Shown here one piece after another: positions 1 to 64,000 of a stretch of 64,000 nucleotides of DNA. Within the stretch, counting starts at the first letter, position 1. Each line of letters begins with the position of its first letter. Origin of the DNA: Brachybacterium epidermidis (GTDB lineage: Bacteria; Actinomycetota; Actinomycetes; Actinomycetales; Dermabacteraceae); the NCBI RefSeq assembly GCF_015209585.1, contig NZ_JADEYR010000004.1, positions 62,001 to 126,000 on the forward strand, in the 5' to 3' direction. The notes beneath the pieces are model-generated. The model did not search any database, had not been told where the DNA came from, and saw nothing but the letters and a program-made list of their open reading frames with translations. The translations under genes and the position numbers were made by a program.

Positions 1-72
1 TCCCTGGCCGAGCCCGCGATCGAGGATCTGGTGCGACAGATCTATGCCCGGGGCCCCGGTTCCGTAGAGTGA
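1..72 (+). CDS. C-terminal end of a truncated gene
   Basis: The frame is open from the first base of the window and stops at TGA 70-72, giving 23 residues that end in RQIYARGPGSVE. The gene starts outside the window. The fragment is too short to assign a family. Its stop overlaps a GTG at 69 (GTGA) that lies in the frame of the next gene, so translational coupling is possible. Confidence 0.5.
   Translation, partial: SLAEPAIEDLVRQIYARGPGSVE
65..70 (+). promoter_or_regulatory. Candidate -10 element (TAGAGT)
   Basis: TAGAGT lies at the end of the upstream gene, 44 bases before the Shine-Dalgarno-led GTG at 114. It matches the TANNNT hexamers seen before other genes here, but there is no recognisable -35 box. 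Confidence 0.35.
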
Positions 73-113
73 GCAGGTGGCGCGTTCGCGCCCGCCGAAA
101 GAAGGAGCACGCC

Positions 114-1385
114 GTGGCACGTTCGTCCTTGTCCACCGGACGCATGATCTCCTACGCGTTCGACATGTCCCAGCGCGCCGTGGCCGGCGGATCCGGCACC
201 GGTGATATCACCAAGCGCACCAAGCGCGAGGAGCTGGTGCGGCACATGCTCGAGTACGTGCTGCGCGATCCGAAGGCCCGCTCCGCGTTCGGCGAGGTCA
301 TCCTGCGGTCCGAGGACGGGCTGAGCGCCTTCCGCACCTCCTCCCGCACCGGCAGCGAGCAGTTCGACCTGGAGGCATCGGTCGATGCCGATCCGGCTGC
401 CCGCATCGCCATCGACATCACGGTGGACGGGCCCGTCGATGACGCTCAGGTGGGCGATGCCCTGGCGGCCCTGCCCACACCAGAGAGCCGCCTGGTGCTG
501 CTGATGCCCAAACACCGCAAGAGCAACCTCGAGGTGACCGACGAGCGCCTGATCCGCACCACCTGGGCGACGTTCACGAAGCGACTGGTCAAGAAGGACC
601 CCAAGCGCGCGGAGTTCTGGCGGCTCATCGGTGAGCTCAGCGAGGACGCCCCCTCCACCTCGGTGTTCCGGGCCGGCTCCCCCCGCCGCCTGCTGGACCA
701 GGACCTGGTCGCGGAGTTCCGCTCCCACCTGGACACCCTGCGCCTGGCCGCCGATGAGCTGTACGGGCGGCCAGTGCGGTTCAGCACCTCACGGCGCGGG
801 CCCGGTGCCTGGCTGCAGGTCGGGGCCAGCGGCACCGGTCTGGGCCTGGAGTTCGACGCCGTCGAGGAGGGCTCGCCCGTGTGGCTGGTGGGCACGCGGC
901 CGCACCGCACCTTCGCCCTGAACATCGGGTCCCTGACCGACGACGAGACCCGCGACCGCGCCGTGCGCAGGCTGCGGGCGATCAGCTCCGGCGAGCGCTG
1001 GCGCAACGACGCGGCCTACGTGCCGAACCTGCCGGAGTTCATCGGCGAGCCCGCCTCGGTGGGTTTCGAGGAGGTGCGGGCCCTGCTGTGGGACGTGTTC
1101 GATCCCGATCTGCTGGCCGCCGCCGGGTTCCCCCTGGTGGCCCGCCGCCAGCCGGACCTGGAGGCGGACATGCTCGGCGTCCGGGTGCGCCGCGAGGGCG
1201 ATCCCCGTGCGGGGACGTTCCTGGTGTCCGTGGGCGGTTCCAAGAACTGGAAGACCCTGCTGCCGCGGGTGACCCGCGAGTTCGACGGCCGTACCTACGT
1301 CATCCAGGCCGCCAAGGGCGACACCCCCGAGGACCTGGTCAGCGCGGTCCATGCGGCGCTGCTGTCCCTGGCCACTAAGCCCTGA
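114..1385 (+). CDS. Conserved hypothetical protein, 423 aa
   Basis: I do not recognise a family. Start GTG 114 is chosen because AAGGAG (102-107) sits 6 nt upstream; an in-frame GTG at 69 overlaps the previous stop codon and would add 15 residues. There is no signal peptide or membrane segment, so the product should be cytosolic. The first ~180 residues mix charged helices with a strand-rich part (FDLEASVD, RIAIDITVDG, RLVLLMPK) that loosely recalls a nuclease-like alpha/beta fold; this is only an impression. A second globular half follows after about residue 190. The gene runs into a lipoate-ligase gene 53 bases downstream on the same strand, but that gene has its own ribosome site, so a shared function is not implied. 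Confidence 0.75.
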   Translation: MARSSLSTGRMISYAFDMSQRAVAGGSGTGDITKRTKREELVRHMLEYVLRDPKARSAFGEVILRSEDGLSAFRTSSRTGSEQFDLEASVDADPAARIAIDITVDGPVDDAQVGDALAALPTPESRLVLLMPKHRKSNLEVTDERLIRTTWATFTKRLVKKDPKRAEFWRLIGELSEDAPSTSVFRAGSPRRLLDQDLVAEFRSHLDTLRLAADELYGRPVRFSTSRRGPGAWLQVGASGTGLGLEFDAVEEGSPVWLVGTRPHRTFALNIGSLTDDETRDRAVRRLRAISSGERWRNDAAYVPNLPEFIGEPASVGFEEVRALLWDVFDPDLLAAAGFPLVARRQPDLEADMLGVRVRREGDPRAGTFLVSVGGSKNWKTLLPRVTREFDGRTYVIQAAKGDTPEDLVSAVHAALLSLATKP

Positions 1386-1438
1386 GTCAGCCTCGGGCCT
1401 CACCATACGAACGACGACCACGAGAAGGAGAGCCGCAC

Positions 1439-2497
1439 ATGCGCGGAGAGTTCAAGGTGCGCGGAGGCAAGCTGGTCTCCGTCGATGTCGAGGCCAACGA
1501 CGAGAAGATCAGCACCGTCCACGTGTTCGGCGACTTCTTCCTGGAGCCCGATGAGGCCCTGGAGGACATCGGCGACGCGCTGACCGGCATGCCCATCGAG
1601 GCCACTGCGGCCGAGCTGGCTGCTGCGATCACAGCGCGCCTCGACGCCCGCCCGGAGCCGGTGCAGATGATCGGCTTCGACGCCGAGGCGGTGGCGATCG
1701 CCGTGCGGCGGGCGCTCGGTCACGCGAGCAGCTGGGACGAGCTCACGTTCGAGGTGTTCGAGCCGGTGGTGATGGAGCCGGTGCTGCACGTGGCGCTCGA
1801 CGAGGTGCTGCCGCTGGAGATGGTGGCCGGCCGCCGCGGCCCGATGTTCCGCATCTGGGACTGGGACTCCCCCCTGGTGGTGATCGGCTCCTACCAGTCG
1901 CTGCGCAACGAGATCGACGCCGAGGGCGCGGAGCGGCACCGCATCGGGGTGGTGCGGCGCATCACCGGCGGTGGCGCGATGTTCATGGAGCCCGGCAACT
2001 GCCTCACCTACTCCCTGGTGGTGCCCACCTCCCTGGTGGAGGGCCTCAGCTTCGAGCAGGCCTACGCCTACCTCGACGACTGGGTGATGGGCGCGCTCGC
2101 GGAGATCGGGGTCAACGCCCGGTACGTGCCGCTGAACGACATCGCCTCCGAGCAGGGCAAGATCGGCGGGGCCGCCCCGCGGCGCTTCGCCGGCGGTGTG
2201 CTGCTGCACCACGTGACCCTGGCCTACGACATCGACGCCGACAAGATGGGTGAGGTGCTGCGGATCGGCCGGGAGAAGCTCTCGGACAAGGGCACCCGCA
2301 GCGCCAACAAGCGGGTGGACCCGATGCGGTCGCAGACGGGCCTTGCCCGCGAGCAGATCATCGATGGGTTCCTGCAGTACTTCCGCGGCCGCTACGACAC
2401 CCGTCCCGCCACCTACACCGAGGAGGAGCTGGGCCGCGCACGCGAGCTGGTGGAGACCAAGTTCGGCACCGAGGAGTGGACCGCGCGGGTGCCGTGA
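1439..2497 (+). CDS. lplA: Lipoate-protein ligase family protein, small domain first
   Basis: This is a 352-aa member of the biotin/lipoate A/B ligase family, which attaches lipoate to the lysine of 2-oxoacid dehydrogenase E2 and GcvH domains through lipoyl-AMP. The catalytic part spans roughly residues 105-345 and carries the RRxTGGGA signature (VVRRITGGGAMF) and the GKIGGAAPRRF substrate-pocket segment. Residues 1-85 (GGKLVSVDVE, VFGDFFLEP, LTGMPIEA) match the small accessory domain that is C-terminal in E. coli LplA and a separate LplB chain in Thermoplasma; here it is fused at the N terminus. AAGGAG precedes the ATG by 8 nt. A hairpin follows the stop. Enzyme class is secure; the exact substrate (lipoate or octanoate) is not. 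Confidence 0.85.
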   Translation: MRGEFKVRGGKLVSVDVEANDEKISTVHVFGDFFLEPDEALEDIGDALTGMPIEATAAELAAAITARLDARPEPVQMIGFDAEAVAIAVRRALGHASSWDELTFEVFEPVVMEPVLHVALDEVLPLEMVAGRRGPMFRIWDWDSPLVVIGSYQSLRNEIDAEGAERHRIGVVRRITGGGAMFMEPGNCLTYSLVVPTSLVEGLSFEQAYAYLDDWVMGALAEIGVNARYVPLNDIASEQGKIGGAAPRRFAGGVLLHHVTLAYDIDADKMGEVLRIGREKLSDKGTRSANKRVDPMRSQTGLAREQIIDGFLQYFRGRYDTRPATYTEEELGRARELVETKFGTEEWTARVP

Positions 2498-2513
2498 GCA
2501 CCTTCCTCATCAC

Positions 2514-2537
2514 GTGTGCATCACCTGCGATGCACAC
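2514..2537. terminator. Bidirectional terminator hairpin
   Basis: GTGTGCATC at 2514-2522 pairs perfectly with GATGCACAC at 2529-2537 across a 6-nt loop. It lies between the convergent 3' ends of the lipoate ligase and the metallophosphoesterase. No T tract follows. Confidence 0.55.
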
Positions 2538-2611
2538 ATGCGCACCACTGTCGACCTCCCGCCCGGTAGCAGCCGTCCCCGCGTCATCACGGCAGACGAT
2601 GTCGCGACCGC

Positions 2612-3412
2612 TCATTCCACCGTCAGCCCCAGCTGGGCATGCAGCCCCCGGTACACCCCGGTGCGCAGCTCGATCGCGTAGGGCTCCCAGTCAGGCATGT
2701 CCAGCTCCCGGGCCACTGCGATCTCGGCCTCGATGTCATAGGGGACCCGCACGAACTGGATCCCGAAGGGGGCATCGGCGGCGTCGAGCCGTCCCTCCAG
2801 GATCACGTAGGACGCAGCGGTGTCGCCGTCCAGGGAGTTGCCCACGCTGCCGGCGTTCACCAGGGTGCGGCCCGAGCGGACCTCCAGGTAGGCATCGTGG
2901 ATGTCGCCGTACACCACCACCGTCGGCGAGAAACCGCCGACATCGCCGGGGCCCGACCCCAGCACCTCCCGGTCCCGGGTGAAGGGGGTGCTGGCGAACA
3001 TGCCCGCGAACTCCTCGTCCGAGTGGTCGTGGCGCACCCGGGTGAACTCGTCGACCGCCGAGGCGTGCAGCAGCCGCACACCGCGCCCGCTCAGCTCGAG
3101 GTCGATCACTGCGGGCAGGGCGCCCAGCCATTCCTTGTCGGCCTCGGTCAGCTCACTGCGCCACCAGTGCAGAGCCGGGTTGCGGGGCGGATCCTCGGCG
3201 GTGAGGTAGCCCTCCCAGTTGCCGCGCACCGTCGCCGCGCAGCGCTGGCGGGTGAGGGCCACGGCGTGGGAGCCCCGCGGCCCCTTGCCCGCCACGTCCC
3301 CCAGGTTCACCACCACATCGATGCCGCGATCGGTGATATCGGCGAGCACCGCCTCGTAGGCGGTCACGTTCCCATGGACGTCGGAGACGACAGCGATGCG
3401 ATCCGGAGCCAT
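2612..3412 (-). CDS. Calcineurin-like metallophosphoesterase
   Basis: This 266-aa protein has the dinuclear-metal phosphoesterase motifs in order: SDVHGN near residue 10, NLGDVAGKGP near 37, RGNWE near 63, and YGDIHDAY near 165 where GHTH is usual, so the third-position His is changed to Asp. The fold resembles YfcE/MJ0936 phosphodiesterases. No signal peptide or membrane segment is present. ATG 3412 has a TAGCCT hexamer 6 nt upstream and shares a short divergent intergenic region with valS. The substrate cannot be predicted. Confidence 0.85.
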   Translation of the reverse strand: MAPDRIAVVSDVHGNVTAYEAVLADITDRGIDVVVNLGDVAGKGPRGSHAVALTRQRCAATVRGNWEGYLTAEDPPRNPALHWWRSELTEADKEWLGALPAVIDLELSGRGVRLLHASAVDEFTRVRHDHSDEEFAGMFASTPFTRDREVLGSGPGDVGGFSPTVVVYGDIHDAYLEVRSGRTLVNAGSVGNSLDGDTAASYVILEGRLDAADAPFGIQFVRVPYDIEAEIAVARELDMPDWEPYAIELRTGVYRGLHAQLGLTVE

Positions 3413-3418
3413 GTCTCC

Positions 3419-3424
3419 AGGCTA
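3419..3424 (-). promoter_or_regulatory. Leaderless -10 (TAGCCT) of metallophosphoesterase
   Basis: TAGCCT ends 6 nt before ATG 3412 (spacer GGAGAC). The GGAG is too close to the start codon to act as a normal ribosome site. Confidence 0.6.
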
Positions 3425-3491
3425 CGGGCCCCTGCTGCCCGGCGTGATGGCACCGACACCGGCCCGTCGTGCACCTGCGCGCTCATCCTGG

Positions 3492-3497
3492 AACAAT
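3492..3497 (+). promoter_or_regulatory. Possible leaderless -10 (AACAAT) of valS
   Basis: AACAAT plus the 7-nt spacer GGCGGCC precedes ATG 3505. The same GGCGGCC spacer follows TAGAGT before the beta-phosphoglucomutase gene. The hexamer itself is a weak match. Confidence 0.4.
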
Positions 3498-3504
3498 GGC
3501 GGCC

Positions 3505-6207
3505 ATGACCGAAACCTCTGCGCGCCCGGACGCCGGCACGACCGCCGGCACCGCCCCCGGGTCCCCCCCCGGATCCACTGTCCCCGATCGCCCCTCCCTG
3601 GAGGGCCTGGAGGCGAAGTGGGACGGCGTATGGAGCAAGCGCAAGGACTACGCCTTCGACCGGGACACCACGCGAGAGCAGGTGTTCAGCGTGGACACCC
3701 CGCCGCCCACGGCCTCGGGGTCCCTGCACATCGGCCACGTGTTCGGCTACTCCCAGGCCGACATGATCGTGCGCTACCAGCGCATGCGCGGCAAGAACTG
3801 CTTCTACCCGCTGGGCTGGGACGACAACGGCCTGCCCACCGAGCGCCGAGTGCAGAACTACTACGGGGTGCGCTGTGACCCCTCCCTGCCGTACGACCCG
3901 GACTTCACTCCCCCGCAGGAGGGCGGCGACAACAAGTCCGCGAAGGCCGCCAACCAGCTGCCGATCTCACGTCGCAACTTCATCGAGCTGTGCGAGAAGC
4001 TCACCGAGATCGACGAGAAGTCCTTCGAGGAGGTGTTCCGCACCCTGGGCCTCTCGGTGGACTGGGACTACTCGTACCAGACCATCGACTCCCGCTCCCG
4101 CGCGGTGAGCCAGCGGGCGTTCCTGGAGAACCTGCAGGCCGGCCAGGCCTACCAGGCGGAGGCCCCCACCATGTGGGACGTCACCTACCGCACTGCCGTG
4201 GCGCAGGCCGAGCAGGAGGACCGCGACCGCGAGGGCGCCTACCACCGCATCGGCTTTTCCCGCACCGGCGATTCCGGGGAGACGGTGTTCATCGAGACCA
4301 CCCGCCCCGAGCTGCTGCCGGCGTGCGTGTCCCTGGTGGCCCACCCGGACGACGAGCGCTACCAGCACCTGTTCGGCACCACCGTCACCTCTCCCCTGTT
4401 CGGGGTGGAGCTGCCGGTGAACCCCCACCCCCTGGCGCAGGCCGACAAGGGCGCGGGCATCGCCATGATCTGCACCTTCGGCGACTCCACTGACGTGATC
4501 TGGTGGCGCGAGCTGGACCTGCCCACCCGCTCGGTGATCGGCCGCGACGGTCGCTTCGTGGCCGACGCTCCCTGGATCACCTCCCGGGAGGGCATCGCCC
4601 GCTACGCCGAGCTGGCGGGGCTGACCGTGTTCAGCGCCCAGAAGCGCGTGGTGGAGATGCTCACCGAGACCGGTGACCTGGTGGGGGAGCCGAAGAAGAT
4701 CAGCCACCCGGTGAAGTTCTACGAGAACGGTGACAAGCCGCTGGAGTACGTGACCAGTCGCCAGTGGTACCTGGCCAACGGTGGCCGCGACCAGTCGCAG
4801 GACGGCCTGCGCTCGCGCCTGATCGGGCGGGGCCGCGAGCTGGCCTGGCACCCGGGTCACATGGAGTCCCGCTACCGCAACTGGGTGGAGGGCCTGACCG
4901 GTGACTGGCTGATCTCCCGCCAGCGCTTCTTCGGGGTGCCCTTCCCGATCTGGTACGCGGTCGATGCGAACGGCGAGACGGACTACGAGCGTGTGCTCAC
5001 TCCCCCGGTCGAGTCCCTGCCGATCGACCCCACCATCGACGTGCCGAGCGGCTTCGAGGAGTCTCAGCGCGATCAGCCGGGCGGGTTCACCGCGGACCCC
5101 GACATCCTCGACACCTGGGCCACCAGCTCCCTGACCCCGCAGCTCGCCGGCGGCTGGGGCCACGACGAGGACCTGTTCGCCAAGGTCTACCCGATGGACC
5201 TTCGCCCCCAGGGGCACGACATCATCCGCACCTGGCTGTTCTCCACCATCGTGCGCTCCCACCTGCAGCAGGACTCCCTGCCGTGGAAGCACGCCTCGAT
5301 CAACGGCTGGATCCTGGACCCGGACCGCAAGAAGATGTCGAAGTCCAAGGGCAACGTGGTCACCCCGATCGGCCTGCTGCAGCAGCACGGCTCCGACGGC
5401 GTGCGCTACTGGGCCGGCAGTGCCCGTCAGGGCGTGGACACCGCCTTCGACGAGGGGCAGATGAAGATCGGCCGCCGCCTGGCGATCAAGATCCTCAACG
5501 CCTCCAAGTTCGCGCTCGGCTTCGGCCCGGCCCCCGCCGATCCGGCCGGGCGCCTGGCGGCGGACCCGTCGGCCGTGACCGAGCCGCTGGACCGCGCCTT
5601 GCTGGCGCGGCTGGCCGAGGTGGTCGAGCAGGCCACGGTGGCGTTCGACGACATGGACTACGCGCGCAGCCTGAACGTGGTCGAGCCGTTCTTCTGGATG
5701 TTCTGCGACGACTACATCGAGCTGGTGAAGGAGCGTGCGCACGGCCAGGCCGGGGAGCAGGCCGCGGCCTCGGCCCGAGCGGCTCTGGCGATCACGCTGG
5801 AGGTGCTGCTGCGCCTGTTCGCCCCGGTGATCGTGTTCGCCACCGAGGAGGTGTGGTCCTGGTGGCGCGAGGGCAGCGTGCACACGCAGCCCTGGCCGGA
5901 AGCCGCGCCGCTGCGTGAGGCCTCAGCCGGTCAGGACGCCGCGCTGCTGGATGCGCTCTCCCAGGCCGTGATCGCGGTGCGGCGCATCAAGTCCGATGCG
6001 AAGGTGTCCCAGAAGACCCCGATCCTGCGGGTCACCCTGGTGGCGCCCGGGGCATCGGCCTCGCACCTGGAGGCGGCCCGCTCGGACCTGGTGGCCCTGG
6101 GTCGCATCGAGGACCTCACCGTGAGCGGCGGCGACGTCGACTCGGTGACCGCCGAGCACGCCGAGCTCGGTGAACCCCCGGTCAAGCAGCCGCGCGCCAA
6201 GGGCTGA
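3505..6207 (+). CDS. valS: Valine--tRNA ligase
   Basis: This is a 900-aa class I aminoacyl-tRNA synthetase that charges tRNA-Val. The HIGH-type motif (TASGSLHIGHVFG) is near residue 70 and the KMSKS loop (KKMSKSKGNVV) near residue 612. Between them lies the CP1 editing domain, with the ETTRPELLPACVSLVAHP segment typical of ValS. The early segment DDNGLPTERRVQNYYGV and the lack of the usual long C-terminal coiled-coil arm suggest the shorter type-2 ValS lineage rather than the E. coli type; that is inference. ATG 3505 is preferred over the in-frame ATG 3496 because no Shine-Dalgarno fits either, and 3505 gives the leaderless spacing seen at other genes. A small membrane protein starts 3 bases after the stop. 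Confidence 0.95.
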   Translation: MTETSARPDAGTTAGTAPGSPPGSTVPDRPSLEGLEAKWDGVWSKRKDYAFDRDTTREQVFSVDTPPPTASGSLHIGHVFGYSQADMIVRYQRMRGKNCFYPLGWDDNGLPTERRVQNYYGVRCDPSLPYDPDFTPPQEGGDNKSAKAANQLPISRRNFIELCEKLTEIDEKSFEEVFRTLGLSVDWDYSYQTIDSRSRAVSQRAFLENLQAGQAYQAEAPTMWDVTYRTAVAQAEQEDRDREGAYHRIGFSRTGDSGETVFIETTRPELLPACVSLVAHPDDERYQHLFGTTVTSPLFGVELPVNPHPLAQADKGAGIAMICTFGDSTDVIWWRELDLPTRSVIGRDGRFVADAPWITSREGIARYAELAGLTVFSAQKRVVEMLTETGDLVGEPKKISHPVKFYENGDKPLEYVTSRQWYLANGGRDQSQDGLRSRLIGRGRELAWHPGHMESRYRNWVEGLTGDWLISRQRFFGVPFPIWYAVDANGETDYERVLTPPVESLPIDPTIDVPSGFEESQRDQPGGFTADPDILDTWATSSLTPQLAGGWGHDEDLFAKVYPMDLRPQGHDIIRTWLFSTIVRSHLQQDSLPWKHASINGWILDPDRKKMSKSKGNVVTPIGLLQQHGSDGVRYWAGSARQGVDTAFDEGQMKIGRRLAIKILNASKFALGFGPAPADPAGRLAADPSAVTEPLDRALLARLAEVVEQATVAFDDMDYARSLNVVEPFFWMFCDDYIELVKERAHGQAGEQAAASARAALAITLEVLLRLFAPVIVFATEEVWSWWREGSVHTQPWPEAAPLREASAGQDAALLDALSQAVIAVRRIKSDAKVSQKTPILRVTLVAPGASASHLEAARSDLVALGRIEDLTVSGGDVDSVTAEHAELGEPPVKQPRAKG

Positions 6208-6210
6208 CCT

Positions 6211-6696
6211 ATGCCTGCGCGGACCGTCCGTTCCAGCAACAGCACGATCCTGATGTGGATCGGAGCGATCATCATGCTGTTCGGCGCGTTCACCGGGCTG
6301 TACGGCCTGGCGCCCCTGACGCGCGGCTCGATCGTGGCTGGGCTGATCTTCGTGCTCATCGGCGCGCTCATCGCCTTGGTCGGGGTGGCGATAGCGATGG
6401 TCGGATGGCGCACCAGCGCTCGAGTCGACGGCCAGGGAGTCTCCTGGTCCTCCGGGCTGGGATCCCGCACCAGCGTGCCCTGGCAGCAGATTGCGCGGGT
6501 CGTCGTGCCCGGCGCCGCCGACCCCGGCTCCGCTGTCGCGCTTCAGCTGCGGGACGGTAGGATCGTTCCGGTCACGCCGTTGCGGAAGATGCAGTCCGCC
6601 GATGAGAGCACCGGGCTGTCGCCGTGGTATCTGAGGGCCGGTGCAGCGCTGCAGGAGGCCCACCAGCAGTGGCTGTCGCAGCCCCACCGGCACTGA
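6211..6696 (+). CDS. Small membrane protein with PH-like C-terminal domain
   Basis: This 161-aa protein has two hydrophobic helices (about residues 12-33 and 43-66), then a soluble region with the pattern ARVDGQGVSW, SVPWQQIARV and LRDGRIVPV. That pattern matches small bacterial PH-domain membrane proteins of actinobacteria, whose function is unknown. ATG 6211 follows the valS stop by 3 bases, so the gene is probably co-transcribed and translated by re-initiation; no separate promoter is visible. Confidence 0.65.
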   Translation: MPARTVRSSNSTILMWIGAIIMLFGAFTGLYGLAPLTRGSIVAGLIFVLIGALIALVGVAIAMVGWRTSARVDGQGVSWSSGLGSRTSVPWQQIARVVVPGAADPGSAVALQLRDGRIVPVTPLRKMQSADESTGLSPWYLRAGAALQEAHQQWLSQPHRH

Positions 6697-6731
6697 CTAG
6701 ATCAGAGCACGGAAGCACCGGGCAGCGATCA

Positions 6732-6759
6732 GGGGATCAGCCAGAGCGCGGCTGACCCC
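6732..6759. terminator. Candidate terminator hairpin
   Basis: GGGG-A-TCAGCC at 6732-6742 pairs with GGCTGA-CCCC at 6750-6759, with one bulged A and a 7-nt loop. It sits between the convergent ends of the PH-like membrane gene and the WXG100-type gene. Confidence 0.45.
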
Positions 6760-6775
6760 CGCTGCGCGCTCCTGC

Positions 6776-8068
6776 TCACCAGAAGGGGCTGTACTTCGAG
6801 GTGGCGTCACCGAGGTCACCGATGAAGGCTCCGCCATCGCGGAGGGCGTCATCGAGGTTGTAGTCACCCGGCGTGAACGAATCCACGATCGCATTCGGGT
6901 TCATGCCGATGCTGGTGGAGCCACCCAGCCCGAGCACCTTCGCCGCATGACCGCCGATGGAGAAGGACACCTCATCCGTGGAGACGGTGTAGCCCGAGCT
7001 CAGGCCGGCACCCGCACCGGCCTTCTCGCTGATCGAGGTGGAGCCGGTGAACCATCCACCGGGAGAGGTGAGTTCGTACTTCTGCGTGACCTGCGCACCT
7101 GAGAAGGCACCGACGTCGAACCCGGAGGTCCATCCGTTGACGTTGCCGTCGGCGTTGCGGGTGGCGTGGGAGTGAGCATTGGCGTGTGCGTCCGCGCCCA
7201 CCCATCCGCTGGTCGTCATCGCGGCGGATGCTCCGGAGTCGTGGGTGATCCCCACGTTCTGCTCTGCATAGAGGCCGGATCCTGCGCGGGCACCACCACT
7301 GAACCCGTCCGGCCCCATGGTGCCTCCGCCTTCACCGTAGGCCTCCATCCCGATGCGGTGCGTGGAGTCCATCCCGAAGCCGAAGGGAAGATCGTAGTCA
7401 GTGGTGATGCCCAGCTCACCACTGCCCCGAGCGCCGAAGGTGCCCGTGGTGTTGCCGAAGTCGTCCGTGGTCACGTTGGTGCCGGCGCTGTAGTTCAAGC
7501 CACCGTACGGGTCGATCGAGATGCCGTCGCGGGAGAAGCCAGGACCGTCCCAGATCGTGGGGTTCCACTCGAACTGGGTTCCCACCGGGCGGTCCTCACC
7601 GAACATCTGGCCGCGCGACCCGTAGCCGGGGCCACCGTAGAACTCCTGCTCGCCCGACCCGCCGCCGCGGAACAGATCCCCCAGGCCGTCCCTGAGGTTG
7701 TCCAGCACGTGCGGCCCGATCGGCAGACCGGAACTGGTGGGCAGAGGCAGGATGTCCCGGAGGATGTCGCCGACGACGTCGATGAGACCGGCCAGATCGG
7801 TGGGCCCGGAGGCGCGGTCCTGCTCGGTGGCGTGCTGATCGAGCTCCACGCCCTTGGCGCGGATGTCCTCGGCCTTGGCGATCATGCCGGGCTTGACCGT
7901 GCCGTGCCACAGAGCACGCATGGCAACGGCATCGGGGCCGAACCACGGCACCGCGTCGATGGCAGCACTGATCATGCTGGTCATGTCGTGGATGCGCTGG
8001 GCGCCCAGCTCGCAGGCCTGTGCCTGCGAACGCATCTGCTCGGTGTCGCCCCCGTAGAACCCTGCCAT
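6776..8068 (-). CDS. WXG100-type N-terminal protein with long Gly-rich C-terminal region
   Basis: This 430-aa protein starts at ATG 8068, where AGGGAGAGG lies about 8 nt upstream. Residues 1-90 form helices around AVPWFGPDAVAMRALWHG, the W-x-G hairpin pattern of WXG100/ESX substrates fused to larger proteins. After a linker, residues ~150-430 are rich in Gly, Ser, Thr and aromatic residues, with alternating polar strands (for example MTTSGWVGADAHANAHSHA) and the C terminus SKYSPFW. No known toxin catalytic motif, signal peptide or membrane anchor is visible, and no obvious immunity gene sits beside it. Base use is slightly less GC-extreme than in its neighbours. Export by a type VII system is inferred from the N terminus only. 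Confidence 0.65.
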   Translation of the reverse strand: MAGFYGGDTEQMRSQAQACELGAQRIHDMTSMISAAIDAVPWFGPDAVAMRALWHGTVKPGMIAKAEDIRAKGVELDQHATEQDRASGPTDLAGLIDVVGDILRDILPLPTSSGLPIGPHVLDNLRDGLGDLFRGGGSGEQEFYGGPGYGSRGQMFGEDRPVGTQFEWNPTIWDGPGFSRDGISIDPYGGLNYSAGTNVTTDDFGNTTGTFGARGSGELGITTDYDLPFGFGMDSTHRIGMEAYGEGGGTMGPDGFSGGARAGSGLYAEQNVGITHDSGASAAMTTSGWVGADAHANAHSHATRNADGNVNGWTSGFDVGAFSGAQVTQKYELTSPGGWFTGSTSISEKAGAGAGLSSGYTVSTDEVSFSIGGHAAKVLGLGGSTSIGMNPNAIVDSFTPGDYNLDDALRDGGAFIGDLGDATSKYSPFW

Positions 8069-8132
8069 GGTGAAGCCTCTCCCTGATCGCCTCGCTATGG
8101 GCACCACGGTACGTGGGCGAGCACCTCCAGCC

Positions 8133-8152
8133 CATGGGGAGTACTCCCCATG
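8133..8152. promoter_or_regulatory. Perfect 20-bp palindrome, candidate operator
   Basis: CATGGGGAGTACTCCCCATG is a perfect inverted repeat with no spacer, 65 bases upstream of the WXG100-type gene and after the end of selB. Its symmetry suits a dimeric repressor site. The regulator is unknown. Confidence 0.45.
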
Positions 8153-8308
8153 CGGAGTCCGACCAGGACGAAGCCCCGCAGTTGAGCATTCACACCGGGA
8201 CGCCGCACCCGGGCGATGCCCGGTACCGAGCACCGGCCTGCGTCGCTGTGCGCGCGAACGGCGTGCGAACCTACCAGCAGCACCGCGGGGTACCGGGGTG
8301 ATGCTGGA

Positions 8309-10099
8309 TCAGCGCACGATCTCCCGGTGGCCGGCGTCCACGCGGCGGGTCCAGCCACGTGCGTCCAGGTGCTCCAGCAGCGGGATCGCCACGCGGCGGG
8401 TGGTGCCGAGTGCCTGCCGGGCCTGGCTGGTGGTGAACGGCTGGGTCAGAGCGGCCAGCTCCCTCATCGCCAGGGCCGGAGCGGTGGGCAGCAGGACCAC
8501 GCCGTCGGGCAGACGCAGCACACGCCCCAGCCGCTCCGCGGCCGCCAGCTCCCGCGGCCCCAGACGCAGCGCGGCGAGGTCCTCCGCCTCGGGTGCCTGG
8601 AACGGGGTGTCGCGCAGCCGCTGCTCGAGCGCTGCGATCCCGGACTCTGCAGCGCCCAGTCCTGCAGCGGATCCCGGGGCGCGCAGTCGACCGTCGACAT
8701 GCTCGAGCCCGGCCGCGGCCACCACAGGTCCCAGCAGTGACTCGTCCGGCAGCGTCAGCAGGTCCAGCGCGGCCCGCGCGGGCAGTCCCGCTGCCAGCGG
8801 GTTCGCGCGCGCATGTGCCTCGGCAGCGGCGCTGAGCGCTTCGGTCCAGCGGGTGAGAGCGTCCGTGTCCGCGAGCCACTCCCCCACACGCCGGACGCCC
8901 GCGGGCAGGGGGTCCGGCACCGGGATGCCACGACGCCGCAGCACCCGCTCCGGGATCGCGCCTCGCCGCTGCACCTCGAGGAGGGCGTCCCCGGACAGCG
9001 GCATCTGCTGGAGCACAGCCGCACGACGGGCCCCGTCGCCGCGCCGGTCCAGTGCGGGCGGGTCCACATCCAGCACATGCACGCCCGCGTACACCGCGTG
9101 GGAGCCGCTGCCGCGCAGCACCATCCGGTCCCCCGTCGTCAGCGGCAGCGGACGGTCCAGAGTGAGCCGGGCATGCTGCCGGCCGAGGGGCCGCACGCGT
9201 GCGGCCACCGCCGCGGTCCCGACGTGCGCCGTCAGCTCCTCCGGGGCGTCGCCCAGGGCCTGCCCGGTCATGCCGCGCACGTCGACCAGGTCGGTGAGCT
9301 CCCAGGCGCCGGGCGTCAGCAGCGCGTCACCGCGCGAGACCTGCTCGTGGTCCACACCGCGCAGGTTCACCGCGGCTCTGCTGACGGGGCCGAGACTGTC
9401 GACCTGGCCCCCACGGCTCTGCAGGCCCCGGACGACGACCTGTGCGCGCGGCTCGGCGCCGTGCAGGTCCAGGCGCTGTCCCTTCGTGAGGGTGCCGGCG
9501 GCCAGGGTGCCGGTGACCACGGTGCCGGCACCGGAGATGGTGAAGGAGCGGTCCACCCACAGCCTCACGCGCTCCCCGACATCCGGTACGCGCGCGCGCT
9601 CCACCGCCTCGTCGAGGGCGGACCGCAGCTCGTCCACCCCCTGGCCGGTGACGGCGGAGACCGCGACCGCAGGCGCCTCGGCCAGCGGTGTCCCTGCGAA
9701 CTCGGAGCGCACCTGGGCCGCCACCTCGTCGATCCTCTCGGGTGCCAGATCGGCGCGCGTGATCGCGATGATGCCCTGGTCGATGCCGAGGGCGGCGACG
9801 GCATCGCGGTGATCGTCGGACTGGGCCTGCCAGCCGGCATCGGCCGCGACCACGAAGCACACGATCGGGGCCGGACCCAGGCCGGCGAGCATGTTGCCCA
9901 GGAACCGCTCATGCCCGGGGACATCCACGAAGGAGACCTCGCGCCCCGAAGGCAGGGTGGTCCAGGCGAAGCCGAGGTCGATGGTGAGACCACGGCGCTT
10001 CTCCTCCGCCCAGCGGTCCGGCTCGATGCCGGTGAGCGCGCGGATCAGGGTGGACTTGCCGTGGTCGACGTGGCCGGCGGTGGCGATGACCTGCATCAT
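8309..10099 (-). CDS. selB: Selenocysteine-specific elongation factor SelB
   Basis: This 596-aa GTPase delivers Sec-tRNA to UGA codons that carry a SECIS hairpin. The N-terminal EF-Tu-like G domain shows G1 GHVDHGKST (residues ~8-16), DVPGHERF (G3) and an ITRAD segment where NKxD is expected (G4). Beta-barrel domains follow (SGAGTVVTGTL). The last ~270 residues, after about 330, should be the winged-helix domains that bind SECIS. ATG 10099 overlaps the selA stop as ATGA, so the two are translationally coupled. The gene is the last of the tRNA-Sec-selA-selB group. Confidence 0.93.
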   Translation of the reverse strand: MMQVIATAGHVDHGKSTLIRALTGIEPDRWAEEKRRGLTIDLGFAWTTLPSGREVSFVDVPGHERFLGNMLAGLGPAPIVCFVVAADAGWQAQSDDHRDAVAALGIDQGIIAITRADLAPERIDEVAAQVRSEFAGTPLAEAPAVAVSAVTGQGVDELRSALDEAVERARVPDVGERVRLWVDRSFTISGAGTVVTGTLAAGTLTKGQRLDLHGAEPRAQVVVRGLQSRGGQVDSLGPVSRAAVNLRGVDHEQVSRGDALLTPGAWELTDLVDVRGMTGQALGDAPEELTAHVGTAAVAARVRPLGRQHARLTLDRPLPLTTGDRMVLRGSGSHAVYAGVHVLDVDPPALDRRGDGARRAAVLQQMPLSGDALLEVQRRGAIPERVLRRRGIPVPDPLPAGVRRVGEWLADTDALTRWTEALSAAAEAHARANPLAAGLPARAALDLLTLPDESLLGPVVAAAGLEHVDGRLRAPGSAAGLGAAESGIAALEQRLRDTPFQAPEAEDLAALRLGPRELAAAERLGRVLRLPDGVVLLPTAPALAMRELAALTQPFTTSQARQALGTTRRVAIPLLEHLDARGWTRRVDAGHREIVR

Positions 10100-11475
10100 T
10101 CCTGCTCTTCTCCGGTCGTCGGTTCTGCTCCGGCCCTCGAGTGCGCTCCGGGACCTGGCGCGCCTGCCAGGCGCTCACGAGCGGCGATCACTGCCTGGGT
10201 CAGCGTGTCGTCCTGGGCCTGGGGCACGCAGCGCAGGTCGAGCAGGCAGGCGCCGTCCTTCACGGTCCCCACCACGGCAGGGTCTGCGCTGCGAAGCGCC
10301 GTTGCGAGCTGCTCCTCCAGCTGGATCGCCCAGCCGGGCAGCGGCACTTCCGCCCCACCGCCGCCGCCCACGCGGCCGTCGTGCTCGACGACGGGCGCGC
10401 CCAGGCGCGCCGCCACCTGCTCGGTCCGCGCACGCAGCTGACGGGGATCGGTGCGCAGTGCCGCGAGCACTGGTGGCGTGGGACCGGTCAGGGTGGCCTC
10501 CACGGCGGCCAGGGCCAGCTTGTCCGCCCGGACGGCACGGGCCAGGGGGTGGCGGGCCAGGCGCGCGATGATCTCGCGCTTGCCCAGCAGGATCCCGGCC
10601 TGGGGGCCTCCCAGCAGCTTGTCGCCGCTGGCGATCACCAGGTCCGCCCCCTCCCGCAGGGCGGTGCCGGCGTCGGGCTCCTCAGGCAGGGCCTGCTCAG
10701 GCTGCAGCAGGCCGCTGCCGAGGTCCGCCACCAGCGGCACCCCGGCCTCCCGGCACACCGGTGCCAGCTGGGCGATCGGGACGCTGCTGGTGAAGCCGAT
10801 GATGCGGTAGTTGCTGGTGTGGATGCTGAGCACGCACCCCGTGTTCGCACCGAGGGCGTCGGTGTAGTCGGCGAGGTGGGTGCGGTTGGTGGTGCCGACC
10901 TCGCGCAGCTGTGCACCGGCGGAGGCGATCAGGTCCGGCAGGCGGAATCCGGCGCCGATCTCGATCATCTCGCCACGGCTGAGCACCACCTCACCGGTGC
11001 CGGCCAGAGCTGTGGTGGCCAGCACCAGGGCAGCTGCGCCGTTGTTGACGACCAGGGCGTCCTCGGCCTGCGGGCAGGCGGCGAGCAGGGCGGCGCGCGC
11101 CCCGGCACCGCGTCGGGAACGGGCACCGGTGGCCAGGTCGAACTCAACATCGGTGTACCCGGCCGCGTCGGACACTGCCCGGCGGGCCACCTCGGACAGG
11201 GGCGCTCGCCCCAGGTTCGTGTGGACGATGACACCGGTGGCGTTCAGCACGGGGCGCAGGGAGCCGGCGGGGCGCTCCCCGACGGCCGCCAGGATCTCCT
11301 CCAGCACCTGCTCGGGGGGGATGTCGCCGCGGCGCGCCCGATCCTGTGCAGCGCGGACGATGCCGCGCACCACACGCTCGCTCATGGCCTCCCCGGCGGC
11401 ACGCACCTGCGGGTGCCCGAGCAGCTGGTCGGTGCGGGGAATCCGACGGCGCGGATCCTGTTCGTCGGCGACCAT
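10096..11475 (-). CDS. selA: L-seryl-tRNA(Sec) selenium transferase
   Basis: This 459-aa PLP enzyme converts Ser-tRNA(Sec) to Sec-tRNA(Sec) using selenophosphate. The PLP-lysine region reads VIASGDKLLGGPQAGILLG. The N-terminal part carries RRRIPRTDQLLGHP, and NATGVIVHTNLGRAPLS is typical of the family. ATG 11475 is chosen because GAGGAGG lies 4 nt upstream; the longer open frame would run back over tRNA-Sec. It sits 29 bases after the 3' end of tRNA-Sec on the same strand and overlaps selB. Confidence 0.93.
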   Translation of the reverse strand: MVADEQDPRRRIPRTDQLLGHPQVRAAGEAMSERVVRGIVRAAQDRARRGDIPPEQVLEEILAAVGERPAGSLRPVLNATGVIVHTNLGRAPLSEVARRAVSDAAGYTDVEFDLATGARSRRGAGARAALLAACPQAEDALVVNNGAAALVLATTALAGTGEVVLSRGEMIEIGAGFRLPDLIASAGAQLREVGTTNRTHLADYTDALGANTGCVLSIHTSNYRIIGFTSSVPIAQLAPVCREAGVPLVADLGSGLLQPEQALPEEPDAGTALREGADLVIASGDKLLGGPQAGILLGKREIIARLARHPLARAVRADKLALAAVEATLTGPTPPVLAALRTDPRQLRARTEQVAARLGAPVVEHDGRVGGGGGAEVPLPGWAIQLEEQLATALRSADPAVVGTVKDGACLLDLRCVPQAQDDTLTQAVIAARERLAGAPGPGAHSRAGAEPTTGEEQE

Positions 11476-11504
11476 CGGACCTCCTCGTCGGCGCGCGGGC
11501 ATGC

Positions 11505-11599
11505 TGGCGGAGGCGGACGGGAATCGAACCCGCCAGACCGAGATGCTCGGTCTCACCGGTTTTGAAGACCGGGGCGCCCACCAGGACACGTACGCCTCC
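11505..11599 (-). tRNA. selC: tRNA-Sec (anticodon TCA), selC
   Basis: On the minus strand a 95-nt cloverleaf starts GGAGGCG and ends CGCCTCC-G-CCA, so the acceptor stem pairs perfectly and CCA is encoded. The anticodon arm is CCGGT-CTTCAAA-ACCGG, with TCA to read UGA. A long variable arm is present (GAGACCGAG-CAT-CTCGGTCT), followed by the T arm GCGGGTTCGATTCCCGT. Length, long extra arm and position directly upstream of selA identify tRNA-Sec. Confidence 0.95.
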
Positions 11600-11791
11600 G
11601 AGAACCAAAATACCAGGTCGTGGCCGATGGTCAGGCGGGAAGGTCGAATCCCCGCCATTGCTCGCCGTCCCCGGCCGATACCCCGTCGGTGGCCGCGAGC
11701 GCGTACAGCACCGACCCGTCCGGTGCCGATCCTGACGGCCCCTGCTGCTGACGGGGGGCGATCGACCCGTCCGACCTGATGACAGGCACTC

Positions 11792-11797
11792 TAGACT
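11792..11797 (+). promoter_or_regulatory. Leaderless -10 (TAGACT) of selD
   Basis: TAGACT with the 6-nt spacer CGATCC precedes ATG 11804. No Shine-Dalgarno sequence is present. Confidence 0.65.
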
Positions 11798-11803
11798 CGA
11801 TCC

Positions 11804-12790
11804 ATGACTGCTGACACGATCCGACTCACCACGATGGCCCACGGCGGAGGGTGCGCCTGCAAGATCCCGCCCGGTGAACTGGAGGATGCTGTCTCGGCCC
11901 TCGCCGGTCAGCAGTTCGACTCGGTGATCGTGGGGCTGGACGACGGGGACGACGCCGCCGCCGTGCGCGTCCAGGACGGTCTGGCGGTGCTGTCCACCGC
12001 GGACTTCTTCACCCCCGTGGTGGATGACCCCTTCGACTGGGGTCGCATCGCCGCCGCCAACGCTCTTTCGGACATCTACGCGATGGGCGGCACTCCCGTG
12101 GTGGCCATCAACCTGGTGGGCTGGCCCCGGGACGTGCTCCCCTTCGACCTGCTGCGCGAAGTGCTGCGCGGTGGCCTCGCGATCGCGAACCAGGCCGGTG
12201 TCCCCGTGATCGGAGGTCACTCGGTGGATGACCCCGAGCCCAAGTACGGCATGGCGGTCACCGGCACCGCGCACCCCGATCGTCTGCTGCGCAACGACGC
12301 CGCGGAAGCAGGCCTGCCCCTGACGCTGACCAAGCCGATCGGCGTGGGCCTGCTGAACAACCGTCAGAAGGCCACCGGCGAGGTGTCGCAGGCCGCCGTG
12401 GACACCATGACCGCGCTCAACCGTGACGCCTCCGTCGCCGCCCTTGAGGCCGGAGCGAAGGCGGCCACCGACGTCACCGGCTTCGGCCTGCTGGGGCACC
12501 TGTACAAGATGGTGCGGGCCTCCGGGGTGGGAGCCGTGATCGACCGGGCCGCGGTACCGCTGATCGACGGGGCGGCCGAGGCCCTCCGCGATGGCTACAT
12601 CTCCGGCGGCACCCGTCGCAACCTCGACTGGGTGCGCGACCAGGTGCGCGCCGGGTCCGGCATCGCCGAGGAGGATCTGCTGTTGCTGGCCGATGCGCAG
12701 ACCTCTGGCGGCCTGCTGGTGGTCGGCGAGGTGCCCGGCTACCCGGTGATCGGCGAGACCGTGGTCGGCTCCGGCATCGACGTGCGCTGA
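11804..12790 (+). CDS. selD: Selenide, water dikinase (selenophosphate synthetase)
   Basis: This 328-aa enzyme makes selenophosphate, the selenium donor for SelA, from selenide and ATP. The N-terminal catalytic loop GGGCACK contains Cys17 and Lys20, so this SelD is a Cys form and not itself a selenoprotein. Asp-rich nucleotide/metal segments follow (LDDGDDAA, LSTADFFTPVVDDP), then GGHSVDDPEPKYGMAVTG and DVTGFGLLGH. It is transcribed away from the tRNA-Sec-selA-selB group and converges with the formate dehydrogenase operon across a strong hairpin. Confidence 0.95.
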   Translation: MTADTIRLTTMAHGGGCACKIPPGELEDAVSALAGQQFDSVIVGLDDGDDAAAVRVQDGLAVLSTADFFTPVVDDPFDWGRIAAANALSDIYAMGGTPVVAINLVGWPRDVLPFDLLREVLRGGLAIANQAGVPVIGGHSVDDPEPKYGMAVTGTAHPDRLLRNDAAEAGLPLTLTKPIGVGLLNNRQKATGEVSQAAVDTMTALNRDASVAALEAGAKAATDVTGFGLLGHLYKMVRASGVGAVIDRAAVPLIDGAAEALRDGYISGGTRRNLDWVRDQVRAGSGIAEEDLLLLADAQTSGGLLVVGEVPGYPVIGETVVGSGIDVR

Positions 12791-12849
12791 GGGCGCATCG
12801 ATCGCCCCGGCCGTGCGGAACGCCGACGACGCTGCGCAGACCGGATCGA

Positions 12850-12888
12850 ACGAGGGCGGTGGGAGCCAGGAGCTCCCACCGCCCTCGT
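12850..12888. terminator. Strong bidirectional terminator between selD and fdh operon
   Basis: GAGGGCGGTGGGAGC at 12852-12866 pairs perfectly with GCTCCCACCGCCCTC at 12872-12886 around a 5-nt loop, and two more outer pairs form. It serves both convergent transcripts; there is no T run on either side. Confidence 0.75.
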
Positions 12889-12907
12889 CGTCGACAGAGC
12901 CGGCGGC

Positions 12908-14005
12908 TCAGCCTGAGGTGGTGATGGAGTCGTCGGTGATGCCGGCGGCCCGCCGCGCGGCCAGGCGCGCCTTCTGTGGTTCGATCACGCGGCGCGGATC
13001 CTTGGTGGACTCCAGCCCGGCCTCGAGCACACCGAAGCGGGTGAGCACCGAGGCAGCCACCAGGGCAGCACCGCCGGCCATCGACAGGGCGCGGCTGCGG
13101 CCACCGAGGACGGCCAGCACACCGCCGCCGATCGCCAGGCGCTCCGCCCACTCGAGCATCTGGCCCGGCCTGCCGGTCTCCAGCGGCTCCGCCTCCAGGG
13201 GGTGCATCGACTCCTTCATGGCGCGGGAGGCGAGCACATCTCCCACCACCCCGGCCGCGGCAAGCACGCGCGCGGGACGCGCCTGATCCACCGGGGTGGT
13301 GATCATGGCGGCACCCCCCGAGGCCAGCGAGGCGGAGGAGGTGAACAGGTAGGACATATGATTGCGACCGGCGGACCAGGTGGGGACTGCGGTGTCGCCC
13401 AGCAGCGCACCCGTGTAGGAGGCGAGTCCCGGGCCGAGGGCGGCCTGGCCCAGGGCAGCAGGCCCTTCCGCTGCCTTCAGCAGCGGACGCAGCGCACCCA
13501 GCGGGACCTTCTCGCCCAGCATCCGATCCACCTCGACCGCGCCCAGCACTCCGGAGATGGTGCCGAAGCTAGCCAGGATCCAGGTGCCCAGGCTCATCGG
13601 GGAGCTGATCTTGACGGTGCGCATCATGTTCAGGAAGCGCTCCGGGCGGCCCAGGTCCTCGATCAGGGCCAGCGTGCCCACGCCGACCGCACCTAGCGCC
13701 AGCAGACGGCCGTTGCGGCGCAGCGCCGGGCGATCCGTCAGCTGGGCGCCATAGGACAGCAGCGAGGAGCCACCGGCCAGGCCTCCCAGGAACAGGTACA
13801 CGGCGATCGGGCCTCGCCACGGCGGAGCCTTGACCACCTGACGCCCGTAGTAGGAGTCGAACTGGACGTCGTCCACCAGCGCCATCTCGCGTGAGCCGTC
13901 CGCTCCCACCTGGCCCGCGCGCCGCCGCCGACGGCGGCCCGTCCCGGAGCGTCCCTTGCGGGGCTCCTGGGGCGGTCGATCGGAATCGAGATCGGAGATG
14001 CTCAC
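12908..14005 (-). CDS. nrfD: NrfD-family membrane subunit of formate dehydrogenase
   Basis: This 365-aa protein has a basic N-terminal stretch (KGRSGTGRRRRRR), then about eight hydrophobic segments beginning at PIAVYLFLGGLAGGSSLLSYGAQL, with the conserved LIEDLGRPERFLNMMRT loop of NrfD/PsrC quinone-linked membrane anchors. It would anchor the FdhA-FdhB pair and pass electrons to menaquinone. It takes the place of the cytochrome b subunit of E. coli FdnI, and no haem-ligand pattern was recognised. The start overlaps the fdhB stop (14002-14005), so it is the last gene of a coupled three-gene operon. Confidence 0.85.
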   Translation of the reverse strand: MSISDLDSDRPPQEPRKGRSGTGRRRRRRAGQVGADGSREMALVDDVQFDSYYGRQVVKAPPWRGPIAVYLFLGGLAGGSSLLSYGAQLTDRPALRRNGRLLALGAVGVGTLALIEDLGRPERFLNMMRTVKISSPMSLGTWILASFGTISGVLGAVEVDRMLGEKVPLGALRPLLKAAEGPAALGQAALGPGLASYTGALLGDTAVPTWSAGRNHMSYLFTSSASLASGGAAMITTPVDQARPARVLAAAGVVGDVLASRAMKESMHPLEAEPLETGRPGQMLEWAERLAIGGGVLAVLGGRSRALSMAGGAALVAASVLTRFGVLEAGLESTKDPRRVIEPQKARLAARRAAGITDDSITTSG

Positions 14006-15003
14006 CGCTTGCCTCCCATGAACGCCAGAGCCGTGGCCGCGATCATGCCGGCGGCGGCCACGCCGGCCCGCAGGTACATCTGCGGAAGGAACTTGGTGGA
14101 GACCTGCGGGTCCGGCGGCAGGCCGTACACCTCCGGCTCATCCAGCAGCAGGAACACCGAACCGATGCCGCCCACGCCGTCCTTCGGATTCGCGCCGTAC
14201 AGGCGGGCCTCGGTCATGCCGCGCTCATGCAGCTCACGGACGCGCTCCTGGGCATCTCCCACCAGATCGTCGTGATCGCCGAACTTGATGGAGGTGGTGG
14301 GGCAGGTGGCCGAGCAGGCTGGCTGCTCGCCGTCCACCAGACGGTCGTAGCACAGGGTGCACTTCTTCGCGGTGCCCATGCCGGGCACCTCGCCGTCGTG
14401 CTCCACCCGCGGGGACACGGTGCCGTCGTCACGACGCTCGATCACGCCGAAGGGACAGGCACCCACGCAGGTGCCGCAGCCGTTGCAGACGTCATCCTGG
14501 ACCACCACGGAGCCGAACTCCGAGCGGAAGATCGCACCGGTGGGGCACACGTCCAGGCAGCCCGCGTTGGTGCAGTGCTTGCAGACGTCCGAGGACATCA
14601 GCCAGCGGAACTCGGGAGTGTCCGGCGGGGTGGTGTCCACCCCACCCAGATCGCCCTCGGGCAGATCACCGCGGCGGCGGCCCGGCTTCGGGCCGATCGT
14701 GGGCATCCCCAGACCGACCAGCTTCCGACCCGACTCGCGCGCTTCCTCGATGCGGTCCTGGCCCTGCTCGACGAAGGCGACGTGGCGCCAGGTGTTGGCA
14801 CCGAGCGCCCCGGTGTTGTCGTAGCTGGAGCCCAGGATCTCCAGGTTCCCGTCCACGGGGTTGCGGTTCCACTCCTTGCACGCCACCTCGCAGGCCTTGC
14901 AGCCGATGCAGATCGAGGTGTCCGTGAAGAATCCCTTGCGGGCATGGTCATGACCCCATCCGGAGGAGGCGGCGGGGCCGGCGGACCCGGCGAGCAGGCT
15001 CAT
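14002..15003 (-). CDS. fdhB: Formate dehydrogenase iron-sulfur subunit
   Basis: This 333-aa ferredoxin-type subunit has four 4Fe-4S cysteine clusters. They read CIGCKACEVACKEW (near residue 32), CKHCTNAGCLDVCPTGAIF, CNGCGTCVGACPFGV, and CTLCYDRLVDGEQPACSATCP. It carries electrons from the catalytic subunit to the NrfD-type anchor. Near the C terminus one hydrophobic helix (AGVAAAGMIAATALAFMGGKR) can act as a membrane anchor, as in E. coli FdnH. No twin-arginine signal is seen. Both ends overlap the adjoining operon genes by four bases. Confidence 0.93.
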   Translation of the reverse strand: MSLLAGSAGPAASSGWGHDHARKGFFTDTSICIGCKACEVACKEWNRNPVDGNLEILGSSYDNTGALGANTWRHVAFVEQGQDRIEEARESGRKLVGLGMPTIGPKPGRRRGDLPEGDLGGVDTTPPDTPEFRWLMSSDVCKHCTNAGCLDVCPTGAIFRSEFGSVVVQDDVCNGCGTCVGACPFGVIERRDDGTVSPRVEHDGEVPGMGTAKKCTLCYDRLVDGEQPACSATCPTTSIKFGDHDDLVGDAQERVRELHERGMTEARLYGANPKDGVGGIGSVFLLLDEPEVYGLPPDPQVSTKFLPQMYLRAGVAAAGMIAATALAFMGGKR

Positions 15004-18000
15004 CGGTTGTTCATCTCCTTCATCGACGGGGTGCCATCGGGAACAGCGGTGGCCTCCTCCGGGCCGCGGACCTCGTGCGGCGAGAAGCCGTCCACGGGGC
15101 CTTCACCGGGGGCGCCCATGGCACCGTCGACCTCGGCTTCCTCGGCGGGCACCAGCCCGGCGCGGTCGCGGTACTCGTCCACCAGCGCGCGGAGCTCGGC
15201 CCCATGGGGACGGCGGCCCGGGCGGATCGCGCAGGCGCTGTTCTTGCTGTTCTGGATCTGCACGTTGGCGTCGAGGTTCATGGCGATGAGGTCGTTGACC
15301 CCGTCGCCGGAGACCACGGCCTCCTTGCCCCGCGCCCAGTGGTAGGGCAGGCCGATCTGGTGGACCGTGCGATCACCGATCTGCAGCGGCGTCATCCGCT
15401 CGGTCACCAGCACCTTCGCCTCGATCGCGGAGCGCGCCGAGATGATGGTGGCCCAGCCGTACGGCTCCAGCCCCAGCTCCTCGGCCAGCTCCGGCGAGAC
15501 CTCGCAGTACAGCTCCGGCTGCAGCTCCGCCAGGTACGGCAGGAAGCGGCTCATGCCTCCGGCCGTGTGGGGCTCGGTGATCCGGTACGTGGTGAACACG
15601 TACGGGTACACGTCGCCGCCCTCGGAGGACGCACCGGGCGAGGACAGGTTGTCCTTGCTGGTGAACGTCACCCGGGTGGGGTTGGACTGCTGCGAGTACA
15701 GCGGGTTCTCGACGTTCGACTCCGGTCCCTCGTAGTGGGTGGGCAGGGGCCCGTCCACCATGCCGGTGCCGGCGAAGAGCCAGGCACGGCCGTCGGACTG
15801 CATGATGAACGCGTCGGTGCCCGCCAGAGCCGCGGCGCCGCCCTTGGATGGATCGCCCGGATCGTCCGGTCGTTTGGTGGGCGGGAAGTCGGGGACGTCC
15901 AGCCCGGTCCACTTGCCCTGCTCCTCGTCCCACCACACGTGCTTCTTGCGCTCGCTCCAGGGCTTGCCCTGGGCGTCCGCAGAGGCGCGGTTGTAGAGGA
16001 TGCGACGGTTGGCAGGCCACGCCCAGCCCCACTCCAGGGCTGCCTGCGGCTGCTCCTTGCCGGGCTTGCGGCGGCGGGCCTGGTTGATGCCGTCGGCGTA
16101 CACGCCGGTGTAGATCCAGCAGCCGCCGATGGTGGTGCCGTCGTCCTTCATCTCACCGAAGGACTTCAGGGGCTCACCGGCCTTCTCACCGGCGATGTGC
16201 CGACCGTTGATCTCGGCCAGCACCGCCTCGGCATCCGGCTCGCCGTTCTCGTCCACCGGGTAGTCCCAGGTGAGTTCGAGGATCGGCCGGTCGCGCTCAT
16301 CGGTGGAGTTCTTGAGCTTCTCGCGCACGCGCTTGCCCAGCTCGTAGGCGAACTCCAGCTCGCTGATCGCATCTCCCGGCGCGTCCACGGCCTTGTCGCG
16401 CCACTGGACCATGCGCTGGGTCTGGGTGAAGGAGCCCGACTTCTCGGTGTGGTTGGCGGCCGGCATGAAGAACACCTCGGTGCCGATGTCCTCGGGTCGG
16501 GTCTCCCCCGACTCGATCTCGGCGGAGTCCTTCCAGAAGGTGGCCGTCTCGATCATGTAGAAGTCACGGACGACCATCCACTTCAGGTGCGCCAGGCCCT
16601 GTCGCTGCATCCGCCCGTTGGCCGAGCCCACAGCAGGGTTCTGGCCGAACAGGAAGTAGCCGTCCACACCGTCCTCGAGCATGCGCATGAGGGTCTGGTA
16701 GGTGCCATGGGCGCCGGTGAGCTTGGGCAGGTAGTGGTAGGCCCACTCGTTCTCGGCCGTCGCATTGTCGCCCCACCACGCCTTCAGCAGGTTGATGGCG
16801 TAGATGTCGGCGTTGGCCCAGAAGCCCTTCTGCTCCTTCTTGCCGATGGCCCGCGCGTACTCCGCGAAGGAGTCCTGGCCGACCTTCGGCATCGGCAGGT
16901 AGCCGGGAAGGATGTGGTACAGGGTGGGGATGTCCGTGGATCCCTGGATGGTGGCGTGGCCACGCAGGGCCATGATGCCGCCGCCCGGGCGGCCCATGTT
17001 GCCCAGCAGCAGCTGGAGCACCGCGGAGGTGCGGATCATCTGCGGGCCGCCCTGATGCTGGGTCCAGCCCAGTGCATAGGCGAAGCAGGTGGTCCGCTCC
17101 CGGCCGGAGTTCTCGGTGACCGCCTTGGCCAGGTACTCGAAGTCCTCCTGCGAGATGCCGCAGGCGGCCTGGACCATCTCCGGCGTGTACCGGGCGTAGT
17201 GGCGCTTGAGGATCTGGAAGACCGTGCGCGGGTGCTGGAGGGTCTCATCACGATCCGGCAGGCCCCGCTGGAGCATGTCCTTCTCGCCCTGGTAGGCCCA
17301 CGACTGGTTGTCATAGGTGCCGGTCTCCGGGTCGTACCCGGAGAACAGGCCATCGAGATCCTCGGTGTCCTCGAAGTCCTCGCGGATGATCGTGGACGCG
17401 TTGGTGAAGGTCTTGACGTACTCCTCGAACCAGAGGTCGTTCTCCAGCACGTAGCGGATCACGCCGCCCAGCAGCACGATGTCCGTGCCGGAGCGGATCG
17501 GGATGTGCTTGTCCGCATTGGCGGAGGTGCGGGTGAAGCGGGGATCCACGTGGATCACCTTCGCACCGCGCTTCTTGGCCTCCATCACCCACTGGAATCC
17601 CACCGGGTGGGCCTCGGCCATGTTCGAGCCCTCGATGACGATGCAGTCAGCGTTGGCCATGTCCTGCAGGTACTGCGTGGCGCCGCCACGTCCGAACGAG
17701 GCTCCCAGACTGGGAACCGTGGACGAGTGTCATATGCGGGCCTGGTTCTCCATCTGGATCGCCCCGGCGGCGGTGAAGAACTTCTTGAGGAGGTAGTTCT
17801 CCTCGTTGTCGATCGTGGCACCGCCCAGGCTGGCGATGCCCATCGTGCGGCGGACGGGCCGACCCTCCGGGTCGACGTCCTCCCAGTGGTTGCGCCGCGC
17901 CTCGATGAAGCGGTCCGCGATCATGTCCATCGCTTCCTCGGCGTCGAGGTCCTGCCACTCAGTGGCGTAGGGGGCGCGGTACTTGACCTTGGTCTGGCGC

Positions 18001-18293
18001 AGGGTGGAGTTGGCGAGCTGCTCACTGGCCGCGCCCTTGGGGCACAGGCGCCCGCGCGAGACGGGCGAGTCCGGATCGCCTTCGATCTGGATGACCCGAC
18101 CGTCCTTGTGGTAGACGCGCTGGCCGCAGCCCACGGCGCAGTAGGGGCAGACGCTCTGGGCGACACCGTCGGCGGTGGCGGTGCGCGAGGTGGTGCTGCG
18201 AGTCTTCTGGGACATGACCGCGGTGCCGCGTCCGGTCTTGTCCGCACCCCGCAGCTGCCGGATCACCGGCCAGTCAAGGAACTGGGTAGACAT
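15000..18293 (-). CDS. fdhA: Formate dehydrogenase catalytic subunit, selenoprotein (UGA at 17730-17732)
   Basis: This is a 1097-aa molybdopterin/tungstopterin oxidoreductase that oxidises formate to CO2. The N-terminal 4Fe-4S motif is CPYCAVGCG...LCPKG. The frame continues through TGA 17730-17732 at residue 188: the context QARI-U-HSSTVPSLGASFGRGG aligns with the active-site Sec region of FdnG-type enzymes. Conventional gene finding splits it into 17730-18293 and a false start near 17660. A SECIS-like hairpin follows the UGA and all Sec machinery lies within 10 kb. No twin-arginine motif is present at the N terminus, which suggests a cytoplasm-facing enzyme. ATG 18293 has TATGGT 6 nt upstream. 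The C-terminal part contains the molydopterin-dinucleotide-binding region (NLIAMNLDANVQIQNSK). Confidence 0.95.
17700..17732 (-). promoter_or_regulatory. Sec UGA codon and bacterial SECIS hairpin
   Basis: After UGA (17732-17730) and 11 nt, GGTTCCCA (17718-17711) pairs with TGGGAGCC (17707-17700) across the loop GTC, giving 8 pairs with one G-U. The G of the loop lies about 20 nt after the UGA, the place where SelB-binding bacterial SECIS loops sit. Confidence 0.85.
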
Positions 18294-18299
18294 GGATCC

Positions 18300-18305
18300 A
18301 CCATA
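18300..18305 (-). promoter_or_regulatory. Leaderless -10 (TATGGT) of the formate dehydrogenase operon
   Basis: TATGGT with the 6-nt spacer GGATCC precedes ATG 18293. No Shine-Dalgarno sequence is present. No obvious anaerobic regulator site was seen. Confidence 0.55.
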
Positions 18306-18422
18306 GCACCGGGCAGATCGAAAGTGGCCTCTGTCCTGCGCAAAGGCTCGGCACAACCCCTCAATTCCGCAACGCCGACGGTGCGGATATCGGCGCGGGG
18401 CAGGTGGCGCTGGTCAAGATGC

Positions 18423-18769
18423 CTAGGGTGAGCCGTCCTCGCGGATGCGCTCGTGGTGCCGGATCACCTCGGTGACGATGAAGCGCAGGAACGCCTCGGC
18501 GAAGGTGGGATCCAGGCCCGCCTCACGGGCCAGGGCCCGCAGCCGGTCCACCTGGCGCTCCTCCCGGGCCGGATCGGCCGGCGGGAGCCCGTGCTCCGCC
18601 TTCAGCACGCCCACGCGCTGGGTGTGCCGGAAGCGCTCGGCGAGCAGGTGCACCAGCGCCGCGTCGATGTTGTCGATGCTGCGCCGCTCGTCCAGCAGGA
18701 CCGCCTGCGCCTCGGTCGCGTCGTCTGCGCCCGTCGGGACCGCCTGCGCCTCGGCGTCGTCTGCGGGCA

Positions 18770-18770
<1 letters not shown>
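18423..18770 (-). CDS. Chorismate mutase (AroQ class)
   Basis: This 115-aa all-helical protein carries the AroQ pattern: RRSIDNIDAALVHLLAERF, VGVLKAEHGLPPADPAREERQVDRL, then FLRFIVTEVIRHHERI. It converts chorismate to prephenate for Phe/Tyr synthesis. The first ~28 residues are an Ala/Asp-rich extension. The ATG at 18770 shares one base with the clpX stop (TGATG), so it depends on clpX translation; in many actinobacteria a chorismate mutase gene also follows clpX. Confidence 0.88.
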
Positions 18771-20147
<1,377 letters not shown>

Positions 20148-20251
20148 GTGCTCCCTCCCGGTCGGTACGGACAACGCACCCAGGCTACCCGCGTCTTGGC
20201 GTGGGCCCCGATCATTGACCCGGCCGGGGTGTCACCGGTCTGCCCGGCCGC

Positions 20252-21496
20252 TCACGGGACCGGTGCCCGTCGGTGGGCGAGCACAGCGTCCGATGGGCCC
20301 ACGGGCGCTGTGTCCGAGGGGTGGCGGGTTCGGCTGCCGAGGGTGCCGGGCTGCGCACTGGGCCGGGCCAGGGCGCGCTGGATGACGAAGGACACCGCGA
20401 ACAGCAACAGGTCGGTGAGGACCTTCGCCGCCAGCAGCGGCATCCCGATGCCGCTCAGCACCGGAAGGACGACGGCCGCGCCCACCACGAGGCCACCGGC
20501 CAGCATCACATAGTGCAGCAGACTGCGAGCCCAGCCCACACCACCGGTGCCCAGCACCAGATACCGGTTGATCGACCAGTTCAGCGCGCCGGAGACCGCC
20601 CGCGCCACGGCCAGGGACACCACCAGGGGATTGCCCGAAGCGGCCAGCAGCAGGAACAGTCCGGTGTCCACGACAGCCGCGCCGAGTGAAGACAGGGCGA
20701 AGGCGAACAGCGGTGCCAGCACCCGTAGGGAGTCCCGCACGGGGCGGAAGTGACTGGAGGCGTTGTCGTCGGTGTACACGGCGCGGATCAGCACCTGGAT
20801 CAGCTGGTGGCGGCGCTTCAGATGGGTCATGAGGTGCCTCATCTCGTACTCGTAGCGGGAACCGGGGGTGGCGGCGGCCGTCGCCAGCAGGTGGGGGTCG
20901 ATTCCGCGCAGGCCGGTCTGGGTGTCGTGCAGCCAGTGACCGGTCACCGTCGCCAGCAGTACGGAACTGGCGTGATTGCCCACCCGACTGCGCAGCGGGG
21001 TGCCGGGTCCGAAGCGCCGCACCCCCATCACCAGGGCGGGCGCGGCGGGGTCATCGCGTTGGGCCTGGGTGAGCGCGGCGGCGACGGCGGCAACATCCCG
21101 GGGTCGGTGCTGGCCATCGGCATCGACCGTGACCACCCCGCACCCCGGGAACAGGGTGCGAGCCGCCTCGATCCCAGTCTTCAGCGCGGCGCCCTTGCCC
21201 CGGTTGAGGGGACTGCGCAGAACATGGGCTCCCTGCCGTTCCAGGAGCGCGAAGAGCACGTCCGCACTGCCGTCGGGGCCGGGACCGGTGCCGTCGTCGA
21301 CCACGATGATGCCGAGCGGCCGTACCGCCTGGCGGAGGGGGGCGAGGAGAGCGGGCATGGCCACGGAGGGGTTCAGCACCGGTATCAGCAGCACCACGGC
21401 GGGCACGGGCGAGAGAGGGTGCACCGGGGCGTTCGGTTGCACCGGGGCGCTCGGGGGCGCCGTGGTGGGGCTGGTGGAGTCATGCACGGCGCTCAC
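20252..21496 (-). CDS. GT2 glycosyltransferase fused to GtrA-type membrane domain
   Basis: This is a 414-aa two-domain protein. Residues ~30-250 are a family-2 glycosyltransferase (VVLLIPVLNPS, IIVVDDGTG, NRGKGAALKTGIE, VTVDADGQH, DTQTGLRGI), which resembles dolichyl/polyprenyl-phosphate sugar transferases. Residues ~265-390 hold four hydrophobic helices with NWSINRYLVL, the pattern of GtrA flippase-like proteins. Together they could load a sugar onto a polyprenyl lipid and translocate it for cell-surface glycosylation. The start overlaps the stop of a truncated NAGPA-type remnant (21493-21496), which shows the two were once coupled. Confidence 0.85.
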   Translation of the reverse strand: MSAVHDSTSPTTAPPSAPVQPNAPVHPLSPVPAVVLLIPVLNPSVAMPALLAPLRQAVRPLGIIVVDDGTGPGPDGSADVLFALLERQGAHVLRSPLNRGKGAALKTGIEAARTLFPGCGVVTVDADGQHRPRDVAAVAAALTQAQRDDPAAPALVMGVRRFGPGTPLRSRVGNHASSVLLATVTGHWLHDTQTGLRGIDPHLLATAAATPGSRYEYEMRHLMTHLKRRHQLIQVLIRAVYTDDNASSHFRPVRDSLRVLAPLFAFALSSLGAAVVDTGLFLLLAASGNPLVVSLAVARAVSGALNWSINRYLVLGTGGVGWARSLLHYVMLAGGLVVGAAVVLPVLSGIGMPLLAAKVLTDLLLFAVSFVIQRALARPSAQPGTLGSRTRHPSDTAPVGPSDAVLAHRRAPVP

Positions 21497-21699
21497 CCCG
21501 CCACGTACAGGATGTCGGAGGTGCCGCGTTCCTCATTCTTGCCACGCGGCCTGTTGACCAGCTCCCCCTGGAAGACCATGGTGCTGGAGCCGCCGCCGTC
21601 CAGATTGTAGCCGACGACGCAGTCCTCGTCGAGCAGCATCTGCCCCAGGGCGGGCCTCGTCATCCGTCCAGCGGTCGCATCTGGCATCGGGCGGGTCAT
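21493..21699 (-). pseudogene. C-terminal remnant of NAGPA-type phosphodiester glycosidase
   Basis: The 68-codon frame ends in VGYNLDGGGSSTMVFQGELV...RGTSDILYV, the conserved C-terminal signature of N-acetylglucosamine-1-phosphodiester alpha-N-acetylglucosaminidase-like (phosphodiester glycosidase) domains, normally over 200 residues. Only about 45 residues match; upstream the sequence goes straight to the end of clpP2. The stop still overlaps the glycosyltransferase start (ATGA). Most likely a deletion removed the rest of the gene and left the coupled 3' end. Confidence 0.7.
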
Positions 21700-21725
21700 C
21701 CACGATGCGACCGGCCGTCATCGTC

Positions 21726-22418
21726 TCACCGTGAGATCTGCGGCGAGGCGTCCTTCCGAGAGGCGAGCACCTGGTCCACCAGACCGTAGTCGAGCGCGCC
21801 CTGGGCGGTGAGGATCTTGTCACGCTCGATGTCCCGGCTGATCTGCTCCTTGGAGCGGCCCGAGTGGTGCGCGAGGGTGTCCTCGAGCCACTCGCGCATG
21901 CGGAGGATCTCGTTGGCCTGGATCTCGATGTCCGAGGCCTGGCCTCCGCCCTGACCACCCATGGCGGGCTGGTGGATCAGGATGCGGGCGTTGGGCAGGG
22001 CGAGCCGCTTGCCCGGGGCTCCTGCAGCCAGCAGCACGGCGGCGGCGGAGGCCGCCTGCCCCAGGCACACCGTGGTGACCTCGGGCTTGATGTACTGCAT
22101 CGTGTCGTAGATGGCCGTCAGCGCGGTGAACGAGCCGCCGGGGCTGTTGATGTACAGGGTGATGTCGCGGTCCGGATCCTGGGACTCGAGGACCAGCAGC
22201 TGGGCCATGACGTCATCGGCGGAGGCGTCGTCCACCTGGACGCCCAGGAAGATGATGCGGTCCTCGAACAGCTTGGTGTACGGGTCCTGCCGCTTGAAGC
22301 CATAGGCAGTGCGCTCCTCGTACTGGGGCAGCACGTAGCGCGACGTGGGCATCGGGCCGGCCTGCGCGAAGGGCATCGCCGGGGTCGTGGAAGCGGACGG
22401 GCGGGGATCGAAGGTCAC
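21726..22418 (-). CDS. clpP2: ClpP2 protease subunit
   Basis: This is a 230-aa Clp serine protease subunit. [14 protein letters not shown] holds the nucleophilic Ser, [11 protein letters not shown] the His, and the [21 protein letters not shown] region the Asp. The N terminus is longer than E. coli ClpP and begins after GTG 22418 with AAGGAG just upstream. In actinobacteria ClpP1 and ClpP2 form a mixed tetradecamer. It follows clpP1 after a 50-base gap in the same operon. Confidence 0.95.
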
Positions 22419-22468
22419 GGGTTCTCCTTGCGTGAGAGGTGCGGTGGCAGGGGGTGAGGGGCGGAAGG

Positions 22469-23098
22469 TCAGTCCTCCGTGCCGCCACCGCCCGTGACGT
22501 CACCGGCGCGGTTGACGATCTTGTCGATGAAGCCGTACTCCAGGGCCTCCGCAGCGGTGAACCACCTGTCGCGATCGGAGTCGGCAGTGATCTGCTCGAC
22601 GCTCTTGCCGGTCTGCTCGGCGATCAGCTCGGCCAGCTGACGCTTCATGGACAGGATCAGATCCGCCTGGATCTTGATCTCGCTGGCGGTGCCGCCCAGC
22701 CCGCCGAGCGGCTGGTGCATGAGCACGCGGGTGTGCGGGGTGGCGAAGCGCTTGCCCTTGGCGCCCGAGGAGAGCAGGAACTGCCCCATCGAGGCCGCCA
22801 TGCCCATGCCCACCGTGACCACGTCGGGCTGGATGTACTGCATGGTGTCGTAGATGGCCATGCCGGCGGTGATGGAGCCACCGGGGCTGTTGATGTAGAG
22901 GTAGATGTCCTTGGTGGGGTCCTCGGCGGCCAGCAGCAGCATCTTGGCGCAGATGGCATTGGCGTTGTCGTCCCGCACCTCGGAGCCGAGCCACACGATG
23001 CGCTCGCGAAGCAGCCGCTGGTAGACGTTGTCGTCGAGCCCGAGCGGGTACTCCCCGGTTGCGCTGCGGGGCGAGTTGTCATGGGGCGTGGAGGTCAC
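22469..23098 (-). CDS. clpP1: ClpP1 protease subunit
   Basis: This 209-aa subunit shows [14 protein letters not shown] (catalytic Ser), [11 protein letters not shown] (His) and [20 protein letters not shown] (Asp region). It pairs with ClpP2 in the proteolytic core served by ClpX and ClpC. GTG 23098 is preceded by GAAGGAG at good spacing. It is the first gene of the clpP1-clpP2 unit, divergent from a cell-wall hydrolase. Confidence 0.95.
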
Positions 23099-23171
23099 GG
23101 GTGTCTCCTTCGTGGTGGGATCGGCGATGAGATGACTCTAGGCGCTGGGTGCGACGAAGCGGTCCCCTGTT

Positions 23172-23182
23172 CGCCGCGGGCG
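23172..23182 (-). promoter_or_regulatory. Weak ClgR-like motif upstream of clpP1
   Basis: CGC-CGCGG-GCG, preceded by TT, fits the CGC-N5-GCG core of ClgR sites that control clp genes in actinobacteria. Such a short core is common by chance in DNA this GC-rich. Confidence 0.25.
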
Positions 23183-23379
23183 CACTGCGAGGCGCCGAGA
23201 GCACCCGAAGGCGCGGAAGCTCAGCGAGCACCTCCGGGGGTGACACGGACCGCACTCCCCCGCGGCCCTCACCCCCGGGAACGTCAAGTCGTCCCCGCTT
23301 CGAGTAACGTCCGATGGCTCCCCGGCAAAAGCATCGTCAAGTTCGTTCCCCGGCCCTTCCAAGCAGGCTGACCGCAGGC

Positions 23380-23400
23380 ACCACCGGCTCCTACGGTGGT
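23380..23400 (+). other. Hairpin in the long leader of the NlpC/P60 gene
   Basis: ACCACCG at 23380-23386 pairs with CGGTGGT at 23394-23400 across a 7-nt loop. The region 23099-23546 between the divergent clpP1 and NlpC/P60 genes holds no gene; this hairpin and the weak CGC-N5-GCG motif are the only structures I can support. No known riboswitch core was recognised. Confidence 0.35.
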
Positions 23401-23546
23401 TTCACCGCCTGGAGCCCGTGAGGATTTCGGGCCCGGTCCCACCGGACCGCAGAGCCCGACCGTCGCCACCCGGCGAACGGGACGCAGAACAGAACAGACA
23501 CCCTCGGCAGCCCCCGACCGAGGCTGGAAGGAACGAAGAGCACACC

Positions 23547-24383
23547 ATGGCACAGCACAACACCCACCGCGCCGCAGGCCGCGCCACCACCCCGATCAGC
23601 AACGCCCACGTGGCCGCCCGTGGCATGGGTGGTGCGGCCGTCCTGGGCACCGTCCTCGTCGGCTCCGCCTTCGTCGGTGGCGCCGCGCAGGCCGCCCCCA
23701 GCGCTCCCGCTCCTGCGGCGCCGGGGGCGGCTCCCGCCGCACCCGCCACCGCCCCGGCCGCCCCCGAGGCCGCCGCCCCGAGCCTGGTGCTCAACAGCAC
23801 CGAGAAGCTGCGCTGGGGATCCCGCGGCGGTAACGTCTCCGACCTGCAGAGCGGCCTGAACCAGAACGGCGCACGCCTGGCCGTCGACGGCATCTTCGGC
23901 CCCCGCACCCACGCGGCCGTCAAGGACTTCCAGCGCGCCAACGGCCTGCAGGTCGACGGCGTGGTCGGTCCCCAGACCCGTGGAGCCCTCAACGGCGGCT
24001 CGTCCGTGCCCTCCGGCGGCACGTCCGCACCGACCTCCGGCTCCGTCTCCAGCAGCTCGATCGTCGAGCGCGCCCGCTCCGTGGTGGGCACCGGCTACAC
24101 CTGGGGCGGCTCCTCGCCCAGCAGCGGCTTCGACTGCTCGGGCCTGGTCACCTACGCCTACCAGGGCTCCGGCCTGAACCTCAACGGCCGCACCAGCAGC
24201 CAGATCACCAACGGTGGCCGCACCATCTCCCAGTCCCAGGCCCAGCCCGGTGACATCGTGTCCTGGCCCGGCCACATCGGTATCTACGCCGGCAACGGCC
24301 AGGTCATCGACGCCTCCGGCTCCAAGTACCGCGTCACCGAGCGCGGGATCTGGGGCAACCCCACCTTCGTGACCTACCGCTGA
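23547..24383 (+). CDS. Secreted NlpC/P60 peptidoglycan hydrolase with PG-binding domain
   Basis: This is a 278-aa exported protein. A signal peptide ends at GGAAQAA near residue 52, after the hydrophobic stretch MGGAAVLGTVLVGSAFVG. A Pro/Ala linker follows, then a peptidoglycan-binding domain (residues ~90-155: LRWGSRGGNVSDLQSGL, VDGIFGPRTHAAVKDFQ). The C-terminal NlpC/P60 domain has catalytic Cys in SGFDCSGLV and His in WPGHIGIYAG. It should cleave stem peptides in the wall, like RipA/B enzymes. ATG 23547 has a weak GAAGAG 6 nt upstream. A strong hairpin terminator follows. Confidence 0.92.
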   Translation: MAQHNTHRAAGRATTPISNAHVAARGMGGAAVLGTVLVGSAFVGGAAQAAPSAPAPAAPGAAPAAPATAPAAPEAAAPSLVLNSTEKLRWGSRGGNVSDLQSGLNQNGARLAVDGIFGPRTHAAVKDFQRANGLQVDGVVGPQTRGALNGGSSVPSGGTSAPTSGSVSSSSIVERARSVVGTGYTWGGSSPSSGFDCSGLVTYAYQGSGLNLNGRTSSQITNGGRTISQSQAQPGDIVSWPGHIGIYAGNGQVIDASGSKYRVTERGIWGNPTFVTYR

Positions 24384-24406
24384 TCCTCAGCCACTGATCA
24401 CACGCC

Positions 24407-24443
24407 GGCAGGCCCGGCTCCCACCACGGGAGCCGGGCCTGCC
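24407..24443 (+). terminator. Terminator of the NlpC/P60 gene
   Basis: GGCAGGCCCGGCTCCC at 24407-24422 pairs perfectly with GGGAGCCGGGCCTGCC at 24428-24443 across a 5-nt loop, 24 bases after the stop codon. Confidence 0.8.
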
Positions 24444-24564
24444 GCTGTTCCGGCGCGGCGGGCCAGTCAGGCCCGACAGTCGTCCTGGTGCAAAGGCCGG
24501 TCCACAACCGGCCCCGCCCTGTTCGGCGGCCGGATGCTCACCTCCTGAACAGGCCCCCGATAAC

Positions 24565-24622
24565 CCGGAATGGACCTTTCTGTTCCACCCGAGCGCGAAC
24601 GTGGAACGGAACGCCCATTCGG
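24565..24622. repeat. Nested imperfect inverted repeat downstream of tig
   Basis: The inner arms TTCTGTTCCAC (24578-24588) and GTGGAACGGAA (24601-24611) pair with one wobble across 12 nt. Outer GGAATGG and CCATTC arms extend the structure. It lies in the 367-base gap 24384-24750, which otherwise holds only the NlpC/P60 terminator. It could be a tig terminator or an operator. Confidence 0.4.
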
Positions 24623-24750
24623 CTTGGACGCCCACTGGAGAGGACGCGCCCGCGGGGTGAACGGATGGGTCGACGCGAACGGGCCGCCACCCCCGTTGGG
24701 GATGACAGCCCGTTCATCGCTCAGACCCAGCACGTGGCCAGGCCACGAGC

Positions 24751-26274
24751 TCACTTCTCGGCAGGGGCGTCCTCGTCGGCCTTCTTGGCCGGAGCCTTCT
24801 TCACCGGTGCCTTCTTGGCAGGGGCCTTCTTGGCGGGAGCCTTCTTGACAGGCTTCTCCTCGGCGTCCTCGGACTCCTCAGCAGCCTCCACCTTCTTCGC
24901 AGCGGCGGTCTTGGCCGGAGCCTTCTTCGCGGGTGCCTTCTTCGCCGGGGTCTTCTCAGAACCCTCGTCGGGGTCCTCGTCCTCCGAGCCCTCCTCGGAC
25001 TGATCAGCCTTCAGGCCGAGGTCCAGCGCCTCGCCCTTCTCGTTCTTGACCGTCACATCGGCGAGGGCCACGTCGAGCGCCTTGGAGCGCTGCACCTCGG
25101 CGAAGATCTGCTCGAGCTGTCCTGACTGCGCCAGCATCTGCAGCAGCTGGTTGGGCTCGATGCCGTACTGCGCCGACAGCTGGGTCATGTAGGTCATCAG
25201 GTCGTCCTGGCCGACCTGGACCTCGCGGGTCGCATTGATCTCGTCCAGCAGGAACTGGGCGCGGATCGCCTTGACGGTGTCCTCGCGGATCTCCTCGCCG
25301 TGCGGATCGCCGGCCTCCTTGCCCTCGTTCTGCAGGTGGCCGAGGATCTCGTCCTCCACCAGCTGATCGGGCACGGGGATCTCGATGTCCTCCAGGAGCT
25401 TCTCCAGCAGGGCGTTGCGGGCGAGGGCCACGCGGTTGCCCTCGGCGTCCCTCGCGGCCTGGGTGCGCAGGTCGTCCTTGAGCTCGTCGATGGTGTCGAA
25501 CTCGGAGGCCATCTCGGCGAACTCGTCGTCGGCCTCGGGCAGCTCGCGCACCTTGACGGACTGCGGAGTGACCTTGATCAGCGCATCCTGACCGGCGTGC
25601 TCACCACCGGCGAGCTTGCTGGTGAAGGTGGTGGTCTCCCCTGCGGACAGGCCCTCCAGAGCCTCGTCCAGCCCCTCGAGCATGTTGCCCTGGCCGATCT
25701 GGTAGGAGACACCCTCGACGGACTCGATCTCCTCGTCCTCGATGGTGGCCAGCATGTCCAGGGACACGAAGTCGCCGTCCTCGGCGGGGCGGTCCACGCC
25801 CACCAGGGTGCCGAAGCGCTCGCGCAGCTCGGTCAGGCGCACCTCGACGGCATCGTCGTCGACCGCGGGCTCCTCGATCTCGATCTCGACGGAGGAGAAG
25901 TCCGGCAGCTCGATCTCGGGGCGCACGTCCTGCTCGACGACGAACACGAGGTTGCCGTCCTCGGAGCCGTCCAGGCCGGGGATCTCGCTGACCTCCACCT
26001 CGGGGCGGCCCACCGGCTTGAGCTCGACCTCGGAAGCGGCCTTCTGGTAGAAGTCCGGCAGGGCGTCGTTGACGGCCTCCTGCATGATCGCGGGCCGGCC
26101 GAAGCGCTGCTCCACGAGGCGAGTGGGGACCTTGCCCTTGCGGAAGCCCGGGATCTGAACCTGGTCGGCGATCTTCTTGGTGGCGGCCTCGACGGCGGGC
26201 TTGAGCTCGTCGAAGGGCACCTCGACGGTGAGCTTGACCCGGGTGGGGCTGAGCTTCTCGGACGCGGTCTTCAC
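24751..26274 (-). CDS. tig: Trigger factor with Lys/Ala/Pro-repeat tail
   Basis: This 507-aa ribosome-associated chaperone and prolyl isomerase starts MKTASEKLSPTRVKLTVEVPFDEL, with the ribosome-docking motif GFRKGKVPTRLVEQRFG near residues 42-59. The FKBP-like domain (~160-245) and the helical arms (~265-425) follow. After about residue 430 an extra tail of some 75 residues alternates acidic stretches (QSEEGSEDEDPDEGSE) with KKAPAKKAPAK repeats like those of histone-H1-like or HupB tails. E. coli trigger factor (432 aa) ends before this tail. The tail may bind nucleic acid or rRNA; this is inference. It lies upstream of the clp genes on the same strand but is separated from them by the NlpC/P60 gene. 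Confidence 0.95.
   Translation of the reverse strand: MKTASEKLSPTRVKLTVEVPFDELKPAVEAATKKIADQVQIPGFRKGKVPTRLVEQRFGRPAIMQEAVNDALPDFYQKAASEVELKPVGRPEVEVSEIPGLDGSEDGNLVFVVEQDVRPEIELPDFSSVEIEIEEPAVDDDAVEVRLTELRERFGTLVGVDRPAEDGDFVSLDMLATIEDEEIESVEGVSYQIGQGNMLEGLDEALEGLSAGETTTFTSKLAGGEHAGQDALIKVTPQSVKVRELPEADDEFAEMASEFDTIDELKDDLRTQAARDAEGNRVALARNALLEKLLEDIEIPVPDQLVEDEILGHLQNEGKEAGDPHGEEIREDTVKAIRAQFLLDEINATREVQVGQDDLMTYMTQLSAQYGIEPNQLLQMLAQSGQLEQIFAEVQRSKALDVALADVTVKNEKGEALDLGLKADQSEEGSEDEDPDEGSEKTPAKKAPAKKAPAKTAAAKKVEAAEESEDAEEKPVKKAPAKKAPAKKAPVKKAPAKKADEDAPAEK
24778..24853 (-). repeat. 15-bp coding repeats of the trigger-factor tail
   Basis: On the plus strand the unit GCCTTCTTGGCNGGA recurs about five times at 15-base spacing, encoding (A)PAKKA on the minus strand. 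A second, shorter cluster lies at 24915-24950. The array may expand or shrink by slippage. Confidence 0.7.
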
Positions 26275-26360
26275 TGGTCAGGTCTCCCTGTGGATGAGTC
26301 GTTCAGGTGGTCTACGTGTTCGCCGCGGGGCGCAGGTGGTGCAGCGACCCGGAGGCGGAG

Positions 26361-26434
26361 TCGGGGTGACAGGATTTGAACCTGCGGCTTCCCGCTCCCA
26401 AAGCGGGTGCTCTACCAAGCTGAGCTACACCCCG
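26361..26434 (-). tRNA. tRNA-Pro (TGG)
   Basis: The minus strand folds as CGGGGTG...CACCCCG plus discriminator A. The D arm is GCTCAGCTTGGTAGAGC, the anticodon arm CCCGC-TTTGGGA-GCGGG (anticodon TGG) and the T arm GCAGGTTCAAATCCTGT. CCA is not encoded. It lies 86 bases upstream of tig. Confidence 0.95.
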
Positions 26435-26674
26435 GAGGGCAACCCACCGGATATTACCCGTTCGCGGCACCGTGCGCTGTGCCCACCCGATGGCGCTGTG
26501 AGCAGATGCATGCTTCCAACCGGGTCCTGCGGCGTGATCCTGAGGCCGGGATCTGGTTCAATGGTCTGCGATCCCCGCCTGCAGCGACCATGCGAGCATC
26601 CGGGGATCGCCACCGGTCCAGGCGGGCCGCAGCGTTCCGCATTCAGGCCAGAATCCGGCATCGCTGCAGGTCAT

Positions 26675-26745
26675 GCGGATGTAGCTCAATGGTAGAGCCT
26701 CAGTCTTCCAAACTGATTACGCGGGTTCGATTCCCGTCATCCGCT
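26675..26745 (+). tRNA. tRNA-Gly (TCC)
   Basis: The acceptor stem GCGGATG pairs with CATCCGC plus discriminator T. The D arm is GCTCAATGGTAGAGC, the anticodon arm TCAGT-CTTCCAA-ACTGA (anticodon TCC) and the T arm GCGGGTTCGATTCCCGT. CCA is not encoded. A strong terminator follows 8 bases later. Confidence 0.95.
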
Positions 26746-26753
26746 CTCGTGTC

Positions 26754-26798
26754 CTGAGTCGCGACATGGTTGACAGACCTGTCGCGACTCAGTTTTTT
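26754..26798 (+). terminator. Intrinsic terminator of tRNA-Gly, with T6
   Basis: CTGAGTCGCGACA (26754-26766) pairs perfectly with TGTCGCGACTCAG (26780-26792) around a 13-nt loop and runs into TTTTTT (26793-26798). It is the only terminator in the window with a classical U tract. Confidence 0.95.
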
Positions 26799-27025
26799 CT
26801 GCTGCCGGGGGTCACCGCCGGGGCGGGGACCAATGCGCCGGTGGGTGATCTGCGGATTCGCGGCGCAGGCGAGTACAGGGTCAGCGCCGTGCGCCCCGGT
26901 GCGGATCGGCGGGGCCTTGACGATCTCGCACGGAGCGGCCTGGCCGCGCCCTGATCCGGAACCGCCCCGACCACGTTGTCCGGATTCCGGTGGCACCGCG
27001 AGCCGTCGAGGAGTTCACTGGGGGC

Positions 27026-27267
27026 ATGCAGGAGCTCACCGATGACCAGCGCTACGCCGCCATCACGGCGAGGGACGCCCGTTCCGACGGCGTGTCCTTC
27101 ACGTGCGTGCGCTCCACCGGCATCTCTGCCGCCCCTCCTGCCCCTCGCGCACCCCGGGCCGCGACCGCGTCGAGTTCGTGCCCAGTGCTGCTGCCGCCGT
27201 GGCGCGCGGCCGGCCGGCCGGCCGGTACCGCGCCCGCATCCGTCCTGCCGAAGGATCCATCACGACC
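27026..27267 (+). pseudogene. Decayed Ada-type methylphosphotriester domain
   Basis: From ATG 27026 the frame reads LTDDQRYAAITARDARSDG...CVRSTGI, the start of the Ada N-terminal zinc domain. The continuation CRPSCPSRTPGRDRVEF, with two zinc cysteines, lies in another frame. One missing base near 27124 would join them (TGI-x-CRPSC). The later CxxC pair (normally GFRPCxRC) is absent: GRPAGRYRAR takes its place. The domain would have been fused to the alkyltransferase that follows in the same frame as CRPSC. It is a broken relict, or carries sequence errors. Confidence 0.6.
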
Positions 27268-27777
27268 ATGCCCGCACCGCTGATGGCCGGCATCCGCCAC
27301 CGCAGGATCGACACGCCCCTGGGCACCTACGTGCTCGCCGCGGGCGACGATGCCCTGATCGGGGTCTGGCGCCAGCAGCAGAAGCACTTCCCGGTGGTTT
27401 CCCAGCTGGGCGATCCCGCCGGCCACACCCACCCCGTTCTCGATGCCGCCGCGACCCAGCTGGGCCAGTACCTGGCCGGTGAGCGCACCGACTTCGAACT
27501 GCCGCTGGCCGCGGTGGGCACCCCGTTCCAGCACCGCGTCTGGGAACAGCTGCAGCGGATCCCGTTCGGAGGCACCACCACCTACGGCCAGATCGCCCGT
27601 TCGGTGGGGAGTCCGCGGGCGGCCCAGGCGGTGGGCGCCGCCGTCGGTTCCAATCCGCTGTCGATCGTGGTCCCCTGCCACCGGGTGCTGGCCTCGAACG
27701 GGGCCCTGACCGGGTATGCGGGTGGCGTGGAGACGAAGCTGGCGCTGCTGCGGCTGGAGGGCGTGCTGGCGGATTGA
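27268..27777 (+). CDS. ogt: Methylated-DNA--protein-cysteine methyltransferase
   Basis: This 169-aa suicide enzyme moves the alkyl group from O6-alkylguanine to its own Cys in SIVVPCHRVLASNGALTGYAGG. The DNA-binding helix region is TPFQHRVWEQLQRIPFGGTTTYGQIA. ATG 27268 is the first start that gives the family length; a GAAGGA lies 14 nt upstream, rather far. The frame continues upstream into the decayed Ada domain, so an ancestral Ada-Ogt fusion is likely. Confidence 0.9.
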   Translation: MPAPLMAGIRHRRIDTPLGTYVLAAGDDALIGVWRQQQKHFPVVSQLGDPAGHTHPVLDAAATQLGQYLAGERTDFELPLAAVGTPFQHRVWEQLQRIPFGGTTTYGQIARSVGSPRAAQAVGAAVGSNPLSIVVPCHRVLASNGALTGYAGGVETKLALLRLEGVLAD

Positions 27778-27866
27778 ACGGCCGCGCCTCGCCGGCGACC
27801 GCCCCGGCAGGGTGTGCGGGCGTGGGGCTCACCCGCTCCACATGATCGCAGTGGCACGATGGCCAG

Positions 27867-29087
27867 ATGACCGATGCGCCGTTCCGATTCCCCGTCGCCG
27901 CCCGCTATGCGGGCATGGAGTCCTCCCCGCTGAAGGACATCTTCTCCCTCGCAGCTCGGGAGAACGTGGTCTCCTTCGCGGGCGGCATCCCGGATCCGCA
28001 GCTGTTCGACCTGTCGCCGATCGCGGAGGCCTACGACTGGGTCCTCACCCATCAGGGCACCCGGGCCCTGCAGTACGGGGTCAGCGAGGGCGAGAGGGAA
28101 CTGCGCGAGCAAGCGGCACGGCGGCTCTCGCGCACGGTGCCCACCGATGCCTCGCAGATCCGCGTCACCTCCGGCTCCCAGGAGGGTCTGTTCGTGATCG
28201 CCCAGGCGATGCTGGAGCCGGGGGACGTGGTGCTGGTGGAGTCCCCCACCTATCTCGCCGCGGTGCAGGCCTTCGCCGTGCACGGCGCCCACATGATCGG
28301 GGTGGACACCGATGAGCACGGCGTGGTGCCCGATGCGCTCGAGGAGGCGATCCGCACCCACCATCCCCGGTTCGTGTACCTGATCCCCACTTTCCAGAAC
28401 CCCACCGGACGCACCATGCCGGTGGAGCGGCGTCAGGCAGTGGCCGAGGTGCTGCTGCGCACCGGCACCCCCCTGGTGGAGGACGACCCCTACGGTGAGC
28501 TGAGCTTCACCGGGAGCACCTGGGCGCCCATCGCCGCCCTGCCGGGGATGAGCGAGCGCACCCTGCTGCTGAACTCGATGAGCAAGCTGATGAGCCCGGG
28601 GGTGCGCATCGGCTGGATGCGCGCCGAGGGGCCCATCCTGGACACCCTGGCCGTGGCGAAGGCGGCGATCTCCATGCAGTCCTCCGTGGTCGACCAGCTG
28701 ACCGTGGCCCGCTACCTGGCCACCGCGGATCTCGACGCGCACGTGGCGCAGGTCAGCGCCGTGTACCGGGAGCGGCGCGATGCGATGGCGCAGGCCCTCG
28801 CGCCACTGCTCCCGGCCGGGGCGCACATCACCCACCCCGACGGCGGGATGTTCCTGTGGGCGGCCCTCGGGAAGGGGTACGACGCCCAGGACATGCTGGC
28901 CGAGGCGGTCGACGCCGGCGTCGCGTACCTGCCGGGCTGGTCCTTCTTCGCGAGCGATCCGGACCGCTCCACGATGCGCCTCAGCTTCGTCACGCACTCC
29001 CCCGAGGTGATCGCGGATGCGATCTCCCGCCTGGGTGAGGTCATCGCGCGGCGGACGGAGTCACTCCAGGGGCACCGAAACCTATAG
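27867..29087 (+). CDS. PLP-dependent aminotransferase (class I/II)
   Basis: This 406-aa fold-type I aminotransferase resembles the LysN/2-aminoadipate and MocR-domain group. VSFAGGIPDPQLF, LQYGVSEGERELREQ, TSGSQEGLFVIAQ, IPTFQNPTGRTM and the PLP-lysine segment LLNSMSKLMSPGVRIGW are present. There is no N-terminal GntR DNA-binding domain, so it should be an enzyme rather than a regulator. Substrate is unknown. CACGAT lies 6 nt before ATG 27867, a weak form of the leaderless layout. Its stop codon TAG forms part of the -10 box of the next gene. Confidence 0.87.
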   Translation: MTDAPFRFPVAARYAGMESSPLKDIFSLAARENVVSFAGGIPDPQLFDLSPIAEAYDWVLTHQGTRALQYGVSEGERELREQAARRLSRTVPTDASQIRVTSGSQEGLFVIAQAMLEPGDVVLVESPTYLAAVQAFAVHGAHMIGVDTDEHGVVPDALEEAIRTHHPRFVYLIPTFQNPTGRTMPVERRQAVAEVLLRTGTPLVEDDPYGELSFTGSTWAPIAALPGMSERTLLLNSMSKLMSPGVRIGWMRAEGPILDTLAVAKAAISMQSSVVDQLTVARYLATADLDAHVAQVSAVYRERRDAMAQALAPLLPAGAHITHPDGGMFLWAALGKGYDAQDMLAEAVDAGVAYLPGWSFFASDPDRSTMRLSFVTHSPEVIADAISRLGEVIARRTESLQGHRNL

Positions 29088-29088
29088 T
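29083..29088 (+). promoter_or_regulatory. Leaderless -10 (TATAGT) of the VanX-like gene
   Basis: TATAGT, with spacer GGGCTC, precedes GTG 29095. It overlaps the stop codon of the aminotransferase gene. Confidence 0.65.
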
Positions 29089-29094
29089 GGGCTC

Positions 29095-29727
29095 GTGCTG
29101 CTCCTCTCAGACCCTCGCCTGCTGGAGATACCGGTGGAGGACACCGGTGAGCCGCTCATCGATCTCACGGATGTCTCCGACCTGAGGATCGATGACCGCA
29201 AGGCCGATCCGGAGGGCGCGTGGCGCAGGCTCCGCCGGAAAGTGGCCGAGCGACTGCTGATCGCGCGCAGGGCGCTTCCCGATCGGTTCGACCTGCTGTT
29301 CATCGAGGGCTACCGCCCTACCGGGCTCCAGAGCCAGTACTTCAGCGAGTATCTGTCCCACCTCATGGCGCAGGATCCCGGCCTGAGCGAGCACGCCGCC
29401 CGCATCGAGGCCAGCAAGTACATCTCGCCGGTCGAGGTCGCCCCGCACCCGTGCGGAGCCGCCGTCGATCTGACACTGACCGAGAACGGCATCGAGGTGG
29501 ACATGGGCACCCCTGTGAACCAGACGCCGGAGGACAGCGCGGGCGCATGCGTCATGAGTGCCGAGAACATCTCTCCGGGCGCCCGACGGGCACGGCAGAT
29601 CCTGACCGAGGCCATGGACGCAGCCGGCTTCGTGAACTACGAGCCGGAATGGTGGCACTGGTCCTACGGCGATCGGATCTGGGCCGCACGCACGGATGCT
29701 CCGTCCGCGCTCTACGCACCCCTCTGA
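29095..29727 (+). CDS. D-Ala-D-Ala dipeptidase, VanX/DdpX family
   Basis: This is a 210-aa zinc metallopeptidase. It shows LLFIEGYRP near residue 68, HPCGAAVDLTL (zinc His and Asp), and NYEPEWWHWSYGDRIWA, with EWWHW giving the catalytic Glu and third zinc ligand. VanX-type enzymes cleave D-Ala-D-Ala; outside vancomycin clusters they recycle wall dipeptides. No vanHA genes are nearby, so resistance is not suggested. No signal peptide is present, so it is cytosolic. The 3' end overlaps the convergent methyltransferase by 16 bases. Confidence 0.88.
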   Translation: MLLLSDPRLLEIPVEDTGEPLIDLTDVSDLRIDDRKADPEGAWRRLRRKVAERLLIARRALPDRFDLLFIEGYRPTGLQSQYFSEYLSHLMAQDPGLSEHAARIEASKYISPVEVAPHPCGAAVDLTLTENGIEVDMGTPVNQTPEDSAGACVMSAENISPGARRARQILTEAMDAAGFVNYEPEWWHWSYGDRIWAARTDAPSALYAPL

Positions 29728-30479
29728 GAACGAGGTCCCCCACCTCCCGAGCGCGCCCGAGGGCGATGCGGGTGCTCCGGTGGCTTCTGCCAGGCGAGCG
29801 TCACGCGGAAGCCCTCGCGGCGCCGCAGCCGCGCACCAGGAAGCACGGCACGGGTGCGCGTGCGCAGTTCCGCGAACCCCATGGCGGGGTCGCGAACGGG
29901 CATGTCGGTGTCGATCGATTCTGCTGTGGCCGGTCGGGGATGCTTGATCAGGCCGATGACGGGGTTCGCCAGAACGTTCAGGGCGTCCCAGGCCGTGTCG
30001 AGGGGCCCGCGCGAGGCGGTGAGCGCCACGACCAGCAGGTGCCCGCCGGGGCGCAGCAGGCCATCAGCCGCGGCGAGAGCGCGTTCCAGGTCCATGTGGT
30101 GGAGCGAGGCCACCATGGTGATGGCGTCGTAGCGGGCGGTCGCGCGGTTGCTGTCACCCGCCCCGCCGCAGGTGATCTCCTCGAAGGACGCCCGGTGGAT
30201 GCGCACCCGTGGGTCGCCCCGAAAACGGGCATCTGCGACCTCGGCCATCATCGGGTCGGGGTCGATGCCGTCCACCCTCGGTATCCGCTCGGCGAGCACT
30301 GCGACCAGGTCACCGCGACCGCAGCCGACGTCGAGCACGGACTCACACCGACTCGGCAGGGCGCGCAGGATCCACCGGTGGAAGTGCTGGTTGTGGTCCC
30401 ACGGGTGACGGTCGTTCAGCCGCTTCAGCGACCGGACGGCACCGCGGATCAACGGATTCGGGGTGGTGCGGAGGTCCAT
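29712..30479 (-). CDS. Class I SAM-dependent methyltransferase
   Basis: This is a 255-aa protein. The SAM motif I is VLDVGCGRGDLV, followed by VDGIDPD and LRPGGHLLVVAL. A His-rich segment (HPWDHNQHFHRW) comes before the fold, and the C terminus is basic. The substrate is unknown; it resembles the small-molecule methyltransferases of the UbiE type. ATG 30479 has GAGGAGAGG upstream, 11 bases after the stop of the membrane protein, so it is the last gene of an ABC transporter operon. Confidence 0.82.
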   Translation of the reverse strand: MDLRTTPNPLIRGAVRSLKRLNDRHPWDHNQHFHRWILRALPSRCESVLDVGCGRGDLVAVLAERIPRVDGIDPDPMMAEVADARFRGDPRVRIHRASFEEITCGGAGDSNRATARYDAITMVASLHHMDLERALAAADGLLRPGGHLLVVALTASRGPLDTAWDALNVLANPVIGLIKHPRPATAESIDTDMPVRDPAMGFAELRTRTRAVLPGARLRRREGFRVTLAWQKPPEHPHRPRARSGGGGPRSQRGA

Positions 30480-30490
30480 CGCCTCTCCTC

Positions 30491-32053
30491 TCAGCTGCGC
30501 AGCTCGCGGAAGCGGGAGCGGGTCATCAGCACGATCCCCAGCACCAGCAGCACGACACCGAGCAGCAGCCACAGCGCGCCCATCGTCCCTCCCACCGCCA
30601 GCAGCCCGCCTGCCATCAGGGCCAGCAGGATCGCGTCGGACTGCCACACCAGCATCGGGAACACCGAGAGGTCGCCCTGCGCAGTGGGCATCGGGGTGGC
30701 CAGCTGCAGCGGCATCGGCCCCTTGGCGGCGGCATGCACCCGCAGCGCCACCAGCACGGGTGCCAGCGCCACCGGCACCAGCACAGCCGCCGGCACCGCA
30801 GCGCCTCCGCCCCCATCACTGCCGACAGCAGCGCCGGTCGACCACAGGGACACCACTCCTCCCAGGGCGCCCACCGCCCCGAGCAGCAGCGTCGGCGCGA
30901 GGAAGTGCAGCACGGCCTGCACCGCCGCGCTCTGCCCCAGCAGCGCCGGCGCGCCGAGAGTGTGGACGGCATGCCGGATGCCGTCGACGAAGGAGCTGCT
31001 GGCGGCCCAGGCGCCGAGCGTGCCGACGGCGATCGCGGTCCAGGCCAGCGGCCCGGTCCCCAGCAGACCCCAGCCGAGTGCGCAGGCCGACAGACCCGCA
31101 CCGAGCACGCCGATCACCGAGCGCTCCGGGGTGCGCAGCCAGGCGACGGCGTCGCGTCGGGCGTAGAGCAGGACCATGGGTCCCCCTCCTATCGCGGGCA
31201 GGCGACGACCGGTGCTGGCCCGCGCCCGGAAGGTGCCGGCGGCCGCGGTGAGGTCCCCGGTGGTGGCGGAGGTGGAGGCCGTCTCCCAGCGCATCGCCTG
31301 CTCCAGCAGCACTGCGCCGCGCAGCCGGTCCAGGCCCGGCACGCAGGCCGCGACCGCGAGGGTTCCGATGGCGATCAGCCCGATCGCCCAGGCTGCGGAG
31401 TCACCGCCCGCCAGTGGGTAGGCGGCGCCGGGGCCGATGGGGACGGGCACCGCCGCGCACAGCACACCCAGCAGGGCGAGCACGACCGCCAGGATCCGCC
31501 GCGGGGTGCCCCTCAGCAGCTCCCCCAGGAACCAGCAGGCGCCCTGCAGCAGACCGGTCCCCACGGATGCGAGCAGGAACCAGGCTGCTGCCTGCAGGTC
31601 AGTGCGCCCCACCGTGAGCAGGGTGATGCCGATGAGCGCAGCCACGGTGGTGCACCCCGTCACCGGCACCAGCACAGAGCGCACGAACGGCCGCCACAGC
31701 ACGGCACGGCGACGGATCGGTCCTGCCGCAAGGGTGGTGGTGAAGAACGGCGCCAGCAGCGCCGGGCCGCGCACGGCCCCGACCAGCAGGAGCGCAGCCG
31801 CTGCCATCAGCGCCACCGCAGTGGCCGTCCTCGGGGCGGCATCGGCAAGCAGCACGGGGACCACGTCCGGCCGGGCCAGTCCCATGCCGATCGCCCTCAG
31901 CACGGGGATGACCAGCACCGCGATGCTCAGCACCACCAGGTAGACCAGGTAGGCGATGTCGGTGCGGCTACGGGCCCCTCGGCGGGAGGCCCAGATGCTG
32001 CGGATCGCCTCCAGCGAGGCCCGCTGCTCGCGCTTGTCGACGGCGGAGCTCAC
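30491..32053 (-). CDS. Polytopic membrane protein, probable ABC transporter permease
   Basis: This is a 520-aa protein with about twelve hydrophobic segments and a short soluble region near residues 240-290. No solute-carrier signature was recognised. It starts at GTG 32053, overlapping the ABC ATPase stop (GTGA), and so should be the membrane partner of that ATPase. Proteins of this shape paired with small ABC ATPases are common in actinobacteria and largely uncharacterised. Confidence 0.75.
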   Translation of the reverse strand: MSSAVDKREQRASLEAIRSIWASRRGARSRTDIAYLVYLVVLSIAVLVIPVLRAIGMGLARPDVVPVLLADAAPRTATAVALMAAAALLLVGAVRGPALLAPFFTTTLAAGPIRRRAVLWRPFVRSVLVPVTGCTTVAALIGITLLTVGRTDLQAAAWFLLASVGTGLLQGACWFLGELLRGTPRRILAVVLALLGVLCAAVPVPIGPGAAYPLAGGDSAAWAIGLIAIGTLAVAACVPGLDRLRGAVLLEQAMRWETASTSATTGDLTAAAGTFRARASTGRRLPAIGGGPMVLLYARRDAVAWLRTPERSVIGVLGAGLSACALGWGLLGTGPLAWTAIAVGTLGAWAASSSFVDGIRHAVHTLGAPALLGQSAAVQAVLHFLAPTLLLGAVGALGGVVSLWSTGAAVGSDGGGGAAVPAAVLVPVALAPVLVALRVHAAAKGPMPLQLATPMPTAQGDLSVFPMLVWQSDAILLALMAGGLLAVGGTMGALWLLLGVVLLVLGIVLMTRSRFRELRS

Positions 32054-32715
32054 TCCTGGATCTCCAGCACCTCGGTGGCCAGCTCCTGCACCAGGCGCGG
32101 GCTGTGACTGGCGATCACCAGCGCGGCGCCGTCCTGTGCACGCCGCTGCAGAGCACCCATCACCAGTCCCAGGCGATCAGGATCCAGCCTCTGCTCGGGT
32201 TCGTCCAGCACCAGCACGTCGAAGGGGCGCGCCAGCGTGAGGGCGATGGCGACCAGCTGGCTCTGCCCGCTGGAGAGCTCATGGGGGTACCGGGCGCCGA
32301 GCTGCGCGATGCCCAGCTCCGCCAGCTGCTCCTCGGACCGGGTGCTCGCGTCCTTCGCCCGCACACCCCAGGTCGCGGCGATGAACTGCAGGTGCTCGGC
32401 GATGGTGAGGTCCCGGGCTGTCTGCGGGGGGCCGATCAGCGCGGCGAGGCTGCGGCGGAAAGAGCGGTCCCGGTCATCCGGCACCCGGCCCCGGACCAGC
32501 ACCTGCCCGGAGGTGCGCTCGAGGATCCGGGCGATGGTGCGCAGCAGCGGCGTCGTCCCGGCGCCGTTCGGCCCGGTCACGGCGAGGATCCCGCCGGGAT
32601 CGACCGATCCGGTGGCCTCCACCAGCAGCACCGCGCCGTCGAACACCACACCGACCTGGTCGATCAGCACGGCAGGTCCGTCAGGGCGGGCGGCGTCGGG
32701 GTTGGGTGGGGTCAT
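32050..32715 (-). CDS. ABC transporter ATP-binding protein with altered Walker A
   Basis: This 221-aa ATPase has the signature LSSGQSQLVAIALTLA, Walker B VLVLDEPEQRLD, and a switch His in IASHSPRL. The Walker A loop reads GPNGAGTTPLL instead of GxxGxGKT/S: the catalytic Lys is Thr and the following Thr/Ser is Pro. ATG 32715 (MTPPNPDAARPDG) has TGGAAT 6 nt upstream; longer in-frame starts give no better site. It opens an operon with the membrane protein and methyltransferase. Confidence 0.85.
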   Translation of the reverse strand: MTPPNPDAARPDGPAVLIDQVGVVFDGAVLLVEATGSVDPGGILAVTGPNGAGTTPLLRTIARILERTSGQVLVRGRVPDDRDRSFRRSLAALIGPPQTARDLTIAEHLQFIAATWGVRAKDASTRSEEQLAELGIAQLGARYPHELSSGQSQLVAIALTLARPFDVLVLDEPEQRLDPDRLGLVMGALQRRAQDGAALVIASHSPRLVQELATEVLEIQE

Positions 32716-32721
32716 GGTCCC

Positions 32722-32727
32722 ATTCCA
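32722..32727 (-). promoter_or_regulatory. Possible leaderless -10 (TGGAAT) of the ABC operon
   Basis: TGGAAT with spacer GGGACC ends 6 nt before ATG 32715. It deviates from TANNNT at the second base. Confidence 0.45.
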
Positions 32728-33029
32728 CCCCATTCGGTCCACGGAGCGATCCGACCTCGGTCGACACATTCCCGACCGAGGTCGACAGCCCCCAGGGGGG
32801 TGCATGCGCACTCAGAAATGTCACCCTCTGGATTTCACGTCAGAAACATGGGATGATGATGACGCTCCGTCACAAGTGTCGTCGGCCTGAACACGCAGGT
32901 CGACAGACATTCGCGCCATCCCGCCCTGTCTCCCCGCCCCATGGGCCGCCCGCAGGAGCCCGATCGGCCGCCCCGGACCCAGCAGCCGGAGTGCCGACGG
33001 AGCGTTCGTCCCTTCGAGGAGGTTCTCTC

Positions 33030-33581
33030 GTGCCCGCAGCAACCACCGCCGCCCGTCAGCCCATCGACACCCCCTCCCTCGAGGTGGGGTCGGTCCTCGC
33101 TCATCCCGTGCACGGACCCGTGCGCGTGCTCTCCGTGCGCAAGCGCCGTGTGCGCGGGACACCCACGACCTACGTCGAGCTGGAGGTGGTGGGCGAGGAC
33201 ATGCGGATCTCGGTCGCGCTGGGACGCTCCGTGGACGTGGGGCTGCGCAGCCTGCTGGCGGAGGACCAGATCCTGGAGGTGCTCGATCAGCTCGCCCAGC
33301 CGTCCCCGCCCCCGCCGACACGCAAGGAGACCTGGGCCCGTCGGATGAAGCAGCTCGAGATGCGGGCACAGTCGCGCTCGCTCACGGAGCGCGTGGGCGT
33401 GGTGCGCCAGATCCTGCGCGAATCTGGCGCGACGCCTTCGAGCCTGTCCGAGCGTCGCCTGCTGCGCTCCGCGCTCACCCCTCTGGCAGCCGAGATCGCG
33501 ATCGCCCGCGGCATCGACATCGAATCAGCCCGCGAGCTCATGATCGACGCCGCTCTTCCGGAGCATACTCAGGCCGCCTGA
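33030..33581 (+). CDS. CarD-family RNA polymerase-binding protein, paralogue
   Basis: This is a 183-aa protein. GTG 33030 has GAGGAGG 7 nt upstream. The N-terminal part (LEVGSVLAHPVHGPVRVLSV, TYVELEVVGEDMRISVALGRS, VGLRSLLAEDQILEVLDQL) matches the RNA polymerase-interacting domain of CarD. The helical C-terminal part (WARRMKQLEMRAQSRSLTERVGVVRQIL, LSERRLLRSAL) matches CarD's DNA-binding half. The true carD is at 48212. The paralogue has a 20-residue N-terminal extension. It may act as an alternative initiation factor; the target promoters are unknown. It is flanked by unrelated genes. Confidence 0.8.
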   Translation: MPAATTAARQPIDTPSLEVGSVLAHPVHGPVRVLSVRKRRVRGTPTTYVELEVVGEDMRISVALGRSVDVGLRSLLAEDQILEVLDQLAQPSPPPPTRKETWARRMKQLEMRAQSRSLTERVGVVRQILRESGATPSSLSERRLLRSALTPLAAEIAIARGIDIESARELMIDAALPEHTQAA

Positions 33582-33654
33582 GCGCACCGCCGGAGACCTG
33601 CACCCGGGCTTCCCGGCCCCCCCACGTCCCGCATTCGCCCGGTGCCCTCGTTCC

Positions 33655-34992
33655 TCAGGGAGCGGGCCCATCGCCCTTCCCCGGAGCCCTCCCCCGCCCC
33701 GGCGGAGTGGCCCGCGGCAGCACCCGGGCCAGCTGCGCCGCTCCGCCCAGGCACAGCGCACCGGTGACTGCGGCCGCGGCGGTCATCGGTGCCACCAGCA
33801 CGATCCCCGCCACCAGCAGCGGCGCCACCAGTCCGCCGGCACCCATCATGGTGTTCCACCAGGACAGGTAGCGGGTGCGGCCGTGCACCGGGGACACGTC
33901 GATGCCCAGGGTCATCACGATGCCCGATCCCAGCCCGTTGCCCAGGGCGATCAGCATGCTGGGCAGCAGCAGTGCCAGCAGTGCCGTGGTGTGCCCGCCG
34001 CCCACCGCAGCGCCACCGGCGACCGCCAGGGCGAGGTAGCCGATGCCCATGAGCCCGGCACACGGCACGGCCACGGCCGCCCGGCCGAAGCGGTCCATCA
34101 GCACCCCAGCGGGGATCACCAGCAGGATTTCCACCACGGCCGAGACCCCGAACACGATCGAGATCCACATGGCGTCCAGTCCCAGACGCTCCCCCAGCAG
34201 CGGGAGGATCACGGGATTGTTCACCCGTGCCATCATCACCGGCGCGATCCCCACGCACACCAGCAGCATCCGCGTCAGCACGGCGCGGGTGAGGCGGATC
34301 CGGGTGGGGCTGCGCGGGACGTGCTCGCGATGACGGCGCACGGGTGCGCTGCGCCTCTCACCGGCGGGCAGGAACACGGCCACCATCACGGTCGCGGCCA
34401 GGGTCATCACTGCGTACAGCAGGAACACCCCGGTCATGGATCCTGCGGCGAGCACCGCCGCGCCGCCGAGGGGGCCGATCACCTGGCCCACCCGGATCAT
34501 GCCGCCGAACATCGTCATCCCGCGGGCCCGCATCGAGGCGGGCAGCGCGGTGCCCAGGTACGACTGCCTGCCCAGCATCCACACCTGGGAGCAGCCGGCC
34601 ATCACCACCAGCATCCCGATCAGGGTGGCCCTGTGCGCGATTCCGCCGGTGCCCTCCAGCGCCGGGGTGAGCACGAGATACGCCGCCAGGCTCGCCAGCA
34701 CCAGGAGCCCGCCGGAGGCCACCAGTGCGGTCCTGGCCCCGACCCTCCCGATCAGCCTGCCGGAGGGGATGGGCCCCAGGAACGCCGCCAGCCCGAACAC
34801 CACTGTGAGGGAGGCGGCCTGCGCCTCGCTGAAGTCCAGGCGCAGGGCCAGCAGGGTGACCACGGGCATCAGGGCCGCCTGCCCGATGAACTGCAGCAGG
34901 GTGGGGACGTAGATCGAGGGTGCCAGTGCCCGGATCACCTGGGACGCGCTGCGTCCGGGCTGCTCCTGGGCAGTGGCGGGCGGCTCGGTCAC
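33655..34992 (-). CDS. MFS transporter
   Basis: This is a 445-aa major facilitator protein with 12 predicted hydrophobic segments. The central loop contains RRSAPVRRHREHVPRSP. The A-motif-like loop PSGRLIGRVGART follows TM2 and VLMDRFGRAAVAVP follows TM8. It resembles drug/metabolite exporters, but no substrate can be inferred. GTG 34992 is preceded by GAGACT and a 6-nt spacer. Confidence 0.88.
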   Translation of the reverse strand: MTEPPATAQEQPGRSASQVIRALAPSIYVPTLLQFIGQAALMPVVTLLALRLDFSEAQAASLTVVFGLAAFLGPIPSGRLIGRVGARTALVASGGLLVLASLAAYLVLTPALEGTGGIAHRATLIGMLVVMAGCSQVWMLGRQSYLGTALPASMRARGMTMFGGMIRVGQVIGPLGGAAVLAAGSMTGVFLLYAVMTLAATVMVAVFLPAGERRSAPVRRHREHVPRSPTRIRLTRAVLTRMLLVCVGIAPVMMARVNNPVILPLLGERLGLDAMWISIVFGVSAVVEILLVIPAGVLMDRFGRAAVAVPCAGLMGIGYLALAVAGGAAVGGGHTTALLALLLPSMLIALGNGLGSGIVMTLGIDVSPVHGRTRYLSWWNTMMGAGGLVAPLLVAGIVLVAPMTAAAAVTGALCLGGAAQLARVLPRATPPGRGRAPGKGDGPAP

Positions 34993-34998
34993 CGATCG

Positions 34999-35004
34999 AG
35001 TCTC
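34999..35004 (-). promoter_or_regulatory. Possible leaderless -10 (GAGACT) of the MFS gene
   Basis: GAGACT with spacer CGATCG precedes GTG 34992. The AGACT-CGATC stretch is the same as before selD. Confidence 0.45.
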
Positions 35005-35158
35005 CCACCGGTCACCCGGCCCACCAAAAACGTCGGCACCTCTGCTGGACGGCAGTACCGGCAGATCTCCCCATGGCCACCAGCGGTCGCCCCGTGGTCA
35101 CCCGCGGCCGCCCCGTGGTGGCCTGCGGGCGGGCAGCGCACACCGCCCAGCAGACGGA

Positions 35159-35164
35159 TACATT
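35159..35164 (+). promoter_or_regulatory. Leaderless -10 (TACATT) of the NAD(P)-binding protein gene
   Basis: TACATT with the 6-nt spacer GGCCCG precedes ATG 35171. Confidence 0.65.
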
Positions 35165-35170
35165 GGCCCG

Positions 35171-35791
35171 ATGGCACAGCAGACCCTCACCGTGATCGGA
35201 GCCGACGACCCCCTGGGCGAGGCCGTGGTGCGCGAGGCCCTGGTGCGGGGCCTGCGCGTGCGTGCCACCGCACCGCTGCCGCGTCGGGTGCCCCGCCTCT
35301 CGCCCGAACTGGAGGTCCTGCGCGCCGAGAGCGGCAGCCAGGAGGATCTGGAACCCGCCGTGCGCGGCGCGGACGGCGTGGTCCTGGCACTCACCCCGCA
35401 GCTGGTGCACGATGCGACGATGCTGGCCACCGATGCGGCGATCGCCGCCGTGCGGGCCATGCGGGCCGTCGGCGCCCAGCGCCTGGTCGGGGTCTCCAGC
35501 ACGGAGCTGTCCGACTCGTCACGCCTGTGGGGCCCACTGCGGCGGCGCCTGCACCATGGTGGGCTGCAGGATCTGCGCCGCCTGGAACGACTGCTGGCGG
35601 GCAGCGGACTGGACTGGACCGTGCTGCGCGCAGGCCGCACCACGGACCTGCTGGGCACCCGGGAGCAGGTGGTGGGATCCGCACTGGAGCAGGGCGATCG
35701 GACGCTGCCCCGGGAGGATCTGGCGCGTGCGCTGGTGGATCAGGCCCTCGCAGAGGGCAGGGAGCCGCGCATCCTCACCGTCACCGCCTGA
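35171..35791 (+). CDS. NAD(P)-binding protein, NmrA/SDR-like
   Basis: This is a 206-aa Rossmann-fold protein. TLTVIGADDPLGEAVVREAL replaces the usual GxxGxxG loop, and ADGVVLALTP and RLVGVSSTEL follow, as in atypical short-chain dehydrogenases. A Tyr-x-x-x-Lys pair is not seen, so it may be a redox sensor or a non-catalytic binder. ATG 35171 is set by the -10 element; longer in-frame starts upstream have no support. It converges with the SRPBCC gene. Confidence 0.75.
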   Translation: MAQQTLTVIGADDPLGEAVVREALVRGLRVRATAPLPRRVPRLSPELEVLRAESGSQEDLEPAVRGADGVVLALTPQLVHDATMLATDAAIAAVRAMRAVGAQRLVGVSSTELSDSSRLWGPLRRRLHHGGLQDLRRLERLLAGSGLDWTVLRAGRTTDLLGTREQVVGSALEQGDRTLPREDLARALVDQALAEGREPRILTVTA

Positions 35792-35810
35792 ACTGCGGCC
35801 CCAGGGGGGC

Positions 35811-36488
35811 TCAGCCCTCCGGCGTCATGCCTGCCATGGCCGGGGGATCCTCCTGACAGGCGCGGGAGGTCGCCAGCTCGCCGCGGCGCGCCGATGCCTC
35901 GTCGACCCCGGCCGCGAGCGCCTCCGCGGCCCAACGCACCGACCACGCCTGCAGGTGCGCGGCACCGTCAGGACCCTCCAGCCACTGCGGGGTGGGCATC
36001 GGCACGCAGTCGCCGCAGGTGCTCCAGCCGCCGGTACGAGAGGCCAGGGCCATCACGGCGATCTCCCAGTGGATGGCGGCCGCACCGGGCCCGTAGCGAT
36101 CGAAGTCCTCGCGGTCGATCAGGGTGGTGTGGGTCAGGCGAAGGCTGGTGGTGCCGTCGTCCTCCGGGTCCAGGCGGATCTGCAGAGGATCGGCCTCGCC
36201 ATCCTTCTCGCAGGTCAGGGAGAGCTTGTGGGGCTCGACGAGCTCGAGCACCTGCCCCTGGGTGCCATCGGCCAGGCGGTAGCGACCGCCTTCGGACAGC
36301 GACCCGTTGAGCTGCCCGTACCAGTGGGCCAGCTCGGAGCGGTCCACCAGCAGCGGCCACAGCTGGGCAGGGGCGAGCGCAAGGTTGCAGGTGAGGGTCA
36401 GTGCAGTGCGAACATGCGCGCCCCGCTCCTCGATCTCGAGGCTGCGGCGCACCGCCTCCACGAACGGCAGCGGCTCCGTGTCAGTCAT
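35811..36488 (-). CDS. SRPBCC/START-like domain protein
   Basis: This is a 225-aa protein. Residues ~20-165 show the AHSA1/SRPBCC pattern: LTCNLALAPAQLWPLLVDRSELAHWYG, GGRYRLADGTQGQVLELVEPHKLSLTCE, and TSLRLTHTTLID. These form a lipid- or ligand-binding helix-grip fold. ATG 36488 has GAGGAGA just upstream. Its 5' side faces the beta-phosphoglucomutase operon across a repeat-bearing region. Function unknown. Confidence 0.8.
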   Translation of the reverse strand: MTDTEPLPFVEAVRRSLEIEERGAHVRTALTLTCNLALAPAQLWPLLVDRSELAHWYGQLNGSLSEGGRYRLADGTQGQVLELVEPHKLSLTCEKDGEADPLQIRLDPEDDGTTSLRLTHTTLIDREDFDRYGPGAAAIHWEIAVMALASRTGGWSTCGDCVPMPTPQWLEGPDGAAHLQAWSVRWAAEALAAGVDEASARRGELATSRACQEDPPAMAGMTPEG

Positions 36489-36616
36489 CTTCTCCTCGGA
36501 AGGGCCGTACTGCTCCGCACCGGCGCACGCGCGCGGGAGCGGACGCCTTGAGCGTAACGGACCCGGCCCTTCGACGCCACGCTCGGAGAGCCGCTCCGGC
36601 ATCGGTGCCGGGCGCG

Positions 36617-36692
36617 GGTACGAGCGTGCACCAGGGTTCGGAGCGTACAGCCGCGTTCGGAGCACACAGCCGGGTTCGGAGCGTGCATCCGG
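36617..36692. repeat. Four 19-bp direct repeats upstream of the GH65 operon
   Basis: Units of exactly 19 bases start at 36636, 36655 and 36674: GTTCGGAGCGTACAGCCGC, GTTCGGAGCACACAGCCGG and GTTCGGAGCGTGCATCCGG. A weaker fourth copy lies at 36617. They end 21 bases before the -10 box at 36713, where a regulator array would sit. Confidence 0.7.
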
Positions 36693-36712
36693 GATGAAGG
36701 ACCCGAGCCCCG

Positions 36713-36718
36713 TAGAGT
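36713..36718 (+). promoter_or_regulatory. Leaderless -10 (TAGAGT) of the pgmB-GH65 operon
   Basis: TAGAGT and the 7-nt spacer GGCGGCC precede GTG 36726, just after the 19-bp repeats. Confidence 0.65.
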
Positions 36719-36725
36719 GGCGGCC

Positions 36726-37463
36726 GTGAGCGACGACAAGACATTCCGGCCTGCCGACTTCACCGCCCACCTCTTCGACCTGGACGGTGTGATCACCCCC
36801 ACCGCCGAGGTGCACATGCGCGCCTGGGCGCAGATGTTCGGCGATTTCCTCGCCGCGCGCGGGATCAGCGAGCCCTACACCGATGCCGACTACTTCGCGC
36901 ACGTGGACGGCCGCCCCCGGTACGACGGCGTGCGCACCTTCCTGACCTCCCGCGGCATCGAGCTGCCCGAGGGTCAGGACTCCGATCCCGGCGACCAGAC
37001 CGCCGGCTCCGAGACCGTACGGGGCCTGGGGAACCGCAAGAACGACCTGGTCCTCACCCTGATCCGCACGGAGGGCGTGACCCCCTACCCAGGCACCGTC
37101 CGCTACCTCGACGCACTGCCTGCCGGCTCCCGCCTGGCGATCGTCTCCTCCTCCCGCAACGCGGAGGAGGTGCTGCGCGGTGCCGGCCTGCGGGACCGCT
37201 TCGAGTTCGTGGTCGACGGGAACGTGGCTGCCGCAGAGGGCCTGCCCGGCAAGCCGTCCCCGGACACGTTCCAGCATGCCGCCGCGCTGCTCGGGGTGCC
37301 CACCACCGCGTCGGTGGTCTACGAGGATGCCGTCTCCGGCGTGCGGGCCGGGGCAGCCGGTGACTTCGGTGCCGTGATCGGAGTGGACCGCGGCGTGGGC
37401 GTGGACACCCTCGCCGGTGCCGGTGCCACCGTCGTGGTGCAGGACCTGGAGGAGCTGGCATGA
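36726..37463 (+). CDS. pgmB: Beta-phosphoglucomutase
   Basis: This is a 245-aa HAD-superfamily enzyme that turns beta-glucose-1-phosphate into glucose-6-phosphate. The phospho-Asp motif is HLFDLDGV (Asp18 nucleophile, Asp20 acid/base). IVSSSRNAEEVL is motif II. GKPSPDTFQHAAALLG and VVYEDAVSGVRAGAAG are motifs III and IV. The cap domain is of the beta-PGM type. GTG 36726 is chosen over an upstream in-frame ATG because of the -10 spacing. The stop overlaps the GH65 start (ATGA). Confidence 0.9.
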   Translation: MSDDKTFRPADFTAHLFDLDGVITPTAEVHMRAWAQMFGDFLAARGISEPYTDADYFAHVDGRPRYDGVRTFLTSRGIELPEGQDSDPGDQTAGSETVRGLGNRKNDLVLTLIRTEGVTPYPGTVRYLDALPAGSRLAIVSSSRNAEEVLRGAGLRDRFEFVVDGNVAAAEGLPGKPSPDTFQHAAALLGVPTTASVVYEDAVSGVRAGAAGDFGAVIGVDRGVGVDTLAGAGATVVVQDLEELA

Positions 37464-40000
37464 ACCGCCTGCGCTCGGTCCCCCACGATCCCGTCGATCG
37501 TGCCCACCTGCCGCTGGACGAATGGCGGCTGGTCGAGAGCCGGCCGGGCGCGGATCTCGGGCTGCTGGAGACCCTCTTCGCCACCGCGAACGGCTTCATG
37601 GGCATGCGCGGCACTCCGGAGGAGGGTCGTGACGTGGGCTCCCACGGCACCTTCCTCAACGGCTTCCACGAGACGTGGCGCATCAACCACGCCGAATCCG
37701 CCTACGGCTTCGCCAAGGTGGGCCAGACCATGATCTCGGTGCCCGACTCCTCGCCCATCAAGCTGTACGTGGACGACGAGCCGCTGCTGCTGTCGATCGC
37801 GGACCTGGTGGAGTACGAGCGGTGGATCGACTTCCGCGAGGGCGTGCTGTGGCGCGACCTGGTGTGGCGCACGCCCGCCGGCAAGCACGTGCGGGTGCGC
37901 TCCAGCCGCATGGTCTCCTTCGAGCAGCGCCATCTCGCGCTGATGACGATGGAGGTGACGATGCTGGACGGCTCCGCGCCGGTGGCGATCTCCTCCCAGA
38001 TCGTCAACCGGCAGGACGCCACCGACGAGTTCGGCCACGGCACCGGCCCGGTCACCGACAAGCACGACCCGCGGCAGACCACGGCGTTCACCCATCGGGT
38101 GCTCGAGCCGCAGCAGGACTGGCACAGCGAGCGCCGGATGCTGCTGGGCTACCGGGTCGCGGCCTCCGGGATGACCCTGGCCGTCGGCGCGGACCACGAG
38201 GTGGAGTCCGAGGCCGAGGTGGAGCGGCTGATCGACACCATGCCCGATCTGGGCCGAGCCGTGTTCCGGGCGAACCTGGAGGAGGGCCAGTCGATCACGG
38301 TGCGCAAGGCCGTCACCTACCACTCCTCCCGCTCGGTCCCCCACCGCGAGCTGTTCGACCGCTGCCGTCGGACCCTGGACCGCATCCGCTCCGAGGGCTT
38401 CGCCCCGCAGTACGCGGACCAGCGCGCCTACCTGGAGGACTTCTGGCGCAGATCGGACGTGCAGCTGCCGGGCCAGCCGGTGGAGCAGCAGGCCACCCGC
38501 TGGTGCCTGTTCCAGCTGGCACAGGCCTCGGCCCGCTCGGACCAGTGGGGGATCCCCGCCAAGGGAGTGACCGGCTCCGGGTACGAGGGCCACTACTTCT
38601 GGGACACCGAGATCTACGTGGTCCCGTTCCTGATCTTCACCTCCCCCTCCTGGGCCCGCAACGCGCTGCGGTTCCGATCGAACCTGCTGCCCAAGGCCCG
38701 GGAGCGGGCACGCGAGCTGAACCAGCGCGGTGCGATGTTCCCCTGGCGCACCATCAACGGCGACGAGGCCTCCGCGTACTACGCGGCCGGCACCGCCCAG
38801 TACCACATCAACGCCGACGTCGCCTATGCGTTCTCCCTGTACACCGACATCACCGGCGACATGGACTTCCAGCATCGCGACGGGGTGCGGGTGCTGGTGG
38901 AGACAGCCCGCATGTGGTCCGATCTCGGCTTCTGGCGCGTCACGGCGGAGGGCGACTCCAGCTTCCACATCCACGGGGTGACCGGGCCGGACGAGTACAC
39001 CACCGTGGTGAACAACAACATGTTCACCAACGTGATGGCCCGGTACAACCTGCGCCGCGCAGCCCGGGCGGTGCGCGAGCTGCGCGATGCGGACCCGGGC
39101 GGCCTGGAGGCACTGGTCTCCGAGCTCGAGCTGGACATGCTGGAGCTGGAGCAGTGGGAGGCGTGCGCCGACGGCATGCACATCGCCAAGGACGAGGCGC
39201 TCGGCATCCACCTGCAGGAGGACCGCTTCCTGGAGCGGGAGGTGTGGGACCTCTCCAGCACCCCGCAGGAGTTCTTCCCGCTGCTGCTGCACTACCACCC
39301 GCTGGTGATCTACCGCTTCCAGGTGCTCAAGCAGGCCGATGTGGTGCTGGCCCTGTTCCTGCGCGGGGCGGAGTTCACCGCAGAGGAGAAGCGCGCGGAC
39401 TTCGAGTACTCCGACCCGATCACCACCGGCGACTCCTCGCTCTCGGCCGTGGTGCAGTCGATCATGGCCGCCGAGGTGGGGCACCAGAAGGCCGCCCTGG
39501 ACTACTTCCGCGCCGGCCTCTTCGTGGACCTGAGCGACCTGCACGGCAACACCTCCGACGGCGTGCACATCGCCTCCGCGGGCGGGGTGTGGAACGCCCT
39601 GGTGCACGGCTTCGGCGGCATGCGGCAGGAGAACGGCCAGCTGTCCTTCGACCCGCGGCTGCCGGAGTCCTGGCCCGAGCTGTCGTTCCCGCTGACGGTG
39701 CGCGGCTCGCTGTTCCGGGTCCGCATCACCCGCAAGCAGATCGCGTTCACGCTGGAGGAGGGGGAGGAGCTCGAGGTGACGGTGCGCGGCGAGACGGTGA
39801 GGATCACCGAGGGCGGGGCAGCCGTGGAGCTGGCGGACCAGGGGCCGATCCTGGACGATTCGGTGCTGTCCTCCCCGGTGGGGCTGGGTGACGAGCGCGC
39901 CGACGGCTCCATCGTGACCTCGTTCGTGCCGAAGGATCCCGATGACCCGTGGGAGTATCCCGTCTACACGGATCCTGACGACATCATCGAGTCCGTCTGA
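37460..40000 (+). CDS. Glycoside hydrolase family 65 disaccharide phosphorylase
   Basis: This is an 846-aa protein with the N-terminal beta-sandwich, the (alpha/alpha)6 barrel and the C-terminal domain of GH65. The general-acid Glu is in GVTGPDEYTTVVNNNMFTN (Glu512). KGVTGSGYEGHYFWDTEIY and STTSDGVHIA-type segments (here GNTSDGVHIASAGG) bind phosphate and sugar. It should phosphorolyse maltose, trehalose or a related alpha-glucoside to glucose and beta-glucose-1-phosphate, which PgmB next door uses. The sugar specificity cannot be read. No transporter genes are adjacent. Confidence 0.92.
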   Translation: MNRLRSVPHDPVDRAHLPLDEWRLVESRPGADLGLLETLFATANGFMGMRGTPEEGRDVGSHGTFLNGFHETWRINHAESAYGFAKVGQTMISVPDSSPIKLYVDDEPLLLSIADLVEYERWIDFREGVLWRDLVWRTPAGKHVRVRSSRMVSFEQRHLALMTMEVTMLDGSAPVAISSQIVNRQDATDEFGHGTGPVTDKHDPRQTTAFTHRVLEPQQDWHSERRMLLGYRVAASGMTLAVGADHEVESEAEVERLIDTMPDLGRAVFRANLEEGQSITVRKAVTYHSSRSVPHRELFDRCRRTLDRIRSEGFAPQYADQRAYLEDFWRRSDVQLPGQPVEQQATRWCLFQLAQASARSDQWGIPAKGVTGSGYEGHYFWDTEIYVVPFLIFTSPSWARNALRFRSNLLPKARERARELNQRGAMFPWRTINGDEASAYYAAGTAQYHINADVAYAFSLYTDITGDMDFQHRDGVRVLVETARMWSDLGFWRVTAEGDSSFHIHGVTGPDEYTTVVNNNMFTNVMARYNLRRAARAVRELRDADPGGLEALVSELELDMLELEQWEACADGMHIAKDEALGIHLQEDRFLEREVWDLSSTPQEFFPLLLHYHPLVIYRFQVLKQADVVLALFLRGAEFTAEEKRADFEYSDPITTGDSSLSAVVQSIMAAEVGHQKAALDYFRAGLFVDLSDLHGNTSDGVHIASAGGVWNALVHGFGGMRQENGQLSFDPRLPESWPELSFPLTVRGSLFRVRITRKQIAFTLEEGEELEVTVRGETVRITEGGAAVELADQGPILDDSVLSSPVGLGDERADGSIVTSFVPKDPDDPWEYPVYTDPDDIIESV

Positions 40001-40100
40001 CCCAGGAACGGGCACGGAAGGACACCCACCCCGAGGAGACGCCGATGACGCCCAGCCGTCACGGCGGAAGGCCCCGGGGGCGCAGTGAAGGAGAACGGCG

Positions 40101-41789
40101 GTGAGCGAGTCACGTCGACAGCAGCGCAGACCTGTCGTCGAGTACGAGCGGCCCCGCCTGAGTGTGCTGTACGTGCTGCACCGGGTGCGGATGCGCCTGC
40201 TGGACATCCAGGTGTGGGACGTGGCCGGCACCATGACCTTCTACACCGTGCTGTCGGTGTTCCCGGGCGCGGTGGCGATGGTGTCCCTGGTCTCGATGAT
40301 CGGAGTGGAGGCCCAGACCATCCGCACTGTCTCCACACTGCTCAACGAGATCTTCCCGACCCTGGACCCCCGCCCGTTCACGCGGGCGATCCTGGCGGTC
40401 GCCGACACCGACGGCGGAGCCTGGGGCCTTGCCCTGGGCACCCTGGGGGCACTGATCTCCGCCTCCAACGGGGTGGCGGCCTTCCACCGTGCGATGCACC
40501 GCGTCTACGACACCCGCGAGGGGCGGCCGTTCCTGTGGTTCCGCACCATCGTCCTCGGCGAGACCGTGCTGCTGATCGCGGTGGTGCTGCTGTCGATCGG
40601 GATGGTGGTGGTCGGCGGTGAGGCCTCCCAGAGACTGGGGGAACTGATCGGCATCCCCCAGATCGCCTTCGACAGCTGGAACCTCGTGAAGTGGCCGATC
40701 CTGCTGTTCATCCTGATCATCGGGGTGTCGATGGCCTACTACCTGTTCCCCAACGTGCGCCTGCCGCGGTACCGACTCATCACCCTGGGCTCGACGCTGA
40801 CGGTCCTGGTCCTGTTCGGGTCGGCGCTGACCGTGGGGCAGCTGATGGTGTACGCCACGCGCTTCACCGAGGTGCTGACCGCCCTGAACGGCCTGATCGC
40901 GATCCTGCTGATGCTGTGGGTGGGGAACATCGTGATAGTGGCCGGCGCCTCCCTGGACGCGGAATTCCTGCGCGCCCGGCAGATCGCGGCCGGGCTCGAG
41001 GCCTGGCACGCCATCGAGCTCGACCCCCATGCCACCCACAGCCTCGACTACCTCGCTGCCGATGCCGTCGCCGCCGAGGAGATCGGGCGGGCGGTGGCCG
41101 ACTCGGCGCGCACCGACAGCCGCTGCGCCGTCGACGCAGCGCCTGGATCGTCGAGTCCGGAGCCGCTCGCGGTGCGCCCCGGGCCGCTCCCCGCCTCCCC
41201 GACCCGAAGGAGAGAACGACGCATGAGCGTGCGCCCCATCACGATCATCGGCCATCGCGCCCTCGAGCAGCGCACCCGCAAGGTGCGCGAGATCACCGAG
41301 GACATCCGCGAGCTGGTGGCCGACATGTTCGAGACCAATGACGCGGCCGACGGCGCCGGCCTGGCCGCGCCCCAGGTGGGATCGCGCTGGCGGCTGTTCG
41401 TGTACTCGTGTCCGGATGCCTCCGACACCCTGCGCCGCGGCGTCGTGATCAACCCTCGCCTGGAGCGCTTCGGCGGGCTCGAACTCGACGAGGAGACCAT
41501 CGAGGGCTGCCTCTCGGTGCCCGGCGAGGGCTACCCCACCGCACGCCACCGTGGCGCGCGGGTGCACGGCATCGACCTGGAGGGCGCGCCGGTCGTGGTC
41601 GAGGACGAGGGCGGGGTGCTGGCCCGGGCACTGCAGCACGAGGTGGACCACCTGGAGGGCTCGCTGTACATCGATCGGCTCTCCCCCGCCCGCCGTCGCG
41701 AAGCCCTCGATGCGGTCTCCGCCCGCGGGTGGCGCTCCCGGGGGCTGCTGACGTGGGATCCCCGACTCACGAGTGCCGAGGACGTCTGA
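40101..41789 (+). CDS. YihY/BrkB membrane protein in frame with peptide deformylase
   Basis: This 562-codon frame joins two families without a stop codon. Residues 1-325 are a YihY/UPF0761-type inner-membrane protein with about six hydrophobic helices (for example DVAGTMTFYTVLSVFPGAVAMVSL). A Pro/Ser/Arg-rich linker of about 50 residues follows. Residues ~375-562 are peptide deformylase. An in-frame ATG 41223 with AAGGAG 10 nt before it offers a separate deformylase start. GTG 40101 overlaps no gene; the spacing after the GH65 stop is 100 bases. Confidence 0.8.
   Translation: MSESRRQQRRPVVEYERPRLSVLYVLHRVRMRLLDIQVWDVAGTMTFYTVLSVFPGAVAMVSLVSMIGVEAQTIRTVSTLLNEIFPTLDPRPFTRAILAVADTDGGAWGLALGTLGALISASNGVAAFHRAMHRVYDTREGRPFLWFRTIVLGETVLLIAVVLLSIGMVVVGGEASQRLGELIGIPQIAFDSWNLVKWPILLFILIIGVSMAYYLFPNVRLPRYRLITLGSTLTVLVLFGSALTVGQLMVYATRFTEVLTALNGLIAILLMLWVGNIVIVAGASLDAEFLRARQIAAGLEAWHAIELDPHATHSLDYLAADAVAAEEIGRAVADSARTDSRCAVDAAPGSSSPEPLAVRPGPLPASPTRRRERRMSVRPITIIGHRALEQRTRKVREITEDIRELVADMFETNDAADGAGLAAPQVGSRWRLFVYSCPDASDTLRRGVVINPRLERFGGLELDEETIEGCLSVPGEGYPTARHRGARVHGIDLEGAPVVVEDEGGVLARALQHEVDHLEGSLYIDRLSPARRREALDAVSARGWRSRGLLTWDPRLTSAEDV
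41223..41789 (+). CDS. def: Peptide deformylase, internal start within the YihY frame
   Basis: This is a 188-aa metalloenzyme that removes the formyl group from nascent N-terminal Met. All three motifs are present: GAGLAAPQVG (motif 1), EGCLSVPG with the metal-binding Cys (motif 2) and QHEVDHLEG with two metal His and the catalytic Glu (motif 3). ATG 41223 (MSVRPITIIG) has AAGGAG 10 nt upstream and gives a normal family length, so a free enzyme is likely; a YihY-linked form is also possible. A Rieske protein gene follows. Confidence 0.85.
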   Translation: MSVRPITIIGHRALEQRTRKVREITEDIRELVADMFETNDAADGAGLAAPQVGSRWRLFVYSCPDASDTLRRGVVINPRLERFGGLELDEETIEGCLSVPGEGYPTARHRGARVHGIDLEGAPVVVEDEGGVLARALQHEVDHLEGSLYIDRLSPARRREALDAVSARGWRSRGLLTWDPRLTSAEDV

Positions 41790-41806
41790 GCTCCCGCCGG
41801 AGTGTC

Positions 41807-41812
41807 TATCCT
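41807..41812 (+). promoter_or_regulatory. Leaderless -10 (TATCCT) of the Rieske gene
   Basis: TATCCT plus the 6-nt spacer GGATGG precedes ATG 41819. A nearer ATG at 41815 is out of frame. Confidence 0.6.
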
Positions 41813-41818
41813 GGATGG

Positions 41819-42244
41819 ATGGATCGTCCCTGCCTCTCCCGTCGTCGTGCCCTGATGCTGCCCGTCTCCGCTGCGGGGGTGAGCGCAGTCGCCGGCTGCG
41901 CCCCGGAGGACGAGGGTTTCGGCAACGGCGCGCCGGTGCGCGCGGAGGGCGGCTCGATACCTCTGGAGGACCTGCCCGAGAACACCGGCACCCTCGTGAA
42001 CTTCGGCGGCGATCACCCCTTCGTGCTGCTCGTCCGGGGCTCCGGGGACGAGGTCACCGGCTACTCGGGGTACTGCACCCACAACGGCTGCGCCCTGCGG
42101 GAGATGGGCGAGGAGCTGGACTGCCCCTGCCACGGCTCCCGCTTCGATGCCACCACCGGTGAGGTGCTGGTGGGCCCGGCCACGATCCATCTGCCCGAGG
42201 TCCCGGTCGTGGTCGAGGACGGCCACGTGCGGCGCACCGCCTGA
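41819..42244 (+). CDS. Rieske [2Fe-2S] lipoprotein, Tat-type signal
   Basis: This 141-aa protein starts with LSRRRALMLPVSAAGVSAVAGC: a twin-arginine motif, a hydrophobic stretch and a lipobox (VAGC), which predicts export in folded form and lipid anchoring. The cluster-binding motifs are CTHNGC and CPCHGS, spaced normally, with two Cys and two His. It is a small single-domain Rieske protein, not a bc1-complex subunit, since no cytochrome genes are near. The electron partner is unknown. Confidence 0.88.
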   Translation: MDRPCLSRRRALMLPVSAAGVSAVAGCAPEDEGFGNGAPVRAEGGSIPLEDLPENTGTLVNFGGDHPFVLLVRGSGDEVTGYSGYCTHNGCALREMGEELDCPCHGSRFDATTGEVLVGPATIHLPEVPVVVEDGHVRRTA

Positions 42245-42271
42245 ACCGCGCGCCGCACGGACACCGATCCC

Positions 42272-43084
42272 ATGAGCCCCCGTTCCGGCCCGCACCGCCG
42301 ACAGCGCGAAGTGGTCTCCTTCGTGCGCCGCGGCGCCCGCCTCACGCGCAGCCGCCAGGACTCCTGGGACCGCCTGTCCGACGCCTACGTCCTGGACCTC
42401 CCCCGCGGCGATCGCGACACGGTCCCGGCCGACGGCGCACGACTGGACCTCGCTGAGGCGTTCGGGCGCAGCGCCGAGCTGGTGGTCGAGGTGGGCAGCG
42501 GCCAGGGCGAGAACATCGCAGCGGCAGCCGCCGCCGCTCCGCAGCGCGACCACCTGGCGGTGGAGGTCTACGTACCGGGCCTGGCCCAGACCCTGGATCG
42601 GATCGAGCGGGCGGGGTCACCGCGCAACGTGCGCCTGCTGCCGCTGGACGCCCAGCGCAGCCTCCCCCAGCTGCTTCCCGAGCACTCCGTCTCCGAGCTG
42701 TGGGTGTTCTTCCCCGATCCCTGGCACAAGTCCAAGCACCACAAGCGACGCCTGATCAACCCCCCGTTCCTCGACGCCATGGCTCCGCTGCTGACGGAAG
42801 GCGCCACGGTGCGCCTGGCCACGGACTGGGCGCACTACGCCGCCCATATGCACCACGTGATGGGAGCGGATCCCCGCTTCGCCTCCCTGCACCCCGATGG
42901 CCCCCGCCCCGAGGGCACCACCAGTGATGAGGTGCCCGGGGACCTGCCCGAGACCGGCTGGGCTCCCCGCTTCGAGGGCAGGGTGCTCACCAGCTTCGAG
43001 TCCAAGGCACAGGCGGCGGGGCGTCTAGTATGGGATCTCGCCTACACCCGGCTTCCCCGTCATCAGGAGGACGAGCACGGATGA
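42272..43084 (+). CDS. trmB: tRNA (guanine-N7)-methyltransferase
   Basis: This is a 270-aa SAM enzyme that makes m7G46 in tRNA. VEVGSGQGENIAAAA is the SAM motif; ELWVFFPDPWHKSKHHKRRLINPPFL is the family signature, with the substrate-binding PDPWHKxKHxKRR. ATG 42272 is 28 bases after the Rieske stop; no clear Shine-Dalgarno is seen. The stop overlaps the LCP gene (ATGA). Confidence 0.93.
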   Translation: MSPRSGPHRRQREVVSFVRRGARLTRSRQDSWDRLSDAYVLDLPRGDRDTVPADGARLDLAEAFGRSAELVVEVGSGQGENIAAAAAAAPQRDHLAVEVYVPGLAQTLDRIERAGSPRNVRLLPLDAQRSLPQLLPEHSVSELWVFFPDPWHKSKHHKRRLINPPFLDAMAPLLTEGATVRLATDWAHYAAHMHHVMGADPRFASLHPDGPRPEGTTSDEVPGDLPETGWAPRFEGRVLTSFESKAQAAGRLVWDLAYTRLPRHQEDEHG

Positions 43085-44130
43085 ACCCCTCCGACGAGGT
43101 CCGCCTCCCCTCCGACTGGGAGGACGGCGACCAGCCCGAGCCCGGCAGGCGCTCCTCGCGCCGCATGGCGCTGATCGGACTGGGAGTGATCACCGCCCTG
43201 GTACTGGCTGCCGGCGTGGTGGTGGGCGGCTACCTGCTCTCCGTCCGCAACCAGTACGAGAAGCGCAGCACCGTGTCCATCACCCGCGGCGCCTCCGACG
43301 GCGAGCGCCCCGAGCAGGCCGAGGGCACGGGCCGCAACTTCCTGCTGCTGGGCTCCGACAAGAGGTCCGAGGAGGAGGCCGCTGCCTCCGGCGTGACCGG
43401 CCAGCGCTCCGACGTGATGATGCTGGTGCACATCAGCGATGACAACCAGGAGGTCTACGTGACCTCCTTCCCCCGCGATCTCTACGTGGACATCCCCGGT
43501 CACGGCAAGGACCGCATCAACGCGGCGCTCGCCTTCGGAGGGGTGCCGCTGGCGGTCTCCACGGTGGAGAACTACACAGGCGTGCCGATCGAGCACGTCG
43601 CCCTGATCGACTTCGACGGCATCGAGGGTCTGGTGGACTCCCTGGGTGGGATCGAGGTGCAGGTCCCGCAGAGCTTCGAGGCTGACGGCCACCAGTTCAC
43701 CGAGGGCACTCAGCACATGAACGGCGAGCAGGCCCTCACCTTCGTGCGCCAGCGCAAGCAGTTCGCCGACGGCGACTTCCAGCGCAACCGCAACCAGCAG
43801 GCGGTGCTGATGGGGATCGCCGACAAGCTGATCAGCGCGGACACCCTGAGCGATCCGCTGAAGCTGAAGGACACCGTGGGCACCATCTCCCCGTATCTCA
43901 CCACCGACGAGGGGCTGACCGCCTCGGCGATGGTCGAGCTGGGGCTGTCGATGCGCTCGATCCGCAGCGATGACCTGTACTTCCTGTCCGTCCCCCACGG
44001 CGGCCCCTACACCACCAGCGGCGGCGCCAGCGTGGTGGCCACCGAGGAGGGGGAGATGGACAAGCTCCGACAGGCCCTGCGCGAGGACGACATGGGCACC
44101 TACTACGCTGAGAACGCCGGGAAGTACTGA
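43081..44130 (+). CDS. LytR-CpsA-Psr (LCP) family wall-polymer ligase
   Basis: This is a 349-aa protein. It has a cytosolic tail, one membrane helix (residues ~25-47: MALIGLGVITALVLAAGVVVGGYLL) and an extracellular LCP domain with NFLLLGSDKR, RSDVMMLVHI, PRDLYVDIPGHGKDRINAALAFGG and QALTFVRQRKQFADGDFQRN. LCP enzymes attach teichoic-acid or arabinogalactan-type polymers from lipid carriers to peptidoglycan. It overlaps trmB, so it is translated as its operon partner. A second LCP gene lies at 55360. Confidence 0.9.
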   Translation: MNPSDEVRLPSDWEDGDQPEPGRRSSRRMALIGLGVITALVLAAGVVVGGYLLSVRNQYEKRSTVSITRGASDGERPEQAEGTGRNFLLLGSDKRSEEEAAASGVTGQRSDVMMLVHISDDNQEVYVTSFPRDLYVDIPGHGKDRINAALAFGGVPLAVSTVENYTGVPIEHVALIDFDGIEGLVDSLGGIEVQVPQSFEADGHQFTEGTQHMNGEQALTFVRQRKQFADGDFQRNRNQQAVLMGIADKLISADTLSDPLKLKDTVGTISPYLTTDEGLTASAMVELGLSMRSIRSDDLYFLSVPHGGPYTTSGGASVVATEEGEMDKLRQALREDDMGTYYAENAGKY

Positions 44131-44200
44131 CCGGCCCCGCCGCCGGCGGCCCCGCCCCGCCGATCCCCGTCCGCACCCGCCTCACCCACTGGAGGACACC

Positions 44201-44566
44201 GTGGCCAACCCGCTCGTGAAGCTCGCCGTGACCGGCTCCGGAATCGCCGCCGCCATGATCGGCCGCCGCTTGGCCTCAGCAGGCTGGGGTGCGGTCTTCG
44301 GTGAGGATCCGCCCAGCGAGCAGTACGCCAAGGACTCCGCGAAGGAGACCAAGAAGCGCCGCAAGCAGGCCAAGAAGGACGGCCTGTCCAAGGCGGAGAT
44401 CGCAGAGATCCGCGATCCGGCCGAGGACGTCCCGTGGTGGAAGGCGATCCTGTGGACGATCGTCTCCGGCGTCCTGCTGCAGGGGCTGCGCGCGGCCGCG
44501 CAGAACGGCACCAAGAAGGGCGCCGACCGCCTCACCCGGCGCCGTCCCCGCCCCAACCGCGGCTGA
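44201..44566 (+). CDS. DUF4235-like small membrane protein
   Basis: This is a 121-aa protein. GTG 44201 has GGAGG 5 nt upstream. A hydrophobic N terminus (VKLAVTGSGIAAAMIGRRLA), a Lys-rich charged middle (AKETKKRRKQAKKDG) and a second helix (WKAILWTIVSGVLLQGLRAAA) match the DUF4235 pattern of actinobacteria. Function unknown. It follows the LCP gene on the same strand and ends at a strong terminator. Confidence 0.75.
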   Translation: MANPLVKLAVTGSGIAAAMIGRRLASAGWGAVFGEDPPSEQYAKDSAKETKKRRKQAKKDGLSKAEIAEIRDPAEDVPWWKAILWTIVSGVLLQGLRAAAQNGTKKGADRLTRRRPRPNRG

Positions 44567-44587
44567 GGCAGCCGAGCCACGACGAAT

Positions 44588-44629
44588 GCATGAAGCAGGG
44601 CCCCGGATCACCGGGGCCCTGCTTCATGC
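44588..44629. terminator. 19-bp perfect bidirectional terminator hairpin
   Basis: GCATGAAGCAGGGCCCCGG (44588-44606) pairs perfectly with CCGGGGCCCTGCTTCATGC (44611-44629) across the loop ATCA, between the convergent DUF4235-like and phoU genes. Confidence 0.85.
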
Positions 44630-44637
44630 GTTCGCGC

Positions 44638-45312
44638 TCAGAACTCCGTGACGTCCGTGGCCTGGCCGAGGGTGTCCACGGCATCCCCGGTGACCAGGAA
44701 GCCCACGCGGCGCACCAGCGAGACGGCATGGTCGCCGAGGCGCTCGTAGAAGCGGATCAGCAGGGTGAGGTCGACGATCTGGGTGTTCGTGTAGCCCTCG
44801 CCCTTCCCGATCTCCCGCGCGATCTCCTGCTGCAGCTCGTCGAGCTCGTCGTCGTTCTTCTCCACCTGCGCGGCCAGCGCCAGGTCGCGATCGGAGATCA
44901 CCTGGGCCGCGTCGCGCAGCGCGGCCAGCGCGAGGTCGGACATGCGGCGGATCTGCTCGCGGTGCTGCTCGGGCACGGCCAGCTCCGGGTGGCTGCGGCG
45001 CGCCACCAGGGCCACGTGGGCGCACAGGTCGCCCATCCGCTCCAGGGAGGAGCTCATGCGCAGGGATGCCACCAGCAGTCGCAGATCGGTGGCCACCGGG
45101 GACTGCCGCGCCAGCAGCTCGACGGACTTCGCATCGAGATCGAGCTGGCGCTCGTCGATGTGGGGGTCCGCGGCCACCACCCTCTCCGCCAGGGCGAGGT
45201 CGCCGTCCAGCAGGGCGTCGGTGGCGTCCGACAGGGCGCTCTCGACCATCGATGCCATATTGACCAGGTCGTCGACGAGATGCCGAAGGTCGCTCTGATA
45301 GGCCTCGCGCAT
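44638..45312 (-). CDS. phoU: Phosphate transport system regulator PhoU
   Basis: This is a 224-aa all-helical protein of two PhoU repeats: residues ~8-95 with SDLRHLVDDLVNMASMVESAL and ~110-210 with DLALAALRDAAQVISDRDLALA. PhoU links Pst transport to the SenX3-RegX3 pair. ATG 45312 (MREAYQS) is preferred over GTG 45321. It is divergent from senX3 across 177 bases that hold direct repeats. Confidence 0.9.
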   Translation of the reverse strand: MREAYQSDLRHLVDDLVNMASMVESALSDATDALLDGDLALAERVVAADPHIDERQLDLDAKSVELLARQSPVATDLRLLVASLRMSSSLERMGDLCAHVALVARRSHPELAVPEQHREQIRRMSDLALAALRDAAQVISDRDLALAAQVEKNDDELDELQQEIAREIGKGEGYTNTQIVDLTLLIRFYERLGDHAVSLVRRVGFLVTGDAVDTLGQATDVTEF

Positions 45313-45389
45313 GGTCCGCACTCTTCTTTCGTCGCAGGGGTCGTCAGCTCTCGAGTGTGGCGACAGCGGGTTAACAGCTGTTGCGCCTC

Positions 45390-45418
45390 GGTGAACGGAG
45401 GGAAGAACCGAGGTGAAC
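45390..45418 (-). promoter_or_regulatory. PHO-box-like direct repeats
   Basis: GTTCACC occurs twice on the minus strand (45418-45412 and 45396-45390) exactly 22 bases apart, twice the 11-base period of actinobacterial PhoP/RegX3 boxes. It lies between phoU and senX3. Confidence 0.55.
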
Positions 45419-45477
45419 TCCTCGGCACCGTGCCGCCCTTCACCGGTCTGGTGTCCGATCCTACCCGGGGCACGTCC

Positions 45478-45483
45478 TAGTCT
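45478..45483 (+). promoter_or_regulatory. Leaderless -10 (TAGTCT) of senX3
   Basis: TAGTCT with the 6-nt spacer TGTCTG precedes GTG 45490. Confidence 0.6.
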
Positions 45484-45489
45484 TGTCTG

Positions 45490-46689
45490 GTGCCCTCGAC
45501 GATCATCCTGCTCCTGGCCGGTTCCATCGGCCTGGTGATCGGCTGTGCGGCGGCACTGGCACTAGCGCGTTCGGAGCGGCGCGGTCGCGGCCCGGTCGGC
45601 GCCCCGGAGCCGGTGGTGCCCGAGCCGGCCGCGGAGGTGCTCGCGATCCTCTCCTCCGCCTACGTGGTGCTGGACTCCAGCGGGGACGTGCTGCGTGCCT
45701 CCCCCCTGGCCTACTCGTACGGGATCGTGCGCGCCACGGGTGGGGACTACCCGCGGCTGGCGAACTCCGAGCTGATGGAGCTGGCGGCCGATGTGGGCCG
45801 CAACGGCGGCTACCGCGACGAACGGCTCACCCTGCGTCGTTCCAGCCAGGGTGACTCCGACGCCGTGATCGACGTGCGAATCGGGGCGCTGGGTGAGAAC
45901 GGGGTCCTGCTGCTGGCGGACGATCTCACCCGAGCGGTGCGGGTGGAGGAGACCCGCCGCGACTTCGTGGCCAACGTGTCCCATGAGCTGAAGACCCCGG
46001 TCGGCGCGATCACCCTGCTGGCGGAGACCATGGAGGACGCCGCCGAGGATCCGGACGCGGTGCGCCGCTTCGCCGAGCGCATGCAGACCGAGTCCCGCCG
46101 CCTCTCCCACCTGGTGCAGGAGATCATCGAGCTGTCCCGCGTGCAGGGCACCTCCGCCCTCCCCGATGCGGAACCGGTGGAGATCGACGAGATCATCGAG
46201 GAGGCCGTGGCGCTGAACCACAACTTCGCGCTGGGCTCCCGGATCACCGTCGCCGTCGGCGGCACCACCGGGCTGCGGGTGTTCGGCTCCGCCTCGATGC
46301 TCACCACCGCCGTGTCCAACCTGATCTCCAACGCGATCACCTACTCCGACGCGGACACCCGGATCGGGGTGTCCGTGCGTCGGGACGGCGGGATGGTGGA
46401 GCTGTCGGTGAAGGACCAGGGGATCGGGATCTCCAAGGAGAACCTGGAGCGGGTGTTCGAGAGGTTCTTCCGGGTGGATCGCGCACGGTCACGGGACACC
46501 GGGGGGTCCGGGCTGGGGCTCGCGATCGTCAAGCACATCGCCACCGATCACGGGGGTGAGGTCACCGCCTGGTCGATGGCGGGCCAGGGGTCCACGTTCA
46601 CCCTGCGCATCCCCGAGATGGGGAGCACCGGCGCCGTCACCGTCGGCGGTGCCGCATCGCGTACCGTGGACGTGGACGAGGGTCCGTGA
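45490..46689 (+). CDS. senX3: Sensor histidine kinase SenX3 (PhoR type)
   Basis: This is a 399-aa kinase. One membrane helix (residues ~5-25), a PAS-like region (~45-145), a DHp domain with the phospho-His in FVANVSHELKTP (~residue 165), and a HATPase domain with NLISNAITYSDADT, DQGIGISKENLERVFERFFR and GGSGLGLAIVKHIA. In actinobacteria SenX3 senses phosphate with RegX3 and PhoU, as the gene order here suggests. It begins at GTG 45490. Confidence 0.9.
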   Translation: MPSTIILLLAGSIGLVIGCAAALALARSERRGRGPVGAPEPVVPEPAAEVLAILSSAYVVLDSSGDVLRASPLAYSYGIVRATGGDYPRLANSELMELAADVGRNGGYRDERLTLRRSSQGDSDAVIDVRIGALGENGVLLLADDLTRAVRVEETRRDFVANVSHELKTPVGAITLLAETMEDAAEDPDAVRRFAERMQTESRRLSHLVQEIIELSRVQGTSALPDAEPVEIDEIIEEAVALNHNFALGSRITVAVGGTTGLRVFGSASMLTTAVSNLISNAITYSDADTRIGVSVRRDGGMVELSVKDQGIGISKENLERVFERFFRVDRARSRDTGGSGLGLAIVKHIATDHGGEVTAWSMAGQGSTFTLRIPEMGSTGAVTVGGAASRTVDVDEGP

Positions 46690-46702
46690 GTAGGAGGTTG
46701 AG

Positions 46703-47395
46703 ATGACCAGAATCCTGATCGTCGAGGACGAGGAGTCCTTCTCGGACCCGTTGTCGTACTCGCTGCGCAAGGAGGGCTACGAGGTCGCCGTGGCCGACAA
46801 CGGCACGGACGGGCTACGCATCTTCTCCGCCCACGGTGCCGACCTGGTGCTGCTTGACCTGATGCTGCCGGGGATGAGCGGCACCGACGTGTGCCGGGAG
46901 ATCCGCCGCACCTCGAGCGTCCCGGTCATCATGCTGACCGCCAAGGACGACGAGTTCGACAAGGTGCTGGGGCTAGAGCTGGGTGCCGATGACTACGTGA
47001 CCAAGCCGTACTCCTCACGCGAGCTGCTGGCCCGGATCAAGGCGGTGCTGCGTCGGGGCCAGGACTCGGCCGATGCCCAGGAGGACACCACCCTCCATGC
47101 CGGGCACATCATGATGGACGTCGAGCGCCACGTGGTCCAGGTGCGCGGCCAGGAGGTGGCGCTGCCACTGAAGGAGTTCGAGCTGCTGGAGATGCTGCTG
47201 CGCAACGTGGACCGGGTGCTCACCCGCGGACAGCTGATCGATCGGGTGTGGGGCGCCAACTACGTGGGCGACACCAAGACGCTCGACGTGCACGTCAAGC
47301 GCCTGCGCGCCAAGATCGAGGACGACCCCAAGAACCCGGTGCACCTGGTGACGGTGCGCGGGCTGGGCTACAAGTTCGAATCCGCCGCCCACTGA
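46703..47395 (+). CDS. regX3: Response regulator RegX3 (OmpR/PhoB family)
   Basis: This is a 230-aa regulator. The receiver domain shows EDEESF, the phospho-Asp in LVLLDLMLPGMSG, and TAKDDEFDKVLGLELGADDYVTKPYS. The winged-helix DNA-binding domain follows (LPLKEFELLEMLLRNVDRVLTRGQLIDRVWG, TLDVHVKRLRAKIEDDPKNP). It lies 13 bases after senX3 with AGGAGG in front of ATG 46703. Target: probably the PHO-box-like repeats upstream of phoU/senX3. Confidence 0.93.
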   Translation: MTRILIVEDEESFSDPLSYSLRKEGYEVAVADNGTDGLRIFSAHGADLVLLDLMLPGMSGTDVCREIRRTSSVPVIMLTAKDDEFDKVLGLELGADDYVTKPYSSRELLARIKAVLRRGQDSADAQEDTTLHAGHIMMDVERHVVQVRGQEVALPLKEFELLEMLLRNVDRVLTRGQLIDRVWGANYVGDTKTLDVHVKRLRAKIEDDPKNPVHLVTVRGLGYKFESAAH

Positions 47396-47489
47396 CGGGG
47401 CGGGGCTCAGGGAGCGGACGGGGGCGGCACCGCGCCGCTCATACGACGGGCAACGGCGAGGGGGCGTCGACCGACGCACCGGGCGCGCA

Positions 47490-48041
47490 TCAGGCGCCGG
47501 TGGTGCTCTCGTCCTGGCTGGAACCCCCGCCGTCGCTGGCACCCTCGCCGGAGCCGCCCTGGACGGCGTCCTCGTAGTACTCGAGCGTGGTGTCCGTCAC
47601 CGGCAGCGTGATCTCGGTGGACTGCCCGTTGGCGGTGATCGACAGATCCATGGCGGCCCCGGCGGGGACATCGATCTGACCGATCTGGATCTGCTGGGCG
47701 TCCTCACCGACACCGAGGTTCACGGTGGACTCGGCGGGCACGGCGACCCGACCGGCGAACACCACGGTGCCCTCGGAGAGCCCTTCGAGCTCGACCGTGA
47801 CCTCCTCAGTGGTGTAGTTGGCGACAGCGCCGATCAGCACCGCGGAGCCGTCGTCCTGCACGACCACGATGGCGTTGCGCACGCCGACCATCAGCTGGCC
47901 GGCTTCCTCGAGGTTCGCGTTGGTGCCGTCCGCCGCCTGGTAGAAGTTGTGGGTCTGCACAGGGTTGATGTAGCTGCAGCCGGAGGCGGCGAAGGCCAGA
48001 CCCACCGCGGCAGCGGTGAGTGCGAGACGGGGACGACGCAC
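47490..48041 (-). CDS. Predicted lipoprotein, unknown function
   Basis: This is a 183-aa protein. GTG 48041 has AGGAG upstream; [22 protein letters not shown] is a lipoprotein signal with the lipidated Cys about residue 22. The mature part is rich in Val, Thr and Gly, with regular strands ([36 protein letters not shown]), and ends in a Ser/Gly/Asp-rich tail. The strand pattern suggests an immunoglobulin-like or DUF461-like copper-chaperone fold, but no metal motif is visible. It sits opposite carD. Confidence 0.78.
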
Positions 48042-48180
48042 GTGGAGCTCCTGTTCGGTTCCTCGGGGAGGGCCCTGCCAGGGTACCGCACCTGACACCC
48101 GTCAGGACGCGCGTACGGCGGCATCGTGCAAGCCCGCAGCAGACGGGAGGGCGGCGTAGTGTAGCACGACCCCACCCTGA

Positions 48181-48186
48181 TAGACT
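48181..48186 (+). promoter_or_regulatory. Candidate -10 (TAGACT) of carD
   Basis: TAGACT lies 25 bases before ATG 48212, and the gene has a normal AAAGGGG ribosome site, so this transcript should carry a short leader. Confidence 0.5.
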
Positions 48187-48211
48187 GTACTGCGGAAAGG
48201 GGACCAGCCAC

Positions 48212-48694
48212 ATGAACTTTGTCGTCGGCGAGACCGTCGTCTACCCGCACCACGGAGCGGCGCTCATCGAAGAGGTGAAGACCCGCACCATCAAGGGCGA
48301 GGACCGCACCTACCTGAAGCTGAAGGTCGCCCAGGGCGATCTGACCATCGAGGTCCCTGCGGACAACGTCGACCTGGTCGGCGTGCGCGACGTGGTGGAC
48401 AAGGAGGGCCTCGCCGAGGTCTTCGAGGTGCTCCGCCAGCCCTACACGGAGGAGCCCACCAACTGGTCCCGCCGCTACAAGGCGAACGTCGAGAAGCTCG
48501 CCTCCGGCGACGTGAAGAAGGTCGCCGAGGTCGTCCGCGACCTGTGGCGTCGCGATCAGGACCGCGGGCTCTCCGCCGGTGAGAAGCGCATGCTCGCCAA
48601 GGCCCGCCAGATCCTGGTCTCCGAGCTCGCCCTCGCCGAGAAGACCGACGAGGACAACGCGGAGTCGATCCTGGACGAGGTCCTCGCGTCCTGA
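48212..48694 (+). CDS. carD: CarD, RNA polymerase-binding transcription regulator
   Basis: This is a 160-aa global regulator that stabilises RNA polymerase open complexes. It shows [23 protein letters not shown] (RNA polymerase beta-interacting Tudor-like domain), [21 protein letters not shown] and [32 protein letters not shown], with the conserved Trp of the DNA-contacting half. AAAGGGG lies 9 nt before ATG. As in Mycobacterium, an IspD-type gene follows directly. Confidence 0.95.
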
Positions 48695-48762
48695 ACGCGC
48701 CTGCGACGGACATCAGCCCGATCCCCTTCGCGGGGACTGCCGGCGCGTTCCCGCGCCCGCTC

Positions 48763-49434
48763 GTGCTCGCCCTGGCCCCGGCTGCCTCGGAAGGGCGCCC
48801 CGGTGACGTGCCGGCGCTGGCCGAGCTCGGGGGGACCTGCCTGGTCGGGCGGCTCCTCGCCACTCTCTCCGAGGTCGGGCTGCCCGCCCCGCTGGTGATG
48901 ACCACGGAGGCCGCTGTGCCTCGGATGCGCCGCGCGCTTGGCCGCGGGGCGGAGGTGCGCGCGAGCCAGGGCGGCCGGGCACAGGCGATCATCGCGGCCC
49001 TGGCGGAGCTCGACGGCACCTCCGTGCTGATCCTCGACGCCGAACGCGCCCTCACCCCCGCATCGGTCATCTCCGAGGTGCTCGCGGCTGCCGGCGACGA
49101 CGTCGATGCGGTGGTGCCGGTGATCCCCATGACCGATTCGGTCAAGCTCGTCACCCACGACGGTCTGCGCAACGTGGACCGCTCCACGCTGGCCGGGCTG
49201 CAGAGTCCACGGCTGCTGCGTCGCACCGTGCTCGAGAACGCCGTGCGATTAGCCGTCGACGATGACCAGGACGAGATCCTCGCGGTCCTCGCGCGAGGAG
49301 CTCGCGTACGCACCGTGCCCGGCTCCCACGCCGGCTTCGCGGTGGTGGACCGCTTGGGGCTGTGGCAGGCGCAGATCGCCCTGGGCCTGGCGCGGGACAC
49401 CTCCCACCGCCACGGACTGTCCCGTCGCGGCTGA
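48763..49434 (+). CDS. Degenerate IspD-like protein
   Basis: This is a 223-aa protein at the position of ispD in the conserved carD-ispD-ispF order. It aligns from the first residue with the IspD fold (VLALAPAASEGRPGDVPALAELGG against VLAAGSGTRLG...), but the GSGTR nucleotide loop is lost and the PK lysine is gone. RASQGGRAQAIIAAL and SVLILDAERAL remain. It is probably inactive as a cytidylyltransferase, perhaps regulatory or decaying. GTG 48763 is the only plausible start; no Shine-Dalgarno is seen. The canonical ispD is at 49813. Confidence 0.65.
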   Translation: MLALAPAASEGRPGDVPALAELGGTCLVGRLLATLSEVGLPAPLVMTTEAAVPRMRRALGRGAEVRASQGGRAQAIIAALAELDGTSVLILDAERALTPASVISEVLAAAGDDVDAVVPVIPMTDSVKLVTHDGLRNVDRSTLAGLQSPRLLRRTVLENAVRLAVDDDQDEILAVLARGARVRTVPGSHAGFAVVDRLGLWQAQIALGLARDTSHRHGLSRRG

Positions 49435-49496
49435 CGCGCGCAGCGGCAGCCAGGTCGCTCGGCAGGAGCTGTCCTTCGCAGCCGCGCTGGATCTGC

Positions 49497-49802
49497 TCAG
49501 CTGCGGCTGCGCCACACGGCGCGGAACTCCTGGAGCATCCTCACGGGCTTGGACAGAGTGCGCACGGGGAGGCTGGCGGCGAGCTCGCCCGGGTCGCTGC
49601 GCAGGCGGCGCGCCAGCCGACCGGGCTTACTGGAGATCCGCTGGCGCAGATCCGGCAGGTAGTCCTCGCTGACGTCGAGACGGGTGACGGCACCGCAGCC
49701 GGCGCACTGGATCTCGGAGACGAAACGACCGGCGTAGACGACCTGGTGCTCCGACTCCTGCTCGCAGGCGGTGCAGCGCAGGTAGCTCTCCTGGACAGCC
49801 AT
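49497..49802 (-). CDS. Small zinc-ribbon-like protein
   Basis: This is a 101-aa protein with two CxxC pairs (YLRCTACEQ and IQCAGCGAVT) spaced for one zinc ribbon, and a basic helical tail (RQRISSKPGRLARRLRSD). GAGGAGG precedes ATG 49802. It starts 11 bases after the ispD stop on the same strand and is probably co-transcribed with it. Function unknown. Confidence 0.75.
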   Translation of the reverse strand: MAVQESYLRCTACEQESEHQVVYAGRFVSEIQCAGCGAVTRLDVSEDYLPDLRQRISSKPGRLARRLRSDPGELAASLPVRTLSKPVRMLQEFRAVWRSRS

Positions 49803-49812
49803 CCTCTCCTCC

Positions 49813-50565
49813 TCACCCCGTCCTCAAACCTAGCGCGGCCACGACGTCCTGGGCCAGGAGCAGGTCCTGGGCGTAGGTGATCTTGAAGTTGGTCTCCTCG
49901 CCGCGCACCCAGCTCACGGGGATGTCCGTGTACTCCTCGGCGCACGAGGCGGTGTCGGTCCCCACGAAGCCGTCGCGCGCGGCCGCCTCGTAGGCGTCCA
50001 GGATGGTGGCGGCCCGGAATCCCTGGGGCGTCTGCACCCGCACCAGGCGGGAGGGGTCGAAGGCCCCCGTCGCCAGGTGGGCGGTGCCGCCCACGGGGGC
50101 GACATCGGCGGCCGGTATGCCGGGCACCGCTCCCCCGTGCTCCCGGGCTGCGTGGAGCACGGCCGCAGCGAGACCGTGCGAGACCAGGGGCCGGGCGGCG
50201 TCGTGGATCAGCACCGTGTCCACCGCACCGGAGTCGATGCGGTCGGCCAGGTGCCGCAGCGCCATCAGCTCCGACTCCTGCCGGGTGTCACCGCCAATGA
50301 TGATCTCGAGGTGGTGGGCGGTCTCGCGCTCGGCGACGAAGCGGGCGTGCTCGCGATCCTCGGGTCGCACCACGAACACCAGCGTCCCCACGCCCTCCAC
50401 GGAGGCCAGAGTGTTGATCCCCCAGCTGGCGATGCTGCGCCCGGACAGCGGCAGGAACGCCTTGTTGATCCCGGCACCCACCCGGGTGCCGGACCCCCCG
50501 GCCAGGACGATGCCGGCGGCCTTCCCGCGCAGGCGCGGTGAGCGGAGTCGGCGCGGATGGGTCAC
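49813..50565 (-). CDS. ispD: 2-C-methyl-D-erythritol 4-phosphate cytidylyltransferase
   Basis: This is a 250-aa MEP-pathway enzyme that forms CDP-methylerythritol from MEP and CTP. AGIVLAGGSGTRVGAGINKAFLPL holds the nucleotide loop and its Lys. VLIHDAARPLVS and RVQTPQGFRA are also present. GTG 50565 has TACGAT 6 nt upstream. ispF, the next pathway step but one, lies 432 bases away on the other strand. Confidence 0.93.
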   Translation of the reverse strand: MTHPRRLRSPRLRGKAAGIVLAGGSGTRVGAGINKAFLPLSGRSIASWGINTLASVEGVGTLVFVVRPEDREHARFVAERETAHHLEIIIGGDTRQESELMALRHLADRIDSGAVDTVLIHDAARPLVSHGLAAAVLHAAREHGGAVPGIPAADVAPVGGTAHLATGAFDPSRLVRVQTPQGFRAATILDAYEAAARDGFVGTDTASCAEEYTDIPVSWVRGEETNFKITYAQDLLLAQDVVAALGLRTG

Positions 50566-50571
50566 CCCCGC

Positions 50572-50577
50572 ATCGTA
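50572..50577 (-). promoter_or_regulatory. Leaderless -10 (TACGAT) of ispD
   Basis: TACGAT and the 6-nt spacer GCGGGG precede GTG 50565. Confidence 0.6.
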
Positions 50578-50667
50578 GTCGCCGCACCCGAAGCATGTCA
50601 GAATCGTGGTTCCGCCTCGCCAGTCTCCGATGCCCGCTCTTCCTACTCTTCCCTTCAGGAGTCCGCC

Positions 50668-51000
50668 ATGCTCACCATCGCCATCGTGTGCGGCGCGGGG
50701 ATCGCCACCTCCGCCCTGCTCGCGAAACGCGTTCGCGAGCACGTGGCCCCGCGCGGTGCGCACCTCCGAGTCGTCCAGGCCACCGTGATGGACCTGCTCT
50801 CGCCCGACTTCACCGCTGATCTGGTGGTCTCCACCGTGGACCTGCCCGACGCGCTCGGCATTCCTCGCGTGTCCGGGATGCCGCTGCTGCTGGGTACCCG
50901 CCCGGAGCAGACGTACCAGGACATCGACACGCTGCTGGACCGGATCGATACCGCAGGGACGGACGGGACCGATCCGGGCCGTCCCGGAGATCCGGCATGA
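50668..51000 (+). CDS. Orphan PTS EIIB component, galactitol-type
   Basis: This is a 110-aa protein. The phosphocysteine loop is [12 protein letters not shown], as in PTS EIIB domains of the GatB/SgcB type. AGGAG precedes ATG 50668 by 6 nt. No EIIA or EIIC gene is adjacent. The stop overlaps the ispF start (ATGA), so the two are translated together. It may serve a distant permease or act as a regulatory phosphocarrier. Confidence 0.8.
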
Positions 51001-51488
51001 CCGCCCTTCCCCGCGTCGGCACCGGGGTGGACGTGCATGCCGTCGCGCCGGAGGGCAGTGACCGTGAGCTGTGGATCGCGGGCCTGCGCTGGGAGGGCGA
51101 GCGCGGCCTGGAGGGCCACTCCGATGCCGACGTCGCCTGCCATGCGGCCTGCGACGCGCTCTTCGCGGCCGCGGGCATCGGTGATCTGGGAACGCACTTC
51201 GGCACCGGCCGTCCCGAGTGGGCCGGCGCCTCCGGTGCCGCGCTGCTGGCCGAGGCCGCGCGCCTGGTGCGCGAGGCAGGGTTCGAGATCGGGAACATCT
51301 CGGTGCAGGTGGTGGGCAACCGGCCAAGGCTCTCACGCCGCCGCGAGGAGGCCTGTGCTCGCATGAGCGAGGCCGCCGGTGCGCCCGTCTCGGTGGCCGG
51401 CACCACCACCGACGGCCTGGGCCTGACGGGTCGGGGCGAGGGCATCGCGGCGATCGCCACGGCGCTCGTGATTCCGCAGGACAGCTGA
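50997..51488 (+). CDS. ispF: 2-C-methyl-D-erythritol 2,4-cyclodiphosphate synthase
   Basis: This is a 163-aa MEP-pathway enzyme. [11 protein letters not shown] carries the metal Asp and His, and [21 protein letters not shown] the second metal His. [23 protein letters not shown] forms the nucleotide site. It overlaps the EIIB gene in front and is followed by ilvA after 16 bases. Confidence 0.93.
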
Positions 51489-51504
51489 CGTTGCAGGAGA
51501 CCTG

Positions 51505-52779
51505 ATGACGACCGTCGATCCCGTACTGCCCCTGAGCGCCGGCGAGGTGGAGGAGGCAGCTGAGCGGCTGGAGTCGGTGCTGCGACGCACGCCCGTGCAC
51601 CTGAGCCAGCGCCTCAGCGACATCGCCGGGGTGCCGGTATGGCTCAAGCGCGAGGACCTGCAGTCCGTGCGCTCCTACAAGCTGCGCGGTGCCCACCTGT
51701 TCCTCGACTCGCTCACCCCCCAGGAGCGGGAGGCGGGTGTGGTCGCCGCGAGCGCCGGCAATCACGCCCAGGGCGTGGCGCAGGCCTGCGCGGTCCAGGA
51801 GATCCACGGGCGCATCTACGTGCCCGGCACCACACCGCGCCAGAAGCGCGACCGCATCGTCGCGCTGGGCGGGGAGTGGGTGGAGCTCGTGCTGGTGGGC
51901 GACACCTTCGACGACGCCGCGGAAGCAGCGGCCGATGACGCCGAGCGCACCGGCGCCACCCTGGTGCCGCCCTTCGATCATCCGGTGGTGATGGCCGGGC
52001 AGGGGACGGTCGCCCGTGAGGCGATCGAGCAGCTCCGCAGCGAGCACGGCCGGGAGGCCTCCACCGTGGTGCTGCCGGTGGGCGGCGGTGGGCTGCTGGC
52101 CGGCTGCGGGGCCTGGCTGCGCGAGCGCACCCCCTCGGTGCGGATCGTGGGCGTGGAGCCCGCCGGTGCCGTCTCGATGGCCGCTGCTGTGCGCGCGGGA
52201 CGCCCGGTGACGCTGCACGAGATGGACCGCTTCGTGGACGGAGCCGCGGTGCGCCGCGTGGGCGCGGGCCCCCTGGCGATGGTGCAGGCGATCGATCCGG
52301 AGCTGCTGGCCGCGGAGGAGGGCGCGGTGTGCACCGAGATGCTCGCCCTGTACCAGGTGGACGGCATCATCACCGAGCCCGCGGGGGCGCTGGCGGCCAC
52401 CGCCGTGGCCACGGGCGCGGTCCGTGCCGACGCCGATGTGCTGGTGGTGGTCTCCGGCGGCAACAACGACGTGTCACGCTACAACGAGATCCTGGAGCGC
52501 TCGATGGTCCACGAGGGCCTCAAGCACTACTTCCTGGTGACCTTCCGGCAGGAGCCCGGGGCGCTGCGACGCTTCCTGGACCAGGTGCTGGGCCCGGACG
52601 ACGACATCGTCCTGTTCGACTACATCAAGCGCAACAATCGCGAGGAGGGCCCTGCACTCGTGGGCCTGGAGATCGGGCGGGCGGAGGATCTCGAGCCGCT
52701 GATGGCCAGGATGGCGGCCTCCAACATGGAGATCGAGCGGGTGGATCCCACCGATCCGATCTACCGCTATCTGACCTGA
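51505..52779 (+). CDS. ilvA: Threonine ammonia-lyase
   Basis: This is a 424-aa PLP enzyme that deaminates threonine to 2-oxobutyrate, the first step toward isoleucine. The PLP-lysine motif is SVRSYKLRGAH; VVAASAGNHAQGVA and LPVGGGGLLAG bind cofactor phosphate. The C-terminal ~90 residues (GLKHYFLVTFRQEPGALRRFLDQVLG) form an ACT-like regulatory domain. AGGAG lies before ATG 51505. Confidence 0.93.
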   Translation: MTTVDPVLPLSAGEVEEAAERLESVLRRTPVHLSQRLSDIAGVPVWLKREDLQSVRSYKLRGAHLFLDSLTPQEREAGVVAASAGNHAQGVAQACAVQEIHGRIYVPGTTPRQKRDRIVALGGEWVELVLVGDTFDDAAEAAADDAERTGATLVPPFDHPVVMAGQGTVAREAIEQLRSEHGREASTVVLPVGGGGLLAGCGAWLRERTPSVRIVGVEPAGAVSMAAAVRAGRPVTLHEMDRFVDGAAVRRVGAGPLAMVQAIDPELLAAEEGAVCTEMLALYQVDGIITEPAGALAATAVATGAVRADADVLVVVSGGNNDVSRYNEILERSMVHEGLKHYFLVTFRQEPGALRRFLDQVLGPDDDIVLFDYIKRNNREEGPALVGLEIGRAEDLEPLMARMAASNMEIERVDPTDPIYRYLT

Positions 52780-52804
52780 TCGCGGGGCTGTGGGGACTGC
52801 GGGG

Positions 52805-53770
52805 TCAGCGCCCCTGACGGGCCTCCACGGCGGAGCGCACGATGTCGTCGAGGTCCTTGCTGGAGGACCAGCCCAGCGTCTGCTCGATCCGCTCGGTGGA
52901 GCAGATCAGGCGGGCAGGGTCGCCCGGGCGGCGCTCGCCCATCGTCGGGGTGAGCTCGGTGCCGAGGGCGCGGCCCACGGCTTCGATCACCTCGAGCACG
53001 CTGGAGCCGGTCCCGGTGCCCACGTTGAACACGCGGTGCGGGCGATCCTCGCCGCGCAGGTAGTCCAGGGCGGCGATGTGGGCGTCAGCCAGATCCAGCA
53101 CGTGCACGTAGTCGCGGATGCAGGTGCCGTCCGGGGTGTCGTAGTCGTCGCCGAACACGATCGGGTCCCGCCCGGCCTCGACCGCGTCCAGGATGATGGG
53201 CACCAGGTTCATCACCAGCGTGTCGGCCAGGTCCGGCCAGCCGGCGCCGGCCACGTTGAAGTAGCGCAGCGCCACGGTGCGCATGCCGTGGGCCCGCTCG
53301 GCGTCCGCGAGCATCCATTCCCCCACGTACTTGGTGGCGCCGTACGGATTGATGGGCTGGGGCTGCAGGTCCTCGGTCACCAGGTCCACGTCCGGCATCC
53401 CGTACACGGCGGCCGAGGAGGAGAACACCACGTCGCGCACCTCAGCGCTGGCGCAGGCGGCCAGCACGTTCGCGAGCCCCCCGATGTTGTCGTGCCAGTA
53501 CATCTCCGGCTTCTGCACCGACTCGCCCACCTGCTTGTGCGCGGCGAAGTGGATGACCGAGTCGGCACCGCAGGCCCGCAGCTGGAAGGCCAGCTTGTCC
53601 ACCGCGTCAGGACTGGTGACGTCCAGCTCCACCAGTTCGGCGCCCTCGGTGCGCTCGCGGAACCCGGTGGACAGGTCGTCCACCACGATCACGTGCTCCC
53701 CCCTCTTCAGAAGCAGTCGCACAACGTGCGATCCGATGTACCCGGCACCACCGATCACGAGAGTCGTCAT
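52805..53770 (-). CDS. galE: UDP-glucose 4-epimerase
   Basis: This is a 321-aa SDR protein. GGAGYIGSHV is the NAD loop, FSSSAAVYG and YGATKYVGEWM the catalytic Ser and Tyr-x-x-x-Lys, and VFNVGTGTGSSVLEV a sugar-nucleotide segment. It interconverts UDP-glucose and UDP-galactose for surface polymers. ATG 53770 is chosen over GTG 53776 because of the -10 spacing. Confidence 0.92.
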   Translation of the reverse strand: MTTLVIGGAGYIGSHVVRLLLKRGEHVIVVDDLSTGFRERTEGAELVELDVTSPDAVDKLAFQLRACGADSVIHFAAHKQVGESVQKPEMYWHDNIGGLANVLAACASAEVRDVVFSSSAAVYGMPDVDLVTEDLQPQPINPYGATKYVGEWMLADAERAHGMRTVALRYFNVAGAGWPDLADTLVMNLVPIILDAVEAGRDPIVFGDDYDTPDGTCIRDYVHVLDLADAHIAALDYLRGEDRPHRVFNVGTGTGSSVLEVIEAVGRALGTELTPTMGERRPGDPARLICSTERIEQTLGWSSSKDLDDIVRSAVEARQGR

Positions 53771-53777
53771 GGCCACG

Positions 53778-53783
53778 AGCCTA
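53778..53783 (-). promoter_or_regulatory. Leaderless -10 (TAGGCT) of galE
   Basis: TAGGCT plus the 7-nt spacer CGTGGCC precedes ATG 53770. Confidence 0.6.
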
Positions 53784-53788
53784 GTCGC

Positions 53789-55309
<1,521 letters not shown>

Positions 55310-55346
55310 TCACATGCCGCTGGCGCGTGCATCGCGGCCATGAATC

Positions 55347-55352
55347 TAGGAT
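55347..55352 (+). promoter_or_regulatory. Leaderless -10 (TAGGAT) of the second LCP gene
   Basis: TAGGAT plus the 7-nt spacer GGGGCGC precedes ATG 55360. Confidence 0.6.
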
Positions 55353-55359
55353 GGGGCGC

Positions 55360-57525
55360 ATGACGGACCCGTCCTCGACCTCGTGGCGCAGGCGTCGTCG
55401 GGGCGGAAAGCACCAGGCTCCCGAACGGCGCTCCTCGCCCTCCCCGCTGTCCCCCGATGCGGCGCGGGCCAATCGCGAGGCAGCATTCGGCTCCACCCGA
55501 AAGGCCTGGGTGGGCACGCCGAGCACCGCGAACGCCTCACCGGACCCCGCTGCCGCGCCGGATCCCGCTGCCTCACCGGACCCCGCTGCCGCGCCGGATC
55601 CCGCTCCCCCGTCGGGCACCGCTGCGGAAGCGGCCCGGCCGGGGCCGACGACGCCCACCCCTGCTCCGACACCCGTGCCCGGATCGGAGGCGCCGCGCCA
55701 TGGCCGTCGCGCCGCTCGCCCGCTCGCCGAGAGCCCGGCATCATCCGACCGGGCCGCACGGGAGACCGAGGACCACGACGCCTGGTCCTCCCCCGTTGCC
55801 GAGGCGTCCTTTGCTGGTGACGCGTCCCCCGCAGCCCACGCATCGACAGCGGCACGGCCGCCCCGGGACCGCGACGGCTCCCGCGCCTCACGCCCACCGA
55901 GCTCCCCGCAGTCCCCGTCGTCGTCGGGCCGACACGGTGCCCGCGCGGCCGAGCGCCCCGAGGGATCCCTGCCGACGGTGGCGTTCTGGACGGTGCTGAC
56001 CTCCGTGGCCCCCGGCAGCGGCCTGCTCCCCGCCAGCCGGCGCCGCATCGGATGGGTGCGGCTGGGCATCATGGCCGTCGGCGCCCTCGCCGTCGGCGCC
56101 TGGCTGCTGCTGGGCGATCCCACGCGCTCCGGGCTGATGCTCCTGACGGACCGCACCGTCCTGGTGGGGCTGATGATCGCCGTCGCCCTGGTCGGCCTGG
56201 TCTGGGCGATCCAGATCGTGGTGGCGAACCTGGCGCACACCTCCCGGCAGCGCCTCCAGGGCGCCAAGCGGTACCTCGCCTTCGCGATCGCCGCCCTCAT
56301 GGTGGTGGCCGTGGCCCTGCCCTTCGGCCGTGGCGTGCAGTCGCTGTGGGCGGCCCAGGGTCTGCTGGGCTCGGACACAGTGTTCGGCCAGGGCAACGGC
56401 TCCGGGCGCATCCAGAAGGGCAAGGACCCGTGGGCCGGCGTGGGCCGGATCAACATCCTGCTGCTGGGCCAGGACGCCGGCGATGACCGCACCGGCACCC
56501 GCCCCGACACGATCATGGTGGCCTCGGTGGACACCGAGTCCGGCCACACCGCCCTGTTCTCCATCCCCCGCAACCTCGAGCACGTGCGCTTCCCCGAGGA
56601 CACCCCTGCCGCCGAGGTGTTCCCCGACGGCTTCCGCTACTTCGGTCGCAACCAGGACCTGATCAACGCCGTGTGGAGGTGGGCGGAGGACCGCCCGGAC
56701 CTGTTCCCCGGGGATCCCGAGCCGGGCCTGACCGCCACCACCTGGGCCGTGGAGGAGACCCTGGGCCTGGAGATGGACTACTACGCGATGGTGAACCTGC
56801 AGGGTTTCGAGGACCTGGTGGACGCCATCGGCGGGGTGGACCTCGTGGTGGAGCGGCGCATCCCCATCGGCGGCGGCAGCGGCCCCATCGACGGCTACAT
56901 CGAGCCCGGTGACCAGAAGCTCGACGGCTACCACGCCCTGTGGTACGCCCGGTCGCGTGAGGGCTCGGACGACTTCAACCGAATGTGCCGACAGCAGCGC
57001 ATCGTGCGCGCGGTGGCGGAGGAGGCCGATCCGGCCACCGTCGCCATGTCGGTGCCGCGCCTGGTCACCGCCACCGAGAAGAACATCGCCACCGACATCC
57101 CGGTGCGGGACCTCGACGCGTTCGTGGAGCTCGCCCTGCGGATCAAGGAGGCCGGCTTCACCTCGTACCTGATCACCCAGGACGTCACCCCCAGCGGCGA
57201 CCCCGACTGGGACTACCTGAAGGCCTGGGCCCAGGCATCGATCGAGGACTCGATGAAGCAGTCCCAGCCCGAGTCGGTCAAGGGCGAGACGGAGGCCGGC
57301 TCCACCGATCCGGCCCCCACCGGCGAGGCGCCCTCCGAGGAGGGCACCGACGGGACGGGCGAGGAGAGCCCGGAGGAGAGCCCCACCGAGGAGCCCACGG
57401 AGGACCCCACCTCGCAGGAGTCCACCGACGGTGCGGAGCCCACCGAGGAGCCCACCACGGAGAACCCCGAGATCGAACAGGACCCGCTGCAGTCCTGCCT
57501 GCCGGGCGCCGGCGAGGAGGGCTGA
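55360..57525 (+). CDS. LCP-family protein with long N-terminal extension and acidic tail
   Basis: This is a 721-aa protein. Residues 1-200 are a disordered Pro/Ala/Arg-rich cytosolic region. Hydrophobic segments lie at about 230-250, 263-285 and 305-325. The LCP domain (~360-590) has INILLLGQDAGDDRTGTRPDTIMVASV, IPRNLEHVRFP, MVNLQGFEDLVDAIGGVDL and ALWYARSREGSDDFNRMCRQQRIV. The C-terminal ~85 residues are Glu/Pro/Thr/Ser-rich and acidic. It should transfer cell-wall polymers like the LCP protein at 43081. ATG 55360 is set by the -10 spacing. Confidence 0.87.
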   Translation: MTDPSSTSWRRRRRGGKHQAPERRSSPSPLSPDAARANREAAFGSTRKAWVGTPSTANASPDPAAAPDPAASPDPAAAPDPAPPSGTAAEAARPGPTTPTPAPTPVPGSEAPRHGRRAARPLAESPASSDRAARETEDHDAWSSPVAEASFAGDASPAAHASTAARPPRDRDGSRASRPPSSPQSPSSSGRHGARAAERPEGSLPTVAFWTVLTSVAPGSGLLPASRRRIGWVRLGIMAVGALAVGAWLLLGDPTRSGLMLLTDRTVLVGLMIAVALVGLVWAIQIVVANLAHTSRQRLQGAKRYLAFAIAALMVVAVALPFGRGVQSLWAAQGLLGSDTVFGQGNGSGRIQKGKDPWAGVGRINILLLGQDAGDDRTGTRPDTIMVASVDTESGHTALFSIPRNLEHVRFPEDTPAAEVFPDGFRYFGRNQDLINAVWRWAEDRPDLFPGDPEPGLTATTWAVEETLGLEMDYYAMVNLQGFEDLVDAIGGVDLVVERRIPIGGGSGPIDGYIEPGDQKLDGYHALWYARSREGSDDFNRMCRQQRIVRAVAEEADPATVAMSVPRLVTATEKNIATDIPVRDLDAFVELALRIKEAGFTSYLITQDVTPSGDPDWDYLKAWAQASIEDSMKQSQPESVKGETEAGSTDPAPTGEAPSEEGTDGTGEESPEESPTEEPTEDPTSQESTDGAEPTEEPTTENPEIEQDPLQSCLPGAGEEG
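55542..55613 (+). repeat. Four 18-bp tandem coding repeats
   Basis: Units GGACCCCGCTGCCGCGCC and GGATCCCGCTGCCTCACC alternate at 55542, 55560, 55578 and 55596, encoding (A/S)PDPAA in the disordered N terminus of the LCP protein. Confidence 0.85.
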
Positions 57526-57542
57526 GAGCCGCTGGCTCTCAG
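57522..57542. terminator. Compact terminator overlapping both stop codons
   Basis: CTGAGAGCC (57522-57530) pairs perfectly with GGCTCTCAG (57534-57542) around GCT. It includes the TGA of the LCP gene and the stop codon of the convergent mycothione reductase gene. Confidence 0.6.
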
Positions 57543-58981
57543 TCGATGACCTGCAGCAGGGCGTTCTCGATCAGCTCCGGCATGGCTGGATGGATCCAGT
57601 ACTGCGTGGCGGCGATGTCCCGGGCCGTCTGCCCGGTGCTCATCGCCTGGATCACCAGCTGGATGAGCGTGGTGGCCTCCGCTCCGATGATGTGCGCACC
57701 CAGGATCTCGGTGGTGGCCTCGTCCACGATGATCTTGGCGAAGCCGTCAGTGTCCTCCAGCGCCCAGCCGTAGGCGATGCCGGCGTAGCCCTGGTGGGCC
57801 ACGCGGATGCTGCGCCCGCTCGCCTCGGCCCGCTCCCGGGCCGTTGACTCGTCCATCCCCACCCAGGCCACCTGCGGATCGGTGAACACCCCGCTGGGGA
57901 TGGGCATCGTGTCCGAGCGGCGCAGGTCCTCCGGATGCAGCACGTTGTGCCGCACGATCTTCTGCTCGAAGTTGGCCACGTGCTTGAGCTGGTGCTCGCT
58001 GGAGACGTCGCCGAGCGCCCACACCCCCTCGAGCACCTCGCCGCCGGAGAGCACCCGCTGGTGGGCGTCCACCGCGATGCGGCCGTCGGGATGGGTGTCG
58101 ATGCCGGCACGGTCCACCCTCAGCAGATCCGAATTGGGCATGCGACCGGTGGCGACCAGCAGCTCCTCGGCTCGCACCTCGTGCTCCTCGCCGTCGCGCA
58201 GTCCGCGCAGCACCACCCCGTCTGCCACGCGCTCGACAGAGGTGGTCGACATACCGGTGATCAGATGCAGCCGCTCCCCCAGCACCCGGGTGAGTCGCTC
58301 GGAGACCTCCGCATCGGTCTGCCGCAGTACACGGTCGGTGCGCGCGATCAGGGAGACCTCCACCCCGAGGGAGGCGAAGATGTGCGCCATCTCCACCGCC
58401 ACCACACCGGATCCGAGGATCGCCAGGGAGGCCGGCAGCTGCTCGATCCGCATGATGGTGTCGGAGGTGTGGGGACGGGCGTCCTGGATCCCGTCGACCG
58501 GGGGGAAGGAGGGGCGCGAGCCGGCACCGATCACGATGGTGTCAGCGGTGATCTCCTGCTCGGTGCCGTCCTGGAGGGTGACGGTCAGGGAGTGTGCGCC
58601 CGCGAAGGCGGCGGTCCCGCGCAGCAGGGTGAGGTTGTCGTTGTCCTGGTGGGAGTCGCGGTACTGCTGGCCGCCGGAGCTGATCGCGTCCAGGCGGCCG
58701 AAGATGCGATCACGGACGGCGGGCCAGTCCACGTGCCGCAGGGCTGCGGTGACGCCGAAGCGCGCTGATTCCGCGGGGGCATGGGCGAGGTCCGCGGTGT
58801 GCACCAGCATCTTGGTGGGGATGCAGCCCAGGTTCAGGCAGGTACCGCCGAACACGTGCTGGGGGCCCACCCCGCGGTCGATCTGGACGATGCTGCGGCC
58901 TGCGAACTCCGGCCCCGGGAAGGAGTTCGCAGAGCCGGAGCCGATCAGGGCGATGTCGAAGTGCTGCGCGTCGGTGCTCAC
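57539..58981 (-). CDS. mtr: Mycothione reductase
   Basis: This is a 480-aa flavoprotein disulfide reductase. IALIGSGSANSFPGPEFAGRS is the FAD loop with the variation usual in mycothione reductases; GGTCLNLGCIPTKM holds the redox-active CxxxxC. SLAILGSGVVAVEMAHI binds NADPH, and WIHPAMPELIENALLQV holds the His-Glu pair of the dimer interface. It reduces mycothione, the actinobacterial thiol. GTG 58981 has TAGCCT 6 nt upstream. Confidence 0.9.
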   Translation of the reverse strand: MSTDAQHFDIALIGSGSANSFPGPEFAGRSIVQIDRGVGPQHVFGGTCLNLGCIPTKMLVHTADLAHAPAESARFGVTAALRHVDWPAVRDRIFGRLDAISSGGQQYRDSHQDNDNLTLLRGTAAFAGAHSLTVTLQDGTEQEITADTIVIGAGSRPSFPPVDGIQDARPHTSDTIMRIEQLPASLAILGSGVVAVEMAHIFASLGVEVSLIARTDRVLRQTDAEVSERLTRVLGERLHLITGMSTTSVERVADGVVLRGLRDGEEHEVRAEELLVATGRMPNSDLLRVDRAGIDTHPDGRIAVDAHQRVLSGGEVLEGVWALGDVSSEHQLKHVANFEQKIVRHNVLHPEDLRRSDTMPIPSGVFTDPQVAWVGMDESTARERAEASGRSIRVAHQGYAGIAYGWALEDTDGFAKIIVDEATTEILGAHIIGAEATTLIQLVIQAMSTGQTARDIAATQYWIHPAMPELIENALLQVID

Positions 58982-58987
58982 CCTCCC

Positions 58988-58993
58988 AGGCTA
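58988..58993 (-). promoter_or_regulatory. Leaderless -10 (TAGCCT) of mtr
   Basis: TAGCCT plus spacer GGGAGG precedes GTG 58981; the GGGAGG touches the start codon and so is not a usable ribosome site. Confidence 0.6.
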
Positions 58994-59125
58994 CGCTGGC
59001 AGGGCGTGCTGCGCGGGCGCGCCGTACAGTGAGCGCGTGACCCTCCCCGCAGAGCAGCGCTGCCCCTCCGTCCGGAACCAGCGGCGAACGGTGAGCACCG
59101 AGGCGGCCCGTGCCATGGTGGGGGC

Positions 59126-59890
59126 ATGCGCATCCACCACCTGAACTGCGGCACCCTCACCCCGCCGGGAGAGTCGATGGTGTGCCATGTGCTGCTGCTC
59201 GAGGTGGGGCGGCACCTGGTGCTGGTGGACACCGGGTTCGGCAGCGCGGACGTGCGGGCACCGGGCCGCCTGGGCCCGGTGCGGCACCTGCTGCGGCCGG
59301 CCCTGCGCCCGGAGGAGACCGCTGTTGCCCGGATCCGCGCCCTGGGACTGGACCCCGCTGCGGTCTCCGATGTGGTGCTCACCCACGGCGACCTCGACCA
59401 TGCCGGTGGCCTCGTGGACCTACCGCATGCCCAGGTCCATCTGCTCGCGGCCGAGCAGCGCGCCATCCGGCATCCGCGCGGGCTGCTGGAGGCCCAGCGG
59501 TACCGCCCCTCCCAGTGGGCGCACGGTCCGCGGATCACACCGCACCGGCCCGGAGCCGTGCGCTGGAAGGGCTTCGAGGGATGCGTCGATCTGTCGACGG
59601 TGGCCCCCGGGATGCTGCTGGTGCCGATGCCCGGGCACACCGCCGGTCATGCCGGGGTCGCGATCCCCGCCGGCAGCGGCTGGCTGCTGCATGCAGGGGA
59701 CGCCTTCCACTCGGCCCTCTCCCTGCGGGAGGGCTCGAGCCGTCTCGATGTGCGCGTGCGGCAGGGGTTGCTGGCGCACGACGAGCCCGCCCTGCGCAGC
59801 ACCCAGCACAGGCTGGGTGCCCTGGCGCGCAGAGACCCCGCAGTGCGGATCATCAACAGCCACGACCGAAAGCTGTGGGAGCAGGCATAG
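59126..59890 (+). CDS. MBL-fold metallo-hydrolase
   Basis: This is a 254-aa metallo-beta-lactamase-fold protein. VVLTHGDLDHAGGL shows HxHxDH with Gly in place of the second position's usual residue; VPMPGHTAGHAGVAI supplies the third metal His, and HAGDAF the bridging Asp. It resembles quorum-quenching-type lactonases and other small MBL hydrolases; the substrate is unknown. ATG 59126 (MRIHHLNCGTLTPPG) is chosen by alignment; no clear ribosome site. Confidence 0.83.
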   Translation: MRIHHLNCGTLTPPGESMVCHVLLLEVGRHLVLVDTGFGSADVRAPGRLGPVRHLLRPALRPEETAVARIRALGLDPAAVSDVVLTHGDLDHAGGLVDLPHAQVHLLAAEQRAIRHPRGLLEAQRYRPSQWAHGPRITPHRPGAVRWKGFEGCVDLSTVAPGMLLVPMPGHTAGHAGVAIPAGSGWLLHAGDAFHSALSLREGSSRLDVRVRQGLLAHDEPALRSTQHRLGALARRDPAVRIINSHDRKLWEQA

Positions 59891-59897
59891 CCGGGCG

Positions 59898-59903
59898 TAC
59901 GCT
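59898..59903 (+). promoter_or_regulatory. Leaderless -10 (TACGCT) of the RlmA-like gene
   Basis: TACGCT plus the 6-nt spacer GGAGCG precedes ATG 59910. Confidence 0.6.
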
Positions 59904-59909
59904 GGAGCG

Positions 59910-60800
59910 ATGCCTGCTCCCCCCGGTGCCCGCGCCCTGCCCTCCGCCCTGACGGCGGTGCTGGACCTGCTGCGCTGCCCCCGCTGCGGGGAGCAGCTGG
60001 CCCCGGTCGACGGCTCCCTGCGCTGCCCGGCGCGGCACACCTTCGACGTGGCGCGGGCAGGCTATGCCTCCCTGCTCACCGGCACCGCAGCGACCAGCGG
60101 GGACGACGACGAGATGGCGCGGGCCCGGGACAGGTTCCTCGACAGCGGCGCCTACGCACCGATCCGCGACCTGATCATCGAGCTGGTGGTCGGCCATGCG
60201 GAGGCGCGCAGTGCCGAGGGTGCTCCTCCCGCGGTGCTGGACGTGGGCTGCGGCACCGGCTACTACCTGGCCGGGGTGCTGGAGCGCCTGTCCTCGGCCC
60301 AAGGGCTGGGGCTGGACACCTCCACCCGAGCCCTGCGGTTCGCGGCCCGCGCCCATGAGCGTGCCGCCGCGGCCAGCTGGGACGTGTTCGCCCCGTTCCC
60401 GCTGCGGGACGCCGGCGTGGAGGTGCTGCTGGACGTGTTCGCCCCCCGCAACCCGACCGAGTTCGCACGGGTGCTGATGCCCGGGGGCGTGCTGGTGGTG
60501 GTGCGGCCCGCACCGGACCACCTCGCCGAGCTGCGTGAGGTGGTTCCCGGGATGGTCTCCCTGGACCCGCACAAGGAGGAGCGCCTGCACCGGGTGCTGG
60601 ATCCCCTGTTCAGCACGGAGCGCACCGAGGAGCTGCGCTACCCCGTGGACCTCTCGACAGCTTCCGCCCGTGATCTGGTGCGGATGACGCCCAGTGCCCG
60701 CCACGTCGACGCCGAGCAGCTCGAGGCCTCGGTGCCATCGGAAATGACGGTGACCGTCAGCGTGGTGGCGAGCTCCCATCGGGTGCTGCCGGAGGGTTGA
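59910..60800 (+). CDS. RlmA-like 23S rRNA (guanine-N1) methyltransferase
   Basis: This is a 296-aa SAM enzyme. The N-terminal zinc site is LLRCPRCGEQL...LRCPARHTFD. DVGCGTGYYLAGVLE is the SAM motif, and VFAPRNPTEFARVLMPGGVLVVV is typical of the RlmA family that methylates G745 or G748 of 23S rRNA; TlrB in tylosin producers is a resistance form. Which site is modified here cannot be told. Confidence 0.87.
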   Translation: MPAPPGARALPSALTAVLDLLRCPRCGEQLAPVDGSLRCPARHTFDVARAGYASLLTGTAATSGDDDEMARARDRFLDSGAYAPIRDLIIELVVGHAEARSAEGAPPAVLDVGCGTGYYLAGVLERLSSAQGLGLDTSTRALRFAARAHERAAAASWDVFAPFPLRDAGVEVLLDVFAPRNPTEFARVLMPGGVLVVVRPAPDHLAELREVVPGMVSLDPHKEERLHRVLDPLFSTERTEELRYPVDLSTASARDLVRMTPSARHVDAEQLEASVPSEMTVTVSVVASSHRVLPEG

Positions 60801-61260
60801 GCGCCCTGTAGGGGCTCAGCGTCAGGGCCGTGCGGTCCCGGGCCTCGAGCAGGGAAACGACGACTGCCTGCACAGCGTGCAGATCGCCGGTGTCCCAACG
60901 GTACGCAGCCCAGTCCCCGCCGCCGTGCAGAGCAAGGCCATAGTTGTGCACCGCCGAGGTCAGCATGCACAGCACGGACATGATCTGCAGGGCACGCAGC
61001 AGCCGACGGATCGGCAGGGAACGTTCCCTGCACACTATTGCGGCACCGATATCGCTCGAGGTCACCCGCCCTCCACCGTACGGTCCGGTCTCGGGCCGCG
61101 TCCCATGGCCGTGGTCACGGGATGTGCATGCCCGGTCACGCTCCACTGCGTGAGACGGCGCGGGACGAAAGCAATCGCCGCGATGATGCAGGCCACATAG
61201 GCTGGCGCTGCAGGACAACGACGAACTGCCCTGTCTCTCTACGACCCTGAGGAGGCCCCC
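60801..61260. other. Gene-free interval with one palindrome
   Basis: 460 bases between the RlmA-like and dehydrogenase genes. No frame here shows family similarity or a ribosome site; the open minus-strand frame starting near 61063 is not supported. The palindrome at 61014-61031 is the only clear structure. AT content is above that of the neighbours. Confidence 0.5.
61014..61031. promoter_or_regulatory. Perfect 18-bp palindrome, LacI-type operator candidate
   Basis: GCAGGGAACGTTCCCTGC is a perfect inverted repeat with a central CG, the symmetry of LacI-family operators. The dehydrogenase gene starts 230 bases away, so the controlled promoter is uncertain. Confidence 0.5.
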
Positions 61261-62319
61261 ATGCGTGCAGTGCGTTATTACGGCAAGGAAGACGTTCGCT
61301 TGGAGGAGGTGCCCGCGCCCGAGCTGCTGCCCGGCACCGTGCGTATCACTCCGGCATTCACCGGGATCTGCGGATCCGATCTTCACCTGTACTTCGATGG
61401 CCCGATACCGCCGGCGCCGGCCGATTCTCCGCATCCGATCTCCGGCGAGCAGCTGCCGGTGGTCTTCGGGCATGAGTTCTCCGGCACGATCACCGAGGTG
61501 GGTGAGGGCGTTGAGGGGCTCGCCGTCGGTGACAACGTCGTCGTGGAGCCGCTGATGGTGTGCGGCCAGTGCCCGCCGTGCAACGCGAACCAATACAACC
61601 TGTGCGAGAAAATGGGGTTCATCGGGATCTCCGGTCGCGGTGGCGGGCTCGCCGAGCAGGTCGTCACCGAGCAGCGTTTCGTGCCCCCGATCGGTGATCT
61701 GCCTCTGGACCAGGGTGCTCTCATCGAGCCGCTGGCGGTCGGCATGCATGCCGTCAAGCACGCCGGCGTGGTTGACGGCGGCACCGCGGTGATCGGTGGC
61801 GCTGGCCCGATCGGGCTGCTCACCGCCGCGATCCTCAAGGCCCGAGGGATGCGGGTCGTCATGAGCGAGGTCTCCGCGGCCCGCAAGGATATCGCCCGGT
61901 CCACCGGCGTCGCTGACCTGGTCGTCGATCCGAGTGAGCAGGACCTGCCCGCGGTGGTACGCGAGTTCACCGATGGCGTCGGCGCAGACGTCGCCTTCGA
62001 CGCGGCCGGGATCAAGCCGGTGGTCGACGCCCTGCTGGCCTCACTGCGCCCCGGCGGGCGCCTCGAGGTCGTCGCGATCCATGTCAGCCCGGTGGAGCTG
62101 GACCTCACCGGTCAGCTGATCATGGGCGACAAGGTCATCGGCGGCTCCATCGGCTACGCCAACGACCACGTGGAGGCCATCGAGCTGGCCCGCAGCGGTG
62201 CGGTGGACCTCTCGAAGTTCATCACCCGGAAGATCTCAGTCGACGACATTGTCGAGGACGGCTACAAGCGCCTTCGCGACCACGGCGAGACCGAGGTGAA
62301 GATCCTCGTGCACATGTGA
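61261..62319 (+). CDS. Zinc-dependent butanediol dehydrogenase-like enzyme
   Basis: This is a 352-aa medium-chain dehydrogenase. GICGSDLHLYF and GHEFSGTITEVGEGV bind catalytic zinc; MVCGQCPPCNANQYNLCEKMGFIG has the structural-zinc cysteines. VIGGAGPIGLLTAAIL is the NAD loop. The length and the HLYFDGPIP region resemble (R,R)-2,3-butanediol dehydrogenases and related polyol enzymes. GAGGAG lies 6 nt before ATG 61261. Slightly lower GC than the neighbours, with GTC/GAT used more; possibly transferred. A terminator follows. Confidence 0.88.
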   Translation: MRAVRYYGKEDVRLEEVPAPELLPGTVRITPAFTGICGSDLHLYFDGPIPPAPADSPHPISGEQLPVVFGHEFSGTITEVGEGVEGLAVGDNVVVEPLMVCGQCPPCNANQYNLCEKMGFIGISGRGGGLAEQVVTEQRFVPPIGDLPLDQGALIEPLAVGMHAVKHAGVVDGGTAVIGGAGPIGLLTAAILKARGMRVVMSEVSAARKDIARSTGVADLVVDPSEQDLPAVVREFTDGVGADVAFDAAGIKPVVDALLASLRPGGRLEVVAIHVSPVELDLTGQLIMGDKVIGGSIGYANDHVEAIELARSGAVDLSKFITRKISVDDIVEDGYKRLRDHGETEVKILVHM

Positions 62320-62340
62320 TCTCTGTGCATCCCCGCTGAT

Positions 62341-62370
62341 CAGGGCCCGGTCAGAGGACCGGGCCCTGTT
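62341..62370. terminator. Terminator hairpin between dehydrogenase and hutH
   Basis: CAGGGCCCGGTC (62341-62352) pairs perfectly with GACCGGGCCCTG (62357-62368) across AGAG, followed by TT. It lies between convergent genes. Confidence 0.8.
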
Positions 62371-62374
62371 GCGC

Positions 62375-63961
62375 TCAGCGCAGCTGGCCCGTAACGCTCT
62401 GAACGGCCTCGAGCACGGAGCCGTCGGCCAGGCGCGACTCTGCCTCCGCGATGTCGGGCGCGAGGAACGTGTCAGGACCCGGCCCGTCGACCGTGCCGCG
62501 CAGCACCGCGATCGCGGCCGCACCTGCGGCCGACGGGGCAAGTGGTGCGCGCAGGTCGCAGGCGCGGGCAGCGGTGAGCAGCTCGATGGCGAGCACCCGG
62601 CGCAGATTCTCCACCGCGGTGCGCAGCTTGCGGGCCGCGTGCCAGCCCATGGACACGTGGTCCTCCTGCATCGCCGAGGAGGGGATCGAGTCCACGCTGG
62701 CCGGCATGGCCAGGCGCTTCATCTCCGAGACCAGGGCAGCCTGGGTGTACTGGGCGATCATGAAGCCGGAGTCCACGCCGGGGTCGTTGGCCAGGAACGG
62801 CGGCAGGCCGTGGGAGCGAGCCTTGTCGAGCATGCGGTCGGTGCGGCGCTCCGCGATGGAGGCGAGGTCTGCGGCCACCACCGCCAGGAAGTCCAGCACG
62901 TAGGCCACCGGAGCGCCGTGGAAGTTCCCGTTGGAGGTGATGGTGCCGTCCTCGAGCACCACGGGGTTGTCGATGGAGGCGGCCAGCTCGCGCTCGGCGA
63001 CGGTGCGGGCATGGTCCAGGGTGTCCCGCACCCCGCCGGCCACCTGCGGGGCACAGCGCAGGGAGTAGGCGTCCTGGACCCGTGATCCCTCGGCGGTCAC
63101 GTCGGCGATGATCAGTGACCCCTGCAGGAGGTCCAGGATGTTGGCGGCCGATGCCGCCTGTCCCGGGTGGGGGCGCAGCGGCGTGTGCAGCTCGGGCCGG
63201 AACACGCTGTCGCGGCCCCGCAGGCCCTGCACCGTCAGCGAGCAGGTGACGTCGGCGATCCGCACCAGTTCGTCGAGGTCGGCGATGGCCATCAGGAGCA
63301 TCCCCAGCATCCCGTCGGTGCCGTTGACCAGCGCCAGCCCCTCCTTCTCCGCCAGCTCGATCGGTTCGATGCCGGCCTCGGCCAGCAGCTCGCGCACGGG
63401 GCGCTCCTCGCCGGCGCGATCCCGGGCGCGGCCCTCCCCCATGAGCACCAGTGCGCAGTGGGAAAGCGGGGCCAGGTCCCCGGAACAGCCCAGGGAGCCG
63501 TACTCGTGGACGATGGGGGTGATGTGCGCGTTCAGCAGCGCCAGCATGGTCTCCAGCACGACGGGCCTCACGCCCGTGCGGCCGGAGGCGAGGGTGCGGG
63601 CACGCAGCAGCATCAGCGCACGCACCACCTCGGTCTCCACCGCGGGGCCGGCGCCGGCCGCATGGGAGCGGATCAGGGAGCGCTGCAGGGCGCCCCGCAT
63701 GCCCGGGTCGATGGCGGTGTCGGCCAGCGCCCCGAAGCCCGTGGAGACCCCGTACACCGGGGCATGGCCGGGAGCCGCCAGGGCATCCACGTGGGCGCGA
63801 ACCCGGTCCACTTCCTCCCGGGCCGCGGGGTCGAGGTCCACGCGGGCGCCGCGGCGGGCGACGGCGAGGACGTGACCTGCCGTGAGGCCGGCGGTGCCGA
63901 GGGTGACGACGGAGGGCCCGGAGGCGGTGGAGGGGTTCGGGGAGGCGTTCGTCGAGGTCAT
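62375..63961 (-). CDS. hutH: Histidine ammonia-lyase
   Basis: This is a 528-aa lyase that makes urocanate from histidine. The segment YGSLGCSGDLAPLSHCAL holds the residues that form the MIO cofactor, here Cys-Ser-Gly in place of the common Ala-Ser-Gly. YGVSTGFG, NGTDGMLGMLLMAI and MQEDHVSMGWHAARKL are conserved family blocks. ATG 63961 has AGGAG 5 nt upstream. No other hut gene is in the window; they may lie beyond its end. Confidence 0.93.
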   Translation of the reverse strand: MTSTNASPNPSTASGPSVVTLGTAGLTAGHVLAVARRGARVDLDPAAREEVDRVRAHVDALAAPGHAPVYGVSTGFGALADTAIDPGMRGALQRSLIRSHAAGAGPAVETEVVRALMLLRARTLASGRTGVRPVVLETMLALLNAHITPIVHEYGSLGCSGDLAPLSHCALVLMGEGRARDRAGEERPVRELLAEAGIEPIELAEKEGLALVNGTDGMLGMLLMAIADLDELVRIADVTCSLTVQGLRGRDSVFRPELHTPLRPHPGQAASAANILDLLQGSLIIADVTAEGSRVQDAYSLRCAPQVAGGVRDTLDHARTVAERELAASIDNPVVLEDGTITSNGNFHGAPVAYVLDFLAVVAADLASIAERRTDRMLDKARSHGLPPFLANDPGVDSGFMIAQYTQAALVSEMKRLAMPASVDSIPSSAMQEDHVSMGWHAARKLRTAVENLRRVLAIELLTAARACDLRAPLAPSAAGAAAIAVLRGTVDGPGPDTFLAPDIAEAESRLADGSVLEAVQSVTGQLR

Positions 63962-63986
63962 GGGAACTCCTATGGCGGGTGGGGAT

Positions 63987-64000
63987 GGACGGGCCCGTCC
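63987..64000. promoter_or_regulatory. 14-bp palindrome upstream of hutH, cut by the window end
   Basis: GGACGGGCCCGTCC is a perfect palindrome beginning 26 bases upstream of the hutH start codon. It may continue past base 64000. It could be a hut operator. Confidence 0.3.

Follow-up and report, generated by a model that had tools for sequence, protein, structure and literature searches.

The window analysed here, a 64,000-nt stretch of Brachybacterium epidermidis DNA, raises the question of whether the genes that carry a TANNNT hexamer just ahead of their start codon are transcribed from the start codon itself, and whether the abundance and placement of such genes are out of the ordinary. The named genes (Table 1) are, with high probability, leaderless genes with sigma-70-type promoters that would start transcription at the start codon, the RNA 5' end and the mode of ribosome loading both being predictions from the DNA.

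The motif and its genes in the window

A search for TANNNT-N6/7-[AG]TG on both strands of the window returned 16 matches, 12 at spacing 6 and 4 at spacing 7, while each of the 35 remaining spacings between 3 and 39 gave 0–7 matches (mean 2.4). Fourteen matches are starts of called genes, and these are exactly the 14 genes that a preliminary description had listed as having a TANNNT ending 6–7 nt before ATG or GTG. The remaining two (77 and 59037, both on the plus strand) head uncalled open reading frames of 42 and 35 aa. Among the listed genes, fdhA carries an in-frame TGA at 17730–17732.

Table 1. Predicted -10 boxes of the named genes, with leadered carD for contrast
Gene	Box	Positions	Strand	Start codon
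metallophosphoesterase gene	TAGCCT	3419..3424	-	6 nt before ATG at 3412
selD	TAGACT	11792..11797	+	6 nt before ATG at 11804
fdhA (formate dehydrogenase)	TATGGT	18300..18305	-	6 nt before ATG at 18293
D-Ala-D-Ala dipeptidase-like (M15, vanX-like) gene	TATAGT	29083..29088	+	6 nt before GTG at 29095
NAD(P)H-binding (NmrA-like) gene	TACATT	35159..35164	+	6 nt before ATG at 35171
beta-phosphoglucomutase-like HAD gene (pgmB)	TAGAGT	36713..36718	+	7 nt before GTG at 36726
Rieske protein gene	TATCCT	41807..41812	+	6 nt before ATG at 41819
senX3-like histidine kinase gene	TAGTCT	45478..45483	+	6 nt before GTG at 45490
IspD-family gene	TACGAT	50572..50577	-	6 nt before GTG at 50565
galE	TAGGCT	53778..53783	-	7 nt before ATG at 53770
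guaB1	TATCCT	55257..55262	-	7 nt before ATG at 55249
LCP (LytR-CpsA-Psr) gene, LCP2	TAGGAT	55347..55352	+	7 nt before ATG at 55360
mycothione reductase (mtr)	TAGCCT	58988..58993	-	6 nt before GTG at 58981
RlmA-like methyltransferase gene	TACGCT	59898..59903	+	6 nt before ATG at 59910
carD (contrast, leadered)	TAGACT (48181-48186) at -31, and GAAAGGGG (48195-48202)	48181..48202	+	ATG at 48212

Motif-blind start calls coincide with the described starts at 9 of the 14 genes. Those of selD, pgmB, Rieske and galE lie 6–36 nt off the motif-marked start (selD was placed 30 nt wrong by the coding-only caller), and that of LCP2 lies 618 nt off.

Three further genes, ABC ATPase, MFS and valS, had been described as weaker forms, and none of them carries a TANNNT. 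The sequence upstream of valS is CATCCT-6-ATG; 10–14 nt upstream of any start tried, no TANNNT was found for the MFS gene (34992, minus strand) or for the ABC ATPase gene (called start 32670, minus strand, assumed to be the gene meant). With a mismatch in the first base, the form [ACG]ANNNT occurs 30 times at -12 and 21 times at -13 in 192 divergent genes, where the controls average 13.9 (sd 6.0, maximum 29); the two other one-mismatch forms display no excess. Weak boxes are thus marginal at best.

Genome-wide signal and conservation

The enrichment at a fixed offset that had been proposed as a check was sought in a genome sample of 864 kb (28% of the genome). In an alignment of 669 motif-blind gene starts, TANNNT peaks sharply at -12 (49 starts, spacing 6) and -13 (15 starts, spacing 7), against about 1.7 at other offsets, with 3 starts at spacing 8 and 0 at spacing 5. 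A further peak at +11 was discarded, being one repeated gene in 9 identical copies. When any candidate start was admitted, 90 of 691 sampled genes had TANNNT at -12/-13, and ten other offset pairs gave 5–14 of 691. For comparison, 47 annotated starts of E. coli K-12 show no such peak, with TANNNT 0 times at -12 and once at -13 (mean 1.02 over offsets 15–59).

Within the genus Brachybacterium, all 97 counted loci of seven genes preserve the arrangement of box and start and none of 95 loci of six control genes has it, which argues that the spacing is probably under selection gene by gene. The counted loci are those of senX3 and mtr (18/18 syntenic loci each; 27/27 and 29/30 relatives, own genome included), guaB1 (18/18), galE (17/17 distinct loci, spacing 6 in 5 and 7 in 12), the IspD-family gene (13/13, with 5 of 18 dropped), the RlmA-like gene (9/9, with 9 of 18 dropped; spacing 6 in 4 and 7 in 5) and the LCP gene (4/4, with 14 of 18 dropped). 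For selD, 73 of 79 distinct best-hit loci show the same layout. In one of its 18 loci, the control gene at 51505 has a TANNNT at -14.

It might be supposed that the boxes are AT-rich hexamers met by chance, with starts picked to fit them, and the five genes at which motif-blind calls disagree would favour such a view. The low counts at other offsets and the clean separation of the conserved loci from the controls already refute it, and its probability is practically nil.

Across the class, own genome included, the arrangement is found in 17 of 28 senX3 and 18 of 28 selD orthologues, including cases in which the N-terminus lies some codons away. The similar figures, from an even class draw, led us to drop the idea that selD stands out as universally leaderless. 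The proportion is 8/30 for guaB1 (own included) and 6/30 for the ispD family, the latter possibly an understatement because the class set contains the other IspD paralogue. Other orthologues place TANNNT 5 or 8–11 nt from the start (guaB1 10/30, senX3 7/30, ispD family 4/30), and no TANNNT in that spacing range was seen in 12/30 guaB1, 10/28 selD and 20/30 ispD-family orthologues.

The 90 leaderless-type starts comprise 61 ATG, 29 GTG and no TTG although TTG was allowed, a weak test since TTG is rare in other genes too (2/601). The base at -1 is C in 64% of cases at spacing 6 (n=88) and 77% at spacing 7 (n=53), and because C is preferred at both spacings, it tracks the start codon and not the box; together with the purine at +1, this fits a transcription start there. 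These observations also bear on an alternative in which the promoters are real and the mRNA has a leader of 1–5 nt, the ribosome still loading without a Shine-Dalgarno site. The class-wide orthologues at other spacings, perhaps with a leader of a few bases, were counted against the leaderless reading, and the variation between 6 and 7 inside galE and rlmA points the same way. Such a leader is nonetheless unlikely, given that the peak in the genome sample does not extend beyond spacings 6 and 7 and that the -1 C follows the start codon.

Shine-Dalgarno 5-mers (AGGAG-type) are absent at all 90 leaderless-type starts, in agreement with the preliminary description, and 4-mers occur at 13 of 90, against a background of 16% at internal start codons. 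Another possibility is that each gene has two promoters, the leaderless one and a second further upstream whose leadered transcript is translated as well. Some of the five named genes behind a co-directional neighbour (below) may receive read-through RNA, yet the missing 5-mers speak against this arrangement, which we consider improbable, though less so than a short leader.

A -35 element was not evident. Among 141 promoters, 4-of-6 matches to TTGACA number 6 at spacer 17, 9 at spacer 11 and 0–5 elsewhere (spacers 1–34), and 5-of-6 matches number 0 at spacer 17, so that no clear peak emerges; this too was counted against the leaderless reading. Promoters of M. tuberculosis are likewise reported to have no -35 element (PMC3898074). 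The want of a clear peak is what would favour taking the hexamer for a translational or DNA-level signal with no promoter function, which is very improbable: carD has a TANNNT at -31/-32, far from its start codon, together with GAAAGGGG in 15 of 15 distinct genus loci, and TANNNT is reported at 73% of mapped M. tuberculosis primary starts (PMC3898074). The carD leader is purine-rich, and its box is of the same kind as that of the leaderless genes.

Under the leaderless reading, a sigma-70-type -10 box (TANNNT, mostly TAG- or TAC-) would position RNA polymerase so that transcription begins on the first base (A or G) of the start codon or no more than about one base away. The resulting mRNA would have neither a 5' untranslated region nor a Shine-Dalgarno site, and the ribosome would presumably initiate on its 5'-terminal ATG or GTG, with downstream operon members mostly relying on Shine-Dalgarno sites or stop/start overlaps. 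Box, spacing, missing Shine-Dalgarno site, -1 C preference and conservation across species are demonstrated at the level of the DNA.

Density, operon position and stop codons

The density of such starts, which had been put forward as notable, is ordinary for actinobacteria: 13.0% in the sample against 13.1–20.3% in three other actinobacterial samples. The window itself, where the caller's starts give 13 of 57 genes and LCP2 makes 14, slightly exceeds the remainder of the sample (77/634, p = 0.037). Two higher sets, 120 of 676 genes in 80 selD loci and 95 of 304 in 17 syntenic loci, were chosen by locus. The practical use lies in annotation, since about 1 in 8 sampled genes has a promoter-marked start.

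With operons judged from strand and distance only, the suggested selective use at operon heads amounts to a tendency: such starts occur at 46 of 192 divergent genes, compared with 12 of 178 genes lying close downstream of a co-directional neighbour (p = 6e-6). Nine of the 14 named genes are divergent (LCP2 placed by hand opposite guaB1) and five (fdhA, M15/vanX, Rieske, galE and RlmA) sit behind a co-directional gene. The separate translation route proposed for internal genes is borne out by Shine-Dalgarno 4-mers in 109 of 166 non-leaderless genes at most 25 nt behind their neighbour, against 16% at internal start codons. Both the density of such genes and their link with operon organisation had already been reported in 2011 (PMC3160421).

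The box of the M15 gene includes the TAG stop (29085–29087) of the upstream aminotransferase gene. Any stop codon that ends 4–10 nt ahead of a leaderless-type start is geometrically bound to overlap the box, so the overlap carries no weight by itself; what goes beyond geometry is an excess at 9–10 nt and the T in position six of the box. In four genomes, 12 of 21 candidate starts lying 9–10 nt behind another gene are leaderless-type, compared with 29 of 469 at 11–60 nt, and at such 9–10 nt junctions the sixth position is T after 12 of 13 TAG/TAA stops compared with 1 of 8 TGA stops (p = 5e-4). In most such junctions, the TAG that ends the preceding gene supplies the first three bases of the -10 box. 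Where a TGA stop lies 5 nt ahead (one case each in G138 and G049), only the final T of the box is shared.

Support from the genus is mixed. The M15 gene turned up in 5 of the 38 genomes of the genus, with 3 loci counted: its own and that of G160 are fused, and the third, at 36% identity, has neither the fusion nor a leaderless-type start. uvrB has such a start in 26 of 27 distinct loci, counting its own genome, and is fused in 6 loci only, behind open frames of at least 120 codons, which are putative genes; the formate/nitrite transporter gene is leaderless-type in its own genome only (1/23). We tentatively propose, as a possibility short of an even chance, that in GC-rich actinobacteria the TAG of a TAGNNT box recurrently serves as the stop of the preceding gene, placing stop, promoter, transcription start and next start codon within about 15 nt. 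In DNA where stops are scarce, the promoter might then work as a trap for stop codons, and the gene after it may be translated from two kinds of RNA, its own leaderless message and read-through RNA on which ribosomes re-initiate. Such fusions offer a simple, testable case of promoters shaping gene ends. We found no description in the literature of a stop codon as the first half of a -10 box.

Relation to known systems

The pattern is real and conserved, yet it is an ordinary, already described actinobacterial habit. Zheng et al. 2011 report TA-led (leaderless) genes in 86 of 89 actinobacterial genomes, at around 20% of genes, and share with the present case the TANNNT roughly 12 bp upstream of the start codon and the tie of operon-distal genes to Shine-Dalgarno sites (PMC3160421). 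Their evidence is genome-statistical, whereas here sites are named and orthologues compared; with what that paper describes, there is no difference in principle.

The leaderless transcriptomes of M. tuberculosis and M. smegmatis, as reported, share TANNNT, ATG or GTG at +1 and a preferred -1 C; they have no -35 element, where the present promoters show no clear one, and 71 of 97 orthologues are leaderless in both species (PMC3898074, PMC4633059). In the mycobacteria, 5' ends and ribosome footprints were measured, whereas the Brachybacterium leaderless starts are predicted from sequence alone. The nearest parallel to the stop codon within a box is a system with short co-directional spacers in which the stop is described as overlapping the Shine-Dalgarno site (PMC2784483). 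There, too, a stop codon doubles as a signal of the next gene; in that system it lies in the Shine-Dalgarno site, and here in the promoter's -10 box.

A fixed offset at gene starts across the genome

The window (70.6% G+C; contig C25 of a 3.07 Mb genome in 30 contigs) was analyzed together with 40 stretches of 20 kb from the same genome, giving 864 kb and 691 genes called by a custom-written, motif-blind program from codon usage alone. The preliminary description had named a TANNNT peak at a fixed distance from the gene starts of the genome as a check on its reading, and such a peak was seen: at 669 coding-only starts the box occurred 49 times at -12, 15 at -13, 3 at -14 and 0 at -11, over a background mean of 1.7 at offsets -16 to -57 of the same starts. 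When all nearby in-frame starts were allowed, the leaderless-type arrangement (TANNNT ending 6-7 nt before ATG or GTG) was found in 90/691 genes vs 5-14/691 at ten other offset pairs. Internal in-frame start codons (n = 14389) carried the box once at -12 and once at -13, and no TANNNT peak was seen at 47 annotated Escherichia coli K-12 starts. Other actinobacterial samples gave 51/321 (G138, same genus), 35/172 (G049) and 20/153 (G018).

In the window itself, 56-57 genes were called, and TANNNT-N6/7-[AG]TG matched 16 times on both strands; 14 matches marked called-gene starts and were exactly the 14 genes previously listed as strict cases, the remaining two heading ORFs of 42 and 35 aa. The motif-blind start coincided with the motif-marked one in 9/14, lay 6-36 nt away in four and 618 nt away in the LCP gene LCP2. 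None of the three weaker forms formerly proposed is a TANNNT box: valS (a class I tRNA synthetase by profile) reads CATCCT-6-ATG, and in the MFS and ABC ATPase genes TANNNT is absent 10-14 nt ahead of the start. By the caller, 13/57 window genes (14 with LCP2) showed the arrangement vs 77/634 in the rest of the sample (p = 0.037).

Gene names were tested against Pfam and NCBIfam profiles. NCBIfam cut-offs were exceeded by selD, galE, guaB1, mycothione reductase (mtr) and the C-terminal piece of formate dehydrogenase (1413.9 bits vs 1400), while assignment stayed at family level for the metallophosphoesterase, M15 dipeptidase, NAD(P)H-binding protein, beta-phosphoglucomutase-like HAD, Rieske, LCP, RlmA-like methyltransferase and IspD-family (166.1 vs 181.3 bits) genes. 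The gene labelled senX3 is a PhoR/PnpS-like histidine kinase by profile, below cut-offs, adjoining phoU and a PhoB/MtrA-like regulator gene.

Features of the window by position
Position	Feature	Remarks
8309-18293	Selenocysteine cluster	selB and selA (above NCBIfam cut-off), tRNA-Sec, selD, fdhA; selD and fdhA both leaderless-type
11505-11599	tRNA-Sec	
17730-17732	In-frame TGA	splits fdhA
24751-26274	Trigger factor	C-terminal tail histone H1-like (HC2), 30.6 bits vs Pfam cut-off 40
29083-29088	Stop/-10 junction	
40164-41789	Single 541-aa ORF	BrkB-type membrane domain (16-268) and peptide deformylase domain (357-511)
48763-49434, 49813-50565	Two IspD-family genes	0.4 kb between; the one beside carD weak (65.7 bits), below the cut-off like the leaderless-type one
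50997-51488	IspF-family gene (YgbB)	

Conservation and translation signals

Syntenic comparison over 18 same-genus loci, own genome left out, revealed the arrangement in 97/97 counted loci of seven genes: senX3, guaB1 and mtr 18/18 each, galE 17/17 (one locus of identical start skipped), the IspD-family gene 13/13 (5 dropped), rlmA 9/9 (9 dropped) and LCP2 4/4 (14 dropped under alignment limits). Six control genes whose window copy has no motif gave 0/95: phoU, the regX3-like gene and the 51505 gene 0/18 each, carD 0/15 (3 skipped), and the 48763 and 50997 genes 0/13 each (5 dropped for each). By eye, sequence upstream of the box varies freely among species at galE and mtr. Wider sets, own genome included, gave 27/27 for senX3 (2 of 30 dropped) and 29/30 for mtr. 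Class-wide (118 genomes drawn evenly, with the 30 best loci taken per gene and the own locus among them), the arrangement was present in 17/28 loci for senX3, 18/28 for selD, 8/30 for guaB1 and 6/30 for the IspD family, whose set contains paralogues; ten further guaB1 loci and seven of senX3 carried TANNNT at spacing 5 or 8-11 and are perhaps near-leaderless. Among the best 80 of the selD matches listed across 84,980 species, a set biased to the most similar loci, 73/79 distinct loci had the arrangement and 0-4 had the box at any other offset.

With repeated genes removed (684 genes left), Shine-Dalgarno 5-mers were found at 0/90 leaderless-type starts, vs 27-39% in five other gene classes and 5.7% at internal start codons, and 4-mers at 13/90 vs 16% background, in agreement with the claim that these starts have no usable Shine-Dalgarno site. 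One repeated gene, with a good Shine-Dalgarno site, has nine copies with identical first 40 nt in the 800 kb sample (stretches L009, L014, L015, L018 (2), L023, L026 (2) and L033) and is possibly a mobile element. Operons were assigned from strand and distance alone; on this basis the proposed selective use for operon heads stands as a preference and not as a rule, with 46/192 divergent genes being leaderless-type vs 12/178 genes lying <=25 nt behind a co-directional neighbour (Fisher p = 6e-6).

Stop codons within the -10 box

In the own-genome sample, eight leaderless-type starts follow an upstream stop by 7-10 nt, and in all eight that stop is a TAG within TANNNT (one in the window, the others in L008, L009, L016, L019, L020, L030 and L036), although TAG terminates just 24/450 upstream co-directional genes. 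With four genomes pooled, 12/21 candidate starts at 9-10 nt were leaderless-type vs 29/469 at 11-60 nt, and the T required after the stop at 9-10 nt followed TAG or TAA in 12/13 and TGA in 1/8 (p = 5e-4). Such fusions could be selected in themselves, or a fixed promoter may trap upstream frames that run into it. At uvrB the promoter is kept in 26/27 distinct genus loci and TAG terminates a long open frame, a candidate gene, in only 6, which favours a fixed promoter entered by upstream frames over selection for the fusion. No earlier account of such a fusion was found among titles and abstracts or in passages of PMC2784483.

Promoter form and relation to known systems

Directly ahead of the start codon, 141 leaderless-type promoters from this genome and G138 had C in 64% at spacing 6 (n = 88) and 77% at spacing 7 (n = 53), so this C tracks the start codon rather than the box. 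The two positions just 3' of the box are enriched in G, and TTGACA 4-of-6 matches (6 at spacer 17, 9 at spacer 11, 0-5 elsewhere) form no clear -35 peak. The leadered contrast is carD, with its box at -31/-32 and GAAAGGGG in 15/15 distinct loci.

Overall, box, spacing, absence of Shine-Dalgarno sites and conservation are features of the DNA itself, from which we infer the RNA 5' end and the ribosome route; the genes are very probably leaderless, of a kind already known in actinobacteria. At title level, the one paper found in the library that joins Brachybacterium and 'leaderless' is on antimicrobial producers from cheese boards. Zheng 2011 (PMC3160421), in the parts consulted, already describes the motif and its offset, its share across the phylum and the argument from operons. 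Mycobacterial promoters, as described in the consulted parts of PMC3898074 and PMC4633059, have TANNNT and a preferred C at -1 in common with the present set; they lack a -35 element, of which no clear sign was seen here.
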